64,000 nt of DNA, from contig JAPOVP010000170.1 of assembly GCA_026708085.1 (NCBI GenBank), forward strand, positions 1 through 64,000, read 5' to 3'. The DNA is from Caldilineaceae bacterium. GTDB taxonomy: Bacteria; Chloroflexota; Anaerolineae; Caldilineales; Caldilineaceae. A program made the position numbers and the translations under genes. Position 1 is the stretch's first letter. The number at the start of each line of letters is the position of its first letter. Below are positions 1 to 64,000 of the stretch, one piece after another. A model generated the notes under the pieces. That model ran no database searches and was not told where the DNA came from. It saw only the letters and a program-made list of their open reading frames with translations.

Positions 1-56
1 CCACTGACCACTGACCACTGACCACTGACCACTGACCACTGACCACTGACCACTGC
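1..56. repeat. Heptamer satellite (CCACTGA)n
   Basis: Seven perfect tandem copies of CCACTGA fill positions 1-49, and a degenerate eighth copy (CCACTGC) leads into the GCAG that opens the dispersed repeat. The array starts at the window edge, so its true length is unknown. Shorter, imperfect arrays of the same heptamer precede two other copies of the dispersed repeat, at 30824 and 60724. No coding potential is seen. Confidence 0.95.
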
Positions 57-385
57 AGTTCCGGCCGGTCGGGCCTTCGGCCCTCCCTTGTGCGGGGGGG
101 TCCCCCCCGCAACGCCCCCTTTCCTAAAACCTCGCGCCGCAGCAAGTGGGAGGGCAATACGAAATCGGCAGCCCGCGGCGCCCCGCGCTTCCCCCTACAC
201 CGCCTCTTGACCAGGTTCGAATGCGTGCCGGCGCAGGCTTGGAAGGCGGGGCAACTCCCAATTGCGCCCAACGTTCACGGCGACGACCATCAAGAGCCGG
301 CCATAGAAATCCTGAAAGTAAATTCCGTTATTCCTGAACTGGGCAGACCCCACTCTCTACGTTCCCAGAACATGACTTGGCAGAT
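57..385 (+). repeat. Dispersed intergenic repeat, copy A
   Basis: The core has a first hairpin (GGGCC 71-75, loop TTC, GGCCC 79-83), the conserved spacer TCCCTTGT, and a second hairpin with a nine-base stem (92-100 pairing with 102-110), followed by AACGCCCCC. To the right, the sequence aligns by eye with copy B at 36530-36885 over about 300 bases, with blocks such as CCTCGCGCCG, GGGCAATACGAA and CCAGAACATG in the same order. ORFs predicted here follow the repeat and are not believed. Right end approximate. Confidence 0.85.
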
Positions 386-498
386 ACGACTGCAGATTAA
401 TCTTCGGTCGCGCGTAAAACGTCGGGTATACTGAAGCGCGAAATCGCCGGCGCTCATAAGGTCAAGCCACAGTCGAACCGCTTCGCAAGAGCAACCCT

Positions 499-1344
499 AT
501 GCCGCATATTCTGATCACAGGCGCAAATGGCCAGCTCGGACAGGCCCTGACAACCCATCTCGAACCCACCGCCAAACTGACATGCTGGACACGCCCCCAC
601 TACGACATTGCCGACCCGGCGATTGCCGACGTTGTGGCAGAAACCAAACCGGATGTCGTCGTGAATGCTGCCGCATGGACTGACGTAGACGGAGCCGAAG
701 CGGCTCCGCAATTCGCCTTCAACGTCAATGCCCTTGGTCCCAAATACCTGGCGGAAGGCTGCGCCCGCTGCGACGGAACGCTCGTACAGATAAGTACCAA
801 TGAAGTATTCGCCGGTGAGCCGGGCCGCTTCTACCACGAATTCGAACAGACCTCTCCCGGCAGTGTCTACGCCCGGAGCAAGGCAGCCGGGGAAGTGGCC
901 GCAGCTACAGCCCTGGACCGCCTCTTCATCGTGAGGGTGGCGTGGCTCTACAGCGCCGGTGCTAGCAACTTTCCTGCCAGGATCAGCGCCGCGGCAGACC
1001 GCCACGGCGCTCTACGCGTTGTGAGTGACGAATTCGGCAATCCGACCTACGCCCCGGACGTAGCCGCCGCCGTCGCAAAACTGATCGAGTCGCAGCGCTA
1101 CGGCATCTACCATCTCGTAAACGATGGCTGGGCTAGCCGTTACGAATGGGCGGTCGAACTGATGCGCCTGACCGGACGCGAGGCACTACCCGTCGATCCA
1201 ATCAGCGCCAATGAATGGCCGCGTCCAACGACCCCGCCTCCCCACGCGGTCCTCGTCAACCAGGCCGGAGCCGCTCTCGGCATTGCCCTTCGCGACTGGC
1301 GTGATGCCCTGCATGAATATGTGCAATCGGAATTCAACAAATGA
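499..1344 (+). CDS. rmlD: dTDP-4-dehydrorhamnose reductase-like (RmlD) SDR protein
   Basis: 281 residues, the usual length for RmlD, which uses NADPH to reduce dTDP-4-keto-rhamnose in the last step of dTDP-rhamnose synthesis. Visible features: an N-terminal Rossmann nucleotide site GANGQLG (residues 8-14), an ISTNEVF strand (98-104) at the usual STDYVF position, and the catalytic YxxxK as Tyr124/Lys128. The start is the ATG at 499, after a weak GAGCAA; a possible -10 TATACT lies at 427-432. A glycosyltransferase follows 13 bp downstream, which suggests a cell-surface polysaccharide unit. The other rml genes are not in view, so the exact nucleotide-sugar substrate is inferred from family only; a methionine adenosyltransferase regulatory-subunit-like reductase is an alternative. 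Confidence 0.8.
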   Translation: MPHILITGANGQLGQALTTHLEPTAKLTCWTRPHYDIADPAIADVVAETKPDVVVNAAAWTDVDGAEAAPQFAFNVNALGPKYLAEGCARCDGTLVQISTNEVFAGEPGRFYHEFEQTSPGSVYARSKAAGEVAAATALDRLFIVRVAWLYSAGASNFPARISAAADRHGALRVVSDEFGNPTYAPDVAAAVAKLIESQRYGIYHLVNDGWASRYEWAVELMRLTGREALPVDPISANEWPRPTTPPPHAVLVNQAGAALGIALRDWRDALHEYVQSEFNK

Positions 1345-1357
1345 AATAGGATGAGTC

Positions 1358-2353
1358 ATGATTGAGAACGGTGACAGGCGAAGCGCCGCCCAGAAGCCTG
1401 AGCAAACCCATCAACCCCCATTCTTTTCGGTACTCATTCCCAATTATAACGGTCTCCGTCACCTGCCCGACCTGTTTACCGGCCTGAATTCACAGCTGTT
1501 TACCGACTTTGAAGTCATCTTCGCCGACGACGCCAGTAGCGACGGCTCCGTGCAATGGGTGCAGGACAATGCCCGCCAGGCGCGTGTACTCCCCAGCCAC
1601 GAAAACCACGGATTCGTCGCCTCCGTCAACATGGCAGCCCGCGCCGCACGCGGCCGGTTTATCGTTCTCCTGAACAATGACACACAGCCCGCTCCGGAGT
1701 TCCTGGCCGAGCTGGCCAAAACCATCTGCTCACACCCAAGGGCGGGGATTGTAGCCGCCAAGCTACTTCTGTTCGATGAACGCGACCGCATTCATACAGC
1801 TGGCGACATGATGGGGCGGGACGGGATTCCCCGGAATCGTGGTGTTTGGGCCATCGACAGCGGCCAGTTTGACAACTCGGACGAAGTGTTCGGCGGCTGC
1901 GGCGGTGCGATGGCCGTGCGCCGGGAGCTTTGGGAAGCCCTCCACGGTTTCGATGAGGAATTCTGGATGTATATCGAGGACGTAGACCTCTCGTTTCGGG
2001 CTCAACTCTTGGGCTGGCAGACGGCATTTGCACCGGCCGCGCGTGTCTACCATAAACTTGGAGGAAGTGGCGGCGACGAACTCAGCAGCTTCTACGTCGG
2101 TCGCAACACCATCTGGACTCTGGCCAAGAACATGCCGACCTCTCTCCTCCTGGACCACGCCCCGCAGATCGCTGGCGCACAGCTCTCGATCGCGTTTGAC
2201 GCGCTGCGCAACTGTCGGGGCAACTCAGCCCGCGCCCGCATAAGGGGCCAGGTAGCGGGCCTTCTCGGCCTTCCGCGCGTACTCCAGAAACGCGCCGTGG
2301 TCCAGTCCCGCAAACGGCTCCACGATGCCGAAATCGACCGTCTACTGATCTGA
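1358..2353 (+). CDS. Glycosyltransferase family 2 (rhamnosyltransferase-like)
   Basis: 331 residues with a GT-A fold. The donor-binding start is FSVLIPNYNG (residues 23-32), followed by ADDAS (56-60), the metal-binding NND (106-108, in place of DxD), and the acceptor/catalytic region GGCGGAMAVRRELW...YIEDVDLSFR (179-214) typical of WcaE/RfbN-like enzymes. It transfers a sugar from a nucleotide donor onto a surface glycan; the sugar cannot be read from sequence. The start at 1358 has a good AGGATGA ribosome site, 13 bp after rmlD, so the two are probably co-transcribed. No membrane segments are obvious. It ends convergently with the GNAT gene at 2426. Confidence 0.85.
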   Translation: MIENGDRRSAAQKPEQTHQPPFFSVLIPNYNGLRHLPDLFTGLNSQLFTDFEVIFADDASSDGSVQWVQDNARQARVLPSHENHGFVASVNMAARAARGRFIVLLNNDTQPAPEFLAELAKTICSHPRAGIVAAKLLLFDERDRIHTAGDMMGRDGIPRNRGVWAIDSGQFDNSDEVFGGCGGAMAVRRELWEALHGFDEEFWMYIEDVDLSFRAQLLGWQTAFAPAARVYHKLGGSGGDELSSFYVGRNTIWTLAKNMPTSLLLDHAPQIAGAQLSIAFDALRNCRGNSARARIRGQVAGLLGLPRVLQKRAVVQSRKRLHDAEIDRLLI

Positions 2354-2425
2354 TGTCTCACTATCTCTGCTGAGGTCTCTTGCTCTCCTGGGGGGAACCC
2401 TGCACAACGTACGCAAATCCGCATC

Positions 2426-3691
2426 TCACTCCGCGGGGGTGAACAGTCTGTCCAGTAACCTGTCATCCACGCGTTCCCCGACAACGTAGCGCCGCGTACC
2501 GGCGATCCCCGTACCAGTTATGTAATACCGCCCAGGCTGTGAACCGAGATAGTGTTCCAGCAGACGGTTTGTAACGTCGCGCCAGCGCTGTGCGGCCGGC
2601 ATGTCATCCCTCTGCAGCCTCACCCAGTCTGAGGGGACCTCGATGGCGATACGGGCGCTCTCGGCACCGAGTACGGGCGAACCTCCCCCTTCGTTGACAA
2701 CTGTCAAACCGGGATCTGCTTCGACATCCCAAGGTCGGAGCTGGCCGCTTCCCCTCAGTGCCCGCTGCACTCGCTTTGAACGAATCGCCCACAACAGGTT
2801 CAGTCTCGAGGCAACTACCCTGTTCAATTCATTACGAAATGAATACAGACTAGGCTGAAATTCGCAGGCAACTGCCCCCAATCGGGTGAAATTCAGCAGG
2901 GCATTGGCAAAGAGAAGCGGGTCGGTAGTCCAGTTGATCAGGTCAATGCCCATTTCAACAGCTTGGCGGGCCTGTAGCCGTTTCAACAACTGGCCGATCC
3001 GGCGCCTGCGCTTGCCGGGGGCCACCGCCAGCAGCTGTGATTCCAGCTGCAGGTCCTGGCGATATATGTCCAGCCCCGCACCCGGCGGACCGGCAGGAAT
3101 CCGAAAAAACCCCAACAGGAACCCCGCCAGTTCTCCGTCTACGCGGGCCACCAACGAGCAACCCATGCCCCCGTCGTCGCTATGCAAATCGCTGGGATAA
3201 AGCCCGTCCGGCGCGCTGTGCCAGATCGACCGCTGCATCCTGCGAATCTCGGCTGCCTCTTCCGCGTCAGGTCGTCCGCAGTCTACGCCTTCAACATGAA
3301 TGTGCGTGGGCGTGAAAGTGTGGTCCCCTTCTGGGAGGTAGAAGCAGGTCTTTTGCTCCGGAGGTAGTATCTCCCCGACTGCCCTCGATACTGCGTCGGC
3401 GTCAAGACCACCTGAACCGGCAACATGTTCGTATCGCAGCGTAAAAGTGGCGCCATCCGCGGAGGCGTGCCGTGGTAGAAGAAACGCGTCCCCGCATGGA
3501 GACGCCACCTTCCCGCCCTCGTCTTGATAGAGAGTAATGCAGGCTCCACCGATTTTAGGTAGAACCGCCTCCAGAAAGTGATGGGGTAGCAGCGTTGGCC
3601 GCTCCCCCAGCCGCCTTCTTATCTCGCGCAGCAGGTCCGGCCAGTCGGCGGACGATGAGTCAATTCGCTTCGCCCAAACGGAACGACTCAT
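2426..3691 (-). CDS. GNAT-superfamily acetyltransferase-like protein (COG3375-type)
   Basis: 421 residues from the ATG at 3691, which overlaps the stop of the upstream gene as ATGA; a start 10 codons earlier (3721) is possible but would lose this coupling. The middle of the protein carries the GNAT core: ARVDGELAGFLLGFF, then QLLAVAPGKRRRRIGQLLKRLQ (the acetyl-CoA loop, R/Q-x-x-G-x-G/A region), then INWTTDPLLFANALLNFTRLGAVACEF, a signature of the COG3375 group. The roughly 100 residues before this core are not recognised. COG3375 proteins are poorly characterised and no substrate is known, so the function is unknown beyond probable acyl-CoA binding. Coupled translation with a second GNAT suggests the two act together. 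Confidence 0.7.
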   Translation of the reverse strand: MSRSVWAKRIDSSSADWPDLLREIRRRLGERPTLLPHHFLEAVLPKIGGACITLYQDEGGKVASPCGDAFLLPRHASADGATFTLRYEHVAGSGGLDADAVSRAVGEILPPEQKTCFYLPEGDHTFTPTHIHVEGVDCGRPDAEEAAEIRRMQRSIWHSAPDGLYPSDLHSDDGGMGCSLVARVDGELAGFLLGFFRIPAGPPGAGLDIYRQDLQLESQLLAVAPGKRRRRIGQLLKRLQARQAVEMGIDLINWTTDPLLFANALLNFTRLGAVACEFQPSLYSFRNELNRVVASRLNLLWAIRSKRVQRALRGSGQLRPWDVEADPGLTVVNEGGGSPVLGAESARIAIEVPSDWVRLQRDDMPAAQRWRDVTNRLLEHYLGSQPGRYYITGTGIAGTRRYVVGERVDDRLLDRLFTPAE

Positions 3692-4245
3692 CCGTTTCCC
3701 ACTCCATAGCGCTGCTGCCACTCCTCAACCGTCATGCCGTAGAAAAACTCGTCCAGGAATCGCCCGTCCGTAAATATCGCCCTTCGCACAGCGCCTTCGC
3801 GCACAAAACCCAGCCCCTCATGCAGGGCACGCGAGCTGGTGTTTTCACTGTGCATCTGAACGTTCACCTTCTGGTAGCGCAGCTCCTGAAAGTAGTAGCG
3901 TAGTATGAGCAGTATAGCCGCCGCCGCGTAGCCCTTGCGGCGTTGAGAGGCTTCAACGCCCAACCCATACCTGAATACTCCGTTTCTGGGATGGCAATTG
4001 TGCGTATGTATAAATCCGACTGGCGTTCCTTCTGAATCTTCGATGACCCAACTGAAGGAGTCGTGCGCCATCTTCTTTTTCGACTCGGCGGCAGCCCAAT
4101 CTCGCACCTGGGAAAGAGAAACTGGCGGCCAGACGAATTCGAGATTCCGTGCCATCTCGCTGTCCTGGTTCCAGCGCCAGAAAGTGTCTCCGTCCTCCGG
4201 CTCCACCCCTCGCAGTCGGATCAGCTCAGTCTGCCAGTAGTTCAT
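3688..4245 (-). CDS. RimJ/RimL-type GNAT N-acetyltransferase
   Basis: 185 residues from the ATG at 4245 (MNYWQTELIRLRG..., the usual beginning of this family; GGGGTGAAA just upstream). The longer open frame to 4392 has no ribosome site and its extra 49 residues look non-coding. The fold shows LIRLRGVEPED at strand 1, FSWVIEDSEGTPVGFIHTH, the acetyl-CoA motif GLGVEASQRRKGYAAAAILLIL and NVQMHSENTSSRALHEGLGFVREG. The family acetylates protein N-termini, antibiotics or small amines; the substrate here is unknown. Its stop overlaps the next gene's start by 4 bp. Confidence 0.8.
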   Translation of the reverse strand: MNYWQTELIRLRGVEPEDGDTFWRWNQDSEMARNLEFVWPPVSLSQVRDWAAAESKKKMAHDSFSWVIEDSEGTPVGFIHTHNCHPRNGVFRYGLGVEASQRRKGYAAAAILLILRYYFQELRYQKVNVQMHSENTSSRALHEGLGFVREGAVRRAIFTDGRFLDEFFYGMTVEEWQQRYGVGNG

Positions 4246-4522
4246 CTTTTCACCCCGTGAGACCTCTTTTCGCAACAGGAGACTGCTCTTGATCCCGTCT
4301 GAAGAGTTTGAATCTTTTGAAAATGGACTTTGCTTCAGGAGGCCCCATCGACGGGTACGCAACACGCAAGAAATACGAGTGCATGGCTGCACTCGCTGGT
4401 GGCGGCACTTTGGCCGATTTCGAATTTTCCGTAGATATTTGCGGCGCCATGAAGAGGTTCAGGCTCTGGCATGATGGGCCGGCTTGCACTACCAACTGCG
4501 CGGCTTAGCCTCAATTGCCCGA

Positions 4523-4903
4523 TCATGCGGCCGGAGGCTTGGATTCTGTCGCCTTTTGGGGCGGCTCGGTGTCATCAACTCGCGACTGGCGCCGTGCCGG
4601 TGTCATCCCGTCCATCGAACTCTTCAATTCCGACCTGATCACCTGTACGGAACGTACGATGCCAGCCAGTCTACTGCTCGTAGAAATCAGGGGCGAAATG
4701 ATACTCGTGCTCACAAACTCAGCCGAACCTTTGACCGTGCCGACTGTCTCCTGGCCGTCTCGGATAACAGGTTTCACTTCGGCCTGTATCATCTTGATCA
4801 AACGCCAGACCTGCCAGATTAGAACCACCAGCAGACCGTTCATTATGAGAATCTCTAACGCAACGAGAATGATGGCGATATCCCGAACTGTGGCGCTGAC
4901 CAC
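4523..4903 (-). CDS. Small single-pass membrane protein, DUF948-like
   Basis: 126 residues. The GTG start at 4903 has a strong AAGGAGA site. One hydrophobic helix (about residues 8-33, IAIILVALEILIMNGLLVVLIWQVWRL with charged flanks) is followed by an amphipathic stretch with V/T/S spacing and a charged, proline-rich tail. This layout resembles DUF948/YoxC-type proteins, where a membrane anchor is followed by a helix that may pack on the membrane or self-associate. No catalytic motif. A second small membrane protein lies 85 bp downstream. Function unknown. Confidence 0.6.
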   Translation of the reverse strand: MVSATVRDIAIILVALEILIMNGLLVVLIWQVWRLIKMIQAEVKPVIRDGQETVGTVKGSAEFVSTSIISPLISTSSRLAGIVRSVQVIRSELKSSMDGMTPARRQSRVDDTEPPQKATESKPPAA

Positions 4904-4988
4904 GGCGCTCTCCTTTTGCGATCGGCACAGTTTACTACGTCCGCTTCATCCAGCGGCTGCACCGGCCTCCCTGCCCAGAAGACTCGCA

Positions 4989-5222
4989 CTAGTGTGTGAC
5001 AACCCGGACCAGGATTAAGGCAATTATGGATGCCAGTGTCGCCTCCAGCAGGCTAAGTTGCCCAATTTGCCACGTATCCCACTGCAACGTCTGGCTCACC
5101 CAATGTCCCAGCACAAATCCCACACCAGCCGCAATCAGATACTGCGGGAGTTCCCGCAGTGATCGGCCCGTCCACAGGTGGAATAAGCTGGCATAGCCGG
5201 TGACAAGCAAAGTAGCCAGCAA
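4989..5222 (-). CDS. Small hydrophobic protein, 2-3 membrane helices
   Basis: 77 residues with hydrophobic stretches at about 1-15, 26-44 and 52-74 (LPQYLIAAGVGFVLGHWVSQ and LEATLASIIALILVRVV). The TTG start at 5222 lacks a clear ribosome site, so the start is uncertain. It lies between mnmA (66 bp upstream) and the DUF948-like gene on the same strand. No family recognised; a membrane protein of unknown role. Confidence 0.5.
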   Translation of the reverse strand: MLATLLVTGYASLFHLWTGRSLRELPQYLIAAGVGFVLGHWVSQTLQWDTWQIGQLSLLEATLASIIALILVRVVTH

Positions 5223-5288
5223 TACCGACGGACTGAGAACTAGTGACGCGAAAGGCGTTCCGGAAACCAGTCGTGCACCTCCTCGGTC

Positions 5289-6479
5289 TCAGTTTAGGGA
5301 AACTCGATGTGCCGGCGTCTTTTCAGTTTCTGCCGGATCTTCGCCGAGATTCCCTCTTTCAATCAGCCCTCCCCCAAGGCAGAGGGGGCCGTCGTAAAAC
5401 ACGACTCCTTGACCCGGGCTGATTCCGCGCGCCGGCTTTTCGAACGCGACCCGCACACTGCCATCCTCTTGAGAATAGACCCAACAGTCTAGAGGTTGCC
5501 CCGAATAGCGGATCTGGCACTGGACACGACTGCCCGAGGGAACCGGCCTGCCTGTTGTCCAGCTCACACTTGCAGCCGTCAGTTCAGACCTGCCTAGCGC
5601 CTGGAGCGGCCCTACGATTAGCTGGTTGCGACTATGCTCCAACGCAACGATGTACATGGGGGCCTCCGTCCCACTCAGGCCCAAGCCCCGACGCTGTCCC
5701 ACCGTATAGTTCGGCAACCCTTCATGCTCGCCCAGCACGTTTCCCTCTACATCCACGATTTCGCCTGCTGTCATCGCGTCTGCGGCCCAATCCGAAAGAA
5801 AGCGCCGGTAGTCGTCATCCATTACAAAGCAAAGGTCCATCGAATCATGCTTGCTGTGAATGGGCAGACCCCGCGCAGCCGCCATCTGCCGCACCTCTTC
5901 TTTTGCGAATTCGCCGACAGGGAATAGCAGGTCGCGCAACTCTGCCTGGCCCAGCACGCTAAGGACGTAGGACTGGTCCTTATGCACATCAACGCCGCGC
6001 AACAGTTGAATTCTTCCATCCTGCTGTCTACGCAATCGGGCGTAGTGGCCGGTGGCCAGGAAGTCGGCGCCCAGCCGCCGGGCATAGTTGAGCAAATAAT
6101 CGAAGCGGATGTGCCGGTTGCAGGCAAGGCAAGGGTTGGGCGTCAGCCCGCTACTGTATCCCTCGATAAAGAGATCCACCACCTTCTCTTTGAAGGGCCG
6201 CTCGACATTGATCAGATAGAACGGCATGCCCAACCGGTCCGCAACGCGGCGCGCGTCCTCCACGCTCTCCTCGTCACAGCACTTGTTTCCAGATCCTTCA
6301 CCGGCTGCCGCCTCCGCCCACAACCGCATCATCACGCCGATACATCGATAGCCCTGCTCTGTAAGCAAAGCTGCCGTGACCGAACTGTCGACGCCGCCGC
6401 TCATGGCGACGACGACGGTCGTCTCAGATGGAGGCAGTTCATGCTTGTTTCTAGTGGTCTTCCCAATCATGCAGCGCAT
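5289..6479 (-). CDS. mnmA: tRNA-specific 2-thiouridylase MnmA
   Basis: 396 residues. MnmA activates U34 of tRNA(Lys, Glu, Gln) with ATP and inserts sulfur relayed from a cysteine desulfurase. Visible: PP-loop SGGVDSS (residues 27-33), the catalytic Cys in NPCLACN (Cys117) and its partner in DSMDLCFV (Cys217), plus [11 protein letters not shown] and DQSYVLSVL, the tRNA/ATP-contacting blocks. The C-terminal beta-barrel domain follows. The length is slightly above the usual 360-380 because of about 20 poorly conserved residues at each end; the ATG at codon 4 is an alternative start. A likely sulfur donor, a cysteine desulfurase, is encoded at 17810, not adjacent. Confidence 0.95.
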
Positions 6480-6590
6480 TTTAACACAGTCACCGATTTT
6501 CCGTCATGGCTGTGGCAATACGCGCGTGTCCTGCTTCTCTTCATCCGGTCAACGATTCCGCCGCGTACAAAACTGGCGACTTGATCACAA

Positions 6591-6599
6591 TGGTATAAT
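6591..6599 (+). promoter_or_regulatory. Extended -10 promoter for the FmdE-like gene
   Basis: TGGTATAAT is a perfect extended -10 (TGnTATAAT) 93 bp before the FmdE-like start. No good -35 is present at the right spacing, as is usual for extended -10 promoters. The transcript would carry a leader of about 85 nt that includes a strong AAGGAGGTG ribosome site. No known riboswitch fold was recognised. Confidence 0.55.
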
Positions 6600-6691
6600 G
6601 GGTCGAGGTCGCTGCATCAGAGCGCGTTAAGCGATCAGACAGCCTCCAGCATGGCCTGTAGTTAGAGTTCCGCACCCAAGGAGGTGCGCCA

Positions 6692-7294
6692 ATGGCGTTA
6701 CCGACCGACACGCAAAAGCTCGTTGACTCGCCAGCCCTGGAAAGGGCGCTTGCAGTGGCTTCCGCCCGCCACAAACATCTCTGCCCCCGCCAGGTTCTTG
6801 GTGCCAGATGCGCGATCGCCGCAACAACAATCTTGGACCTCGAAGTGCCCCGCTCCGACAAACGCCTGCTTGTGATCGTGGAGACCGACGGTTGCTTCGT
6901 GGACGGAGTAGAGGCGGTCACAGGGGTGTCCGTAGGCGGCCGCACCTTGCGTGTCGAAGACTACGGCAAAATCGCCGCAACCTTCGTCGACGTCAAGACC
7001 GAACTCGCCCTCCGAGTCGCCCCCCAAATCGACGTCCGCACCCGCGCCCGCGACTACGCCCCCGAGCAAACGCGACGCTACTTCGCCATGCTCCACGGCT
7101 ACCAGCGCATGCCCGACGACGAGCTTCTCTCCTTCCAGTGGGTGAACCTGTCAACCCCAGTCGCCGCCATCATCAGCCGTGCCAGCGCACGGGCCATATG
7201 TAACAAGTGCGGCGAAGAGATTATTAATGAACGCGAGGTCGAGGGGGACCGGGAGGTGTTATGCCGCTCATGCGCGGGCGAAGGGTACTATTGA
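6692..7294 (+). CDS. FmdE-family protein with C-terminal zinc ribbon
   Basis: 200 residues with an AAGGAGGTG ribosome site. The N-terminal three quarters match the FmdE fold: HKHLCPRQVLGAR (residues 27-39; His29 and Cys31 match the metal site of the family) and VETDGCFVDGVEAVTGVSVGGRTLRVEDYGKIAATF. The last 31 residues are a four-cysteine ribbon, CNKC...CRSC (Cys170, 173, 191, 194). FmdE takes its name from a subunit linked to formylmethanofuran dehydrogenase, but stand-alone homologues are common in bacteria that do not make methane, often near molybdenum or metal genes; their reaction is not established. No molybdenum genes are next to it here. Confidence 0.8.
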   Translation: MALPTDTQKLVDSPALERALAVASARHKHLCPRQVLGARCAIAATTILDLEVPRSDKRLLVIVETDGCFVDGVEAVTGVSVGGRTLRVEDYGKIAATFVDVKTELALRVAPQIDVRTRARDYAPEQTRRYFAMLHGYQRMPDDELLSFQWVNLSTPVAAIISRASARAICNKCGEEIINEREVEGDREVLCRSCAGEGYY

Positions 7295-7404
7295 GAGACG
7301 AAAGGGTAAGAGGCAGTTCAACAAGGAGGGCTGCCAAAGCTGTGTGCCCAAGAGTCAGTCGAATTGAGCGAGTGCCTGGAGACTCTGGTCTGGCCACTTA
7401 TTCG

Positions 7405-7447
7405 GTCAACTTTGACTCTTGACGTCCATCGTCAATGGTAGTATATT
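7405..7447 (+). promoter_or_regulatory. higBA promoter with overlapping operator inverted repeats
   Basis: The -35 TTGACG (7419-7424) and -10 TATATT (7442-7447) are 17 bp apart. The -35 is the left arm of a perfect inverted repeat TTGACG-TCCAT-CGTCAA (7419-7435). A second one, GTCAA-CT-TTGAC (7405-7416), sits just upstream. HigA-type antitoxins bind such palindromes to repress their own operon, so these are the likely operators. Confidence 0.7.
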
Positions 7448-7458
7448 TTGCGTAACCG

Positions 7459-7740
7459 ATGATTCGTGGATATAGAGACAAGAGAACAAGGCGGTTTGCG
7501 GAAGGAGAATTCGTCGCGGCCTTTCAAGGCTTCGAAAAGCAAGCAGCGAAAAGGCTCTCAATACTTAACGCGGCGCCTTCCCTGGACGCCCTGCGTGCAT
7601 TGCCAAGCAATCGCCTTGAATTACTTAGTGGCTCGCGTGAGGGATACTTTTCCATTCGAATCAATCGGCAATGGCGCATTTGCTTCCTTTGGGTTGAAGG
7701 GTATGGTTCCACCGACGTCGAGATTGTGGACTATCACTAA
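7459..7740 (+). CDS. higB: HigB-type toxin (RelE/ParE superfamily)
   Basis: 93 residues. HigB cleaves mRNA at the ribosome. The start MIRGYRDKRTRRFAEGEF matches the family's usual MIKSFRDKxTExLFxGE opening, which fixes the ATG at 7459. The core RLELLSGSREGYFSIRINRQWRICFLW carries the conserved basic RNA-binding residues and the RINxQWRI(C/V)F motif, and the C-terminal VEIVDYH ends at the expected His. The antitoxin gene follows 20 bp downstream, the toxin-first order typical of higBA. The ATG lies about 5 nt after the predicted transcription start, so the message may be almost leaderless. Confidence 0.92.
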   Translation: MIRGYRDKRTRRFAEGEFVAAFQGFEKQAAKRLSILNAAPSLDALRALPSNRLELLSGSREGYFSIRINRQWRICFLWVEGYGSTDVEIVDYH

Positions 7741-7760
7741 ACGGAAGAAGGAGATCTGGA

Positions 7761-8048
7761 GTGTTCAAGCGAGCGGTGCATCCAGGAGATATTCTGAAGG
7801 ACGAGTTGGAGGAAATGGGATTGTCCCCTACGGCGTTCGCTCGTCAGATTGACGTACCACCCAATCGAATCAGCCAGATCATTTCGGGCAAACGTTCCGT
7901 GACCAGCGATACAGCATTGCGATTTGGGCATTGGTTCGGAACAGGGCCTCTTTTCTGGCTCAATCTACAGACGCAGTTCGATCTTGTCGCAGCCGAACGC
8001 AAGGTTGGAGCCGCAATACGTGCCTTGCCTACCGCCCCTCGCGGTTAG
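7761..8048 (+). CDS. higA: HigA-type antitoxin, XRE helix-turn-helix
   Basis: 95 residues from a GTG start with AAGGAG 9 bp upstream. It opens with the family motif VHPGDILKDELEEMGLSPTAFARQIDVPPNRISQIISGKRSVTSDTALRFG, an XRE-type helix-turn-helix at about residues 20-50, followed by PLFWLNLQTQFDL, which is conserved in HigA. It should neutralise HigB by direct binding and repress the promoter at 7405-7447. It forms an operon with higB. Confidence 0.93.
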   Translation: MFKRAVHPGDILKDELEEMGLSPTAFARQIDVPPNRISQIISGKRSVTSDTALRFGHWFGTGPLFWLNLQTQFDLVAAERKVGAAIRALPTAPRG

Positions 8049-8425
8049 AACTGGGGACCGAGCATTTTTTCCACTGCCTCGAGCCACCAAACACCTCGCC
8101 AGCCTTGGTCCACTTCAGAGCCAGTTACAATCGCCAACAAGGATAAGCTTAGCGGCGGTTTGAGACCTTCAATTTTTCTGAACCCCGCAATATGAAGTGG
8201 CTCGAAGGCATGAAACGGTAGTTTGAAATGGATGTGCACGGCAGAAGCGGTTTGCTGGAAGGCTGACCAGCTTACACGGACTTGAGATAGACGGTGAATC
8301 TTCCGCAAGGGAATTGCTCCTTCTCACTAAGTGTCTGCGACGATAGAAACAACAGAACCTGAGTTTTCCGACTTAAGTAAATTGAAGCGTTCCATCTAGG
8401 GACTCTTGCTGGAAGGAAATCTAGA
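8049..8425. other. Intergenic stretch, no supported gene
   Basis: 377 bp between higA and the Uma2 gene. An 87-codon open frame on the minus strand (8045-8308) has no ribosome site or recognisable motif, and the plus-strand frames are broken by stops. It could be decayed coding DNA, but nothing can be named. No hairpin followed by a T-run is evident after higA. Confidence 0.5.
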
Positions 8426-8979
8426 GTGTCAAACACCAACACTCGCCTCACATTCGCCGACTACCTGGAAACGTCGGATGACGAGCGCTTCGAACTTCTG
8501 AACGGAGACCTGATATTGTCCCCTTCCCCCAAGGAGATTCATCAATACACTTCGAGTATGTTGCACCTCAAGATTGGAACACATGCAAGGAAATGTAACT
8601 TGGGCAAGGTTTATTTTTCTCCTTTCGATGTCGTCCTGTCGGACACTGACGCGGTGCAACCAGACCTCCTATTCGTCTCAAATGTACGCGCCGACAAGAA
8701 TACTCACGACAACGTCCGCGGTGCGCCTGACCTGGTGGTCGAGATACTTTCCCCCACCACTGCCGACCGCGACAGGACGATCAAACTCGATATGTACACC
8801 ACTCACGGCGTTAAAGAGTATTGGATGGTTGACCCCGATTCCCGGACGGTCATAGTTCTACTGCGAGGCGAGAGCCGCTTCGAAGTGAGCGGCATTTATG
8901 GAGAAGACCAGATCTTGTGTTCTCCAACCTTAGAGGAATCAGCGTCGCGCTAAGGGAGATTCTCCAAGAGGATGAGTGA
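8426..8979 (+). pseudogene. Uma2-family (DUF820) protein with a 3'-end frameshift
   Basis: The frame from the GTG at 8426 (AAGGAA site) encodes a Uma2/DUF820 protein of the PD-(D/E)xK nuclease superfamily: FADYLETSDDERFELLNGDLILSPSP, the acidic VQPDLLFVSN, and the core APDLVVEILSPTTADRDRTIKLDMYTTHGVKEYWMVDPDSRTV, all intact. It then stops at 8953 with an atypical tail, LCSPTLEESASR. The frame starting around 8917 instead reads FSNLRGISVALREILQEDE and stops at 8979, the usual Uma2 ending, so one base has been lost near 8915-8920. The catalytic core is present and a shorter protein may still be made. The function of Uma2 proteins is uncertain; many copies occur per genome in some phyla. Confidence 0.75.
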
Positions 8980-9179
8980 CCACTAGGATCTAACTCTTAT
9001 CCTGATGGGAGACTTCTCCTCTACTTCAAGAGTGAAGTGGAGAGAATTGACCAACTGGGGCGATCATTGTCCCGAAGTCAATTATCGTTTCTTTCTGCCG
9101 ACTTGCTTCCAGCTAGTCGCCACTAACACGCTTGAGTTACTTAATCGGTTGGGTAACTCTCGACTACAGAGCGCCAAGC

Positions 9180-9211
9180 AAAAGACGCCGGAGGAACTTC
9201 ACCCCCGGCGC
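9180..9211 (-). terminator. Intrinsic terminator after groL
   Basis: On the minus strand CGCCGG (9210-9205) pairs with CCGGCG (9191-9186) and is followed by TCTTTT. It lies 37 bp beyond the groL stop codon. Confidence 0.7.
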
Positions 9212-9248
9212 CCTTCCAACCTCTATTCAATTCCCAAACCAGCCAACC

Positions 9249-10943
<1,695 letters not shown>

Positions 10944-10958
10944 TCAGTATAGGTCCGA

Positions 10959-11249
10959 TTAACTTTCAACGAGCGCCAAAACGTCCGATTCTTTAAGAAT
11001 CAGAACCTCAGTCGCATCCAGCTTGATATTCGTGCCGGAATACTTCGCGTAAAGAACGATATCACCTACGGAGACATCCATGGCGATGCGCTTGCCGTCT
11101 TCGTCCCGTGCACCAGGACCCGCTGCGACCACCTCGCCCTGCTGCGGCTTCTCTTTGGCAGTTTCCGGCAGATAGATGCCCGTGGAAGTCTGTTCCTCTC
11201 CCTCCAGGGGCTGGACTACCAGCCGGTCACCGAGCGGCTTAAGATTCAT
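10959..11249 (-). CDS. groS: Co-chaperonin GroES (Hsp10)
   Basis: 96 residues from the ATG at 11249 with a GGAGGAAG ribosome site; the open frame extends to 11378 but the extra residues are leader [49 protein letters not shown] shows the mobile loop that contacts GroEL, and [29 protein letters not shown] is the conserved C-terminal half. It forms the seven-subunit lid of the GroEL cage and is the first gene of the heat-shock operon. Confidence 0.98.
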
Positions 11250-11413
11250 TCGAACTTCCTCCTTGCCTTTCAACCTTTTCTGATGAATTACCAGTGACTC
11301 TAAATTGCCCGCCATAGAACAGCGGGAATAGGATCCGATGACACAAAACTGCTTGGCCGCACTCCCCGTTTGAGGCAACTTCGGCGAACTCTGTGCAGCC
11401 TCTCAGGTCCATG

Positions 11414-11440
11414 TTAGCACTCAAACCGCCTGAGTGCTAA
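11414..11440. promoter_or_regulatory. CIRCE operator (HrcA binding site)
   Basis: A perfect consensus CIRCE: TTAGCACTC (11414-11422), nine bases, GAGTGCTAA (11432-11440). It lies immediately downstream of the predicted groS transcription start, where HrcA binding blocks transcription until heat shock. The hrcA gene itself is not in this window. Confidence 0.97.
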
Positions 11441-11450
11441 ACCATCAGAA

Positions 11451-11479
11451 AGTGTAGCACAGTTCCTGTCGGCTGACAA
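11451..11479 (-). promoter_or_regulatory. groSL promoter
   Basis: On the minus strand, -35 TTGTCA (11479-11474) and -10 TACACT (11456-11451) are 17 bp apart. The expected start point near 11444 sits just before CIRCE. Confidence 0.75.
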
Positions 11480-11491
11480 GATTCTGAACTC

Positions 11492-11510
11492 AAAAAAACG
11501 TAAGCGTTTT
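11492..11510 (-). terminator. Weak intrinsic terminator after the NB-ARC/TPR gene
   Basis: Directly after the TAA at 11512, the minus strand reads AAAACG-CTTA-CGTTTT followed by further T residues. The stem is only six pairs and A/T-rich, so efficiency may be low. Confidence 0.45.
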
Positions 11511-11511
11511 G

Positions 11512-13695
11512 TTAGCGTTGGGATCTGCTCGGAGAGGCTACCGCGTCCACGTAGGCCAGCATCTCATCCTCTTCCGCCACGTACTCCTCCAGTTGAAATG
11601 CCGCGTACAACTCGCGGCTGCGCCGGAAGTATTCTGCCGCCTGCGCGTGGTTCTGCTGTTCGAGCGCAACATGGCCCAGATTGTGCAGCGTTGCCGCTTT
11701 GTCCATCCAGGCCCCGCGCCTGTCCGACAGTTCCAAATCTTTCTCATACCAATCTAGCGCCGCCGCAAAATCCTGCCGCGCATAGCATACGGAGCCAAGG
11801 TTGTTATAACATGTACTGATCCCTGTGTCATCATGGTTTCGCTGAAATACGCCAAGTGCAGACTCGTATGCCCGCTGAGCTTCGGCGTACATCGCCATTC
11901 CTTCCATGGCCAGACCAAGGTTGTTGTGCGCGCTGGCCACCAGCCCTTCGTCACCCAGGCGCAATGCGACACGTAACGCCTTGCGATGCTGTTCGATCGC
12001 CCTTTCGAAATTGTTCAAGCTGAGATAAGCACTGCCAAGATTCATGTAGGCCGGCGCCAGCGAACGGGGATCTCCGAGTTGGGCAGCCGCCTCAAAAGCC
12101 AGCCAGAAATGATCGAGCGCCTGACGCGGCTCCTCCAGCACGCGGAAAGAAGTACCTAGGTCCGTGTGCCCGTAAGCCATCGCCATCAGCATGTCCCGCT
12201 CGTCAAAAATTCGCAATGCCCTCTGCAGCCACTCAATCGCCTCTTCAACTTCACCGTTGAAAAACCGCTGACGCCCGATATTGGCCAGCATCCAGCCAAA
12301 GTCGCCGGCGTCGCCTAACGCAATTGAAGCCACCGCGCCGCCGCACAACCAGCGCCAGATGCCCGGCGGGTGACGCCAGAAGGCATAGTGGGCCAGCGCC
12401 AGCGCGTAGTCGCGCATTAATTTGAGGTCGTTCTGCACGTCTGGAAAGTTTATCGGCATGTCGCGCAGCCCCTCGCTTTCCAACCTCTCCTCGACCAACT
12501 TTTCCACAGACTGACCGAAGATGCGCTCCACCCGATCGGTAGCCCAGTCCGCACCCCAGTGAACATTTCCCCAAAAAGGGTCGATCTCCTGCCAGCGCTG
12601 GATCGGCAACTCTTGGTATCGTTGTGCGAACTGCAAATAATAACTCGCGTGCTGGCGATGCCAGTCCTCGCCCAGCATCACCGCGCCTTCAACAAGATAG
12701 CGGCGTACGACCGGCTGAACCACGATCCTGCGATCAAAGAGATCCACTTCCACCAGGGCTCGCGTGACGAGGCCTTCGAAGGTCTGGCGCTTCTCGGCTT
12801 CGGTGCCCAACCCTTCTGTGAACAGTTCACTCAGTGCCTGGTAGGTTGCTCCGCCTGCCGCGCTGACCATTCGATCCAGAATCAGCCCGGCCTCAGGCCA
12901 GAAGGCAGCGAAGTTTTCCACGGCAAAACCCGCCATACTGGACACTTCCGTGACGCCGTCCACGGCCGGCAGCTCGGCCAGCAACTCGTCCAGTTCGCTC
13001 CACAATCCGAAGTCCATCAGCAACCCCAACACCAGGCGCATGCTTAGCGGTCTGCCGCCCGTACGGCGATGCAGCCCCTCAACGTTGCGTAACGCAGTAT
13101 CACGGACCGATTCTGGCGCCCGCGCGTGGACAAAGCCCACTGTCTCCGCAAGAGGCAATCCGCCTAGCTGCAGGTGTCGGTCACCCACCAGCTCAGCAAA
13201 CTCGGGGTGAATGTCGCGATCGATCAGAAGTATATGGGACTGATTCTCCGTGTCATTCAAGTGGCTGATGATTTCGGCCAGAGTCTGGATCTCTCGGTCG
13301 GTTGCCCCCGAGAGTTCGTCCAGAATGAGGAGACGGCGGCGGCGGTAAAGCTGTTCAAGAATTCCGATTCCCCAGCGCTCCTCGCTCACTCGCGTTAAGG
13401 TGGTTCCAAGCACCGTGTCCAACGTCCGCACAATGTCGTACATGCGAAATCGATCTCGGCCCGCAGCACCAACCCATATGATGCCGTCAGGAAAGTGGTA
13501 AATCGTCTGCCACGCGGCCGCGGTGGCCAGTGTACTCTTACCGTTGCCTTGCCCTCCGCTGATCGCCAGCGCAGGCTGCTCGTGCCTTTCAAACAACCAC
13601 CGGCTCAATGTATTCAGTTCCTCTTCGCGCCCGCTGAAACCGCGCAGCCTGTATACGCCTAAATTGTGCCGGATTTGCATATTTTCGTCGGTCAT
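11512..13695 (-). CDS. NB-ARC-type STAND ATPase with C-terminal TPR repeats
   Basis: 727 residues. Layout: a short N-terminus with FSGREEELNTLSRWL (AAA/NB-ARC entry), Walker A GGQGNGKST (residues 47-55), Walker B LLILDE (122-127), a winged-helix-like region to about 400, and at least five TPR units from about 480 to 715 (for example AYMNLGSAYLSLNNFERAIEQHRKAL and SAHNNLGLAMEGMAMYAEAQRAYESAL). STAND proteins are nucleotide-driven switches in which the TPRs sense a ligand or partner. No effector domain (nuclease, protease, TIR) is visible, so this could be a regulator or an adaptor. It is transcribed from the gene side at 13755 and ends 18 bp from the groS promoter. Confidence 0.82.
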   Translation of the reverse strand: MTDENMQIRHNLGVYRLRGFSGREEELNTLSRWLFERHEQPALAISGGQGNGKSTLATAAAWQTIYHFPDGIIWVGAAGRDRFRMYDIVRTLDTVLGTTLTRVSEERWGIGILEQLYRRRRLLILDELSGATDREIQTLAEIISHLNDTENQSHILLIDRDIHPEFAELVGDRHLQLGGLPLAETVGFVHARAPESVRDTALRNVEGLHRRTGGRPLSMRLVLGLLMDFGLWSELDELLAELPAVDGVTEVSSMAGFAVENFAAFWPEAGLILDRMVSAAGGATYQALSELFTEGLGTEAEKRQTFEGLVTRALVEVDLFDRRIVVQPVVRRYLVEGAVMLGEDWHRQHASYYLQFAQRYQELPIQRWQEIDPFWGNVHWGADWATDRVERIFGQSVEKLVEERLESEGLRDMPINFPDVQNDLKLMRDYALALAHYAFWRHPPGIWRWLCGGAVASIALGDAGDFGWMLANIGRQRFFNGEVEEAIEWLQRALRIFDERDMLMAMAYGHTDLGTSFRVLEEPRQALDHFWLAFEAAAQLGDPRSLAPAYMNLGSAYLSLNNFERAIEQHRKALRVALRLGDEGLVASAHNNLGLAMEGMAMYAEAQRAYESALGVFQRNHDDTGISTCYNNLGSVCYARQDFAAALDWYEKDLELSDRRGAWMDKAATLHNLGHVALEQQNHAQAAEYFRRSRELYAAFQLEEYVAEEDEMLAYVDAVASPSRSQR

Positions 13696-13754
13696 CTCTC
13701 AACTTCTGCACATGAAAAAGAGGCCAATTCCCTATTTTGAAGGAACATAGCCGT

Positions 13755-14102
13755 TCAGCTCTGGTTAGACAGCGAAAGGATCAGGCAAGGGTATTCGCTG
13801 GCGATTATCGTCTCGTAATTCAGAGCCTCCGACAGCGCCTTGCTGCCTTCGACGGCACCGAATCCCTGTTCGCCAATTCCGGGAGAAAGCAGGATCAAGT
13901 CCGGCCGCACGCGTCGGGCAATCTCATTAACGTTTACGGGCGATATGTTTGCCACGAGATCAACACGCTCGATCAATCCGGTTTGCACAGCTTCCGGTTG
14001 ATCCGACGGGTCACTGACAAAGATCTCGACAGCCGGATTCTTCAGCAGTTGCCGCAGCGCGACCGAACCGATATTGCCGGCGCCAATTAGCCAGACGCGC
14101 AT
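13755..14102 (-). CDS. Stand-alone Rossmann NAD(P)-binding domain protein
   Basis: 115 residues with a GGGGG site before the ATG at 14102. It begins MRVWLIGAGNIGSVALRQLLKN, a classic GxGxxG dinucleotide site, then alternates strands and helices (VEIFVSDPSD, PDLILLSPGIGEQG). It looks like only the nucleotide-binding half of a dehydrogenase such as the saccharopine-dehydrogenase or TrkA-N type, with no catalytic half in frame or in neighbouring frames. It may be a genuine small sensor protein or a remnant. The NB-ARC/TPR gene starts 59 bp downstream on the same strand. Confidence 0.6.
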   Translation of the reverse strand: MRVWLIGAGNIGSVALRQLLKNPAVEIFVSDPSDQPEAVQTGLIERVDLVANISPVNVNEIARRVRPDLILLSPGIGEQGFGAVEGSKALSEALNYETIIASEYPCLILSLSNQS

Positions 14103-14184
14103 AACTTACCCCCTGTCGTATACGCTGAAACCTGCACTGCTCCGCTCGCACTTGGCAGGACAGTCGGATCGAAACAGCTTGCTA

Positions 14185-15831
14185 TTAGATCAAGCCAAGT
14201 TGGCTGAGTAACAGGAAGTACACGAAAATCGCGCTCGAACATGCCAGTCCTACGATTACGCCGGTTCGCAGCATCTCCTGACGGTTCACCACACCCGTGA
14301 CCGCGATGAGAATCATGCGTGCCGAGCCGCTGGGAAGCGCGAAGGCTAGGGCCACTGCGAAGATCGTCGGAATTACAAGCCGTACCGGATCAATGCCAGA
14401 GGCCTGCCCCAGGGTGATCAGGACCGGTGCCAGAATTGCCCCAAGTGGCACATTGTTCATGAACTGCGTGATGCAGAACGCAAGCAGAATCAAAGCCGCC
14501 AGCACACCGAAAAAGGGCAACCCCTCAAAGGTCGGCGCCACAAGGTTCGCAAACCAGGCGCTGGCTCCGGTCTTCTCCAGCGCATCCCCCAAGGTCAGGC
14601 CGGCACCAATTACAAAGAAGACCCCCCAGTTCACACCCTTCAGATCACTCCAGTCAACGATCTTTTCGACCGAAAGCACGGCCACCGCGCCGATCGCGAT
14701 CACTGCGCTGCTCAACAGGGTGGCCGGTAGGTTGAGCAGATGCTCGATATATCCCCCCGCAACCCACAAGCTGATCGACACCAGCAGCACCGCGATGATC
14801 TCCCGCTCCGGCCCCGAAAGCCTACCCAACCGCTCGATCTCCCGCCTGGCCGGATCGATATCGATCGTCAGGTTCGGCAGCGCGAACAAACGCGGCAGCA
14901 GCAGCCACGCCAGCGGGATCAACACCAATACCACCGGCAGACCGTACTTCATCCAGTCAACGAACCCGAACCCGTACAACTGGCCCAACAGTCCGCTGGC
15001 AATCGCGTTTTCCCCGCTCCCCATGATTGTGGCGATCGCGCCGATGCTCGAACTGTAGCCGATGGCGAGAATCAGGACGGCCAACGCCTTGCGCCCATCC
15101 TCAGGCCGCGGAACCTGTTGGGCAATTGTAATGGCTACCGGTATCAGCACGGCGGCTGTGGCCGTATTCAGGACAAACATACTGAGCCCGCCGGTGATCA
15201 CCATCAGCGCCAGCAGTAGAGGGCCGAACTGCCCCCCACTTCTCACGATTGCATGCAGCGCCAGGCGCCGCGTGAGACCATGTTTTCGCAACGCCTCTGC
15301 CAGGAAAAGGCTTCCGAGGATCAGGAAGACGACCGGTGTACCGAAAGGTTCAAACGCGCCCCCGGCGTCATCCACCCCGAGAGCGATCTGAACAATCGGC
15401 ACCAGCAACGCAACGATTGGCAAAGGCGCAGGTTCCAGTGCCAGGATCAGACCTGAGAAGGCGAAGAGCGCCAGCGCCTTGTGACCGTTTATGCTCAGTC
15501 CCTCCGGCGTCGGCAGCAACAACACGATGGCGGTCACCCCCACCACAAGGAGCAGGCGGCGCAGGTCGAAAACCTTCCGCATGCCTGCTTGAATCGGCTG
15601 CTGTAGGACTCGAAGAGGTGTACCGTGACGCTGCAGACGTCGCTTGGAGGTTACAGTACGGGTGGCCACCCTCTCTCGGATCAGAGCGTTGCGTTCGGCT
15701 TGGGCGGGTGGCCGCACCGGCGCAGTCGGCTCCGCCGGCTCTTCAGGACCGCGCCGCCCGTCTCCGCGCGCATTTGCTCCAATTGTTGGGCGGGGCAAGG
15801 AGGATTTCAGTCTGGCACGGTTATAAGACAT
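14185..15831 (-). CDS. DASS/SLC13-family anion transporter
   Basis: 548 residues with about 12-14 hydrophobic segments. These transporters import sulfate, citrate or C4-dicarboxylates, often with sodium. Visible: FVLNTATAAVLIPVA at the first substrate-binding hairpin (SNTAT-like motif with Leu in place of Ser) and FMNNVPLGAILAPVLITL at the second. An 83-residue hydrophilic N-terminal part, rich in Arg and Pro, precedes the first helix at MRKVFDLRRLLLVVGV. It is either an unusual cytoplasmic extension or evidence that translation starts at this internal Met (about 15582). Substrate not predictable. Its start is nearly 100 bp from the TPR protein upstream. Confidence 0.8.
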   Translation of the reverse strand: MSYNRARLKSSLPRPTIGANARGDGRRGPEEPAEPTAPVRPPAQAERNALIRERVATRTVTSKRRLQRHGTPLRVLQQPIQAGMRKVFDLRRLLLVVGVTAIVLLLPTPEGLSINGHKALALFAFSGLILALEPAPLPIVALLVPIVQIALGVDDAGGAFEPFGTPVVFLILGSLFLAEALRKHGLTRRLALHAIVRSGGQFGPLLLALMVITGGLSMFVLNTATAAVLIPVAITIAQQVPRPEDGRKALAVLILAIGYSSSIGAIATIMGSGENAIASGLLGQLYGFGFVDWMKYGLPVVLVLIPLAWLLLPRLFALPNLTIDIDPARREIERLGRLSGPEREIIAVLLVSISLWVAGGYIEHLLNLPATLLSSAVIAIGAVAVLSVEKIVDWSDLKGVNWGVFFVIGAGLTLGDALEKTGASAWFANLVAPTFEGLPFFGVLAALILLAFCITQFMNNVPLGAILAPVLITLGQASGIDPVRLVIPTIFAVALAFALPSGSARMILIAVTGVVNRQEMLRTGVIVGLACSSAIFVYFLLLSQLGLI

Positions 15832-15928
15832 TTGTAACGACGATTCGGATGGGTAGGACCGCCCTCGTAGGCAAGCGTAGAGTTGTGTGCGTCAAGCACA
15901 ACCCCGGAAAAACGGATTCGCCAGCTGG

Positions 15929-17059
15929 CTAACTGGAACTACACTGACGCAAACCGTAAAGGGCAGAAGACAGACCGGGTGCGTATTCCAGCGTCTTGCG
16001 CAGCCAGGGAACGCCCAAGTCGCACTCCTGCGGCTTCTTAAGAACGTGAGACAGTCCTAAAATCAAAGTGAATTGGGCATTGAGTTCATCTTCATCTAGG
16101 AAGCTGGCGGCGCGCTCCATCGTTTCGGCTGCGCTTTCGTAGTTGAGACGGCGATAATACGCCATGCCCAAATGGGCCAAAACAAGGCCATTTTCGGGTT
16201 CCAACTCCGCCGCCCGACGTAATATCCGCAACGCCTGTAGGAAGTCGTTGCTCTGCCACAACGCCCAACCGAGCGCGTCGAGCGCGAAAGCAGTCTCTCC
16301 CGCCTCTACGGCCCTTTCATAGCTCTCAATGGCAAGTCCCCACTCTTCCTGGTGCTCGTATTGTCTTCCCAATTCAATGAACAGATCGGGCCGGTTTGGC
16401 GCAAGTTCAACGGCCCGTGAGTATTCGGCGATGGCCCGCTCAAAGTCCTTCTGTATTTCATATAAGTAGCCAAGGTTGCGGCGGGCCATCACATTCGAAG
16501 GATCGATTGCCAGGGCCTCTTCCAGATACTCCGAAGCGACTGAGTAGTTCCCAACATCACTGTATATCTCGCCCAGAACGGCCAGCACATCTGGATTGTC
16601 CGGCTCCAGTTCTAGTGCCTGGAAAGCGAAGTCGCTGGCCGAATCGTAGTTCCCGCGCCAGTCCAACACACGCGCGTGCATAGCCAGCGCCGCCACATTC
16701 TTGTCCTCCAGCCGCACCGCTTTCTGCGTTAGAGCGTAGGCCTGTTCGACCTGTCGCGCCATCAGGTGAAGTTTTGCCAGGGCAACCAGGGGGTAAGCAT
16801 TCTCCGGCTCCAGTTCGGCCATCCGCTCGAACGCGGCCGCGGCCTCGCTGAAGTTGCCGGCTGCGATGTGCGCTTCCGCCTTAGTCTGCCAGTAGAGCGC
16901 GCTCGGAGTGGGGGTCGTCGCCGGCGGCGGCGGCTGCCTCACAAGCCAGTCCGGGCGTTGAATGTACAGATAGACGGCCAGAAGCAGAACCAGTCCGCTC
17001 CAGACGAAACAACCTCTGCGGCGTCGGCGGCGCGGCCTGTACGTCCAGTCAAGATCCAT
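15929..17059 (-). CDS. Membrane-anchored TPR protein
   Basis: 376 residues. A very basic N-terminus (RPRRRRRRG) precedes one membrane helix (about 16-34, CFVWSGLVLLLAVYLYI) and a proline/threonine linker. Then come roughly eight TPR units (ALYWQTKAEAHIAAGNFSEAAAAFERM onward) up to residue 345. The topology rule (positive inside) puts the TPRs outside the membrane. TPR proteins are scaffolds; a role in envelope assembly or protein complex formation is inference. Followed on the same strand by the transporter gene. Confidence 0.72.
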   Translation of the reverse strand: MDLDWTYRPRRRRRRGCFVWSGLVLLLAVYLYIQRPDWLVRQPPPPATTPTPSALYWQTKAEAHIAAGNFSEAAAAFERMAELEPENAYPLVALAKLHLMARQVEQAYALTQKAVRLEDKNVAALAMHARVLDWRGNYDSASDFAFQALELEPDNPDVLAVLGEIYSDVGNYSVASEYLEEALAIDPSNVMARRNLGYLYEIQKDFERAIAEYSRAVELAPNRPDLFIELGRQYEHQEEWGLAIESYERAVEAGETAFALDALGWALWQSNDFLQALRILRRAAELEPENGLVLAHLGMAYYRRLNYESAAETMERAASFLDEDELNAQFTLILGLSHVLKKPQECDLGVPWLRKTLEYAPGLSSALYGLRQCSSS

Positions 17060-17187
17060 ACCGGGTTAAGTATAACGCAAGAGGGCAGCTTCCTGTCTAT
17101 CTCGATTCCGACCGCACCGGCAGGCAACCGCCCTATCTGCGCAAGTGGAGGTTGAGATGGAGGGAGGGAAGCCAACTCCGAAGAACC

Positions 17188-17763
17188 CTAAGGACGCAAG
17201 CCCGCGTCCCCGTGCGCGTACAGTTCCAGCACCACCGAAGACTCTGGCTGAAAGCTGTCTACAAGGGCCGTGATGCTCTGGCCGGGCCGCAAACTTGAAC
17301 GCTTCTCCCGTCGGTGATTCCGACGGATCGCATTGCGCCCCGAATACGCGCGTTGCTGAAACCAGTACACGTAGTCAACGCTGAACTCCAGCGGAGTGAA
17401 GTTCAGACTTCTGATCTGTCCGGGGACAACTGTTGTGGACAGCAGAATCCGGCGAAAGTGTTGCACTCGCCAATAGAAGGTCGGCGCCGCTAACAAGAGG
17501 ACGGTTCCCGCTCCCGCTACCAACAGCGGAATCTCCGCTCCTTCAAACACCAGTCTGTCCATGTTGCCGCGGCCAAACATACTGCCGAAGAAGCCAACAG
17601 GAAGATAGCCGAGTGTCAGGACAAGCGAAGCAGGAATGACGGCGCCCAGGACAAATAGCATGCTGACGATCGCCGGCAAGTCTAGGCTGAGAAGACCTGC
17701 CAGCGTCAGGTCATGATTACTTGTCTGGATCTGATGAGGATGACTTCGAGGAGAGTTGCGCAT
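17188..17763 (-). CDS. DUF3592-like membrane protein
   Basis: 191 residues with two hydrophobic segments (about 24-56 and 76-96), then a soluble part with VVPGQIRSLNFTPLEFSVDYVYWFQQRAYSGRNAI and LRPGQSITALVDSFQPESSVVLELY. This ends like DUF3592 proteins, where a beta-rich module follows the membrane pair. Function of the family is unknown. The gene is 46 bp after the cysteine desulfurase stop. Confidence 0.6.
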   Translation of the reverse strand: MRNSPRSHPHQIQTSNHDLTLAGLLSLDLPAIVSMLFVLGAVIPASLVLTLGYLPVGFFGSMFGRGNMDRLVFEGAEIPLLVAGAGTVLLLAAPTFYWRVQHFRRILLSTTVVPGQIRSLNFTPLEFSVDYVYWFQQRAYSGRNAIRRNHRREKRSSLRPGQSITALVDSFQPESSVVLELYAHGDAGLRP

Positions 17764-17809
17764 GCTGATATGGAGCGGCCGCCGTCCGTGCCGGCGGCAA
17801 TCGAAACGT

Positions 17810-19003
17810 CTATAGAGGAGCGGGCATGCTCTGCAGGTGCCGGTCTATGATCTTTGGCAGACTCTGCAGGAGAAAATCGACCTGCTCAGCGTCGTTACTG
17901 TACCCAAGGCTGAGCCGCAGGCCCCCTGCAAGCTCTTCGACGGGAATGCCTACCGCTTCCAGAACGTGACTGGGCTTCTGGCGAGCGCTCGTGCATGCAC
18001 TTCCGCTGCTGGCAGCGATTCCTGCCAGATCCAGCGCGATCAGTATGCCCTCTGCCTCTACGTCACGAATCGTGAAACTCGCGTGATTGGCCAGCCGTTT
18101 AGTGGGACTGCCTGTCAATCGTGCACCCGGTATCATTTCCAGCGTATGGCCTATGATCCTGTCTCGTAGCTGGCGCAACCGTGCCATCTCCGGCTCCCGC
18201 TCAGATTCGCACAAGGCCAGCGCCGTCGCCATCCCTACGATGCCAGGTACATTGTGCGTGCCGGCCCGACGCCCTCCCTCATGACTGCCGCCCGTAAGAA
18301 AGGGATGAAACGGAGTACCGTTGCGCAGGTACAGAAAACCCACCCCCTTCGGCCCGTAAAATTTGTGCGCACTGGCGCTGAGCGCGTCCACACTCAACCC
18401 GTCGACATCTAATGGTAGCTTCCCCGCCGCCTGCACAGCATCCGTGTGGAACGGCACATTTAGTTCCCGGCATAGCTTACCCAATTCGCCGATCGCCTGC
18501 ACGCTGCCAATCTCATTGTTGGCATACATGACGCTGACCACCGCAACGTTCGAGCCGTCGCCTAGTGCCTGCTCAAGGTCCTCTGCGTTGACCAGGCCAT
18601 CCCCGTCAACGGGAAGCAAAATCAACTCAAATCCGAAAGAATCACGCAGGTCCTCCGCACTGTACAGGACGGCGTGATGCTCGACCGGCGTTGTGATGAT
18701 GCGATTGGCTCCCACCTGCTTGCGCCGCGCCAGCGCTATCCCTCGCAGGGCCGCGTTATCACTCTCGCTGCCGCAACCCGTAAAAACGATCTCGTTGGGC
18801 GTAGCACCCAGCACGTCGGCAACTGTGCGCCGCGCCTCGCTCAACCCGGCATGGGCTGCACGGCCTGCTCCGTGGATGCTGGATGGGTTTCCGTACCTCG
18901 AGTTGGCCCTCTGTTCGGTCGAACCGAAAAACGGCTCCATTGCCGCAAAAACATCAGGGCGCAACGGTGTTGTTGCCGAATGGTCCAGGTATATCAGCGT
19001 CAT
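17810..19003 (-). CDS. iscS: Cysteine desulfurase (IscS/NifS family)
   Basis: 397 residues. A PLP enzyme that removes sulfur from cysteine and passes it as a persulfide to Fe-S cluster assembly or tRNA thiolation. Visible: IYLDHSATTPLRPDV at the N-terminus, VEHHAVL (His109-110 near PLP), the Schiff-base lysine in SASAHKFYGPKG (Lys214), and the catalytic loop SSGSACTSARQKPSHVL with Cys337. The long loop after the cysteine places it with the group I IscS/NifS proteins. No iscU or iscR is beside it. It is a candidate sulfur donor for MnmA at 5289. Confidence 0.93.
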   Translation of the reverse strand: MTLIYLDHSATTPLRPDVFAAMEPFFGSTEQRANSRYGNPSSIHGAGRAAHAGLSEARRTVADVLGATPNEIVFTGCGSESDNAALRGIALARRKQVGANRIITTPVEHHAVLYSAEDLRDSFGFELILLPVDGDGLVNAEDLEQALGDGSNVAVVSVMYANNEIGSVQAIGELGKLCRELNVPFHTDAVQAAGKLPLDVDGLSVDALSASAHKFYGPKGVGFLYLRNGTPFHPFLTGGSHEGGRRAGTHNVPGIVGMATALALCESEREPEMARLRQLRDRIIGHTLEMIPGARLTGSPTKRLANHASFTIRDVEAEGILIALDLAGIAASSGSACTSARQKPSHVLEAVGIPVEELAGGLRLSLGYSNDAEQVDFLLQSLPKIIDRHLQSMPAPL

Positions 19004-19056
19004 CCGATTTACTCTCTTCTTCCTATGGCATCCCGTGCAACTTGCGTGATCGCCCT

Positions 19057-19086
19057 TTGAGCACTATCGTAGTCGCAAAGGATACT
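19057..19086 (+). promoter_or_regulatory. Candidate eno promoter
   Basis: TTGAGC (19057-19062), 18 bp, GATACT (19081-19086). It lies 138 bp before eno in the divergent interval with the cysteine desulfurase gene; no stronger site is seen. Confidence 0.4.
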
Positions 19087-19214
19087 AACTGTTCCCGATT
19101 TTTTCAAGTTCAACGCCGGCGCCTTCGGAAAATTCGCCCAGGCGCAGAAGGATGAAACGTCGGCCTCTCCTCTCCATAGGCTTAGACATAGCTCCGCCGT
19201 AGCAAAAGACATAG

Positions 19215-20516
<1,302 letters not shown>

Positions 20517-20819
20517 ACGGGGCCGCATAACGGAGATGAACTGACAGACACAGGAATCCGTTCTCGGTCGGTTACGGAATGTTCCACCAAGGGACCGCCG
20601 TTCGCAATGCGCCAGCTATGGGCTTTGCTCCTATTCTGAAAAGTGACTACCCAGCCCCATAGAATTCGCGCCCCCGTCTCAGGCTGGCAATTTCCTCTCT
20701 CCTCTTCACTCACTCCTCACCCTTCCGGTCGTTTAGTAAGGCCAGTTGAAATGCAGCCTCGAATCCTGGTTCAGTAGCCTCACACACCGGAGATCGCTAC
20801 AGTATCTACCCCGAAAAAC
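20517..20819. other. Intergenic stretch, nothing recognised
   Basis: About 300 bp between eno and the tRNA-Leu terminator. No open frame with a ribosome site, no repeat shared with the rest of the window, and no clear terminator for eno. Confidence 0.5.
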
Positions 20820-20856
20820 AAAAAAGGGATACGTGAGCGTACTCCTCACGCATCCC
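20820..20856 (-). terminator. Strong terminator after tRNA-Leu
   Basis: On the minus strand GGGATGCGTGAG (20856-20845) pairs with CTCACGTATCCC (20837-20826, one G-T wobble) around a seven-base loop, followed directly by TTTTTT. It lies 8 bp past the tRNA. Confidence 0.9.
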
Positions 20857-20864
20857 ATCTTCGG

Positions 20865-20947
<83 letters not shown>

Positions 20948-20960
20948 GCACCCGCCACCC

Positions 20961-20989
20961 ATCATACGAGTCGGCGCCAAAACTGTCAA
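20961..20989 (-). promoter_or_regulatory. tRNA-Leu promoter
   Basis: On the minus strand, a consensus -35 TTGACA (20989-20984), 17 bp spacer, and -10 TATGAT (20966-20961), 14 bp before the mature tRNA end. Among the best promoters in the window. Confidence 0.88.
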
Positions 20990-21065
20990 ATGCAGCGCGC
21001 TTAGCAAACGTTCAAAACGCTTAGTCTTGTCGACCTTGCGATAGGGATTCGGAACGAATCCCGGT

Positions 21066-22796
21066 TCATGCCATCTTGCGCTTTTCCTCCTCGACCAGCA
21101 CCCGTCGCAGGATCTTCCCCACCTGGCTCTTCGGCAGCTCGTCGCGAAATTCAACCAGCCTCGGCACTTTGTAGGGAGCCAGATGCTCTCGGCAGAAGGT
21201 TTCAATCTCATCCTGCGTGCTCGACTGGCCCGACTTCAGTACAATGTAGGCCTTGACCGTTTCCCCGCGGATCGCGTCCGGCACGCCTGCCACTACCGCC
21301 TCCTGCACAGCCTCATGCATATAGAGAACTTCCTCGATCTCTCTGGGCACGACATTGTAACCGCTGGCGATGATCAGATCCTTCTTCCTGTCCACAATGT
21401 AAAAGCACCCGTCTTCATCCATGCGCGCGATGTCGCCCGTGTGGAACCAGCCCTCTTCAGTGATGGCTTCTGCCGTCTCGTCGGGACGCTTCCAGTAGCC
21501 CTTCATCACCTGCGGGCCGCGTACAATCAGTTCGCCCTCCTCCCCCGCGTCAACGGTTTCGAATTCGCCCTCCTCATTCGGGTCGAGTCCGACGATCGCT
21601 ACCTCCGTGCTGGGTACGGGAAAGCCGATACTTCCTTCCTTGCGCATCCCGTTGATCGGATTGGCGCACGCTACTGGCGATGTTTCGGTCAGGCCGTAAC
21701 CCTCGACTAATTTGCCGCCGGTGATCTCTTCGAATCGGCGCTGGATCTCAATCGGCAACGACATGCCGCCTGAAAGGCAAGCCTTGATCGACCTCAGGTC
21801 CACCTCGTCCACCTTGGGATGGTTAATGATCGCCGTGTACATCGTAGGAATGCCGGGATACATCGTCACCTTTTCGCGGTGAAGAATGTCCAGCACGAGG
21901 TCTGTCTGACGCGGATCAGGTGTTACGATCAGTTCGGCGCCGGTATACATGGAGAAAAGCATGGCTACCGTCATCCCGTACACATGGAAAAACGGAATCG
22001 CGCCCAACGTCCTTTCCCCGCCGTATTCCAGGTCCCGGTACCAGGCCTCGATCTGCTGCACGTTGGACATTACACTTCGGTGGGTCAGCATCGCCGCTTT
22101 CGGCGAACCGGTCGTTCCACCGGTGTACTGGAACAGGACCACGTCGTCAGGGGAAACGTCTATGCTGGGCGGGTTGGGCGCGCTTGTCTCAATCAGGTTG
22201 TCAAACGCCCAGATTCCTGGGCCGTCAGCTACGTCCGTCATCATACCCGATGCCCGCACCTTCCTCGCCACCAGTCTGTTGAAGGGAAAACCAAGCGGAT
22301 CGGGCACGTCGGTTACGATAACGTGCTTCAGCTCTGTGCCTTCTCGCGCCTGCGCCACTCGCTCGGCAAATCCGCTCAGAATGACGATGGCCGTCGCGCC
22401 GCTGTCCTCCAGCATATGATTCAACTCACGAGCCGTATACGTCGGGTTCGTGTTGACAATAACGCAGCCCGCCTTCAAAGCCCCGAAAAACGAGATGACC
22501 TGCTGCGGAATATTCGGCAGCATGATCGCAATGCGGTCGCCCTGCTGCAGACCGATTCGCCGCAATGCAAAGGCAAAACGGTCAACCGAGTCGTTCAGTT
22601 CTGCATAGGTCTGCTTGGCCTGGACGGTGATGCCCAACGGCAGGTACGCGAGCAACAGGCGAACAGCTACCTGGTTTGCATAGGTCTGGGCCGAGGCATC
22701 CAACATTTCATGTGTGAGTTGGCCGTTATATTCTATTGAGTCCGGTACGCCCGATTCGTACTTCTCTACCCATGGTTTCTGCTCATAGACTGACAT
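21066..22796 (-). CDS. fadD: Long-chain acyl-CoA ligase (FadD-like, AMP-forming)
   Basis: 576 residues from the ATG at 22796 (AAAGGAGA 11 bp upstream); the frame extends to 22847 without further conservation. It activates fatty acids to acyl-CoA through an acyl-AMP. Visible: the P-loop YTGGTTGSPKAAM, IPFFHVYGMT, the acceptor motif VEGYGLTETSPV, GEEGELIVRGPQVMKGYW, WFHTGDIARMDEDGCFYIVDRKKDLIIASGYNVVPREIEEVL, and the catalytic lysine in LPKSQVGKILRR close to the end. No beta-oxidation genes are adjacent. Confidence 0.92.
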   Translation of the reverse strand: MSVYEQKPWVEKYESGVPDSIEYNGQLTHEMLDASAQTYANQVAVRLLLAYLPLGITVQAKQTYAELNDSVDRFAFALRRIGLQQGDRIAIMLPNIPQQVISFFGALKAGCVIVNTNPTYTARELNHMLEDSGATAIVILSGFAERVAQAREGTELKHVIVTDVPDPLGFPFNRLVARKVRASGMMTDVADGPGIWAFDNLIETSAPNPPSIDVSPDDVVLFQYTGGTTGSPKAAMLTHRSVMSNVQQIEAWYRDLEYGGERTLGAIPFFHVYGMTVAMLFSMYTGAELIVTPDPRQTDLVLDILHREKVTMYPGIPTMYTAIINHPKVDEVDLRSIKACLSGGMSLPIEIQRRFEEITGGKLVEGYGLTETSPVACANPINGMRKEGSIGFPVPSTEVAIVGLDPNEEGEFETVDAGEEGELIVRGPQVMKGYWKRPDETAEAITEEGWFHTGDIARMDEDGCFYIVDRKKDLIIASGYNVVPREIEEVLYMHEAVQEAVVAGVPDAIRGETVKAYIVLKSGQSSTQDEIETFCREHLAPYKVPRLVEFRDELPKSQVGKILRRVLVEEEKRKMA

Positions 22797-22984
22797 CGCA
22801 ATCGATTCTCCTTTACTATTGTCCGCTGACACCTGCACTGGACCCACATAGACGACGGGAATGCCAGGAACTGTCTGCGTGGTGGAGGTACACAGTCATT
22901 CGATTGTGGATAAAGTATATCAGAGTAAAAGGCCGATTGGCAACGAAGTCAACTATAGGGCGTATCTCTCCCCTCTCTTCCCGC

Positions 22985-23255
22985 TCTTTTGGGCGGTCGG
23001 CCGCAAGCGGCCTCCCTTGTGCAGGGGCTCCGCCCCCGCAACGCCCCCGGCCCTGCTCGCGCCGCAGTGAGATTGAGGGCAATGTGACGGTGTCCGCCCG
23101 CGGCGGCCGTGCTTCACCCCATCCCCCGTCCCGCTCCCGTAGAGGCGGGCCTTGTGCCTGCCCTTTCCCTTCCTAAAAGCCCGCAATAAATTTCGGCCGC
23201 CCATGGCTTGACTACCGCGCCAGACCGACCTCACCCCATATCTGGGACGCACCCT
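22985..23255 (+). repeat. Dispersed intergenic repeat, copy C
   Basis: Hairpin 1 is GGCCG (22999-23003), CAAG loop, CGGCC (23008-23012); hairpin 2 pairs GGGGC (23024-23028) with GCCCC (23032-23036). The stem sequences differ from copies A, B and D but still pair. No heptamer array lies in front. Its right part shares a CGCGCCGCAG...GAGGGCAAT block with copy A and a TTGTGCCTGCC block with copy E, and ends near ATCTGGGACGCACC. Confidence 0.8.
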
Positions 23256-23270
23256 CAACAAGATTGAACT

Positions 23271-23300
23271 TTGACACGTCAGTTCCGACGCAAGTATACT
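23271..23300 (+). promoter_or_regulatory. Promoter for the CoA-binding protein gene
   Basis: Consensus TTGACA (23271-23276), 18 bp, TATACT (23295-23300), 78 bp before the chosen start. It begins where repeat copy C ends. Confidence 0.7.
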
Positions 23301-23377
23301 TTTTCGGTACGAAGTCAGCATCATGCCTGGGTTCGGCTTGGCAATACATCCGGCTCGGAGACACGGCGGACAGTGCA

Positions 23378-23857
23378 ATGCGAGATCTGAAGTCCTTGAT
23401 TGAAAAGTATGTAGACGAACCTGTTTGGGCCGTTGTGGGGGCCAGCAACGATAGGGCCAAATACGGAAATCGCATCTATCTGAAGCTCAGGGAGGCTGGC
23501 TACACGGTCTATCCGGTAAATCGCCGCGAGCAGCTGATCGAAGGCGACAAAGCCTACAGCAGCCTGACCGACTTGCCCCAACCGCCAGCGGTCGTCAATA
23601 TGGTCGTGCCGCCTCTTGAAGCCCCTCTCGTAGTGGAAAATGCAAGAGCCGCTGGCGCGCAGGCAATCTGGTTCCAACCGGGCGCCGAAAGCACCTCTGC
23701 CGCTCAGTGGGCGCTTGATCATGGCTTGGACGTCGTCGAAGCCTGCATTCTGGTCCAACTTGCCCTGAGGCCTCGCCCAGACAACATCGATCCTGACCCG
23801 CCCGCATCGCACTCGCGACCGGTCACTACCCCAGACCCAACCACCTCCACCCGCTGA
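23378..23857 (+). CDS. CoA-binding domain protein (YccU-like)
   Basis: 159 residues from the ATG at 23378; the longer frame from 23264 begins upstream of the predicted promoter's -10 and is rejected. VWAVVGASNDRAKYGNRIYLKLREAGYTVYPVNRREQLIEGDKAYSSLTDLP is the typical CoA_binding_2 Rossmann domain, followed by VNMVVPP, AIWFQPGAES and VVEACILV. The family binds CoA or a nucleotide; its cellular role is unknown. The last 30 residues are a low-complexity Pro/Ser/Thr tail. proS follows on the same strand after 150 bp. Confidence 0.85.
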   Translation: MRDLKSLIEKYVDEPVWAVVGASNDRAKYGNRIYLKLREAGYTVYPVNRREQLIEGDKAYSSLTDLPQPPAVVNMVVPPLEAPLVVENARAAGAQAIWFQPGAESTSAAQWALDHGLDVVEACILVQLALRPRPDNIDPDPPASHSRPVTTPDPTTSTR

Positions 23858-24007
23858 AGCATTCTCGCGCACTGTCGGGTGGAGGAACCGCATTTGAACA
23901 GTCGTGAAACCATTGGATGTCTGCGCGCATTCTGAACGATACGCGTACTCTTGGCTTCACGAGGCCAAATTCCAGAAACTGAGTTAACCGAACAAGGACA
24001 ATACGAT

Positions 24008-25792
24008 ATGCGGATGTCGAAACTGTTTTTTCAGACACTGCGCGAAGCCCCCGCGGACGCCGATGTCCACAGCCATCAACTCATGTTGCGTGCTGGGCTG
24101 GTCCGGCAGGTAGGCGCCGGAATCTTTGAATACCTGCCCCTTGGGTTGCGGGTCAAGAAGAAAATCGAAGCGATCATGCGCGAAGAAATGGACGCCATCG
24201 ACGGGCAGGAGATCGTCATGCCCGTTGTGCAGCCCGCCTCGCTCTGGAAAAGAACGGGTCGCTGGTATGAAATCGGCGACGACCTCACGCGCCTTACCGA
24301 CCGCGCCGGCCGCGAGCTGGTCCTGGCCATGACGCACGAAGAGGTCATCACGGAGTTGGCCGGTGGCGTGATCAACAGCTACCGGCAGTTGCCGGTCATG
24401 CTCTACCAGATTCAAACGAAGTTCCGCGACGAACCCCGGCCCCGCGGCGGTCTCATCCGCGTGCGCGAATTTACAATGAAGGACGGTTACTCCTTCCACC
24501 CCGACATCGCCAGCCTCGACGAATACTATCCTCTTGTCTATCAGGCCTACTTCAACATCTTCGGCCGCGCCGGGCTCGACGTAATCGCAGTCGAAAGCGA
24601 TACAGGCATGATGGGCGGGACCATGGCCCACGAATTCATGGCCCTGACCGACGTAGGTGAAGACACTTTGCTCCTCTGTGACGAATGCGGATACAAAGCA
24701 AATCGTCAGGTCGCCACCTTCGTGAAGGCGGCCGAAGATGAACAGGCCGGAGAAGCCCCCCTTCCTCTGGAAGAGGTCGCCACCCCTGATGTCGATACCA
24801 TCGCCGCGCTTGCCGACTTCCTCAGTATCCCCGAGAGCCGCACTGCCAAGGCACTGTTCCTGGTGGCAACGATGGAGGAGGACGGCGAAGAGAAGGAGCA
24901 ATTCGTATTCGTCGTGGTCCGCGGCGACATGGAGTTGAACGAAACAAAGCTGACGAATGCGTTGAAGGCCCGCCAACTGCGCCCGGCACAGACCGAAGAG
25001 ATCCGGGCCATCGGTGCTGAGCCCGGATACGGCTCCCCAGTCGGCATCAGCAGAGACGCCGTCCTATTGGTCGTCGACGATCTGATTCCTGACAGCCCCA
25101 ACCTGGTAGCAGGCGCGAATCGCGACGGCTGGCACCTCAGGAATGTCAACTGTGATAGGGACTATGAGCCCGACCTGGTCGTAGACGTGGTGGCTGCCGC
25201 CGATGGCCACCCCTGTCCCATCTGCCAGGCCCCCTTGCGCGCCGTGCGCGGGGTGGAAGTGGGCAATATCTTCAAGCTGGGCACCAAGTACAGCCAGGCG
25301 ATGGACGCTACATTCCTCGACGAGGATGGCGGCAGCGCGCCAATGGTGATGGGCTGCTACGGCATCGGCTCAGGGCGTCTGATCGCAAGCGCAATCGAAA
25401 CCAACTCTGACGACAATGGCATCGTCTGGCCGATTACAATCGCGCCCCATCAACTCTATCTCGTCAGCCTGGCAACGCGGCGCACGCCCGAAGTGACTGA
25501 AGCCGCCGAGCGCGTCTACAGGAACCTGCAGGAAGCCGGAGTGGAAGTCCTGTACGACGACCGCGATGAGCGCGCCGGCGTGAAGTTCAACGACGCTGAT
25601 CTGTTGGGAATCCCAATACGACTGACGATTGGCGCAAGGGGCGTCAAGAATGGTGTAGCCGAACTCAAACTGCGCAGCAGCGAAGAAATCCGCGAGTTGC
25701 CCCTCGACGATATCGTCAATCAGATTCAGTCGGTCGTGGACGCCGAAACGGCCGCGGTTCTCGCCCGAATCATTACGGAACCGTTACTATAG
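24008..25792 (+). CDS. proS: Prolyl-tRNA synthetase, bacterial type with editing domain
   Basis: 594 residues from the ATG at 24008 (AAGGAC upstream); ATG 24014 is an alternative. Charges tRNA-Pro. Visible class II motifs: motif 1 around RQVGAGIFEYLPLGLRVKKKIEAIMREEMD, motif 2 QIQTKFRDEPRPRGGLIRVREFTMKDGYSFH, motif 3 GCYGIGSGRLIASAIE. Between motifs 2 and 3 lies the inserted editing domain (about residues 210-390), which removes misactivated alanine. The C-terminal anticodon-binding domain includes VEVLYDDRDERAGVKFNDADLLGIPIRLTIGARGVKNG. Length is normal for the bacterial form. Confidence 0.97.
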   Translation: MRMSKLFFQTLREAPADADVHSHQLMLRAGLVRQVGAGIFEYLPLGLRVKKKIEAIMREEMDAIDGQEIVMPVVQPASLWKRTGRWYEIGDDLTRLTDRAGRELVLAMTHEEVITELAGGVINSYRQLPVMLYQIQTKFRDEPRPRGGLIRVREFTMKDGYSFHPDIASLDEYYPLVYQAYFNIFGRAGLDVIAVESDTGMMGGTMAHEFMALTDVGEDTLLLCDECGYKANRQVATFVKAAEDEQAGEAPLPLEEVATPDVDTIAALADFLSIPESRTAKALFLVATMEEDGEEKEQFVFVVVRGDMELNETKLTNALKARQLRPAQTEEIRAIGAEPGYGSPVGISRDAVLLVVDDLIPDSPNLVAGANRDGWHLRNVNCDRDYEPDLVVDVVAAADGHPCPICQAPLRAVRGVEVGNIFKLGTKYSQAMDATFLDEDGGSAPMVMGCYGIGSGRLIASAIETNSDDNGIVWPITIAPHQLYLVSLATRRTPEVTEAAERVYRNLQEAGVEVLYDDRDERAGVKFNDADLLGIPIRLTIGARGVKNGVAELKLRSSEEIRELPLDDIVNQIQSVVDAETAAVLARIITEPLL

Positions 25793-25831
25793 AGTGAGCA
25801 TGTCCCGCAGCGATGACAGGCCGCCTGAAAA

Positions 25832-25860
25832 TTGACTCTGATTGCGATACCTGTTACGCT
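25832..25860 (+). promoter_or_regulatory. Possible promoter of a leader transcript
   Basis: TTGACT (25832-25837), 17 bp, TACGCT (25855-25860). The -10 is poor, so this is tentative. It precedes the short open frame and terminator described next. Confidence 0.35.
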
Positions 25861-25924
25861 GTAGCGCGTGTCTTGACACGAAATCGGCATCCGACGCAGT
25901 CCCACACAGAAAGGAGCGAACACC

Positions 25925-25996
25925 ATGCGATTTGAGTTGCCCGTCACTTCTGGTTGTTACGCGTCTTTCGTGAGGAGATCCGCGCCTGACCGTTGA
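25925..25996 (+). CDS. Candidate 23-residue leader peptide
   Basis: ATG at 25925 with an excellent AAAGGAG ribosome site 6-8 bp upstream, stop TGA at 25994-25996. The peptide (MRFELPVTSG... then CYASFVRRSAPDR) matches no family I recognise. It ends 21 bp before a strong terminator hairpin and is followed by the GNAT gene, the arrangement expected of an attenuator or regulated leader. Lack of a run of one amino acid argues against classic amino-acid attenuation. Function not proven. Confidence 0.45.
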   Translation: MRFELPVTSGCYASFVRRSAPDR

Positions 25997-26017
25997 GTCA
26001 CCGCTGAACTGCTTCCA

Positions 26018-26057
26018 AAACCGTGGACGCGTGTTTCGACCGCTCCACGGTTTTTTT
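26018..26057 (+). terminator. Intrinsic terminator or attenuator
   Basis: AAACCGTGGA (26018-26027) pairs with TCCACGGTTT (26044-26053) around a 16-base loop, followed by T residues to 26057. AAAA on the left side means it could also work on the minus strand. It may end proS transcription or act as an attenuator in front of the GNAT gene at 26168. Confidence 0.85.
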
Positions 26058-26167
26058 GTTGTCTAATGAAGTCGAAGACCCGACTGAAGAAAGGAGCTGC
26101 AAAGTCAATAATTTCGTCGTATTGAGTCCCCGGAATCCCGATGAACTTTCAAAATGGAGTATGAACC

Positions 26168-27199
26168 TTGATCACAATTCGCCCTTTTGAGACCAACGAC
26201 CAAGACTACCGGCTAGCAGTCTATATAACAAACGCCGTCTGGCCAGAGTATCCCGATACAGTGGACGAGTGGAAAGAATCGGATGAGAAGCGCTCGAAAC
26301 TGCTGAAGAGGGGTCGGTTTTTCGCCGAGATCGACGGAAAGCCTGTCGGCTTTGCCAGTTACGGCCAGTCACTGTGGATAAACCATCCTGGCAAGCTCTT
26401 TGTTGGCGTAGAAGTACTCCCTGAGTTTCGCAGGCGCGGAGTTGGTTCCGCCCTATGGGAGCACCTGTGCAGCGAGATCCAGCAGTTTGACCCTCTTCGC
26501 CTTCTCGCCCACACTCGCGAAGACTATGAAGACGGCATTCGCTTCGCCGCCAAACTGGGATTCGAAGAACGTATGCGGGACTGGGAGTCCCGTCTCGATC
26601 CTGCGAGCCTCGACCTCGACGAGTGGAGTCGATACCACCGTCAAGTCTCTGAGCAGGGGATAGAGATCAAAACGGTCAATGAATTGAAGTCCGACCCAAA
26701 CCGCGATCGAAAACTATACGAGCTGGAGTGGCTCATCGACCGTGACGTTCCCAGCCCGGAACCCCCTTCTAAAGTGCCCTTTGAGGAGTTTCAGAAGGTT
26801 TGGGAGAGGACGAATCTGTTGCCTGATGCCTGGTTTGTCGCCGTCGACAACGGCGATTATGTGGGAATGACCAATCTGTGGACCAGCCAGGCCAATGCCA
26901 AACTTCTCTATGTTGGACTCACAGGCGTGACCCGCTCCCATCGCAAGCGCGGCATCGCCATGGCTCTGAAAGTTCGTTCCGTCGAATTTGCATTGCAAAA
27001 GGGTTTCAACGAAATCCGTACCTGGAACGAGACCAATAATCAGGCCATGCTGGGAATCAACAACCGTCTCGGCTTTGTGCGGCAGCCCGCGCACATTGAG
27101 TACGTGAAAGTGATGCGGGAAGAGCGTCCCGAGGACGCCCACCTGAAAATCCAGGACTCGCCCCAAGAAGAGGAGAAACAGGAGGTCGGAGCCAATTGA
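26168..27199 (+). CDS. Double-domain GNAT acetyltransferase
   Basis: 343 residues from a TTG start with GGAG eight bases upstream. Two GNAT folds in tandem: residues 1-145 (ITIRPFETNDQDYRLAVYI...LFVGVEVLPEFRRRGVGSALWEHLC) and 165-325 (LTGVTRSHRKRGIAMALKVRSVEFALQKGFNEIRTWNETNNQAMLGINNRLGF). Both acetyl-CoA loops (RRRGVGSA; RKRGIAMA) look intact. Double GNATs include mycothiol synthase and various resistance enzymes; this one lacks features to assign a substrate. The C-terminal 20 residues are charged and unstructured. Located behind a terminator and candidate leader peptide. Confidence 0.85.
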   Translation: MITIRPFETNDQDYRLAVYITNAVWPEYPDTVDEWKESDEKRSKLLKRGRFFAEIDGKPVGFASYGQSLWINHPGKLFVGVEVLPEFRRRGVGSALWEHLCSEIQQFDPLRLLAHTREDYEDGIRFAAKLGFEERMRDWESRLDPASLDLDEWSRYHRQVSEQGIEIKTVNELKSDPNRDRKLYELEWLIDRDVPSPEPPSKVPFEEFQKVWERTNLLPDAWFVAVDNGDYVGMTNLWTSQANAKLLYVGLTGVTRSHRKRGIAMALKVRSVEFALQKGFNEIRTWNETNNQAMLGINNRLGFVRQPAHIEYVKVMREERPEDAHLKIQDSPQEEEKQEVGAN

Positions 27200-27242
27200 A
27201 AAAACCTCTTTCAAGTCGGATGGAAATCCGGCTTGAAAGAGG
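27199..27242 (-). terminator. Terminator between convergent genes
   Basis: A 17-bp stem, 27205-27221 with 27226-27242, loop GGAA, with one mismatch or wobble. On the minus strand the stem is followed by TTTTTT, so it terminates punA; the plus-strand gene has no T-run after it but could use the hairpin. Confidence 0.85.
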
Positions 27243-27319
27243 TCTCAAGTCGAAAACTCTTCTGTAAGTGCAAGGGCCGCGCGACGAGGTCCCTGCCTTC
27301 CCTATCGTGTCTCGCCCAG

Positions 27320-28183
27320 CTACAACCGTTCCAGGACCGCCGATAGCAATGCCGTCAAACGCGGCACCACGATTCTTCCCGTTTCCATTACCTCTTCTTC
27401 GCTCGTCTCCTTGTCCGAGTCCATCTGGTCCACGGCCACATTTGTGATCGTGCTGATGCCCAGTACCTCGATACCGGCATGGACCGCCACCAACGCCTCC
27501 GGCACCGTGCTCATCCCCACCGCGTCGGCCCCAACTAGACGCAGATAACGAACTTCCGCCGGCGTCTCAAAGTTCGGACCAGCGAGAAATGCATATACGC
27601 CCTGGCGCAGTGTGAGCCCCAACTCTTGCGCCGCTTCCAGGGCCGCCCTTCGCAGTGCACGCGCATAAGCGTGCGTCATCGACGGAAAACGCGTTCCGAA
27701 CGCCGCCGCATTCGGGCCGATTAGGGGATTGTGCCCCGCCATGCCTACAAAGTTCAGGTGGTCCACGATTAGCATGAGATCGCCCGCTCGGAATGCGGGA
27801 TTCACGCCACCGGCCGCATTGGTCAGGATCAGCCTGCCAACGCCCAGACATCGCATCACTCGGATAGGAAAGGTAATCTCCTCGGCCGTATAGCCCTCGT
27901 AGAAGTGGTTGCGACCCTGCATCACCACCACCGTCTGACCGGAAAGTTGGCCCACGATCAGTCGCCCAGCGTGCCCGGGTGCCGTGCTGGTCGAAAAATG
28001 CGGGATCTCCTCGTATGAAACTGTTTCCGCCTCCTCGACCGCCTCGGCCAGCGAATTCAGCCCACTGCCGAGCACGAGGCCGATCGGCCGCCCTTCGGAC
28101 AGGCGCAAATCTTGGCGGCCCGTCCGCGCACGAACGAAGTCCGCCGCCCGGTCATAGTCTGCAGGACCAAACTTGAGAGTCAT
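27320..28183 (-). CDS. punA: Purine nucleoside phosphorylase
   Basis: 287 residues, the size of trimeric, mammalian-type PNP. It cleaves inosine and guanosine with phosphate to the base and ribose-1-phosphate. Visible: IGLVLGSGLNSLAEAV (phosphate loop), FSTSTAPGHAGRLIVGQLSG (phosphate-binding His), VVVMQGRNHFYEGY, LTNAAGGVNP, and the base-site segment FLAGPNFETPAEVRYLRLVGADAVGMSTVPE, followed by ISTITNVAVD with the purine-recognising Asn. The ATG at 28183 is clear. A terminator follows at 27242-27199. Confidence 0.94.
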   Translation of the reverse strand: MTLKFGPADYDRAADFVRARTGRQDLRLSEGRPIGLVLGSGLNSLAEAVEEAETVSYEEIPHFSTSTAPGHAGRLIVGQLSGQTVVVMQGRNHFYEGYTAEEITFPIRVMRCLGVGRLILTNAAGGVNPAFRAGDLMLIVDHLNFVGMAGHNPLIGPNAAAFGTRFPSMTHAYARALRRAALEAAQELGLTLRQGVYAFLAGPNFETPAEVRYLRLVGADAVGMSTVPEALVAVHAGIEVLGISTITNVAVDQMDSDKETSEEEVMETGRIVVPRLTALLSAVLERL

Positions 28184-28242
28184 TGAGTTATCCCTAACCT
28201 GTCCAACTCATTCTGACGAACGAAAGTTGCTCTGTACACTTC

Positions 28243-29442
28243 CTACTTCTGGCTTTCAGCATCGCCGTGATATCGTGAAGCCTCCTCCCCCGTCGTGTCC
28301 GGCGAAAGCTCCCGCCACCGAAAAAGGTCTGCCCATTCATTCGGCCTGCCCTCTACAACGTCCGCGATCAGGTCCCCGAGCACCGGCCCGAATTTGAAAC
28401 CGTGACCGCTCCCCCCTGTGGCGACGCTCAGTCCTTCCTTCTCAGGGTGGTGGTCGATCCAGAAATGCTCATCCAGCGTGTCATTGTACAGACATCGTCG
28501 CGTATAGGTGATTTCAGCATCCAGTAGCGCCGGAAAAGTGTCCTTCAGGAATATGCGCAGTTCAGCGTGGTCCTCCTCATGCACGATACGCTCATCGTGC
28601 TCCGGGTGAAGCGTCACCCCAACCCCGTGTCGTGAAACCTTGACGACTCCTTCACGCAACATCGGAAACCCGTACCAACCCGTGCGCGCGGTGTCGCCAA
28701 AGTATACGACAAAGCCAGGCGCATGGAACGGCTCCGGATCTTTCGGTTTCAGGTGGAATATCGGGTGGCCGGTCGCCGTCATCACCGACTGTAATTCCGG
28801 CAACAGCCACGGCGTCCACGAACCTGCCGCGATCACGGTATGATCGGAGCCGAAAGTAGCACCCTCGCGCGTACGCATCCCCTGCACACGGTTGCCGTCC
28901 AGCACGAGCTGATCCGCTGTCTGACCGGGCAGGACGTCGACCCCGACAGCCGCGGCATGTTCTGCCAGCTTGCCTACAACCCGCCCGCTTTCCGCGTAGC
29001 CCCCACGCGCATTGTAAAAGCCGTCTACGTAGACCCCGGTTGACCACGCGGGAAACCGTCGTGATATCTCACCATCGGGAAGACGTTCTGGCCGCTGACC
29101 CTCCTCCAACAACATCTTGTAACTGCTGCTGACGAACTCGTTGTCCGGCATCGGCCCTTTCGAGGCCGCCAGGACTCCTGTCTCATGGTACAGAGTCTCT
29201 CCGAATAGCTCGTTCCAGCGATGGAAGCCTTCAATCGAACCAATAGCCATACGCGTGTACTGGCGGTTGCTGCCGTACTCCATCCGAACAACCTTGCTGA
29301 CATCCGTCGATGCGGCCAAAGGATAGGGAAGCGGTCCGGGATCGATAAGCGTGACGCTATACCCGCGGCTGCGCAGTGATAAAGCAGTCGTCACACCGAA
29401 AATACCGGCGCCGACGACAAGAAAGTCAGATGTTGTGTTCAC
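28243..29442 (-). CDS. FAD-dependent oxidoreductase, sarcosine-oxidase-like (DAO family)
   Basis: 399 residues from a GTG at 29442 with AGGAG seven bases upstream; the frame runs to 29478 without a ribosome site. FAD-binding DFLVVGAGIFGVTTALSLRSRGYSVTLID at the N-terminus, STDVSKVVRMEYGSN (conserved Arg after the dinucleotide fold, as in monomeric sarcosine oxidase), and RRCLYNDTLDEHFWID, where the Cys matches the covalent flavin attachment site. GGSGHGFKFGPVLGDLIADVV closes the FAD site. It likely oxidises an N-methyl amino acid or similar amine and releases H2O2; the exact substrate is unknown. Confidence 0.87.
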   Translation of the reverse strand: MNTTSDFLVVGAGIFGVTTALSLRSRGYSVTLIDPGPLPYPLAASTDVSKVVRMEYGSNRQYTRMAIGSIEGFHRWNELFGETLYHETGVLAASKGPMPDNEFVSSSYKMLLEEGQRPERLPDGEISRRFPAWSTGVYVDGFYNARGGYAESGRVVGKLAEHAAAVGVDVLPGQTADQLVLDGNRVQGMRTREGATFGSDHTVIAAGSWTPWLLPELQSVMTATGHPIFHLKPKDPEPFHAPGFVVYFGDTARTGWYGFPMLREGVVKVSRHGVGVTLHPEHDERIVHEEDHAELRIFLKDTFPALLDAEITYTRRCLYNDTLDEHFWIDHHPEKEGLSVATGGSGHGFKFGPVLGDLIADVVEGRPNEWADLFRWRELSPDTTGEEASRYHGDAESQK

Positions 29443-29547
29443 TACATTACTCCTATCAGTTTCCCAACCCTCAGGCAACGCCGCAACATTGGGACTTCAC
29501 GCGTCGCCGCGTCCAATGGAGCGTCTACTCTCAGGCCAACCCACCGT

Positions 29548-29640
29548 AGGGGCGCCCCTTGTGGGCGACCTCTCGGTTGCCGCACACTATCGGGCGCCTT
29601 ACGACACTCTGTTTCCCTCGTGGGTGGGCAACCGAATAGG
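29548..29640. repeat. Hairpin-rich intergenic element, second type
   Basis: GGGGCGCCCC at 29549-29558 is a perfect palindrome, followed by TTGTGGGCGACC. Inverted arms TCGGTTGCC (29573-29581) and GGCAACCGA (29627-29635) flank 45 bases. The sequence resembles short palindromic repeats of the REP/BIME kind and differs from the five-copy family here. Only one copy is seen in the window, so repeat status is inferred from structure. Confidence 0.5.
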
Positions 29641-29676
29641 CCTGCGGATTCCAGGTCAGCCAAACGTCAAAGACTC

Positions 29677-30441
29677 CTATTTTCCGTAGTCAGCTAGACG
29701 GGCGACAGCGCTACTGGCGCCGGCATCCAAAAGGCCTCCGTCACTCGTCGCCGTGATAAACTGAAAGCCCTGGCTGGCTCGCCTCAGCGCATCCTCCACA
29801 CTCCCCCCTGCGATGCCGGGAATCTTGCCTGTGTTTTCACACGCTATCAGAACTGTTTCCAGCGCTCGTGCATGCTCCTCACGGTCGTCCATCTCTGAAG
29901 GATGAAAGCCCAAAGAAAGAGACAGGTCGCTCGGTCCGGTCCAGCAACCGTCTATGCCCGGCGTAGCCAGAATCGCTTCCGCGTTCTCAACCGCCTCCAC
30001 GCTTTCCAGCTGTACGGCGACAAAGAGCTGCTCGCTGATCCACTCAGCATAATCCGCCCCGTACAACCTGGCTCGGCCCCAGCCCCACGAGCGCCGGCCC
30101 AGCGGAGGAAGGTGGCACGAATCAGCCGCCATGCGCGCCTGCTCAGCTGTATCGACCATCGGCACAATCATGCCCATCACACCTTCGTCCAGCAACCTGC
30201 CAATAAACGTGTAGTCGTTTCGGGCCACACGCGCCATGGGAACCGCAGAACCCCCGTGGATGGCCACAAGCGCGGCAATCGCACTGTCCTCGCCCCAAGA
30301 CCCGTGCTGTCTGTCAATCATCACAAAATCAATCCCGCTTCTGCTCAACAACTCCGCATTCAGCGCCGACCCCATCCCCAGCGCAAATCCGAAAGCGGGC
30401 TGGCCTGACAGCATCTTGGCTTTAGCTGTATTTGGATTCAA
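29677..30441 (-). CDS. HpcH/HpaI-family aldolase
   Basis: 254 residues from a TTG at 30441 with GAGGAGGG upstream. Class II metal-dependent aldolases of this family split 2-keto-3-deoxy acids to pyruvate plus an aldehyde. Visible: GIDFVMIDRQHGSWGED (substrate His/Asp), VPMARVARND, MVDTAEQARMA, VAVQLESVEAVENAEAILATPGIDGCWTGPSDLSLSLG with the metal Glu and Asp. Usual length. Next to the amine oxidase gene but spaced by about 235 bp with a palindromic element, so co-regulation is not certain. Confidence 0.9.
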   Translation of the reverse strand: MNPNTAKAKMLSGQPAFGFALGMGSALNAELLSRSGIDFVMIDRQHGSWGEDSAIAALVAIHGGSAVPMARVARNDYTFIGRLLDEGVMGMIVPMVDTAEQARMAADSCHLPPLGRRSWGWGRARLYGADYAEWISEQLFVAVQLESVEAVENAEAILATPGIDGCWTGPSDLSLSLGFHPSEMDDREEHARALETVLIACENTGKIPGIAGGSVEDALRRASQGFQFITATSDGGLLDAGASSAVARLADYGK

Positions 30442-30729
30442 AATAACCCTCCTCGCTTGGAAGAATGGAGAAACTCGCAGTGACTGGCTCTACGATCAGG
30501 AAACTGAGTCTGTCTTTGAATCGGATGCAGGAGAATAAGCAATTGTACCAAATGGGCACCTGGAACGAAGTGTCATCCCGATAGTAGCTGTAGAACCCTG
30601 CTCTGTCAAAGAAATACGCGCCAGTACCTGCACTCTCGAACCCGACTGGTGGGGCCTGTTCCCTGGTGCAACCTGACCTCCGTTGCCTTCAACTGAGGAA
30701 AAGCAGCAGTGACTCCGACTCTACGCGTG
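30442..30729. other. Intergenic stretch before repeat copy D
   Basis: Nearly 290 bp between the aldolase and the repeat. No supported gene, terminator or tRNA was seen. Confidence 0.5.
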
Positions 30730-31190
30730 CATCCAAATATTGGTGTGAACTTTCCCATTCCTCGGGCAGCGGCGGAGCCATGTCCAGTCCGCTTTCAACC
30801 CTGAATTAGGTGAAGCGCCCCCTCTGACCACTAACCACTAACCACTGCAGTTCTGGGCGGTCGGGCCTATTCGGCCCTCCCTTGTGCGGGGGCTCCGCCC
30901 CCGCAACGCCCCCTCTCCTACAACATGCCTCGCCGACCTGGTGTCTCTATTCGTAACAGGTGCCCACCCGAAAGAGCTCCGCCGGACCACGTCCCGCCAG
31001 CCCTATGTATTCCCCGTAGGGGCCCGCAATGTGCCTGCCCTCGCACGCCCAACTGACGGACTCCACCGTAAGGCCAGGCCGGGGGCCTGTACTGCGTCTC
31101 GCCATAAGACGTTAACTGATTTCAGCCACCGCCGCCATGGATTCCCCGCCAGACTGCTCCCACCCCAGATCTGGGATGCATCCACTCCAT
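30730..31190 (+). repeat. Dispersed intergenic repeat, copy D
   Basis: The left part from CGTGCATCC (30736) to about 30810 aligns by eye with the left part of copy E at about 60625-60715 (shared order: GTGCATCC, CGGAGCC, AGTC, TTCAA). Then come heptamers CTGACCA CTAACCA CTAACCA (30824-30844), CTGCAG, hairpin 1 GGGCC/GGCCC (30863-30877) and hairpin 2 (30886-30904). The right part ends around CAGATCTGGGATGCATCC (31165-31185), another GGATGCATCC palindrome. Ends approximate. Confidence 0.82.
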
Positions 31191-31218
31191 CCGCCTTAAG
31201 CCAAATTGGAAGAACCTA

Positions 31219-31227
31219 TGTTACAAT
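31219..31227 (+). promoter_or_regulatory. Extended -10 promoter for the MFS gene
   Basis: TGTTACAAT is a TGn-TACAAT extended -10, 85 bp before the MFS start. No convincing -35. Confidence 0.4.
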
Positions 31228-31311
31228 GGCCCGAATCGGCGAACACCTCATCGTCGAAAAAAGTGGTCATTGCTGCCAGTGGCCGCCTGCCATTGCTGTT
31301 TGGCTGCCATC

Positions 31312-32661
31312 ATGTCCCGAACTGAACTGAAACCTCAGCCCGATACGTCTTCAGCCGATCGCCCATTCCGCCTGTCGCCCCCCACTGTCCTGGTGCTTAT
31401 CGTTTCCGGGGCCGTCGGCTTTGCAATCATGGGCGATTCACTTCTGTACGCCATCCTCCCACTCGCGGCGGGGCAGCTCGCACTATCTCCACAGCAGGTC
31501 GGCATCCTTTTGAGCGCCAACCGCCTTATCCGGCTTTTCTCTAATACCTGGCTCGGAGCAATCTTCGCCCGTTTCGGTCCCTACCGGGCGTTCGTGTTAT
31601 CAGCCATACTTGGCGTCCTGACGACAGTTCTGTATGGTTTCAAGTTCGGGTTCATCGTCTTTCTATTGGCGAGGATAGGGTGGGGCGTCAGCTGGTCAGG
31701 TCTCCGTCAGGGCACCTACCAATCTATCTGGACCGGCGATCGGGCGGATGCGGGCAGGCTGATGGGCCTGAAGTGGGGTGTTGTTCGCGGCGGCAGCGCG
31801 ATCAGCGCCTTAATTGGAGGCTTTCTCTTCGATCACTTCGGCTTTCAGATCACGGTCTGGACGATTGCAGCGTTGTCAGCAGTTTCAATCCCAATCGCTT
31901 TCGGTCTCTCCTGGCCCGCAAGCGCGTCACCCCAGCATGAGGATAATCAGGCAGATGCCGCGGACGATTCCCCTGATGTCAACCAGAAGCAGGCCAAGAA
32001 GGCCCGCCGCAGAGATCATGAGATTCTCGGCGGCTGGATTGAGGCCCTGTCCGATCCCCTTCAGCGTTCCATCCTGCTTGTGGGGTTTTTCAAGCTACTC
32101 CTGAACTCCATCCTTGTTGCCACAGCTTCCGTGTTTCTGGCCGACCGCTTCGCCAGCTTTTCAGGCGGATTCCTGCTGGGCCTTCAGGTGGGTGCCCTGG
32201 CCGGAATCGTACTCGGAACACGCTGGTTTTCCGACCTGTTTCTCGGTGCCGCCATGGGAGCATTGGCGGACCTTGTTGGGCGAATGCGCTTGACCATCGT
32301 TCTGGTCTTCCTGCTCTGCCTCGGACTGACCTTGATGCTGGCGGCTCAGAACAATATGTCTTTTGTTGCCTTGCTGGCTGTCCTCATCGTAAGTACCGGT
32401 GTAAATGTAGTTCTGGACGCGTACGCAAATCAGGCCGCATTGGTCACGCACCGCCCTCAGATGTTCGTTGCAACCTATGCCACCGCCTCCGATCTGGGTT
32501 CCGCGGTTGGCCCGCTCTTCGCATTTTGGCTGGTTGCATCGGTAGGATTCGCCCCGGTCTATGGGATTGCCGCCCTGCTGGTGGTGCTGACTCTACTACA
32601 TCTGGTCTCGATCGACGCACGCTATACCAAGCAGCAAGCGCCTGTGTCGGGAGGCCTGTGA
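31312..32661 (+). CDS. MFS transporter
   Basis: 449 residues from the ATG at 31312; an in-frame TTG at 31270 would add 14 unconserved residues. About 12 hydrophobic segments in two halves. The first half has ANRLIRLFSNTWLGAIFARFGPYRAFVLSAILG, the loop 2-3 signature region of MFS proteins. A hydrophilic loop of about 45 residues rich in D/K/R (about 205-250) separates the halves, and LFLGAAMGALADLVGRMRL is the matching loop in the second half. Cargo unknown; drug efflux or sugar-type transport are both possible. The DUF6504-like gene follows after 42 bp. Confidence 0.85.
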   Translation: MSRTELKPQPDTSSADRPFRLSPPTVLVLIVSGAVGFAIMGDSLLYAILPLAAGQLALSPQQVGILLSANRLIRLFSNTWLGAIFARFGPYRAFVLSAILGVLTTVLYGFKFGFIVFLLARIGWGVSWSGLRQGTYQSIWTGDRADAGRLMGLKWGVVRGGSAISALIGGFLFDHFGFQITVWTIAALSAVSIPIAFGLSWPASASPQHEDNQADAADDSPDVNQKQAKKARRRDHEILGGWIEALSDPLQRSILLVGFFKLLLNSILVATASVFLADRFASFSGGFLLGLQVGALAGIVLGTRWFSDLFLGAAMGALADLVGRMRLTIVLVFLLCLGLTLMLAAQNNMSFVALLAVLIVSTGVNVVLDAYANQAALVTHRPQMFVATYATASDLGSAVGPLFAFWLVASVGFAPVYGIAALLVVLTLLHLVSIDARYTKQQAPVSGGL

Positions 32662-32703
32662 GCTTCCTGCCCACCGTCTTCGCCCTGGTACCGAGGTGAT
32701 CCT

Positions 32704-33081
32704 TTGCAGTTCATCGGCCGCGAAATATCAGTGAAATTGCCCTTGGAATTCTCCCTGGAGAAGAAGCCGCCTGTACCAGAAACCTTCGACTGGCAAGGAA
32801 CGACCCATTCGATTGTCGAGATGCTGGCGAACTGGCACCGCTACGGAAAACCCGAAATCCGCACACAGGGCGGGCGCCCTCCTTACTTCGTACGCAGTGG
32901 CCGAACACAGGGATCTTGGGGACAGGGCCGTGTCTACTACCGCGTGCGCACAGAAGAGGGCAGACTTTTTGACCTCTACTACGACCGGGCGCCCAAGGGA
33001 CAGCGCCGCACAGGAGCCTGGTTCTTATGGCGCGAGCTTTCGGCCGAAGAGGAGTTCGTCGGGTTGGAAGAAGACCCCTAG
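32704..33081 (+). CDS. DUF6504-like small protein
   Basis: 125 residues from a TTG with GAGGTGAT just upstream. One compact domain: FIGREISV at the start, PETFDWQGTTHSIVEMLANWHRY, GRVYYRVRTEEGRLFDLYYDRAPKG and GAWFLWREL. This resembles DUF6504, a short beta-rich family seen in several phyla, often next to DNA polymerase Y genes; none is here. Function unknown. It follows the MFS gene closely and may share its transcript. Confidence 0.65.
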   Translation: MQFIGREISVKLPLEFSLEKKPPVPETFDWQGTTHSIVEMLANWHRYGKPEIRTQGGRPPYFVRSGRTQGSWGQGRVYYRVRTEEGRLFDLYYDRAPKGQRRTGAWFLWRELSAEEEFVGLEEDP

Positions 33082-33107
33082 CGCATGAATGGCACGCAAA
33101 GGTGACG

Positions 33108-36100
33108 CTACTGTTCTTTGAGGTTCAACACCGTAGGCAAAAAGACCCTGTAGCCGCTGGTCGTACTGCCTTCTTGCGCTGAAGGCTGCGCTGGTGCAGG
33201 AGGAGGAGGCACTTCCGCAGGCCGGGGTCTTGCCGTTGGTCCACTGCTCTGCAGGTTCTGTGCCGGCACGTCGCTAAGCGTCACGACGTCGATCAGTGCT
33301 GTAGTGCGGCGGTTCGGCGACGTTTCGTACACATTGAAAATCAGGTTAATGGTCTTGCCTGCGTACTGCGCCATGTTAAACGAGCGGTACTGCCACCCGC
33401 TGCTCACCCTCTGGACCAACATATAGTTCGCCGCCTGGCCGTCCTCCACCGCGATAACCTCGAACTTGTCGGTTCCCGTGTCAGGTTCGGCCGTTTCCAC
33501 CTTGTAGGCGATGGCCAGATAAGGTCGGCCCGTAGGAACCGTCACACGCTGGGACACCGTACTGTTACCCCCGTCGCTGCCCTCGGTCCCGGGTACGCCA
33601 TCATTAGGAACGAATTCACTGGCCAGCCGCAGCGCATGATCCGATGCCCCGGGCTGCGCTTCGATCTGGGAGGAGGAGCTTCCAGACTTAGTCCAGCTGT
33701 TGAAGGCATTCTCGAAGTCCCCATTTGTTACAGCATTCGTCCCCGGCGAATAAAGTAACGCCAAGCTCTCGCTCGTGCCGAACACTCGCCTTCGCATCAG
33801 CAGCTGACTGCCAACTGAGATATTCCAGCTCCCGATCGGCACCGTCATCGTAAACCGGCCCCCCGCGTCGGTCGTGGCCGTTGTCGTGCCGATGCTCACC
33901 TGGACCCCAACGCCGGCCTCCCCCGCCGGGTTGATAACTCTGCCCGTAACTGAACTGTGCTCCGCAACTGTAGTCTCGGCCAGCGACGTGTCTGCGTGCA
34001 GCTTGTACCCCAGCCTGTCTTCGGCCGCGACGCTGAAGGCGTATTTCTTGCCAGCCTCGCCGGTGTAGGACGCCTTGCCATACGCTTCTACATCTTCCTG
34101 CCACAGCTCCCAATCCCCACTGTCGACCTTAACATAGACCGAAGTCGAAATCACCCCGGAGCCCCAATCTCTCGCATGCCACGTCACCGGAAAAGTCTGC
34201 GGTGAGTGAGCCGGCAGGCCCAATATCGACGCCGTGGGTGACATCGTGTCCGTTTCAATCAGCAGCACAGGCTCGCCGTATATGCCCATGCTGTAGCCGC
34301 CCTGCCCGTCGGGCCAGTTCGTATTTGTCGCGCCATTGAGGCTGACCTCATAGATTCCGGCGGTCGGTGTTACGACCGTTGTCGTTCCGTCCAATCGTAT
34401 CAGACGCGCGCTTGTGCCCGTTGCCGGAATCTCAGCCGTCTGGGCCTGCGTATTGAGCGACCAAGTCAGCAGTCGCCGCTCCTCTGTCTCCGGGTGATAG
34501 AATGCAATCCGCCGCACCCGAAAACGTTCAATGTCTGCCCAGGCAACCTCAGTGCCGGTGAAGTACTGATTCGCTAGTTTGAAGGCGTTGTAGGACACCC
34601 GTGTTTCTGCGTTGGACGGGGAGCAGAAACTGATGCTTTCGTTCTTCGCCAGCCCGAACCCGTCAGGTGAATCGACCGCTACCACGTTCCCGCAGTCATC
34701 GTGAAGCATGAAGTGGAATATCGGTCCCCCGCCGGCTAGCCTGGTATAAGCGATATTCTGCCAAATGTACGACGCCTGTTCATTGGCCGTGGCCCGCCAC
34801 GGACTGGGGCAGGTTGGCCCAGGGTAATCGTTACAGACCGGTACCCCACTTTCCGTAATCCAGATCGGCTTGTTCCCCCAGCCGCGCGCATCCAGCGCGT
34901 TCCGAACTTTCCTCGTATACTGGTAGCCGACATACGAAAGCGAATAATGATGACTGCCCGCCGCGTCAAAGAATCCACTGTTCTGACTGCTCAGAGAGTC
35001 GGCCGCCAGCGCGTCCAACATGTTATAGAGCCACTGCCCGTTTTCGAAGTGTGCCAGGCCGCCGAAGACCACGTAGGCCTCGGGGTCAATCCACTTGATG
35101 ACGATGTAGGCAACCTTCAGCAAACGAGCGTATTCCTGAGGCGTCCCCGACCAAAAGTGACACAGGTCCGGCTCATTCCAGATCTCCCAATGGCGTATAT
35201 TTGTGCCCGCGTCGCCTCCAGGCTTGTACCGGTTCACCGCCGCCCCGACAAAGCGGGCCCATGGGTTTGTCGGGTTGAGCCGTGCATCGGTCGACGGAAC
35301 ATCGGTGCCATCTGTGAATATCGCATTCGACAACCCGAATGGCGCCGGTGGACCCTCGTGACGCTGGCAACTGCCGGACTGCCCCTGCAGCCCGTCCTGC
35401 GTAACCCGCACCTGCCGCCCGGAGGTATCTACCACCTCCAGTAGATCGCATTCGCCTCCGGCCTCCTGTGGCAGGCAGTCAGCCGATCTAGGCGCATAGT
35501 TCTCCGGCAATTCCGTGAATGATCCGCCAAGTGATGTCGACGTCGACCGGCTCCCCAAACGATACTGGAGAGGAGTACCCAGCAATATCGCCAAGGTATT
35601 CAGGTTCTTGCCTTCATTCGCCAGAATGGCCGCGTCCTGGCCGGTCCACGTAAACTCCCCAATCCGTTTCTCTACTTGCTCCCAATAGACGGGAAAGCGG
35701 TCCATGCGAACACCGGTATCTACCCCGCGTTGGATCCGTCCAGCCCCGCTGTTGGTCTCGGCCGAGTTCACGAAACCCAGCCCGAACTCGGAAACACCCA
35801 GCGTCTTCGTATAAGGCACCGCTGAAGTCTCACTCGAAAGGGCGCTTATCTGAGTTCGACTCTCCAGCAGCCCGCTATCTCCGACTTCCGCCTTCCGCAA
35901 TTCGGCGCGTTCCGCCCCGGTCGTCAGGTTCACGTCTTTAGCGAGAACGGCTGAATCTGCACGGCCGTTATAGAGCAGGAGATAGAGCAGGACACCTGCA
36001 ACTGCAACAACCATCGCTATGCGGCCAGTTGCGCTCAGCGTGCGCCTCACTGTGGGTAGTTCTCCATTGCGACTTGGCATACGGCGATTCTTCAATGTCT

Positions 36101-36278
36101 TGGCCCCAATGTGCTCACCTGATCGAACCCCGATCAGGTCGCGAGCCGCCACCGAGACTGCATAGGTCGTCGGGAAAGAAATGAGAAGGACTGCGTGCAG
36201 CCAGCGTTTCAGCATCTTGAAATTCTCGGCCCAAAAGGCCGTTCGGGGACGAAACGGAGGCTTCCGGAAAACCTGCAT
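33108..36278 (-). CDS. Large membrane-anchored glycoside hydrolase (clan GH-A)
   Basis: 1056 residues from the ATG at 36278 (AGGAG five bases upstream). A basic cytoplasmic N-terminus with a hydrophobic stretch (about 28-45) is followed by a membrane helix at 87-103 (IAMVVAVAGVLLYLLLY), then a (beta/alpha)8 catalytic domain from about 155 to 590: acid/base Glu369 in HWEIWNEPDLCHFW and nucleophile Glu476 in IWITESGVP, the GH-A pattern (GH5/GH39-like). An immunoglobulin-like region, a carboxypeptidase-regulatory-like domain (GRVINPAGEAGVGVQVSIGTTTATTDAGGRF, about 775-820) and a jelly-roll carbohydrate-binding-like domain (TNGDFENAFNSWTK...) follow. The tail is proline-rich and ends YRVFLPTVLNLKEQ, like the FLP(L/T)V tails of many Chloroflexota secreted proteins. 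The polysaccharide target is unknown. Confidence 0.8.
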   Translation of the reverse strand: MQVFRKPPFRPRTAFWAENFKMLKRWLHAVLLISFPTTYAVSVAARDLIGVRSGEHIGAKTLKNRRMPSRNGELPTVRRTLSATGRIAMVVAVAGVLLYLLLYNGRADSAVLAKDVNLTTGAERAELRKAEVGDSGLLESRTQISALSSETSAVPYTKTLGVSEFGLGFVNSAETNSGAGRIQRGVDTGVRMDRFPVYWEQVEKRIGEFTWTGQDAAILANEGKNLNTLAILLGTPLQYRLGSRSTSTSLGGSFTELPENYAPRSADCLPQEAGGECDLLEVVDTSGRQVRVTQDGLQGQSGSCQRHEGPPAPFGLSNAIFTDGTDVPSTDARLNPTNPWARFVGAAVNRYKPGGDAGTNIRHWEIWNEPDLCHFWSGTPQEYARLLKVAYIVIKWIDPEAYVVFGGLAHFENGQWLYNMLDALAADSLSSQNSGFFDAAGSHHYSLSYVGYQYTRKVRNALDARGWGNKPIWITESGVPVCNDYPGPTCPSPWRATANEQASYIWQNIAYTRLAGGGPIFHFMLHDDCGNVVAVDSPDGFGLAKNESISFCSPSNAETRVSYNAFKLANQYFTGTEVAWADIERFRVRRIAFYHPETEERRLLTWSLNTQAQTAEIPATGTSARLIRLDGTTTVVTPTAGIYEVSLNGATNTNWPDGQGGYSMGIYGEPVLLIETDTMSPTASILGLPAHSPQTFPVTWHARDWGSGVISTSVYVKVDSGDWELWQEDVEAYGKASYTGEAGKKYAFSVAAEDRLGYKLHADTSLAETTVAEHSSVTGRVINPAGEAGVGVQVSIGTTTATTDAGGRFTMTVPIGSWNISVGSQLLMRRRVFGTSESLALLYSPGTNAVTNGDFENAFNSWTKSGSSSSQIEAQPGASDHALRLASEFVPNDGVPGTEGSDGGNSTVSQRVTVPTGRPYLAIAYKVETAEPDTGTDKFEVIAVEDGQAANYMLVQRVSSGWQYRSFNMAQYAGKTINLIFNVYETSPNRRTTALIDVVTLSDVPAQNLQSSGPTARPRPAEVPPPPAPAQPSAQEGSTTSGYRVFLPTVLNLKEQ

Positions 36279-36529
36279 CGTCTCCTAAGTCTACCATAGC
36301 CAAAAGGGTTGATTACCGGGAAATATCACTTTCCCAGTAGCATTCCCGAATACCGTAGGCAGCCCGCCCCTCGATGCAACCGAACCGTAGCGCATTCGAA
36401 CGGTATTCGTAGACACTCTGACTATCTGATGAACGAAGTAACCGCCAAATCATCGCCAAGTGGCGACCCCGATTCCTGCAAACGAGGATACCTCTCTCCA
36501 CTTCATTCCAATTCTCCTTAAAACGCCGC

Positions 36530-36885
36530 CGCTACTAACTCCTGGCCCCCAGCCCCTGGCCCCTGTAGCTTTGGGCGGTCGGGCCTATTCGGCCCTCCCT
36601 TGTGCGGGGGCTCCGCCCCCGCAACGCCCCCTCTCCTACAACCTCGCGCCGTAGCAGGTGTGTGGGCAATACGAAGTTGGCGTCCCGCGCCGGCCCGCGC
36701 TTCCCCCCGCCTCTTGGCAGATTCCGAAAACGTGCCAGCGCAGGCAAGACTGGCGAGGCAGCTACCATACATCCCCACGTTCACCGCTATGACCATCGGG
36801 AGCCCGCTACAGAGATTCTGACGGTACTTTGCGCTATTCTCAATCCAGGCAGACAGCACACAGAACACCCAGAACATGGCTTAGT
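36530..36885 (+). repeat. Dispersed intergenic repeat, copy B
   Basis: A degenerate heptamer-like run (CTCCTGG CCCCCAG CCCCTGG CCCCTG, 36539-36565) replaces the CTGACCA array. Hairpin 1 is GGGCC (36581-36585)/GGCCC (36591-36595), hairpin 2 36604-36622. The right part matches copy A in the same order for about 250 bp up to CCCAGAACATGGCTTAG near 36885. Long ORFs in both strands here are repeat artefacts. Confidence 0.85.
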
Positions 36886-37204
36886 AGTTACACAATGTCT
36901 AAGAAGGAATACTCTGGAAGCAATGAGGAGCGTGAAGATTCCGGGAGTGGAGTACGCTAACGACGCACTGGCAATGCGCTGACTACAAACCGACAATGGG
37001 ATTTTTATCGTTCAAATTTGAAGTTCTGATCGGAAAGTATGCGGCGGGAGAGGCACAGAACGCCTGCCTCTGAGACTTACGCAAAGGCGTCTGCGAAACG
37101 AATCGAGGATGACTTTGACGCAACCTGCCCTACCATTTGGCGCGACAATCCGGCGAAAGGGACACGGCCAGTTCGCAGTCGGACAAGAACATTCTAAAAT
37201 ATTC
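36886..37204. other. Intergenic stretch after repeat copy B
   Basis: About 320 bp up to the iolG stop. No supported gene and no good terminator hairpin for the inositol cluster was found. Confidence 0.5.
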
Positions 37205-38227
37205 TCAATGCGAGATTTCGCTGAGGGCGATCGCCCGATTCTCTCTATACGACCTGCCCGCTGCCAAGGCAAGTACGACCGGGGCTCGTCCGTCGCTGCC
37301 CGTTACTTCGACCTCTGTATCATCCCGGATTGCACCAATGAAGGACCGCAACTCTTCCGCATACGCGGCCATATACCGTTCAAGGAAAAAGTAGAGTGGC
37401 TTCGCATGGACGACACCGGCCTCGGTCTGCCTGATTACCCGGTCGGGCGTGTTGTTTTCGCACATGATCGACCCAAGTGAGCCGAGAACCTCCACTCTCT
37501 GGTCGCCCCCGTAGACAGCCTGGCGCGAGTTGGTGATCACCCCAAGCGCACCGCAGACGTACCGCAACGTGACCACGGCCGTGTCGATATCGCCAGCCTC
37601 CCCTATTGCTGGGTCAACCCGAACTGCTCCCGAGGCCGAAACCTCTTCCACCTCGTCGTCCAGCAGAAAGCGCGCCATATCAAAGTCGTGAATCATCATG
37701 TCCAGAAACAGGCCGCCGGAGCCCCTGATATAGCTCAGTGGCGGCGGAGCCGGGTCCCGGCTCGTGATCTGCACCAGATAGGGTGATCCCACTTCACCAC
37801 TCCGCACAGCATCCCGAATATTGCGGAAGTTTGGGTCGAACCGCCGGTTGAAGCCGATCTGCAGTTTCGTTCCGCTTTCTGCAACAGCCGCCAGCGCAGC
37901 GTCTACCGCAGGCAGGTCCAGCGCGATCGGCTTTTCGCAAAATGCGTGCTTGCCCGCACGCGCTGCCTGAATGATGAAATCAGCGTGCGTCTCCGTAGAT
38001 GAGCAGATTGCCACCGCATCAACGTCCTCCCGACCGAAGACCTCCTCCGGTTCTCCGCTCGCCTGCGCAATGCCGAACCGCCGCGCCGTCTGCTCCGCCG
38101 CATCCTTGACAACGTCGGCGATCGCGACCACCTCCGCTTCCTGGATATGACGCGTCAGATTCTCCGCATGAACCTGCCCAATCCGCCCGGCTCCGATGAT
38201 CGCGAATCTGACCTTCTGCTCCACCAT
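37205..38227 (-). CDS. iolG: Inositol 2-dehydrogenase IolG
   Basis: 340 residues from the ATG at 38227, eight bases past the upstream stop and just behind AGGAGG; GTG at 38224 gives better spacing and is possible. Oxidises myo-inositol to 2-keto-myo-inositol with NAD. Visible: Rossmann IIGAGRIGQVHAENL, FCEKPIALD (catalytic Lys of the EKP motif), IGFNRRFDPNFRNIRDAV, the active-site GGLFLDMMIHDFDMARFLL (Asp/His), and NSRQAVYGGDQRVEVLGS, which is typical of true IolG. Last gene of the inositol cluster. Confidence 0.9.
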   Translation of the reverse strand: MVEQKVRFAIIGAGRIGQVHAENLTRHIQEAEVVAIADVVKDAAEQTARRFGIAQASGEPEEVFGREDVDAVAICSSTETHADFIIQAARAGKHAFCEKPIALDLPAVDAALAAVAESGTKLQIGFNRRFDPNFRNIRDAVRSGEVGSPYLVQITSRDPAPPPLSYIRGSGGLFLDMMIHDFDMARFLLDDEVEEVSASGAVRVDPAIGEAGDIDTAVVTLRYVCGALGVITNSRQAVYGGDQRVEVLGSLGSIMCENNTPDRVIRQTEAGVVHAKPLYFFLERYMAAYAEELRSFIGAIRDDTEVEVTGSDGRAPVVLALAAGRSYRENRAIALSEISH

Positions 38228-38234
38228 CGCCTCC

Positions 38235-39344
38235 TCAGTCAATATCCTGCAGCCGGATCCAGCGCCCTTCGCGTGCGCTCAAATCAGCCGCGTCAGTGAT
38301 ACGCTGTACGACCGCCCCATCTTCAAGACTAGGGCTGAAGGGCTCCCCATCGGCGATCGCATTGATCCAACCCCGCGTCATATGGTCCTCGACCCGGAAG
38401 ACGTCTCGATACGTATTGTGCACCGTATCGCGCCGCGCCGCCCCCCAAACGTGCTCCGGCAACTCGAGCGGCCGCGTAGGACCTTCTCCTCGCCGTGTGC
38501 CCTCAACGTCCTGCCTCTCAACCCAATCGATCACACTGCGCAGCGTACCCTCTTCCCCGTGCAAATCGAACTCATGCCGCTGCCCGAAGACCGACTCTTC
38601 CGTGCAAACGGCCGAGGCCTGAACCAGCCCCTGCGCGCCATTCGCAAACTTCAGCAAAGTGTAGGCCCCATCCTCCGTTCGTTCATACGGCTTCCCTTCC
38701 GGTGTGACATCGGGCCGGTCAACAAACTCTCCCGCCAGGCAAAACACGTCCGTGACTTCGCCAAACCACCAATAGGCCAGGTAGAAGAAGTGAGACGCGA
38801 TGTTTCCCAGCACGCCCGTAGCGGCAAAAGCCCGGTCGTGTCTCCATCCATAGCCCGGTTCCCTGGCGTAGCCCGTGTAGTAGCGCAGATTCAAATGATA
38901 CGGCCTGCCAATATAGCCCTCCTCCACCAAATCTTTGATGTACCTGTTCGTAGGCATGAAGCGGTAGGTAAACGGAGTGCAGTGAACAACGCCCTTTTCC
39001 GCAGCCAGCGCAGCCATCTCAGCCGCATGACCGTAGGTCAGCGCCAACGGTTTTTCGCATAGCACGTGCAAACCTGCATCCAGGGCCTGCATCGTTATCG
39101 GGTAGTGTGTCTCATGACCCGACGCCACCACCAGCGCCTCTATCTCACCGCTGCCAATCAGCGACTCGTAGCTTGTGTATACCTGGGGAATGTTCCAGCG
39201 CGCTGCAAAGGCGTCCGCCCGTTCCCGGTTCCGACCACACACCGCCGCAACGTCTGCCCGCGGGTGAGCATCCAGCGCCGGCAGATACATTGCGTCTGCC
39301 CACCAGCTTGTACTGACGACACCCACCCTAACAGTCTCTGACAT
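38235..39344 (-). CDS. Gfo/Idh/MocA-family oxidoreductase
   Basis: 369 residues. N-terminal VGVVSTSWWADAMYLPALDAHPRADVAAVCGRNRERADAFA is an atypical dinucleotide loop (STSWW in place of GxGxxG) followed by the usual second strand; CEKPLALT carries the catalytic lysine; GVLGNIASHFFYLAYWW has the active-site His region. NAD(P)-dependent sugar or cyclitol dehydrogenase, substrate unknown; the cluster suggests an inositol isomer or keto-inositol. Followed by iolG with overlapping control region. Confidence 0.85.
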   Translation of the reverse strand: MSETVRVGVVSTSWWADAMYLPALDAHPRADVAAVCGRNRERADAFAARWNIPQVYTSYESLIGSGEIEALVVASGHETHYPITMQALDAGLHVLCEKPLALTYGHAAEMAALAAEKGVVHCTPFTYRFMPTNRYIKDLVEEGYIGRPYHLNLRYYTGYAREPGYGWRHDRAFAATGVLGNIASHFFYLAYWWFGEVTDVFCLAGEFVDRPDVTPEGKPYERTEDGAYTLLKFANGAQGLVQASAVCTEESVFGQRHEFDLHGEEGTLRSVIDWVERQDVEGTRRGEGPTRPLELPEHVWGAARRDTVHNTYRDVFRVEDHMTRGWINAIADGEPFSPSLEDGAVVQRITDAADLSAREGRWIRLQDID

Positions 39345-39391
39345 CTCTTCGTTCTCCAGTTTCTATTGGGAAATGTTCGCAAACAGAGGGG

Positions 39392-40579
39392 CTACGCGTT
39401 GCTCTCCGCCGAGAGCGGACGTACTTCTTCCCACGCGCCGCTCTCCCAGGACCGTGACATCGCCGCCTGCACCTCCGCCAGACGCAGCGCATCGGCAAAA
39501 CTGGGAGACCGCTGCACACCCTCTGCTATCGACATCAGGAAATTGTGCGCTTCCAGAACCTTCAGGTCTTCATATCCCAACCCGATTCCGTCACCCGGAT
39601 TAAACCGCGCGTGGTCGGCATAGGCAGGCCCTCCCAGCAACGTCGTATACCCGTCGTGCATTCCGTCCGTGCCGGGCAGATACAGCTCCAGTTCATTCAT
39701 GCGCTCGAAGTTCCACTTTGCCGCACCCTCTGTTCCGTTTATTTCGAAAGACATTTCGCACTTGGGCCCGAAGATAGCCCGGCAGGCCTCAAAACTGCCC
39801 TGCACCCCGTTCTCAAACTCGACCAGGGCGCCAACGTAGTCTTCGTTTTCCACCTCGCCGGTCGGGTCGCCCTCCTTGCCAACCGAAAAGTGCGTTCCCT
39901 GTCCGGGCACCGGCAAAGGACGCTCTCTTATGAACACATGCCGGCTGCTGACCAGCCGTCTGATAGGTCCGACCAGCATATGCGCCATATCGACTGTATG
40001 CGACATGATATCGCCCAGAACACCTAGTCCGGCCTGCTCTCTCCTGAAACGCCACGTCAACATGCCGTACGGGTTGCTGCCGTACATCGCGAAGAAACGG
40101 CCCCGGTAATGCGTCAAGCGACCTAACTTGCCAATCTCAAGTAACTCCCGACAATGCTGCACCATCGGCGCCCAGCGATAGTTGAAGCCGACAAAGCTCA
40201 TCACACCAGCCTCACGCGCCAGCCTCTCGATCGCAGCCGTCTCCTGCGGGCTGCGGCCGACCGGCTTTTCGCAGAAGACATGCTTTCCCGCACTGGTGAC
40301 GGCCTCCACCATCTCCTTGTGCAGGAAGTTGGGCGCGGCAATGTTGACGACCTCAACGTCCGGATGGGCGACAACCTCTCGCCAGTCTGTCGTAGACTCG
40401 GCAAATCCCAGTGTGTTTTTCGCCTCCTCCGCCCTGTGCGACACATCGTCGGCACAGATCACCAGACGCGTCCGCACGCCGCTGTCGTGGAAACGGTCGT
40501 TCGCCAGCCTGTACGAACGGCTGTGGGCCGTACCCATCCAGCCCATACCGATGACGCCGATGCCTATCTCTTGGACCAT
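39392..40579 (-). CDS. Gfo/Idh/MocA-family oxidoreductase
   Basis: 395 residues. [24 protein letters not shown] is a good GxGxxG fold; [13 protein letters not shown] has the catalytic lysine; [19 protein letters not shown] the active-site Asp/His; [36 protein letters not shown] and [13 protein letters not shown] form the beta-sheet half. This long form resembles enzymes acting on scyllo- or other inositols and glucosides, but the substrate is not readable. Same strand as its neighbours, 47 bp gap to the next gene. Confidence 0.86.
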
Positions 40580-40706
40580 GCCTGTCTCGCTTTCCTCCCG
40601 TCGTGCTAGCTCCGGCTGGTCAAGACGGCCCCGCCGTTAAGCAAGTCCCTGAGAACCTGCAACCGGCGGGGCGAATGTACAACAGTAGTTTACGGGCCGC
40701 CTGCGC

Positions 40707-42194
40707 CTAGAACTTCCTGCTCCAATGCTGCGGCCAGCGCTCCACCACGACCTTCGTCTGTGTGTAAAACTCTATCCCATGTCGGCTCTGTGCATGCAGA
40801 TCACCGAAAAAGCTCTCGTTCCAGCCGCTGAACGGGAAGAAGGCCATCGGCGCTGCCACCCCGATATTGATGCCAATATTGCCGGCGTCGACCTCGTGGC
40901 GGAACTGGCGCGCCACCGCGCCGCTGCTCGTGAAAAGACAGGCCATATTTCCATACGCGCTGACGCTTCGATCATTGATCAACGCAATGGCGTCCTCAAT
41001 CGTATCCGCGTGCATCAGGCTGAGTACCGGGCCGAAAATCTCGGTTCGCGCGATCTGGCTTGTCGGATCCACCGAGTCCAACACCGTCGGGAATACCCAA
41101 TAACCATCGTCGTACCCCGCCACCTTCTTCTGTCGCCCATCCACCAGTACGCGCGCCCCCTCTTGGGCGCCGTCCTCAATCAGGCCCTCAATGCGCTGCT
41201 TGCTTTCCCGCGTGATGACCGGTCCCATCTCCGTCGATTCGTCCAGGCCGTAACCCACCTTCCGGCTCGCCGCCAGATCAGCGATGCCCTCGGTAAAGGG
41301 GTCTCTGGCCTCGCCTACCGTCACCGCAACCGAGACCGCAAGACACCGCTGGCCCGCACACCCGAATGCCGAATCGCCCATCATCTGCGTAGTTGTCTCG
41401 ATATTCGCGTCCGGCATGATCACCACCGGATTCTTCGCCCCGCCTTGGCACTGCGCCCGTTTGCCGTTGCCCGTGGCACGGCTGTAGACGTATTTTGCCA
41501 CTGCAGTCGAGCCCACAAAACTGATCGCCCGAATGTCAGGATGGTCCAGGATTGCGTTTACCGTATCCGCGCCGCCGTTCACAAGCTGCACAACGCCCGG
41601 CGGGAAACCGGCCTCCTCGATCAACGCAAACAGCTTCTGCGTCGTCATCGGCACCTTCTCGCTTGGCTTGAGAATGAAACAGTTGCCGGTCGCCACCGCG
41701 TAGGGCAGAAACCACAGCGGAATCATGCCGGGAAAGTTGAACGGCGTGATCGCCGCCACAACCCCCAGCGGCTGCCGCAGCATATGCTCATCAATCCCGC
41801 TCGCAATGTCCTCGTTGTTCCACCCCTGCATCAGCGAAGGCGTGCCGCACGCGACCTCCACATTCTCAATACCGCGCCGCATCTCGCCCACACTCTCAGT
41901 AAACGTCTTACCGCATTCATCGGTGATGATGCGCCCGATCTCTTCCAAATGCTCTTCGAGCAGCATCTTCAGCCGGAAAAGCGGCTGCACGCGGTCCACG
42001 ACCGGCGTCTCTCGCCACTCGGCATAGGCCTTCAACCCCGCCCGCGCCGCCGCATCCACCTCCGCAGCCGGCGACAGCCCAACAGTTGCAATCGTGCCGC
42101 CCGTGGCCGGGTTTTGTACGTCCAGCGCGTCCGATGCACCGTTTCGCTGCCACAGGCCGTTGACGTAGTTGAGAACTTCCTGTTTTTGTGTCAT
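40707..42194 (-). CDS. iolA: CoA-acylating malonate/methylmalonate semialdehyde dehydrogenase
   Basis: 495 residues. Converts malonate semialdehyde from inositol breakdown (or methylmalonate semialdehyde from valine) to acetyl-CoA (or propionyl-CoA) plus CO2 with NAD and CoA. Visible: [74 protein letters not shown], and the catalytic cysteine in [15 protein letters not shown], the family signature (mmsA type, no Glu general base at the usual ALDH site). It sits 14 bp before a Uma2 gene and belongs to the inositol cluster, so the iolA role is favoured. Confidence 0.95.
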
Positions 42195-42208
42195 AACTCT
42201 AACCTCTC

Positions 42209-42691
42209 CTAAGAGAATATCTCGTCCAGCGCCACTCTTGCTCCCAGCGAAGGGTCAAAGACACTTCCCTCGCCAAATACCTCAGGTTCTGTTCCCGGCG
42301 TGAATACCGCTATCTGCTTCAGTGGCGGTAGCACCAACCAGACCGAACGCACTCCAAATTTGAAATAGTCTTCGATCCTGGGGACGAAGTCATTGATACT
42401 TTGAGAGGGAGAAACAATTTCAACTGTGGTCAATGGTGCTTCCGCCACGCGTATCTCGTCATGCAGCCAGTCTGGTTCTCGCAAACTGCAGACTGAAATA
42501 TCGGGAGTCATTGGTGGTTCGGACGCCAGGGAAAGCTCGCTCGCAATCAGGAATCGGTCTCGACAGGCGGCATTAAGGGCAATTATCAGATTCGCCTGCA
42601 CGACTCCGTGGTTGAAGCTCGGCATCGGTTTTCCCCGTTCCTTTTCGTAATCTTCCATCACGTTCGACTTCGGCGTTACCGACGCAGCCAT
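42209..42691 (-). CDS. Uma2-family (DUF820) protein
   Basis: 160 residues. The core is [75 protein letters not shown], with the PD...(E/D)...S spacing of the family; the tail [14 protein letters not shown] is the expected Uma2 ending, so this copy looks intact. Uma2 proteins have a PD-(D/E)xK nuclease-like fold but no proven role. It lies between iolD and iolA on the same strand, 14 bp from iolA, an odd place for such a protein. Confidence 0.8.
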
Positions 42692-42806
42692 TGAGTTTCT
42701 CCTTGGTCAAAACCGAGAGCCTGATCTGCCCCCTCAGGCGGTCACTAACTACATTGCAGGAGCGAACGAAGTCATCTTCGTGGCACCGTTTCGCAGGCTA
42801 CAAGCC

Positions 42807-44720
42807 TCAAATATAATACCGCTCCTGCGACCGCATCTCTTCCCACTCCTCACGCGCCGCGTTTACCGAGTCCAGCTCACTCACTTCCGCCACCGGCACA
42901 TCCCACCAGCTGTACCCCGGTACGCCCAGATATCGATCGTTTGGCACATAAATCACCGTTGTCCTGTCGACCGATTTGGCATCTTGCAGCGCCTGCACAA
43001 CGTCGCCCACACTCTGACAGCGAATGACATGACATCCCAGGCTTTCGGCGTTTGTCGCCAAGTCCACCGGCAGCGGATCGACATCGTAACCGGGCTCGTC
43101 AGTCGGCAGCCCGTTGAAGGACTCACCGTTGCGGTGTGCCGCCTCAACCTGACCCGGATAAATGTACCGCGTGCCGAATCCGCCCTGCCCCAATGAACGG
43201 CTGAGAGACCCAATCGAGCGGAAGCCGGTATTGTCCATCAGAATGACGGTAAGTTTGTACCCTTCCTGGATCGAAGTGATCAGATCGGTATTCATCATCA
43301 GATAGCTGCCGTCGCCCACCATCACGTAGACTTCCCGCTCCGGCTCCGCCATCTTGATGCCCAGCCCGCCCGCGATCTCGTAGCCCATGCACGAGTAACC
43401 GTACTCCAGGTGGTACTGCTTGCTGTGCCTCGCCCGCCACAGCTTGTGCATGTCCCCGGGCAGGCTGCCCGCCGCACACACCATCACCGCGTCCGGGTCG
43501 CCTTGGTCGTTCACCGCCCCGATCAGTGCACCCTGGTACGGCAGCCCGCTCTCAGCCTCGTGAAGATCGTAGTTGCGCTGCACCTCCGCTTCCCATTCGC
43601 CATGCAGCCTCTGCGCCTGCGCAACACTCTCGTCGCCGTTTCGATAGCCGGCCAGCACTTCGCCCAGCTCCTCCAGCGTGACCCGCGCATCGCCAACCAG
43701 CGGAATGGCGCAATGCTTGTACGCGTCAAACTCGGCAACATTGATGTTCACGAACTGCACATCAGGGTGCTTGAACGCCGTCTTGCTGGACGTGGTGAAA
43801 TCACTGTAGCGCGTACCGATTCCGATGATAACGTCGGCTTCGTCCGCCACCTGTTCCGCTGCAAAAGTGCCGGTCGCGCCGGTCGCCCCCAACTGCAGCG
43901 GATGGTCGTACCGCAGGCTGCCCTTGCCGGCCATCGTCTCTGCAACCGGAATGCCGAAACGGTCGACGAACTCTCTCAGGGCCTCGGTCGCATCACTGTA
44001 TAACACCCCCCCGCCGGCGATGATCAGTGGCTTCTCTGCCGCACGGATCGCCTCCGCCGCCTTCTGCAGCGCGGCCGCGTCCGGCCGGTTGCGTGGCACT
44101 GTCCACACCCGCTTCTCGAACAGCGCCGACGGATAGTCAAACGCCTCCGTTTGCACGTCCTGCGGAATCGAGAGCGTAACCGCGCCCGTGTCCGCCGGGC
44201 TCGTCAGCACGCGCATCGACTCGATCAACGACGTCACCAACTGGTCCGGCCTGTTGATCCGGTCCCAGTACCTGCTGACCGGCTTAAAGCAGTCATTGAC
44301 CGAAACGTCCTGGCTGTGCTCCGACTCCAGCTGCTGCAGCACAGGCGCCACATTGCGTCGGGCGAAGATGTCCCCCGGAAGCAGCAGCACTGGCAATCGG
44401 TTGATCGTCGCCGTCGCCGCGCCGGTCACCATGTTGCTTGCCCCAGGACCGATCGAACTCGTGCAGGCTAGGGTCCGCATCCGGTTGGTGTGCTTGGCAT
44501 AAGCCGCCGCCGTATGCACCATCGCCTGCTCATTGCGCGTCTGATAATAGCGAAAATCCGGATACTGCTGCAGGGCCTGGCCGATTCCGGCAACGTTTCC
44601 GTGACCGAATATGCCGAAACAGCCGCCAAAAAAGGGCTGTTCCACGCCGTCCCGTTCGCTGTACTGGTTCTTGAGAAATCGCACGATAGCCTGCGCCATG
44701 GTCAATCGTTCTGTATTCAT
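42807..44720 (-). CDS. iolD: 3D-(3,5/4)-trihydroxycyclohexane-1,2-dione hydrolase IolD
   Basis: 637 residues from ATG 44720 (GAGG six bases upstream; TTG at 44732 rejected). A thiamine-diphosphate enzyme that opens the ring of the trihydroxycyclohexanedione to 5-deoxy-glucuronate. Visible: FFGGCFGIFGHGNVAGIGQALQQ and RNEQAMVHTAAAYAKHTNRM (TPP glutamate in NEQ), SSIGPGASNMVTGAATATINRLPVLLLPGD, central Rossmann LIIAGGGVLYSDA, and the TPP/Mg site MVGDGSYLMMNTDLITSIQEGYKLTVILMDNTGF. Expected length. A hallmark gene of the inositol pathway. Confidence 0.96.
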   Translation of the reverse strand: MNTERLTMAQAIVRFLKNQYSERDGVEQPFFGGCFGIFGHGNVAGIGQALQQYPDFRYYQTRNEQAMVHTAAAYAKHTNRMRTLACTSSIGPGASNMVTGAATATINRLPVLLLPGDIFARRNVAPVLQQLESEHSQDVSVNDCFKPVSRYWDRINRPDQLVTSLIESMRVLTSPADTGAVTLSIPQDVQTEAFDYPSALFEKRVWTVPRNRPDAAALQKAAEAIRAAEKPLIIAGGGVLYSDATEALREFVDRFGIPVAETMAGKGSLRYDHPLQLGATGATGTFAAEQVADEADVIIGIGTRYSDFTTSSKTAFKHPDVQFVNINVAEFDAYKHCAIPLVGDARVTLEELGEVLAGYRNGDESVAQAQRLHGEWEAEVQRNYDLHEAESGLPYQGALIGAVNDQGDPDAVMVCAAGSLPGDMHKLWRARHSKQYHLEYGYSCMGYEIAGGLGIKMAEPEREVYVMVGDGSYLMMNTDLITSIQEGYKLTVILMDNTGFRSIGSLSRSLGQGGFGTRYIYPGQVEAAHRNGESFNGLPTDEPGYDVDPLPVDLATNAESLGCHVIRCQSVGDVVQALQDAKSVDRTTVIYVPNDRYLGVPGYSWWDVPVAEVSELDSVNAAREEWEEMRSQERYYI

Positions 44721-44796
44721 CACTTTCCTCAATTCTGTTACAGTGTCCGGACTCCTAGAGCGGCCCTCATCCCAAGCTAAACATTTGCTGACATTG

Positions 44797-45807
44797 CTAC
44801 CCGTAAATGGCAGGTCTCTCCGGCAACCTGACTTCCGCGGGCTCTCCCTTCATACCAGATTCAATGCAGGCATCGGCCACAACTATCGACACATATCCAT
44901 CCCACGCGCTCGGGCCCGTCGCCTCGCCGTCCTGGATCGACTGCACCCACGCCTGGACCTCACTGATATAGGCCGTGTTGAATCTCTGCAGCCAGTCCTC
45001 CTCCACCCACTGCCCGCTTGCATTGCTGTGCCGCACAACCGGGCTCTGAAGAGGACTCGTATGTACCACGCCCGTTTCACCGGTGATACTCACCTCAATT
45101 TCGTAACCGTAACCGGCATCCGCGTTACATTCAAGCCCGCCCAGCGCGCCGCCTGCAAACTGCAACTGGACCATGACATAGCGCGCGCTGTCCGGGCGGT
45201 CCGGCGAAAATGGAATGTAGGAGGTATGCACGCCGACGATCTCGTCCTCCATCATCCAGCGCGCCGAGTGAATGTCGTGAATGAGAGAGCCCGTAATGAC
45301 GTCGCCAAGCAAGGGGCAATCATCACTGGAGGGGTTAATGTGAACGCTGCGGAAGACGAGCGCACTCCCCTGCGCACCGCTGTCGCTTACCCGTTTGACC
45401 GCTACGTGTGCCGGGTCATACTGCCGCATGAAACCCACCTGCACAAGCCGACGCCCGCCATTGACCTCCGCACTGATGACCCCACTGGCTTCCTCGCTCC
45501 CTGTCGCCAGTGGCTTTTCGCAGAGCACGGGCTTGCCCGCAACGATGCACGCCTTGGTCAACTCGGCGTGAAAGCTGTTTGGCGCCGCAATCACCACCGC
45601 GTCTACTTCCGGCGCAGAAATGAGCTGCTCGACATCCGTATATAACTGTGCGCCGCCGCACCTCGCCGCGATCTCCTCGGCACGCGCCGAATCCACATCC
45701 ATGATCGCAGCAACCTCGGCCGCGGCCACCAGGTAGGTCAGATTCGAAGCGTGCCGCGCCCCCATGCCGCCCGTTCCGATAATGCCGACTTTGACTGTTC
45801 GGCTCAC
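44797..45807 (-). CDS. Gfo/Idh/MocA oxidoreductase, inositol-dehydrogenase-like
   Basis: 336 residues. VGIIGTGGMGARHASNLTYL, LCEKPLATGSEEASG, GFMRQYDPAHVAVKRV and the active-site LGDVITGSLIHDIHSARWMMEDEI match inositol 2-dehydrogenase homologues outside the B. subtilis IolG clade. It may act on another isomer (scyllo- or D-chiro-inositol) or share the myo-inositol step with the gene at 37205. Located between iolD (76 bp) and an SDR gene (49 bp). Confidence 0.85.
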   Translation of the reverse strand: MSRTVKVGIIGTGGMGARHASNLTYLVAAAEVAAIMDVDSARAEEIAARCGGAQLYTDVEQLISAPEVDAVVIAAPNSFHAELTKACIVAGKPVLCEKPLATGSEEASGVISAEVNGGRRLVQVGFMRQYDPAHVAVKRVSDSGAQGSALVFRSVHINPSSDDCPLLGDVITGSLIHDIHSARWMMEDEIVGVHTSYIPFSPDRPDSARYVMVQLQFAGGALGGLECNADAGYGYEIEVSITGETGVVHTSPLQSPVVRHSNASGQWVEEDWLQRFNTAYISEVQAWVQSIQDGEATGPSAWDGYVSIVVADACIESGMKGEPAEVRLPERPAIYG

Positions 45808-45856
45808 ACTCTACCCCTTGATGCCAGCATAAGGTCGCCAGGACCCCCCGCACGTA

Positions 45857-46723
45857 CTACTGCCACGCGCTGTCTTTGGCGCCCACATTCCAGTACGGAT
45901 CGTCGAGCGGCGGAGGCTTCGACACCGGCCCCGCCCCCCGCACCGACTGGTCGAAGTCGATCAAGCTGCCCGTCATCATCCCCGACTCATCTGACGCCAG
46001 AAATGCGATCGCTCGCGCCACTTCATCTGTCTTGAGCAGGCGCCCGAAAGGTTGCTCAGCCTCCGCCTTCTCCAGCCAGTCCTCGCCATCCGAATGAAAA
46101 GTACGCTGAATGAAGTCCTCGGCCGGTGAGTCCATCCAGCCCACGGCAATGGCATTCACTCGGATCTGATAGCGCATGACCGCAAATGCAACATTCTTGG
46201 TCATCGCGTTAAGTGCGCTCTTGGAGGCCGTATAGGGCAGCAAAAACTGCTCGCTGCCGAAGGAAGCCACGCTGGAAATATTGACGATCGACCCGCCGTT
46301 CCCCTCGCGCCGCATCAGCTTGCACGCATCCTGCATGAGCAGCAACGGCGCCCGCGTGTTGACCGCGATTATCTTGTCGAAAAGCTCAGGCGTCGTATCC
46401 CAGATATTCCCGCGCACCGTAAGCGCACCGCTGTTGACCAGCACGTGCAGCGCGCCAAACTGTCTGTCCGCCTCGGCTACGATGCTGCGGCATGCGTCAA
46501 CATCCGCCAGATCAGCCTGCACGAAATGGGCCCGGCAGCCCACGCCGCGCAGGTCGGCCGCAACTGCATTGCCCCGCTCGACATTCCGCCCGCTCACAAT
46601 GATCCCCGCCGCGCCCCGTTCCGCAAACAGCCGCACCGCTGCTTCACCTAACCCCTGCGTGCTGCCCGTTACTACGGCGAACTTTCCCTGCAAAGAACTC
46701 GGGTCAATTGGCATTTTAGACAC
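45857..46723 (-). CDS. SDR-family oxidoreductase
   Basis: 288 residues. Classical SDR: cofactor site [11 protein letters not shown] in VLVNSG (NNAG equivalent), catalytic Ser in NISSVAS, YTASK with Tyr/Lys, and [12 protein letters not shown]. Its place between an inositol dehydrogenase and the iolE-like gene suggests a step on a keto-inositol or related cyclitol, but this is inferred from position only. Long C-terminal tail ([21 protein letters not shown]) is unusual for the family. Confidence 0.88.
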
Positions 46724-46796
46724 TACCTATCTGAAATTGTGACCTATGCGCCATTGGCTCGTTAAACCGCAACCATAGAAGCCAGAGTTGGAGCAT

Positions 46797-47696
46797 TTAC
46801 CAGTTCAACTCTTGCCTGAGAAACGCCCTGTTCCCCCTCGCGCTTGCCAGAGCGTCGATCCCTATTCCCGGCAGTATATCCTGCTCGACTGTGCCCCAGC
46901 CGTCAAAGTCCATCTCATGCAAGATGCGGTTGATCCCTTGCCAGTCAACGGTCCCTTTGCCCAGTTCCGGGAAGACGCCGGACGAAACACCATCGTAGTA
47001 GTCGCCCCCGCGCCCGATCACCTCTTCACGGACGCGTCCGTCACACTCCTTGATGTGCAGATACCACGTACGATCTCGCCACTTGTCCAGCACCGCGACC
47101 GGATCGCCCCCGCCGTAAGCAATGTGCGCCATATCAAAGCAAAGACCGACCAGTTCAGGATCAGTGCGCTCAAGCAGCGCGTCGATTTCAAAGTCTGTCT
47201 CCAGGTAACCGCCCACGTGCGGGTGAGCCGCGCACTTCATGCCGTACTCGCCATGAACAACCTTGGCAAAGGCGTTCACATTTTCGGCGGCCCGGTCCCA
47301 CTCGGCGTCACTAAGCGAATCCTCACGCCGTATCCGACCGGCCCGCCCGCCCCGGTCCTCAACCACAAAGAGAACATCCGACAGAACAATGTATTCGCAG
47401 CCCATCGCCGCAAGCACCTCTGCCGTCTCCAACGCCTCTCGGTAGACCGTCTCGTCATCCTTGCCGGCCAGGAAATTGAAGATCGTAAATGCCGACGTCA
47501 GCGTAAGCCCCCGCCGCTCCAGGTCGTCACGCAGCTTCGGAACATCGAAAGGCAGATAACCGTATGGCCCCAACTCCGTTCCCACATAGCCGGCCTCCTG
47601 AATCTCATCCAGGACCTGGCTATACGGAGGAACGTTCGGCGTGTCCTTCATCAAAACGCCCCACGATACGGGAGCCGTCGCAATTCGTACTTTCAT
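46797..47696 (-). CDS. iolE: Inosose dehydratase-like TIM-barrel protein
   Basis: 299 residues of the sugar-phosphate isomerase/epimerase (xylose-isomerase-like barrel) fold. ATAPVSWGVLMKDTPNVPPYSQVLDEIQEAGYVGTELGPYGYLPFDV, KCAAHPHVGGYLETDFEID (metal His), VGLCFDMAHIAYGGGDPVAVLDKWRDRTWYLHIKE (metal Asp/His), and WGTVEQDI (metal Glu). IolE removes water from 2-keto-inositol. Close relatives include IolH/IolI and other isomerases, but the cluster needs a dehydratase and no better candidate is present. The ATG is 12 bp after the DUF4276 stop, with GGGAAC as ribosome site. Confidence 0.72.
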   Translation of the reverse strand: MKVRIATAPVSWGVLMKDTPNVPPYSQVLDEIQEAGYVGTELGPYGYLPFDVPKLRDDLERRGLTLTSAFTIFNFLAGKDDETVYREALETAEVLAAMGCEYIVLSDVLFVVEDRGGRAGRIRREDSLSDAEWDRAAENVNAFAKVVHGEYGMKCAAHPHVGGYLETDFEIDALLERTDPELVGLCFDMAHIAYGGGDPVAVLDKWRDRTWYLHIKECDGRVREEVIGRGGDYYDGVSSGVFPELGKGTVDWQGINRILHEMDFDGWGTVEQDILPGIGIDALASARGNRAFLRQELNW

Positions 47697-47708
47697 TTGT
47701 TCCCAATC

Positions 47709-48407
47709 CTAGTCATCCATGGTTAAGCGAATATACAGCTCTCGAAAAAGTGGGCACTTGACACTCACAACCTCAGGCGAAATTCGTCCCAAAAATCTTG
47801 CTGTATGGATGCCTTTGGAATACCGGGACTTTGCGCCGCACTCCAATGAAGCTTCGATAATCGCGTCGGAGAGCTTGTCACGACACGAATCTTTCTCCTC
47901 GTCAAAAACACCAAATGTCTCAGGTCGGCTAAAGGGAACAGCCTTCTGGGTGCTTAGCCAATGACGCATCTGGCCATGGCAACCCCGGAAATCCGGATCG
48001 GTGGCAACTGTGCCGTCCCAATCGGCAACGATCCACGCTTCAATCTCTGGTGAGGCAAATCCAACATAGAATGAGATGTTTGCCGCCTGCTCTACCTTCC
48101 CAATTGATGAGGCGAAAAGCTCTCGCCTTTCATTGGCGTCATGGCAGTCAAGGTCATCGATTACGAGAATGACATCACAGAATCCACCTGCGTTTAGTGA
48201 CTCAAAGAGCAGCTTCTCTAGTTGCTGCGCGTGGCTCCTGCCTGTTCTCCCATATCCTGGCTCATCCGACGGACGTGGACCAGGCTTCCTTCTGACTGGC
48301 GATTTGCGTTCGAAAACGAAATCTGGGCGGACTCTTTCGAGCAGTGGTATCAATCCTCTGACTTCCGATTCTCCTCCTCCCGAAAAAACCCAAACTACCA
48401 AGGCCAC
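47709..48407 (-). CDS. DUF4276-like, TOPRIM-type effector candidate
   Basis: 232 residues from a GTG at 48407 that overlaps the AAA gene by 13 bp, so translation is coupled. Begins VVWVFSGGGESEVRGLIPLLE (acidic Glu13/Glu15 after a short strand), later DVILVIDDLDCHD (Asp84, Asp85, Asp87), a layout like the TOPRIM E...DxD metal site of OLD-family nucleases; IEAWIVADW is typical of DUF4276. In OLD, RloA/RloB, AbiL and PARIS-type pairs, a TOPRIM- or DUF4435-type protein is the partner of an AAA ATPase. Nuclease activity here is inference. Base composition appears lower in GC than the iol genes. Confidence 0.72.
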   Translation of the reverse strand: MALVVWVFSGGGESEVRGLIPLLERVRPDFVFERKSPVRRKPGPRPSDEPGYGRTGRSHAQQLEKLLFESLNAGGFCDVILVIDDLDCHDANERRELFASSIGKVEQAANISFYVGFASPEIEAWIVADWDGTVATDPDFRGCHGQMRHWLSTQKAVPFSRPETFGVFDEEKDSCRDKLSDAIIEASLECGAKSRYSKGIHTARFLGRISPEVVSVKCPLFRELYIRLTMDD

Positions 48408-49702
48408 CCCCCAACCGCGGGATTACCTACCCTATACAGGTCGCCCAACTGCCACCCTTCGTCCAGCCAACCGGAGACTGCCTCTTTAGACAGCCTATGA
48501 GGTGAAAAATGATTCGGGCTCTCGGTAGCAGGGCCAAAAACATAAATGAATCCGTCCTCATCAAGTTGATCTGTAAAATGATCCAGCAAATCCGGGCTAT
48601 GAGTAGCAACAACTATCTGTGACCTTTGAGAGGCCCCTTTAATCCACTCCGCAAGAACGGGCATCCAAGCCGGATGGATTCCTAACTCAGGTTCATCAAT
48701 GACAATGAATCTGGGAGGAAAAGGTGAGTGCAATATGACTGCCCAACACAACATGCGCACTGTCCCATCAGACATGTCGCTAAGAAAGAAAGGCTCATCG
48801 TATCCATCGACATGCCATTCTACGGTGAGAGAGAGTCTCCCTGACGTCACAGCTCGGACCTTCCTTGTCTTAGGGAGAATGTCTTGAATTGCGCGATTGA
48901 GGGACTCTTCAAATTCAAAGTTCTTCTGTACCAAACTGTGCAAGACTAGGGCCAGATTCTCCCCAGAAGAAGACAAAAAGCTCTCAGACTGACCAAGCTT
49001 CGGTTCCGCGAATCGAATCCTTTCCAAGTTCATGTCATTGGCATTGTAGAACCTGGAGGTAGCGGCTAGGCCCATAATTGTTGCCCTTGGCCCGTAGAGC
49101 GGGGTAGCTTCAGGAGAAAACTTGCTCTTTTCCAGCAATCGAGGCATTCCCGATAGGGCGAGATCATTGACCGGCATGTCAATTATTCTCTCAAAGTGAC
49201 TCTTTGCCAAAGGATCTGAGGAGATGTGCTCATCAAAGACAGACACAACACCGTTGCCACTGCCGCCGCTCTGTTCACCATGAGCAAGATAGAAGAAGAA
49301 TGGTTTAGAAAGTCCTAAATCTCTACCTAAGAACTCTTCGACGACGATGACTTGCCGATGGGCACTTTGAACCAGAAGCTCAATGTGGAGAGTAGTCTCA
49401 TGTTTGGAAAAGGGAAATCTATATTCGATCACTACGTTGGCCGGCGCACTTAGCGTTCCATCCAGTATTCGTGCTCCGCCCAATGAAAAAATCGCGTTTT
49501 CAAGACTCGTTGGTCCATGATAATCATCTAGCCTCGCCCCTGCGATGCTCTGCTGAAGGAATTCAAAGAGTGCAATTAGGTTGCTCTTTCCTGAACCATT
49601 CGACCCCAAGAGAACTGTCAGCGCGCCGAAGTCGATTCCATCGCCAAGTCGAAGATTCTTATAGTTGGTAGTTACGATTCTTGAGACTGAAACTGTACTC
49701 AT
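48395..49702 (-). CDS. AAA_21/RecF-like ABC-type ATPase of a two-gene module
   Basis: 435 residues from ATG 49702; the frame runs to 49774 without conservation. Visible: Walker A LLGSNGSGKSNLIALFEFLQ (GSNGSGKS 33-40), an ABC-signature-like LSDMSDGTVRMLCW, Walker B FIVIDEPELGIHP (Asp336/Glu337), and the switch His in VVATHSPDLLDHF (His368). SMC/RecF-like ATPases of this size serve as sensors in OLD, RloA and AbiL-type systems. Its stop overlaps the DUF4276 start. The DNA is visibly lower in GC (about 45-50% by eye) than the flanking iol genes, suggesting acquisition. Confidence 0.85.
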   Translation of the reverse strand: MSTVSVSRIVTTNYKNLRLGDGIDFGALTVLLGSNGSGKSNLIALFEFLQQSIAGARLDDYHGPTSLENAIFSLGGARILDGTLSAPANVVIEYRFPFSKHETTLHIELLVQSAHRQVIVVEEFLGRDLGLSKPFFFYLAHGEQSGGSGNGVVSVFDEHISSDPLAKSHFERIIDMPVNDLALSGMPRLLEKSKFSPEATPLYGPRATIMGLAATSRFYNANDMNLERIRFAEPKLGQSESFLSSSGENLALVLHSLVQKNFEFEESLNRAIQDILPKTRKVRAVTSGRLSLTVEWHVDGYDEPFFLSDMSDGTVRMLCWAVILHSPFPPRFIVIDEPELGIHPAWMPVLAEWIKGASQRSQIVVATHSPDLLDHFTDQLDEDGFIYVFGPATESPNHFSPHRLSKEAVSGWLDEGWQLGDLYRVGNPAVGGWPW

Positions 49703-49791
49703 GGTCTTACTACCTAGTCTACAATCACTTATACTGAACTTCCTCCGCTTCTTAGGTAGATCTGTAGGCGGCAATTAGCAATCCGCCATAC

Positions 49792-50817
49792 CTAAAACCC
49801 ACCCCGCTCCTCAACAAACGCCATCACCTCGTCATACGTCGGCATAAAGTTCGCACACCCATGCGCCAGCACCACCATCGCCCCACAGGCATTCCCCAGC
49901 CGCGCCGACCGCTGCCAGCCCCAGTCATTCACAAAACCGTAGATGAACCCGGCCCCAAACGCATCGCCGGCCCCCAAAATATTGTATATCTCGACCGGAA
50001 AACCGGGCGCCTCCAGAACCTCCCCACCAGCCAAATGCACCCGCGAACCCAGCGCGCCCACTTTCTCCACCACCGCCTTCGGCCCCAGCTCCAGCAGCCA
50101 GCCGATCGCCGACTCAACGTCGCCCTCCACCTTCGCATCGGACACCTGCGAGTGCGTCAACGACATCTGGCTGGCATCGCTGAGCACTGCCGCGTTGATC
50201 TCATCCTCCGTACCGATTACAACGTCAACATTGGGTAGCACCGAACGCGCAACCACGCCGAACGCCCGCGGGTCATGCCACTGATCGGGCCGAAAGTCGA
50301 GGTCGAAGATGACCGTCGTGCCCACCTGCTGCGAATACTCCGCCCCAAACATCGTCGAACTGCGGCTCGGCTCCTTGCTCAGATTCGTACCGGCGAACTG
50401 AAAAACCTTCGCATCGGCAACAGGCGCAGCCAGCACGTCGTCAATCGTCAGCTCTATGTCGGCACAGTTTTCCCGGTAATAGACCAGTGGAAACTTGTCC
50501 GGCGGCTCGATGCCCAGCACAACCGCGCTGGTCCGGTGACCCGGCTTACGCGGGCTGTAGCTGAAATCCACGCCCTCCTTCTCCAGAAAATCGGCGATGA
50601 AATCCCCGACCGGGTCCTCGCCCAAACCGGTAACAAGCGCCGTCTTCAGACCCAGCCGGGCACCGCCCACGCTGATGTTGGTCGGAGAACCACCTACATA
50701 AGCCGCAAAACTGCCGATTTCCTCAAAAGGCGCACCGACGTCGTTGCTATATAGGTCGATCGAAGAGCGCCCCATGTGCAGCGAGTCGTACCTTCTCCCT
50801 TCACTGTCAGTTGTCAT
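49792..50817 (-). CDS. iolC: 5-dehydro-2-deoxygluconokinase IolC
   Basis: 341 residues from ATG 50817 (AAGGAAG upstream); codons before this in the open frame look non-coding. PfkB-family kinase that phosphorylates 5-dehydro-2-deoxygluconate. Visible: LHMGRSSIDLYSNDVGAPFEEIGSFAAYVGGSPTNISVGGARLGLKTALVTGLGEDPVGDF (substrate lid), VIFDLDFRPDQW, VVIGTEDEINAA, VEKVGALGSRV and the catalytic NILGAGDAFGAGFIYGF (Asp as base). Stands directly after iolB (71 bp) and before the AAA/DUF4276 pair. Confidence 0.95.
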   Translation of the reverse strand: MTTDSEGRRYDSLHMGRSSIDLYSNDVGAPFEEIGSFAAYVGGSPTNISVGGARLGLKTALVTGLGEDPVGDFIADFLEKEGVDFSYSPRKPGHRTSAVVLGIEPPDKFPLVYYRENCADIELTIDDVLAAPVADAKVFQFAGTNLSKEPSRSSTMFGAEYSQQVGTTVIFDLDFRPDQWHDPRAFGVVARSVLPNVDVVIGTEDEINAAVLSDASQMSLTHSQVSDAKVEGDVESAIGWLLELGPKAVVEKVGALGSRVHLAGGEVLEAPGFPVEIYNILGAGDAFGAGFIYGFVNDWGWQRSARLGNACGAMVVLAHGCANFMPTYDEVMAFVEERGGF

Positions 50818-50888
50818 CTTCCTTGCTTCCTCTGACCTCGTCTCGGAGTTGCCTAACCCATCACAGCCTTCGTGCATCCTACCCAATG

Positions 50889-51776
50889 TCAGTAAAGCGG
50901 CAGCCGTTCATCCACGCCGCTATACTTCTCCTTGACCCACCCGTAATCAGGGTCCTCCTGGTTGGCAAGACTCTGCGCACTGCCCGCCAGCACGTTCAGA
51001 TAATACGTCGTGTACCCGGGCATGCTCACCACAGGATGATACCCCTCCGGCACCAGCACCGCCTCATTGTGCCCAACCCGGACCAGCGCATCGATAGGAT
51101 TGCCCGCCGCGTGCATAGGCGAATTCTCGTCCGTATACACTCGCTGGTAGGCAAATCCCTCCTTCCGGTCGATCCGGTAGAAGTAAACTTCCTCCAGGTC
51201 CGCCTCGATCAACTCGCCCGCCTCGTCCTCAATGTGGACGTCGTGCTTATGCGGCGGATAGCTGCTCCAATTGCCGCTTGGCGTATAGACCTCCACAAGA
51301 ACAATCCTGTGGACCGGCGAGCCGGGAGGCAAAAGGTCATTAATCTGACGGCTGACATTGTCGCCGCCGCGTATACTGACGGCCACATCTTCAGGCTTGA
51401 TCAGCCATGGTTCATTGTCCTCCGACGTCGGCACCCACGTCACCGCAAACTCTCCGGCCTCTTCCGCAGTGACCGTCAAACTGGTCTGTCGGGGCAGAAA
51501 AAGAGCATGCGCGCCGCCGCTGAATACGTTAGCCCGTCCGCCGATTCCGGCCCAACTCCCTCTGCTGCTCTCGACCCGGTAACGTCCGCTTAAATTGACG
51601 AATGCAAACTCGCTTTCCCCTGTATCGAAGGACCATTCTCCTCCCTCCCCCAGTCGCCTCGCCTGAAAGGAAATATAGTCCCAACCGGCTCCTTCAGGCG
51701 TTACCGACAGGATCAGGTCTGGGTCTTCGCCGTCGGTCATTGGCTTGATCAGCACGTTTTCTGCAGTGTAACGCAT
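50889..51776 (-). CDS. iolB: 5-deoxy-glucuronate isomerase IolB
   Basis: 295 residues, a bicupin. Converts 5-deoxy-glucuronate to 5-dehydro-2-deoxygluconate. Visible: ISFQARRLGEGGEWSFDTGESEFAFVNLSGRYRVE in the first cupin, and SSYPPHKHDVHIEDEAGELIEADLEEVYFYRI (metal ligands HKHD...E) and VRVGHNEAVLVPEGYHPVVSMPGYTTYYLNVLAG in the second. AGGAAAG upstream of ATG 51776. Likely the first iol gene of the cluster; a DinB gene is 42 bp before it on the same strand. Confidence 0.96.
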   Translation of the reverse strand: MRYTAENVLIKPMTDGEDPDLILSVTPEGAGWDYISFQARRLGEGGEWSFDTGESEFAFVNLSGRYRVESSRGSWAGIGGRANVFSGGAHALFLPRQTSLTVTAEEAGEFAVTWVPTSEDNEPWLIKPEDVAVSIRGGDNVSRQINDLLPPGSPVHRIVLVEVYTPSGNWSSYPPHKHDVHIEDEAGELIEADLEEVYFYRIDRKEGFAYQRVYTDENSPMHAAGNPIDALVRVGHNEAVLVPEGYHPVVSMPGYTTYYLNVLAGSAQSLANQEDPDYGWVKEKYSGVDERLPLY

Positions 51777-51818
51777 TTTAGCTCTCTTTCCTCAGTTCCA
51801 CTCGAAGCCCAAGCCCCA

Positions 51819-52313
51819 CTACTTGCTCTTCCTGGCAAATCGACCATAGTCGAGCGGCTCCGTCGGATGCCCCAATTGGGCCAGAACGGGAGTCATCTGG
51901 CTTCGGTGCTCAGTGGCATGGTTGAACACATGACGCAAAACGTCATCCATCCGCAGCTCGAATTCTTCCCCTTCAGTGCCTCGGTATTCGAGCGTGTCAT
52001 CGAGCTTACTGGCCGTCAACGAACCAACATACTCCTGCCACTCGCTCCAGAGAGACGCCCACGCGTCCCGCAATTCGGCGAATGAAGCAAACTCCGATGC
52101 AGCCGGAAGTTGCGAAGGGCTCTCCCCGCCAATCCTCTGCAACCACGCCCGCTCAGCACCATAGCCGTGAGCGGCCAGGCCGTGCAGTGACTCCCAGAAG
52201 AAGGGGCGCTCGGCAAAGTACTCCTCCTCCGGGATAGCTTCCAAACTGGGGAAAACCCGATTCCAGGCCCATTTGTTGTAGGCGAAAAGCCTCTCTACAG
52301 AATGAACTGACAT
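51819..52313 (-). CDS. DinB-family four-helix protein
   Basis: 164 residues. RLFAYNKWAWNRVFPSLEAIPEEEYF begins the four-helix bundle; LHGLAAHGYGAERAWLQRI, and DVLRHVFNHATEHRSQMTPVLAQLG give the three histidines of the DinB/YfiT metal site (His in the loop after helix 2, HVFNHxxEHR). DinB-like proteins are metal-dependent transferases using bacillithiol, mycothiol or maleylpyruvate; the substrate is unknown. AGAGGATT lies before the ATG. It may start the inositol transcript, or may be separate. Confidence 0.85.
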   Translation of the reverse strand: MSVHSVERLFAYNKWAWNRVFPSLEAIPEEEYFAERPFFWESLHGLAAHGYGAERAWLQRIGGESPSQLPAASEFASFAELRDAWASLWSEWQEYVGSLTASKLDDTLEYRGTEGEEFELRMDDVLRHVFNHATEHRSQMTPVLAQLGHPTEPLDYGRFARKSK

Positions 52314-52517
52314 AGGAATAATCCTCTGTGATCGTGAAATGAGACTGCGTGAAATCTCAGTTTTTCTGCTTTGATGCGCCGGCGGATTAAGAGAGGAGTG
52401 TGGGGCATGCGGCGTGCCTTGGCGCGCTTCATCCCCTCATGCTCGGCGCCCGCAGCGTCCGCAGGGAAGATATAGCACGCCAGGCCGGCATTGTCAACCT
52501 TTTCACAGGTCTCTTCG

Positions 52518-52949
52518 TCAGTCCTGATGCCAAACGCTGCCCGTCCGCGGCAGCTCCGCTAGAGGACCGGGAGCCGCCTCGACGCTGCTTACGCGCAGAA
52601 AGTCAACCGCCTGCTGCAATACCTTTCCTGGGGAAAGAAGACTGGTGTCGATGACCAGATTTGCATGAATTCGCGCATGAGCCAGCCGTTCCAACTCGGT
52701 GAGGCGCCAAGGCTCGTCCCAACTGACGTCAGGACGCCGTTCACCTTGGGCTGCCAGGTCCGCATCCAGAAATATCAGCCAGTTGGGCGGCCGGATACGC
52801 TGCCACATGTCAGGCACCTGGCTGTGCTCCTGGGCAACGGGGCGAGCATTATAGCCCAGCCGCCTCAACCCGGCCACAAGTGTCGATTTGCCGGCCGCGC
52901 TGACGCCGACGATTTTAACAAGGTCCAATTTCACTCGGGCCGCCCCCAT
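52518..52949 (-). CDS. Small P-loop kinase/ATPase
   Basis: 143 residues. KIVGVSAAGKSTLVAGLRRLGY is a Walker A of the kinase type; WLIFLDADLAAQGERRPDVSWDEPWRLTELERLAHARIHANLVIDTS includes a lid-like arginine segment and a Walker-B-like strand. It is shorter than adenylate- or cytidylate-kinase types. Probably phosphorylates a small molecule or handles a signal; the phosphatase gene upstream (47 bp) may be a partner. Function unknown. Confidence 0.62.
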   Translation of the reverse strand: MGAARVKLDLVKIVGVSAAGKSTLVAGLRRLGYNARPVAQEHSQVPDMWQRIRPPNWLIFLDADLAAQGERRPDVSWDEPWRLTELERLAHARIHANLVIDTSLLSPGKVLQQAVDFLRVSSVEAAPGPLAELPRTGSVWHQD

Positions 52950-52996
52950 TGGCGGTCAGGAATACCAGCACTACAAAGAACAAGGGCAGGACAACT

Positions 52997-53734
52997 CTAT
53001 ATGGGTAGAGAAATCTCCATGCGGCGGACTTTCTGTTCCCACTGGTGCGTACCAACCTTGATGACAAGGACGGTCGAGTCGTCTCTGGGCCGTCCGTTGT
53101 CCAGTTCAAGCGCTGCTTCCAGGACGCGATCGGCAACTGCTTTTGCGCTACTTCCCCCTTCAGGAGCATCGCTGCTCACTAGCCTGCTTTCGTTCAAACA
53201 GGCCGCCCCGGCCACGTCCATCGCGCCTCCGCTTCGGTGCCCGGCGCTCCAAATCCCGTCCGTGAATACCACTGCGGTCAATCCGGGCGCGAGCGGAAGT
53301 TCAACGATATTGGGCTTCGTATTGCGATAAATCCCAATAGCGTCGCACTCTTCGTCTAACCACTCCGCCTCGCCGTTCCGCTGCACCAATACTGGACAGC
53401 GGCTGTTTCGGCTCAGCACGAGCGTCTCCGTCACCAGGTCCACGCTCGCAATGACCAGCTCCGCACTCACCTTACCTCCCCGATTCGTGCGCAAATAGTC
53501 GTGCGTCGCCCGCGCCACCGCCCCATCCCGCACACCTTCAGCAATCAGGCTCATCGCCTTCCGCGCCACCACATTGCTGATCGCCTTCGCGCTCCGCCCG
53601 CTCCGCTGACCGTCCGAAACGACGATACTGATTCCTCCATGAGGACGCTCCACGACCTCAACCGTGTCGCCGCTCTCGCTGGAGGCGTACTTCGACACCT
53701 TGGCAACCGCGATCTGTATCTCAATTTGGTTCAT
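52997..53734 (-). CDS. PP2C/SpoIIE-type protein phosphatase
   Basis: 245 residues from ATG 53734; the frame runs to 53773. A stand-alone PPM phosphatase domain: [36 protein letters not shown] (metal Asp), [40 protein letters not shown] (metal Asp) and [13 protein letters not shown] (metal Asp pair). Resembles SpoIIE/RsbX-like phosphatases acting on anti-anti-sigma factors. No STAS or kinase of that system is adjacent, only the small P-loop protein downstream. Confidence 0.8.
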
Positions 53735-53930
53735 TTTCCGGCGCGGCCTCCCGGTAGAAAGGCGGTCCTTCACAGTCCACGGCCAGCCTGGCAGTCCGTG
53801 TAGACGACTGAGAGAGGTTTCTCAATCATGTCCGCCCGTCGAGGAAAAATGCTGTTTCCCTATTTGCCCGCCATAAAAGCACAGCAGCACCGATATGTCA
53901 ATCGAGAACGAAAAAAGCACTCCAAAAAGC

Positions 53931-53959
53931 TTGACACAGATTGCACAGTAAACGATAAT
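53931..53959 (+). promoter_or_regulatory. Promoter for the sugar dehydratase gene
   Basis: Consensus TTGACA (53931-53936), 17 bp, GATAAT (53954-53959), 29 bp before the ATG. A clear sigma-70 type promoter. Confidence 0.8.
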
Positions 53960-53988
53960 TCCTGTAATCCGCTACAGGAGCAAATCCC

Positions 53989-55128
53989 ATGAAAATCACA
54001 CGCATCGACACGCACTTGACCGAATTGGCCAATCGCTCGATACCCTACGTCGTCGTCCATACCGACGAGGGCATCCACGGCGTTGGCGAGCCTTTCTCCT
54101 GCGGGCCGGACGGCGCCACCGTCGCCGCCATTCACGACTTTTCAGAATGGTTGACCGGCCGCGATCCCCGCGACATCGAAGGCCTCTATCATCTCATGTA
54201 CGCAGGCGGCCGCTTCCCCGGCGGCTCGGTCGTTAACGCCGCCATCAGCGGCATCGAACACGCCCTGTGGGACATCGCCGGTAAGGCCGCCGGTCTTCCC
54301 GTTTACCGGCTCGTCGGCGGCAAAGCCCGCAACCGCGTTCGCGTCTACCAGAGCATCGGTGGCGATACCCCCCAGGAGGCGGCCGACGATGCCATTCGCC
54401 TCATCCAGACCTACGGCTATACCGCCCTCAAAATGGGCCCCCTGCCCTCCGGCTGGCACCAGATGCCGTGGAATCGCGCCCTGCGCGAGACCGAACGGCG
54501 CGTCGCAGCCGTCCGTGAAGCCGTCGGACCCGACATCGATATCGGACTCGATCCCCACGCCCGCATCCTCGAAATCGGACGCGCAGCCCAACTCTGCGAA
54601 GTAGTGGCGCCCTTCCGTCCCTTCTTCGTCGAAGAGCCCCTTCGCCCCGAAAACTATGAGGCCCTCGCAAAACTCAGCAACAAGGTAAACGTTCCCATCG
54701 CCACCGGCGAAATGCTCTACAGCCGCCACGAATTCCGCGAGCTGCTCAGCCACCATGCCGTGGACATCATCCAACCCGACATCTGCATCACCGGCGGTCT
54801 CTGGGAGATGAAAAAAATCGCTGCCATGGCCGAAGTTCACTACGCTAGCGTCGCCCCCCATAATCCCTGCGGACCGGTCGCCACCGCAGTAAACGTCCAT
54901 TTCGCCGCCAGCACCTCGAACTTCATGATATTGGAGTACAAGGCCGATGATGGACGACGCGCAGAAATAGTCGACGAACCCATTAAGCTTATGGACGGCT
55001 ACCTTGAGCTGCCTGACCGGCCTGGCCTCGGCATCGACCTGAATCTGGACGCCCTCGCCGCGCACCCTGGCCGCTCCTGGCACAGGCCGTTCCTCATACG
55101 CCCGGACGGCTCCCTGGCGTATCAGTAG
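53989..55128 (+). CDS. Enolase-superfamily sugar acid dehydratase (galactonate dehydratase-like)
   Basis: 379 residues with AGGAG before ATG 53989. Mandelate-racemase/muconate lactonizing type: N-terminal capping domain, then a barrel with ALKMGP (Lys148 region), metal ligands Asp188 (GLDPHAR, also His190), Glu215 (FFVEEPL) and Glu241 (IATGEM), and the catalytic His291 in SVAPHNPCGP. This His/His pattern matches the D-galactonate dehydratase (GalD/ManD) subgroup, which forms 2-keto-3-deoxy-galactonate. Exact sugar acid unknown. No aldolase or kinase adjacent; the HpaI aldolase at 29677 is distant. Confidence 0.85.
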   Translation: MKITRIDTHLTELANRSIPYVVVHTDEGIHGVGEPFSCGPDGATVAAIHDFSEWLTGRDPRDIEGLYHLMYAGGRFPGGSVVNAAISGIEHALWDIAGKAAGLPVYRLVGGKARNRVRVYQSIGGDTPQEAADDAIRLIQTYGYTALKMGPLPSGWHQMPWNRALRETERRVAAVREAVGPDIDIGLDPHARILEIGRAAQLCEVVAPFRPFFVEEPLRPENYEALAKLSNKVNVPIATGEMLYSRHEFRELLSHHAVDIIQPDICITGGLWEMKKIAAMAEVHYASVAPHNPCGPVATAVNVHFAASTSNFMILEYKADDGRRAEIVDEPIKLMDGYLELPDRPGLGIDLNLDALAAHPGRSWHRPFLIRPDGSLAYQ

Positions 55129-55170
55129 ACCTCTCTACATCTGAAGGAGTGTCTGAACCTCTATTCCCTT

Positions 55171-55199
55171 TTGGGCCGCACTGTGCCATGAAGTATACT
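55171..55199 (+). promoter_or_regulatory. Promoter for the interrupted gene
   Basis: TTGGGC (55171-55176), 17 bp, TATACT (55194-55199), 88 bp before ATG 55287. Confidence 0.55.
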
Positions 55200-55241
55200 G
55201 TTGGAAAGAACGCTTGTGCGAACCTCGGCTTGTGCCATCTC

Positions 55242-55257
55242 TTTGGCAATTGCCAAA
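55242..55257. promoter_or_regulatory. Perfect 16-bp palindrome, operator candidate
   Basis: TTTGGCAATTGCCAAA is a perfect palindrome between the promoter at 55171 and the start at 55287, a place where a repressor dimer would block transcription. No regulator gene is adjacent. Confidence 0.4.
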
Positions 55258-55286
55258 ACGGCTACTGTACTGATTGAGTTCGGGAA

Positions 55287-56018
55287 ATGACGACAACCGC
55301 TATCAATACAATTGAAGATCCTGTGCGGATCATGGACAATCACCCTGAGTGGGTCGAAGCCATGCGCGTTAGGCTGCTGTCGAGGGAAGTCCTCGAACTT
55401 CCCCAAACGATGGCTAGGCTAACCGAAACCGTGGATAGCTTTGACGCCTCCACAATCAAGCGCTTGGACGCAATAGAAGTTCGTTAGGCTCAGCATTACA
55501 CCAGGTCTGACTCAGTGGACGCCAGAATCGACGCAGCTGATTCCTTATTCGAGTCAGTGATGAACAGCATACAGAAACTTCGCAATGAAATCGCCCCCAT
55601 TACGGCCGCTCACGTGCGAAATGCCGCGATTGATGACGCCCTTCTGATTGCCGACGATCTGGGCCTACGTAATCCCAGGACTCTGACCCGAGAAGAGTTG
55701 TTGGAGTTTTCCGAGTCTGCCGATACATCAGACATTTCCACAAGCGATCTGAGAAGCTTTCGCCGCGCCCACCTCATATTGGAGGCAGCGGACAAAGACG
55801 GAGAAACATGCTACGTCGCCGTGGAAGTCTCCTTTACCGCCAATGGCCGGGACACCGTCAGAGCGATCCGAAACGCCGACTTCATGCAGCGGTTTACAGG
55901 AAAGCGCTCGATTGCTGCAGTTGCCGGCCTGTACAATGACAACCGGATCAACGAAGCATTGGAGTCTGGGTCGGTCTTCTGGCACCAGCTTGACCCTGAG
56001 CAACTTGAGGTCGAATAG
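55287..56018 (+). pseudogene. Coiled-coil plus C-terminal domain protein, broken by one amber codon
   Basis: One frame runs from ATG 55287 to the stop at 56018 and contains a single TAG at 55485-55487. The first part (66 residues: NTIEDPVRIMDNHPEWVEAMRVRLLSREVLELPQTMARLTETVDSF) and the second (from about 55488: a short coiled segment, then ITAAHVRNAAIDDALLIADDLGLRNPRTLTREELLEFS...CYVAVEVSFTANGRDTVRAIRNADFMQRFTGKRSIAAVAGLYNDNRI) belong together: the same domain order occurs in a family I recall as common in related uncultured bacteria, with a DUF3782-like end that resembles restriction-type folds. The middle coiled coil seems shortened. A GTG at 55515 could still give a separate C-terminal protein. 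Function unknown. Confidence 0.72.
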
Positions 56019-56158
56019 CGCTGCTCAGAGGATTCTCCTCACAGCCACTTTTCCCCGCCAATCCCATTTGCCGGCATCAGGCCCATCCCACCAAATGGTC
56101 TGAGCATCTTCCATCCCAACAGGTAGGACACAGTTGGCAATCACGAAGGAACGGATCC

Positions 56159-57139
56159 ATGCACGCCATAGAAGTCGAACATAATCAATCAGGTCATCAA
56201 CTCGTCTGGCAGGAGGTGGAGGACCCCGTTGCCCAGCCGGGCGAAGTCCTCGTCTCCATCCACGCAACTACGCTCAATCGCGCCGATCTGTCACAGGCCG
56301 AAGGAAACTACCCTCCGCCCCCAGGTGCCCCCAATATCATGGGCCTGGACATGTCTGGAGAAATCCTCGAACTTGGTGATGGCGTAGAACGATGGCAGGT
56401 GGGCGACCAGGCTTGCGCACTCCTCGCCGGCGGCGGCTATGCCGAGAAAGTAGCCGTCGACCAGCGCCTCCTGATTCCAATTCCCACCGGCTGGTCCTTC
56501 GAAGAAGCAGCCTGCCTCCCCGAGGTCTATCTGACCGCCTACGTCAATATCTTCATGGAAGCCGGCTTCCAGGCCGGTGAGGCCATCCTCATCCACGGTG
56601 GTGCAAGCGGGGTAGGAACTGCCGCAATTCAGCTGGCAAAGAGTGCTGGAGGGCGCGTCATCACGACCGCCGGTCGCCCCGACAAAGTGCAGACCTGCCA
56701 GAACCAGGGCGCCGATCTGGCCATCAACTATCGGACTGAGGACTTCGTCGCCCGAACGCTGGATTACACCGATGGCGCAGGTGTCGATGTTATTCTCGAC
56801 ATGGTAGGGGCTGAATACCTGGAGCGCAATGTCAGCCTGCTGAAGGTGAGAGGTCGCGTGGTATTCATCGCCACGCTGGGCGGTTCAGAAGCAACCGTGG
56901 ACATCAGGCAGCTCATGGGCAAGCGCGCTCGCCTGATCGGCTCCGTTCTTCGCGCCCGGCCCGTAGAAGAAAAAGCTGAGATTATTCGGCGTTTCCGGCA
57001 GCAGTTTTGGGGGCAAATCGAGGAGGGCTCGATACATCCGGTTATTGACAAAGTGATGCCCGTTGCCGAAGCCCACGCCGCCCACGATCACATGAGAGAC
57101 TACCAAAACATCGGCAAAATAGTGCTCAAGGTGCGCTGA
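56159..57139 (+). CDS. qor: Zinc-independent quinone oxidoreductase (MDR family)
   Basis: 326 residues with AAGGAA before ATG 56159. NADPH-dependent reductase of quinones or enones. Visible: TTLNRADLSQAEGNYPPPPGAPNIMGLDMSGEIL, the dinucleotide loop ILIHGGASGVGTAAIQLAKSAG, DVILDMVGAEYLERNVSLLKVRGRVVFIATLGG. No zinc ligands, as expected. It resembles the TP53I3/PIG3-like subgroup. Convergent with the phosphatase gene, overlapping it by 14 bp at the 3' ends. Confidence 0.9.
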   Translation: MHAIEVEHNQSGHQLVWQEVEDPVAQPGEVLVSIHATTLNRADLSQAEGNYPPPPGAPNIMGLDMSGEILELGDGVERWQVGDQACALLAGGGYAEKVAVDQRLLIPIPTGWSFEEAACLPEVYLTAYVNIFMEAGFQAGEAILIHGGASGVGTAAIQLAKSAGGRVITTAGRPDKVQTCQNQGADLAINYRTEDFVARTLDYTDGAGVDVILDMVGAEYLERNVSLLKVRGRVVFIATLGGSEATVDIRQLMGKRARLIGSVLRARPVEEKAEIIRRFRQQFWGQIEEGSIHPVIDKVMPVAEAHAAHDHMRDYQNIGKIVLKVR

Positions 57140-57563
57140 GTTCGTCCAATAGCGCCAGTACCGCACTCTCAATCGCGGCCAGCCCCGAATCTGCGTCCGC
57201 CACATCGAGGTCGTAAATGCTCCAGTAGCGGACCCGTTCCGTCCATTCCGGAAAGCGCGCCGCCATCAGGGGCCGGTGCTCCACCTCATTCATGGCAATC
57301 GTCAACTCAGCTGTCATCAGGTCTGACGACTGCAGGTCCATCGGCAGTCGAAGTCGTTCGCGCGGCGTCATCCCAAGGCTGTTCAGCCGGTCCAGCGCGT
57401 GCCTCGACATGAAGCCAAGATTCTCCAGGCTTGGCTGCAGCCCGCGACTGGTCGCCTGCCACGCCAGTTGCCTTTGCCGGGCCTGTTCGTTGAAAAAATG
57501 CTCGGCAAATCGGCTGCGGTAATAGTTTCCCGTGCACAGAAACAGTACAGTGGCGGCCATCAA
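57126..57563 (-). CDS. Low-molecular-weight protein phosphatase-like
   Basis: 145 residues. VLFLCTGNYYRSRFAEHFF carries the phosphatase loop C-x5-R (Cys10 to Arg16, Ser17 next), the same as LMW-PTP and arsenate reductases; the acid loop near the end reads SIYDLDVADAD, where a DP pair would be usual, so the general acid is uncertain. It might be a protein-tyrosine/arginine phosphatase. Third gene of a unit with the phosphofructokinase and methyltransferase (15 bp gap). Confidence 0.75.
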   Translation of the reverse strand: MMAATVLFLCTGNYYRSRFAEHFFNEQARQRQLAWQATSRGLQPSLENLGFMSRHALDRLNSLGMTPRERLRLPMDLQSSDLMTAELTIAMNEVEHRPLMAARFPEWTERVRYWSIYDLDVADADSGLAAIESAVLALLDELSAP

Positions 57564-57578
57564 TCCCGACCCCGTTCC

Positions 57579-58220
57579 CTAACTGTGATTCCGAAGCGAA
57601 ATCGCCTGAAAACTATCGGAGCTTGACTCTTCTCGCCCTATCACCTCAAAGGAAAGTATACGGAAGAAGCGTTCCAGGATCAGCTGCAACTCGTCATCAG
57701 TGTAAAGTGCATAAAAGCGTTTGGGCTCATAGAAGTCCGCTTCCCGTACACCTTCAAAGCTTCGACCTCCGTGCATGACGATGTATATCAGCCCCCCAGG
57801 CTTCACGACCCGCCTGATCTCTCGCAGCACATCCGCGAAGTCCGCCTTCGGCACGTGCAGGAGACAGTTCTGGGCGAACAGCCCGTCAAAATGTCCGTCC
57901 GGAAAATCCAGTCGCAGAAAGTCCATCTCGTACGCTTCCAGCCCCTTCTCCCGGCACAGGCGCACCATCTCCGGGGATAGATCTGTGCACACCACCTTCA
58001 TTCCCCCGTCCTGGAAGAATCGACCTGCCTGCCCCGGACCGGCCCCGATCTCCAGAAGTGAAGTCATGCCTTCGGCCTGCAAACCGCGCAAATACTGCGA
58101 CCAGAGTGCCACCTTCCATTCCTGGACCGGATTCGCGTCCCGTTGTTCGGCTTTCGCATCGTAAGCGCGCTTTAGTTCAGCAGAGACGCTGAAATAGTCT
58201 GTCACCGAACTCCGCTCCAC
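57579..58220 (-). CDS. SAM-dependent methyltransferase, class I
   Basis: 213 residues from a GTG at 58220 with GGGAGA upstream, nine bases past the phosphofructokinase stop. Motif I LLEIGAGPGQAGRFFQ, motif II VVCTDLSPEMVRLCREKG, DGLFAQNCLLHVPKADFADVLREIRRVVKPGGLIYIVMHGG. The Methyltransf_11/25 type; substrate unknown. Confidence 0.88.
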   Translation of the reverse strand: MERSSVTDYFSVSAELKRAYDAKAEQRDANPVQEWKVALWSQYLRGLQAEGMTSLLEIGAGPGQAGRFFQDGGMKVVCTDLSPEMVRLCREKGLEAYEMDFLRLDFPDGHFDGLFAQNCLLHVPKADFADVLREIRRVVKPGGLIYIVMHGGRSFEGVREADFYEPKRFYALYTDDELQLILERFFRILSFEVIGREESSSDSFQAISLRNHS

Positions 58221-58229
58221 TGTTCTCCC

Positions 58230-60509
58230 TCAGAAGGGTTCGGCCTGGCCCGGATCCGACTGTTCGAAAAACCCCGGCCCGGGCTGGGCCAGCATGCGCG
58301 CCAAAGGCCGCAGCTCCATCCACCACTGCTCAAGGGGCCTTTGATGAACCTCGTCCATCAGCCTGGGAATCCGATAGAGCGGGGTGGAGGTTACGTCGCC
58401 CTCCTCAATCCCTAAACAGACTGCCCCCACATCCGCAAAACGCCGTGCTCCCCGCCGGCTCGCTACCTCTTCAATGATTTGAACCGCTTCCCAGGCAAGA
58501 CGCGCGGCCAGGATGCGGTCGAACGGGGACGGGTTGCCGCCCTGCTGTAGGTGCCCCAGAATAGACTGGCGCACCTCGAAAAGGTCACCCCCCTCCTCTT
58601 CGAAAAGAGCGGAAATGAAGGAAGTCGTGTAGAAAGAGTTTGCAGCCTCGTTCCGTATCATAAGCCCCAGACGCTTGCCTTGCTGAAATCCCTGCTTTAG
58701 GAGCTCAATGTCTCGTTCGAGGTCCTTGAGTGTTATCCCCTCCTCATGCAGATAGACGCGTTCGGCGCCCGTTGCAATAGCGCTCATCAGGGCCAGGTAC
58801 CCGCAGAATCGTCCCATCACTTCGACTATGAAACACCTGTTCAGGGCCACTGCAGACTGCTTTATCTTGTCTACCACTTCCACGATGCTGTTCAGGGCCG
58901 TGTCAGCGCCGATACTCAGCTCCGAGCCAGGCAGGTTGTTGTTGATGCTGGCAGGAATGCAGATTATAGGAATGTCAAACGCCGGAAAGTTTTGCCGCTC
59001 TTCGTACAATTTGTGTGCGGCATGATACCCGGCCCACCCCCCAATCATCACTATCGCATCCACCTGACGTTTCTCGAGCACCTGCGCTGCCGCGTACAAC
59101 TCCGCACCCTCCGGCGTTTTGCGGCTGCTCCCCAGTTCCGACCCGCCGGTTGGCGCCCAACCGTTGACCGTCATCCAGTTCATCTCTTGGATGTCGTCGT
59201 CTATCAAGCCCCGGAATCCCCACTTGACACCCAGCGGAATATGGCCGTTGTCCTCCAGCATGCGTACGACCGCACGCGTCGCCGCGTTCATTCCCGGCGC
59301 CGGTGCCCCGCCCGTCATCACGGCAACCCGCAATCGTCGCTTATTCGGTTGCGGCGGGCGCGGGTTGGCGCGAATCAGCGTTCGCAGAATGCGGAAGGAG
59401 TCCTTGTAGGCCTTGCCCCGGTACTCCATTGCCTCATCAAACATGCATTCGTGGATACATCTGCCAACTTTCAGCGTCTGGTCCACGCACTCCGCCAGCG
59501 AACTGTGAACAATCTTGTTGTTCTCTATTCCAATCAGTACTGCTTCATCGCTTGGTCCGGCCTTCAGGACCGCTTCCGCTGCCGCCGCCCCCAGCAACGT
59601 CGCCATGACCCGGTCGGAGGCGCTGGGAGAGCCACCCCGCTGCACGTGACCTAGAACTGTCACCCGTGCCTCTTCGCCGAGATACTTGGTTAGCACCTCT
59701 TCTACATAGCCGCTGGAGATCGGGTTGCCTTGCCGGTCCTGTGCCCCCTCTGCCACCACCACAATACTGTCCCGCCGGCCCATCTCTCGGCCCTGGCGTA
59801 GTATCGAGCACATCCTCTCTTCCCACGCATCCAGATTCGGAGGGCTCTCCGGAATCAGCGCGAAATCTGCCCCCGAAGCCAGCGCGCCCATCAGCGCCAA
59901 ATGGCCGCAATGATGACCCATCACCTCGACCACAAAAGTACGCTGGTGGCTGGCCGCCGTGCTCGTGATCGCGTCAAGCGCTTCGGTGATGCGGTGTAGC
60001 GCGGAGTCCGTTCCAATCGAATTGTCCGTTCCGAACATGTCATTGTCGATCGAACCGACCAGACCCGCGACCGCAAGGAATCCGTACTCTTCCTTGACCG
60101 AAGGCCCCAGGCGCCCCTCGTCCGCCAGCTCCTCCACCAACGAGCCCCACTCCTCCCGCAGGACCTGCGCGCCGGTCAAGCTCCCGTCGCCGCCGATCAC
60201 GATCAGGCGGTTTATCCCTTGGAGAAGCAAATTGTATACCGCCTCTTTTCGCCCATCCCTCTTTAAAAAACCCGGGCTTCTGGCCGTCCCCAGCAATGTT
60301 CCACCCTGTTGGAGCACGCCTCCCACCGAGTCCCAGTGAAAGGGCCGTATCAGGCTTCCGCCCTCAATCATCCCCTGAAACCCTTCGAAAATCCCGTATA
60401 CTTCCGCCCTCCTCTCCAACGCCGCGCGCACCGCCGAACGTACAGCCGCATTCATGCCCTGCGCGTCGCCTCCGCTGGTGAGGACCCCAAGACGAACTGT
60501 CTTTGCCAT
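58230..60509 (-). CDS. pfkA: Tandem-domain 6-phosphofructokinase (fused, eukaryote-like layout)
   Basis: 759 residues from ATG 60509 (GGAGG eight bases upstream), twice the normal bacterial size of about 320-360. The N-half keeps the active site: GVLTSGGDAQGMNAA, GGDGS (106-110) and GLVGSIDND (Asp155 and Asp157, the E. coli Asp127/Asp129 positions), VEVMGHHCGHLAL, and VTVLGHVQRGGSPSASDR. The C-half has the same fold but lost these residues: GGWAG in place of GGDGS and PASINNNLPGSE in place of SIDND. As in eukaryotic PFK, the N-half is probably catalytic and the C-half regulatory or ligand-binding. Convincing as a PFK; PPi versus ATP use and effectors unknown. Transcribed with a methyltransferase and a phosphatase. 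Confidence 0.93.
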   Translation of the reverse strand: MAKTVRLGVLTSGGDAQGMNAAVRSAVRAALERRAEVYGIFEGFQGMIEGGSLIRPFHWDSVGGVLQQGGTLLGTARSPGFLKRDGRKEAVYNLLLQGINRLIVIGGDGSLTGAQVLREEWGSLVEELADEGRLGPSVKEEYGFLAVAGLVGSIDNDMFGTDNSIGTDSALHRITEALDAITSTAASHQRTFVVEVMGHHCGHLALMGALASGADFALIPESPPNLDAWEERMCSILRQGREMGRRDSIVVVAEGAQDRQGNPISSGYVEEVLTKYLGEEARVTVLGHVQRGGSPSASDRVMATLLGAAAAEAVLKAGPSDEAVLIGIENNKIVHSSLAECVDQTLKVGRCIHECMFDEAMEYRGKAYKDSFRILRTLIRANPRPPQPNKRRLRVAVMTGGAPAPGMNAATRAVVRMLEDNGHIPLGVKWGFRGLIDDDIQEMNWMTVNGWAPTGGSELGSSRKTPEGAELYAAAQVLEKRQVDAIVMIGGWAGYHAAHKLYEERQNFPAFDIPIICIPASINNNLPGSELSIGADTALNSIVEVVDKIKQSAVALNRCFIVEVMGRFCGYLALMSAIATGAERVYLHEEGITLKDLERDIELLKQGFQQGKRLGLMIRNEAANSFYTTSFISALFEEEGGDLFEVRQSILGHLQQGGNPSPFDRILAARLAWEAVQIIEEVASRRGARRFADVGAVCLGIEEGDVTSTPLYRIPRLMDEVHQRPLEQWWMELRPLARMLAQPGPGFFEQSDPGQAEPF

Positions 60510-60619
60510 GTGCCGCCCTCCTATCGCGGCAAACTGCCGCCCTGCGTTTCTCCGCAGTGGCGCCATCAGTTTCTCAAAGATTATAGCATGTAGCAGGCTA
60601 TTTTCGTACCCCGTTTTTC

Positions 60620-61000
60620 AGCAAGGGTGCATCCCCATTTTGGAGGCGGACATCCCTTACCTCTGGCAGCAGCGGAGCCGCAGTCACTCCGAGTTCAAAT
60701 CTGAGGCAGGGATTGCATAGTCTCTGACAACTGACCACTAACTACTGACCACTGCAGTTCCGGGCGGTCGGGCGCAAGCGCCATCCCTTGTACGGGGGCT
60801 CTGCCCCCGCAACGCCCCCCCTCCTACAACATGGCTCGACGACCTGGTGCCTCCAATCCACCGCCGCGCCATGCCACCGGGTGCCCTACCCCCTCCCGAA
60901 CTGATCAGGCAGACTTTGTGCCTGCCCGCGTTCGCCCTGCAACTGAGATGCACACCCCAAATTCGGGTGTATCCCGTCCTGTTGTCTCCCTGCAGCCCGC
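60620..61000 (+). repeat. Dispersed intergenic repeat, copy E
   Basis: Left part from GGGTGCATCCC (60625-60635) aligned with copy D, then heptamers CTGACAA CTGACCA CTAACTA CTGACCA (60724-60751), CTGCAG, hairpin 1 GGCG (60771-60774)/CGCC (60779-60782) with CAAG loop, TCCCTTGT, hairpin 2 (60792-60810) and AACGCCCCCC. Right part has TTTGTGCCTGCCCGC and ends near CAAATTCGGGTGTATCCC (60958-60975). No gene between pfkA and the gene at 61276. Confidence 0.85.
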
Positions 61001-61140
61001 CCTCTCATCCCGCGCAGAAATTTTCATCCGACAAACGACCGATCGCCTGCCATCCCGGAAATCGCCATCAATCCTGAAAATCCTGATTCAGAAAGCGACC
61101 ACCACAAAAGTCTGGAATACACCCCAATATCCCGCACGCT

Positions 61141-61170
61141 TTGACAAATCCAGCCCAAAAAATGTAGACT
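61141..61170 (+). promoter_or_regulatory. Promoter for the MBL-fold/TPR pair
   Basis: Consensus TTGACA (61141-61146), 18 bp, TAGACT (61165-61170), 106 bp before ATG 61276. Confidence 0.65.
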
Positions 61171-61275
61171 ATCGGATCAGAGTCAGGATCGTGGTTGGCT
61201 TTGCGACCGAGAAGCTGTGTGCCGGCGCAATGACCTCACTGGCGCACTACTTCACTTGAACGAGAGGTTTCGATC

Positions 61276-62298
61276 ATGGCAGCCAGACGAAGAACTTCAT
61301 ACAGAATTGGCGTGACGGGCTTGGGTGAAAGACAGGAGATCGCGCCTGGTCTCTTCATCAACACAGTCTATAGAGGCTGTACTCCCGGATTCGTCGTCAC
61401 CGACGAGGGCCTGATCCTAATCGATACACCCTTGATCCCTAAACAGGCCAAAGACTGGCGCGAACAGATAGAAGCTGAGGCCCCAAACCTGCCTATACTC
61501 TACGTATTCAACACCGACCACCATCGCGGCCATGCTTTAGGCAACCAGTACTTCCTGCCCACGACAGTTATCGCCCACGAGCGCGCATATAAGGAGATGT
61601 CCGGTTACACCGAAAACTTCAAGGAGCGTGTCTACAACAGCTTCAAACGAGAACCGGAAATCCAGCAACAGCTGACTAATATTGAAATCATCCTCCCCGA
61701 CGTTACCTTCACAGACTGTGCCTGCCTCAAGTACGGAGGACGTGATATCCAGTTGATCTATGCCGGCGGCCATACGCCCGCCACCAGCATCGCATGGCTG
61801 CCGGAAGAAAAGATCGCCTTCGTCGGCGACATCCTCTGGGTGGACCAGCACCCTTACATGGCCCAGGCCGACTCTCTCGAATGGATCGAAGCCCTGCGCA
61901 CCATTCGAACCCTGGGCGCCGAAAGGTTGGTCCCGGGACACGGCCCGGTATGTCAGCCCGACGACACCTACAGAGTTGAAGAGTACATCCTATTCAAACG
62001 CGAGCGGGTCCGCGACTTCTACCGGGCAGGAAAGACCAAGAATGAAGCAAAGAGCGGATTGGTCGGCGAAATGTTGGAGCTCTTCCCTGTTCCGCTCGAA
62101 CGCAAGGCCAAGATCGAGAGCCAGATAAAGTCCGGCATCAATCGCGTATACCGTGAAATCCAGCGGGAAGAAGAGTTGGCCGGAGTGGAGTCCGGTAACG
62201 GCTCGCAGCCGCCGCCAGCCGCCGAACACGTTCTTCACGAGCCCCAGGCCGAAGCCAACCTGATTCCAACACCTGTTGCTGTGGGAGCCAGTCAGTAG
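61276..62298 (+). CDS. Metallo-beta-lactamase-fold hydrolase with altered metal motif
   Basis: 340 residues with GAGAGG before ATG 61276. MBL fold: APGLFINTVYRGCTPGFVVTDEGLILIDTP, then NTDHHRGH (residues 79-86) where the family has HxHxDH; here the first His is Asp and the Asp is Gly. Later ligands are kept: YAGGHTPATS (His), FVGDILW (Asp) and VPGHGP (His). It may bind one metal or use a different site. A C-terminal helical tail and a proline-rich end are unusual. The next gene's start overlaps this stop by one base, so the two are coupled. Confidence 0.82.
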   Translation: MAARRRTSYRIGVTGLGERQEIAPGLFINTVYRGCTPGFVVTDEGLILIDTPLIPKQAKDWREQIEAEAPNLPILYVFNTDHHRGHALGNQYFLPTTVIAHERAYKEMSGYTENFKERVYNSFKREPEIQQQLTNIEIILPDVTFTDCACLKYGGRDIQLIYAGGHTPATSIAWLPEEKIAFVGDILWVDQHPYMAQADSLEWIEALRTIRTLGAERLVPGHGPVCQPDDTYRVEEYILFKRERVRDFYRAGKTKNEAKSGLVGEMLELFPVPLERKAKIESQIKSGINRVYREIQREEELAGVESGNGSQPPPAAEHVLHEPQAEANLIPTPVAVGASQ

Positions 62299-63344
62299 TG
62301 GCATACTCTGTTCGCGAAGAACGCCAGAGCCTTGCCGTCAGTCTGCGTGAAGACTTGGCCGAAGCAGAACGCATGATCGTTCAGCTGCGCCGCCACAACG
62401 TTGAACAGTTCCTCCAGCTGCTGGATCTCATCGAAGAGCGGTTCCTCGAGTTGGAGTCCTATGGTCTTGACCTGCGCCCCGAGTATACGCGTTGGGCCAG
62501 CCTGCATAGCAAGTTGCGCCGCGAAGCAGGCCGCATTGTACGCGTAATCGACGTAGCCGGCGGACTGGATACCCTGCGCCAGGCCAATCCGCCAGCCGAA
62601 GGATTCTGGTGGCGCCTCGACGCCGTAGTAGCCGAATCCCGCCGCCGTCTCCTTCGCAGACTGGGCATCACGCTCGGAACCATCGTCGCATTGCTGGTGG
62701 TGGTCTGGGTGCTGCTGACCTTCGTCTTCCCTCCGGACCCCAACACCGTCGTCGCCTCGGAAGCCATCTCCACACTGCAGCAGCTCGCCTTTGAAGGTCG
62801 CTGGGAAGAGGCCCTCGCCGTTATCGAAGAGGCCGTGTCTCGGTTGACCCAGCCGGATGCAGAGCTTTTGATCTGGGAAGGAGTAATTCGCGGCAAACTG
62901 GGCCAGGATGAACGCGCCCGGGAGGCTCTCGCCGAGGCAAAATCACTGGTGCCGCCCGGCAAGCTCGTAGCCTACTGGTGGTCTCTAGGCTCAGTCCAGC
63001 TCTCAGTTGGAGATGTGGAGGATGCCCGTACTGCCGGATTCGAAGCGATAGGGCTGGACAATTCCGACCCCCAGGGCTACTTTCTCTTGGCCAGTGTCGC
63101 CGAGGTCACAGGCGACACGGTCTGCGCAGTTGACCTCTTCGAAGAAACCTTCCAGCTGGCTGCGGACAGCAACCCGCAGTTAGCCGTGATAGCCCGCGTA
63201 CGCATGGGAAACCTGCTCCAACGACCCGCAAACATGCCGCTCTTAGGCGATGACCAGACAGCTGACGCCAACGAAGAGGGCGGAAACGGCGAACAGGCCG
63301 AAGAATCCGACAACGGCCTGCCTGAATCCTGTGCAGGGATCTAG
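62298..63344 (+). CDS. Single-pass membrane protein with TPR-like repeats
   Basis: 348 residues from a GTG that overlaps the upstream stop (TAGTG). N-terminal charged helical part (about 1-115, including EERFLELESYGLDLRPEYTRWASLHSKLRREAGRI), one membrane helix (about 124-145, LGITLGTIVALLVVVWVLLTFVF), then a TPR-like segment (STLQQLAFEGRWEEALAVIEEAV through GNLLQR) and an acidic low-complexity tail. No enzyme motif. It may anchor or organise the MBL-fold protein; inferred from coupling only. Confidence 0.7.
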   Translation: MAYSVREERQSLAVSLREDLAEAERMIVQLRRHNVEQFLQLLDLIEERFLELESYGLDLRPEYTRWASLHSKLRREAGRIVRVIDVAGGLDTLRQANPPAEGFWWRLDAVVAESRRRLLRRLGITLGTIVALLVVVWVLLTFVFPPDPNTVVASEAISTLQQLAFEGRWEEALAVIEEAVSRLTQPDAELLIWEGVIRGKLGQDERAREALAEAKSLVPPGKLVAYWWSLGSVQLSVGDVEDARTAGFEAIGLDNSDPQGYFLLASVAEVTGDTVCAVDLFEETFQLAADSNPQLAVIARVRMGNLLQRPANMPLLGDDQTADANEEGGNGEQAEESDNGLPESCAGI

Positions 63345-63454
63345 TCCCTCAGTTTCAATGCCCACCACCCCGGACTCCGCTCGATTTCCTGCCTGAATTT
63401 TCGTGCCGGCGCAAAATCTTGTAAAATGGTCCAGCATCGGCGAAACACCGATAC

Positions 63455-63527
63455 GCCCCCTTAGCTCAGAGGATAGAGCAACGGACTTCTAATCCGTCGG
63501 TCGTAGGTTCGACTCCTACAGGGGGTG
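63455..63527 (+). tRNA. tRNA-Arg (anticodon TCT)
   Basis: 73 nt. Acceptor GCCCCCT/AGGGGGT (a G-T closing pair), D-arm TAGCTCAGAGGATAGAGCA, anticodon stem ACGGA/TCCGT with loop CTTCTAA (anticodon TCT, reading AGA/AGG), T-arm GTAGGTTCGACTCCTAC. Discriminator G; CCA is not encoded (CCT follows). Confidence 0.97.
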
Positions 63528-63634
63528 CCTCAAAAGCTAGGTGACACTTGCTCTGCGGTAGACCGCCGAAGCGTGAGTCCTATTGCATGTTACCCAGCCC
63601 CTCCTTGCGCGCCGGAACTCAACTACCTGACTCC

Positions 63635-63679
63635 AAAGAAGACAGCACCGCCAGTGACCTTTTGGACATGGCGGTGCTG
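63635..63679 (-). terminator. Terminator after the DUF433 gene
   Basis: CAGCACCGCCA (63643-63653) and TGGCGGTGCTG (63669-63679) pair perfectly around 15 bases. On the minus strand TCTTCTTT follows, fitting the DUF433 gene whose stop is 25 bp away; it could also stop tRNA-Arg transcripts. Confidence 0.65.
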
Positions 63680-63703
63680 CTCACTGCAATCGGTCAGGAA
63701 ACC

Positions 63704-63955
63704 TCACAGCGATTTCACAGTCACAGCGGCCTGCGTGTCGCCGGCAATAACCGCGTGCGCATAGGCAGTGCAGGCGCGAATGTCGTCAAATTCGAGATCT
63801 GGATAGTCATCTAGAATTGCCTCTGGAGTGATCCCTTGCGCCAAAAGGCTTAGTACGAGCTCCACCGATATTCTCATGTCTCGAACGATAGGCTTTCCCC
63901 CGAATACGTCCGGACGTGCGGTTATACGCCTTAGCAGTTTTTCATCCGTCGGCAT
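63704..63955 (-). CDS. DUF433-family antitoxin-like protein
   Basis: 83 residues with GGAGG before ATG 63955. DUF433: LLRRITARPDVFGGKPIVRDMRISVELVLSLLAQGITPEAILDDYPDLEFDDIRACTAYA, a short winged-helix-like fold often paired with a DUF5615 PIN-domain toxin. In such pairs the toxin usually follows closely; here a terminator hairpin and a tRNA-Arg follow, so the partner is missing in this direction. Alternatively its partner is upstream beyond the window. Confidence 0.88.
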   Translation of the reverse strand: MPTDEKLLRRITARPDVFGGKPIVRDMRISVELVLSLLAQGITPEAILDDYPDLEFDDIRACTAYAHAVIAGDTQAAVTVKSL

Positions 63956-64000
63956 TCTGTTCCTCCATAGCCTGGCTCTTGGCTCATTCCCGGGACCGGG

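Follow-up and report, generated by a model that had tools for sequence, protein, structure and literature searches.

Heptameric intergenic repeats of cyanobacteria are named STRR, IS200/IS605 elements have a Y1 transposase and leave no target duplication, and the orientation of insertion sequences and the clamp is reportedly the subject of a separate study. Several systems oriented with respect to replication have been described: in the available part of one source, Tn7, IS200/IS605 and several clamp-binding IS families are given as having fork-dependent orientation (PMC5371812), and the accessible portions of two others describe some REP tandem arrays in P. fluorescens as running forward around 2 Mbp and in reverse around 4 Mbp (PMC3116915), and KOPS and similar motifs as oriented from origin to terminus in each chromosome arm (PMC2680272). 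For Microcystis, the portion of the report at hand states that, among 24 mapped heptamer sets, the eight located between stop codons all face the same way on the chromosome, and it proposes a genome-wide check (PMC4679880). The CTGACCA heptamers found here beside the repeat cores are of the same kind as the cyanobacterial STRR, GGGAATC of Xanthomonas and TAACTGA; however, they are polar, whereas the Xanthomonas repeats showed no leading or lagging preference in the part of the source available (PMC4692102).

The window, i.e., the whole stretch of 64,000 nucleotides analyzed here, belongs to the genome of a Caldilineaceae bacterium (source genome). Direct reading confirmed five core copies, A to E, at the places given in the earlier note and all on the plus strand, and the layout described there is kept in five of five copies, in the order hairpin 1, TCCCTTGT, hairpin 2, AACGCCCCC. 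The cores and the surrounding sequence of two MITE-like types, T1 and T2, are as follows:

62..119, + strand: core A, preceded by CTGACCA heptamers and followed by T2-type sequence with a decayed right end at about 374-387; the left side ends at the contig start
22991..23048, + strand: core B, with stem 1 GGCCG/CGGCC, in a mosaic with T2-like sequence after the core and then a T1-like right end near 23244
30727..31181 (455 bp), + strand: MITE-like T1 element with core C, ends GTGCATCC...GGGATGCAT; its flanks match at 6/8 bases
30855..30913, + strand: core C, inside this T1 element
36438..36891, + strand: T2-type element with core D; its right end, 36878-36891, reads GGCTTAGTAGTTAC, and its left end was placed by eye and is tentative; no target duplication seen
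36573..36631, + strand: core D, inside this T2-type element
60627..60953 (327 bp), + strand: short inverted-repeat T1-type element with core E; no target duplication found
60762..60819, + strand: core E, inside this short T1-type element

The core represents a repeat family of 57-60 nt with hundreds of copies in the source genome, where TCCCTTGT was counted 366 times as compared to 104 for the reversed control and where at least 40 exact 66-mers were present among the matches listed. Of 17 genomes of the genus, 16 had core matches, as compared to none of 44 genomes outside it; the remaining congener, G004, had no core match and two matches to the heptamers. A T1 copy had no match in plasmid and phage collections, nor had the exact core pattern in viral contigs. 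The earlier remark that no named family came to mind for the repeat held up for RNA families: Rfam searches returned only a tRNA for the whole window at the gathering threshold and nothing around copy C at E up to 1, by which a known RNA family was ruled out as its identity.

The stem 1 variants had been read correctly but with the labels of B and C exchanged: GGGCC/GGCCC occurs in A, C, and D, and GGCCG/CGGCC in B. The inner pair of stem 2 is indeed G-C in A instead of the C-G of B to D, and E has C-G with a T on the loop side (CTCTG). Compensatory change, as claimed from these variants, was found to be real among 45 distinct cores picked by hand, with 97.0% of the cells paired and 40 double-change cells as compared to 14.0 in shuffles, but only three base pairs change on both sides, a number similar to the 2.8 of the shuffles (393 of 500 at least as high). 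The covariation, confined to three base pairs that change with the subfamily, is therefore weak evidence on its own. Of 45 aligned cores, 44 retain the linker, although the profile had itself been seeded with it. The identical copies C and D outperformed all of 200 shuffles in folding, whereas A, B, and E were unremarkable in this respect. An outer stem GGGCG/CGCCC closing a three-way junction was predicted, whole or in part, in four of five folds and was discarded as it is without compensatory change.

The orientation of the repeat follows the replication half of the chromosome and not transcription, so that the remark on the shared strand of the five copies proved to be central. In the complete genome of the relative G012, all 50 core matches listed (of 80) are on the plus strand at 0.11-2.68 Mb and on the minus strand elsewhere, and the remaining 30 comprise 3 forward and 27 reverse matches, which by that pattern leaves at most 3 exceptions among 80; GC skew switches sign in the same regions. 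Within the stretches around loci in G012, 41 of 42 cores were polar and 1 anti-oriented, and T1 ends were polar in 42, anti-oriented in 2 and unclear in 4 cases (n = 48), by a typing rule written after the list had been seen. In G015, a rearranged chromosome with many inverted blocks, core orientation tracks the local skew (51 polar, 6 anti-oriented, 10 at weak skew), and the source genome showed 26, 2, and 6 such cores, respectively. Away from cores, heptamer loci were polar in 15 of 15 and CTCCGTGG loci in 14 of 14 cases, and all polar repeat families examined share one direction, with the C-rich strand first. A transposon of G015, which we take to be IS5-like, served as control and was non-polar (4 same, 6 opposite, 1 mixed). 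That the majority of copies share one direction with respect to chromosome copying suggests that spread or survival of the repeat is tied to DNA replication.

As to the position of the origin, dnaA and parS-like sites lie near the change from plus to minus skew in both G012 and G015: in G012, dnaA is at 5.20 Mb and the parS-like sites are at 347 and 359 kb; in G015, the corresponding positions are 4.85 Mb and 4.59-4.60 Mb. Against this placement, the usual sign of the skew would put the origin at the other skew change. Also against it, the parS pattern matched once or twice in each genome, and its controls gave counts of 1 and 1 in G012, 0 in G015, and 2 and 2 in G004; no ParB family match was obtained among 10 proteins scanned beside one parS-like site, and no dif-like site was found in the examined stretches of G012.

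Many copies sit in inverted-repeat elements with 8-bp target duplications, which the earlier note had missed. Complete T1 elements measure about 455-465 bp and have the terminal inverted repeats GTGCATCCCA...TGGGATGCAC, T2 elements measure about 285-480 bp and have GTAACTACTCAGCC...GGCTTAGTAGTTAC, and both types have such duplications, perfect in several T1 copies and, for T2, matching at 6 or more of 8 bases in 56 of 107 candidate pairs as compared to 39 of 2140 random flank pairs. The T2 ends resemble those of IS66 (GTAA at the start, 8-bp duplication), and T2 may be an IS66-derived MITE. Among the 143 cores in the examined stretches of G012, G015, and the source genome, 67 lie between a recognizable T1 or T2 pair of ends (up to 420 bases), 76 are without visible ends, and 34 have an intact duplication (at least 7/8 bases); in G012 recognizable ends accompany 11 of 42 cores. 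Mosaic elements have the core at the joint of differing left and right modules. The T1 element at 30727-31181 of the window is absent from the same locus in most relatives compared, e.g., G002 and G012. Pairs with an intact duplication span 284-480 bp, too short to encode a transposase, and the longer pairs among those listed comprise one composite of 727 bp and two copies with an IS frame of 308 codons inside; no autonomous partner with T1 or T2 ends was found in 3.55 Mb of loci, where pairs with at least 7/8 duplication bases were considered. The IS5-like element was rejected as T1 mobilizer because its ends differ from those of T1 and the 1377-bp T1 pair around it turned out to be a T1 copy into which this 1.02-kb IS had inserted. 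These elements resemble MITEs in being short, in their inverted-repeat ends and 8-bp target duplications, and in their many copies, but differ by the strong replication orientation bias and by one twin-hairpin module common to two element types.

A structured RNA or a terminator read with the neighbouring genes would fit the folding of C and D and the compensated stems, and the gene on the 5' side of source genome cores is opposite in 16 and same-sense in 5 cases (p 0.03). However, same-sense and opposite genes number 10 and 17 on the 5' side and 13 and 14 on the 3' side in G012, and 15 and 17 and 13 and 19, respectively, in G015, by which neighbouring genes were ruled out as setters of the orientation in these two genomes, with the source genome weakly biased on the 5' side; moreover, Rfam gave no match and no T run follows the hairpin. 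As orientation in G012 tracks the replication half instead of the genes nearby, a folded RNA is unsupported and, in our view, scarcely credible; from the earlier proposal of selection on, or copying of, a folded RNA or single-stranded DNA, the supported part is a conserved, foldable element within a non-coding repeat of many copies. An IS200/IS605-like single-strand transposon or a RAYT-like REP system would likewise explain two intergenic hairpins and a fork-dependent orientation such as the available part of the source describes for IS200/IS605 (PMC5371812). This is very improbable given the 8-bp target duplications and the Y1 transposase search that the suggestion of a REP-type mobilizer called for: PF01797 had no match in any of the 17 genomes of the genus, whereas the same search was positive in 5 of 14 controls including E. 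coli. In hairpins and fork-dependent orientation the repeat is thus similar to IS200/IS605 and REP/REPIN-RAYT systems, from which it differs in these two respects.

Random insertion followed by fast loss of wrong-way copies is conceivable though doubtful; in one orientation, the hairpins or the strand bias of the sequence might interfere with replication or segregation, or the motif might direct a DNA translocase as KOPS do. The common C-rich-first direction of the examined families and the conserved linker, in its linker-seeded profile, are in line with it, as is the fact that G012, where duplications are more degraded, is more polar than G015. By contrast, T2 copies with at least 7/8 duplication bases (20 polar, 4 anti-oriented, 5 at weak skew; binomial p 0.0015 for 20:4) and those with fewer (19, 3, and 1) do not differ in polarity (Fisher p 1.0), which favours bias at insertion over slow purging; furthermore, the IS5-like element is not polar and G015 tolerates many inverted blocks. 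Strong replichore polarity, as seen in G012, is a KOPS-like trait, but the plus copies listed there number 15, 12, and 6 by thirds from 0.08 to 2.72 Mb, a gradient that fits KOPS with an origin at 2.72 Mb but not with one near 0.08 Mb, and the repeat differs from KOPS as a 57-60 bp structured sequence, often in mobile elements, with no match in one congener. Since G004 lacks a core match and has two heptamer matches, a translocase-guide or segregation function is not essential to the genus. Spread without a transposase, through template switching that copies hairpins or lagging-strand fragments into further single-stranded gaps and preserves their orientation to the fork, appears unlikely. It would account for the polarity of heptamer arrays and other short repeats and of the 76 cores without visible inverted-repeat ends, and for the mosaic elements, but the precise ends of T1 and T2 and their 8-bp target duplications bear the mark of a transposase, and many of the short repeats adjoin T1 or T2 sequence, from which they may derive.

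We therefore tentatively prefer, at a probability of about 0.45, a MITE-borne hairpin module inserted in fork-dependent orientation by a putative transposase supplied in trans. According to this proposal, the core would be a stem-loop module often borne by short non-autonomous elements, T1 and T2, that multiplied within this genus of Caldilineaceae; the putative enzyme would favour one orientation with respect to the moving fork when it inserts them, as reported for TnsE of Tn7 and for sliding-clamp-binding transposases; the hairpins would act as DNA; and decay or rearrangement would explain the cores without visible ends. The likeness to the latter systems lies in the correlation of insertion orientation with replication direction, as given in the accessible part of PMC5371812, but those transposons carry their own transposase, whereas the elements here are tiny. 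Several observations count against this proposal. Ends are recognizable at fewer than half of the cores and at 11 of 42 in G012, yet 41 of 42 are polar there, and heptamers and CTCCGTGG away from cores are equally polar, which it does not cover unless they are remnants. Most duplications in G012 are degraded, and its higher polarity as compared to G015 could reflect purging over time; G015, however, is a rearranged chromosome as well. Moreover, anti-oriented copies with perfect duplications occur in G012 at 4,880,532 (read by eye; local skew near zero), in the source genome at C61 250,452 (both copies identical), and in G015 at 1,566,426, 1,842,041, and 5,472,104. Fast purging would be indistinguishable from insertion bias.

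Replication-related orientation bias was already known for some transposons and short guide motifs; here it is strong in miniature elements with inverted-repeat ends and target duplications, which might be expected to insert either way, and an IS of a relative, which is not polar, provides an internal control. Complete genomes with many copies allow the question of insertion bias versus selection to be asked. Together with GC skew, the repeats may serve as a compass that marks inverted pieces of a rearranged chromosome. It is possible, if rather unlikely, that in this lineage a genome-wide replication-coupled process places or maintains non-coding repeats of several unrelated families, whether or not they have transposon ends, in one direction per replication arm; if so, much of the repeated intergenic DNA would read one way from origin to terminus, and this would not be the property of one element.

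Five copies of the twin-hairpin core (57-60 nt) were confirmed by reading the window sequence, all on the plus strand and with the layout hairpin 1, sequence, hairpin 2, sequence, as the earlier note had described. They are placed as follows with respect to T1 and T2, two MITE-like inverted-repeat element types that often carry the core:

62-119, plus strand: core A, T2 right end
22991-23048, plus strand: core B, mosaic
30855-30913, plus strand: core C, inside a T1 element
36573-36631, plus strand: core D, T2 right end
60762-60819, plus strand: core E, inside a short T1 element

The described stem 1 variants are real, but the labels of B and C had been exchanged: GGCCG/CGGCC belongs to B and GGGCC/GGCCC to A, C and D. 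Among 45 distinct cores, hand-picked from 89 full-length ones and the window, 97.0% of cells pair and the covariation score was 0.140 as compared to 0.041 in shuffles. The claimed compensatory change is present, with 40 cells changed on both sides versus 14.0 in shuffles, but limited to three pairs (two in stem 1 and the inner pair of stem 2), which is no excess over the 2.8 of the shuffles; as both-side changes track a few subfamilies, they stand for a small number of events. In the outer stem that closes the structure, no compensation was seen.

In its own genome, TCCCTTGT was counted 366 times (reversed control, 104), and a 66-base stretch has at least 40 exact copies among the matches listed, which together indicate a family with copies in the hundreds; TCCCTTGT lies no more than about 30 bases from the start of several contigs. 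The 66-base query matched 16 of 61 genomes, namely its own and 15 of the 16 others of the genus, and found no match in 20 further genomes from the family or 24 from the class. A core pattern scan of named genomes gave at least 80 matches, those listed being all from Caldilineaceae. One congener with a complete genome, G004, lacks any core match and has just two heptamer hits, which makes the expansion lineage-specific. An Rfam search gave no match, a T1 copy had none among plasmids or phages, the exact core pattern had none among viral contigs, and the available parts of the literature gave no account of this repeat.

Core flanks are shared to about -140 and +330 bases and fall into types. T1 has the ends GTGCATCCCA...TGGGATGCAC, a complete length of about 455-465 bp and target duplications of 8 bp, which several copies show without a mismatch. 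For T2, with the ends GTAACTACTCAGCC...GGCTTAGTAGTTAC, the flanks of 56 of 107 candidate end pairs match at 6 or more of 8 bases, versus 39 of 2140 random pairs, and duplications are perfect in all 30 pairs among the matches listed. In the stretches examined, which come from three genomes, a recognisable end pair was seen around 67 of 143 cores and an intact duplication around 34: 11 and 1 of 42 in the complete relative G012, 41 and 24 of 67 in the rearranged relative G015, and 15 and 9 of 34 in the own genome. The locus of core C has an MFS gene that 16 of 17 genomes conserve well. In the adjacent intergenic space, the own genome and G006 have a core, G001 and G005, whose contigs end there, have T2 right ends, and neither was found in the remaining 12. 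Six genomes have a core near the gene beside copy E, and only in G013 (stretch L316, 2833-2889) is it reversed relative to that gene. Another hairpin-like repeat, GTAGGGGC...CTTGTG...GCCC, is also dispersed, both within T1 elements and away from cores (window 23136-23164, 29543-29571 and 31013-31041). Locally, cores can follow one another in tandem, as pairs or arrays spaced by about 170-200 bases and co-oriented where inspected (stretch L175, 1758-2306; G015, 175099 and 175299).

Core orientation follows the replication half. The 26-base core pattern has 80 matches in G012, 36 forward and 44 reverse (reversed control, 0): among the 50 listed, plus copies lie at 0.11-2.68 Mb and minus copies at 3.38-5.40 and 0.02-0.06 Mb, and the other 30, counted by strand only, are 3 forward and 27 reverse. 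GC skew there is negative at about 0.08-2.72 Mb, positive elsewhere and weak at about 5.25-0.1 Mb, and 41 of 42 cores in examined stretches agree with their half, the exception being at 4,880,665. By local skew, 51 cores were polar (in agreement), 6 anti (against) and 10 weak in G015, and 26, 2 and 6, respectively, in the own genome; scored without the weak class over fewer stretches, polar cores were 37/42 in G015, 29/34 in the own genome and 30/32 in G012. The window genes map in the same orientation to 1.97 and 2.00 Mb of G012, where plus is expected, as all five window copies are. The G015 chromosome (L127-L146, L332-L346) consists of blocks that are opposed to one another in both GC skew and repeat orientation, a patchwork like that left by many inversions. 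In both relatives, the plus-to-minus skew change has dnaA and parS-like sites nearby; were it the origin, the leading strand would be C-rich, contrary to the usual rule. Skew in G012 (L107-L126, L150-L169) is positive before and negative after this region, so that its sign would be inverted with respect to the common one if replication starts there.

Six motifs from the frequent words of G012 were mapped likewise, and polar loci were 15/15 for heptamers, 14/14 for CTCCGTGG, 15/16 for AACTGACTACTAA, 6/6 for GTAGGGGCAGGC, 8/8 for TTGCCGTTCTCC (largely the loci of CTCCGTGG) and 1/1 for TTCGCGTCCTT. A 17-base heptamer query gave 105 forward and 45 reverse matches, the 100 listed being all forward, in 34 places at 0.083-2.68 Mb; one array, in the element at 4.88 Mb, runs against the rule. 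For the 84 13-mers found at six or more loci away from cores, the majority share averaged 0.944, with a few non-polar G+C-rich words among them (for example 4:3, 3:3 and 2:4). In published accounts, Xanthomonas heptamers have no strand preference (PMC4692102), eight heptamer sets between stop codons are co-oriented in Microcystis (PMC4679880), and P. fluorescens has some REP arrays that run forward on one side and in reverse on the opposite one (PMC3116915).

Among 48 typed T1 ends of G012, 42 were polar, 2 anti and 4 unclear. T2 elements whose duplication matches at 7 or all 8 bases were 20 polar, 4 anti and 5 weak, and those with fewer 19, 3 and 1, one G012 row in this tally being a T1 at 4,880,532; the corresponding T1 counts were 2, 1 and 2 versus 7, 1 and 1. 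As a control served an element matching PF01609, which we take to be IS5-like, with 16 matches in G015 and none in G012: relative to cores within the same 20 kb, its 11 copies, a small sample, were 4 same, 6 opposite and 1 mixed. Several of these 1.02-kb copies (11 examined, e.g., stretch L333 near 9286-9798) sit in heptamer CTAA/TTAG sites or within T1/T2.

Young and old copies are equally polar, which favours insertion bias; rapid purging of wrong-orientation copies would look the same, and we consider it less likely, with a probability of about a quarter. Gene direction gives no explanation of core orientation in G012 or G015. Polarity extends to cores and short repeats that lack visible transposon ends, and an autonomous transposon partner was not found in the loci examined; both count against a MITE-based reading. 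A search of 17 genomes of the genus for a Y1 enzyme, following the REP-type mobiliser proposed earlier, found none. The best reading, with a probability of roughly 0.45, is that a transposase would insert the MITEs in a fork-dependent orientation, a behaviour reported for Tn7 with TnsE and for transposases that bind the clamp (PMC5371812).
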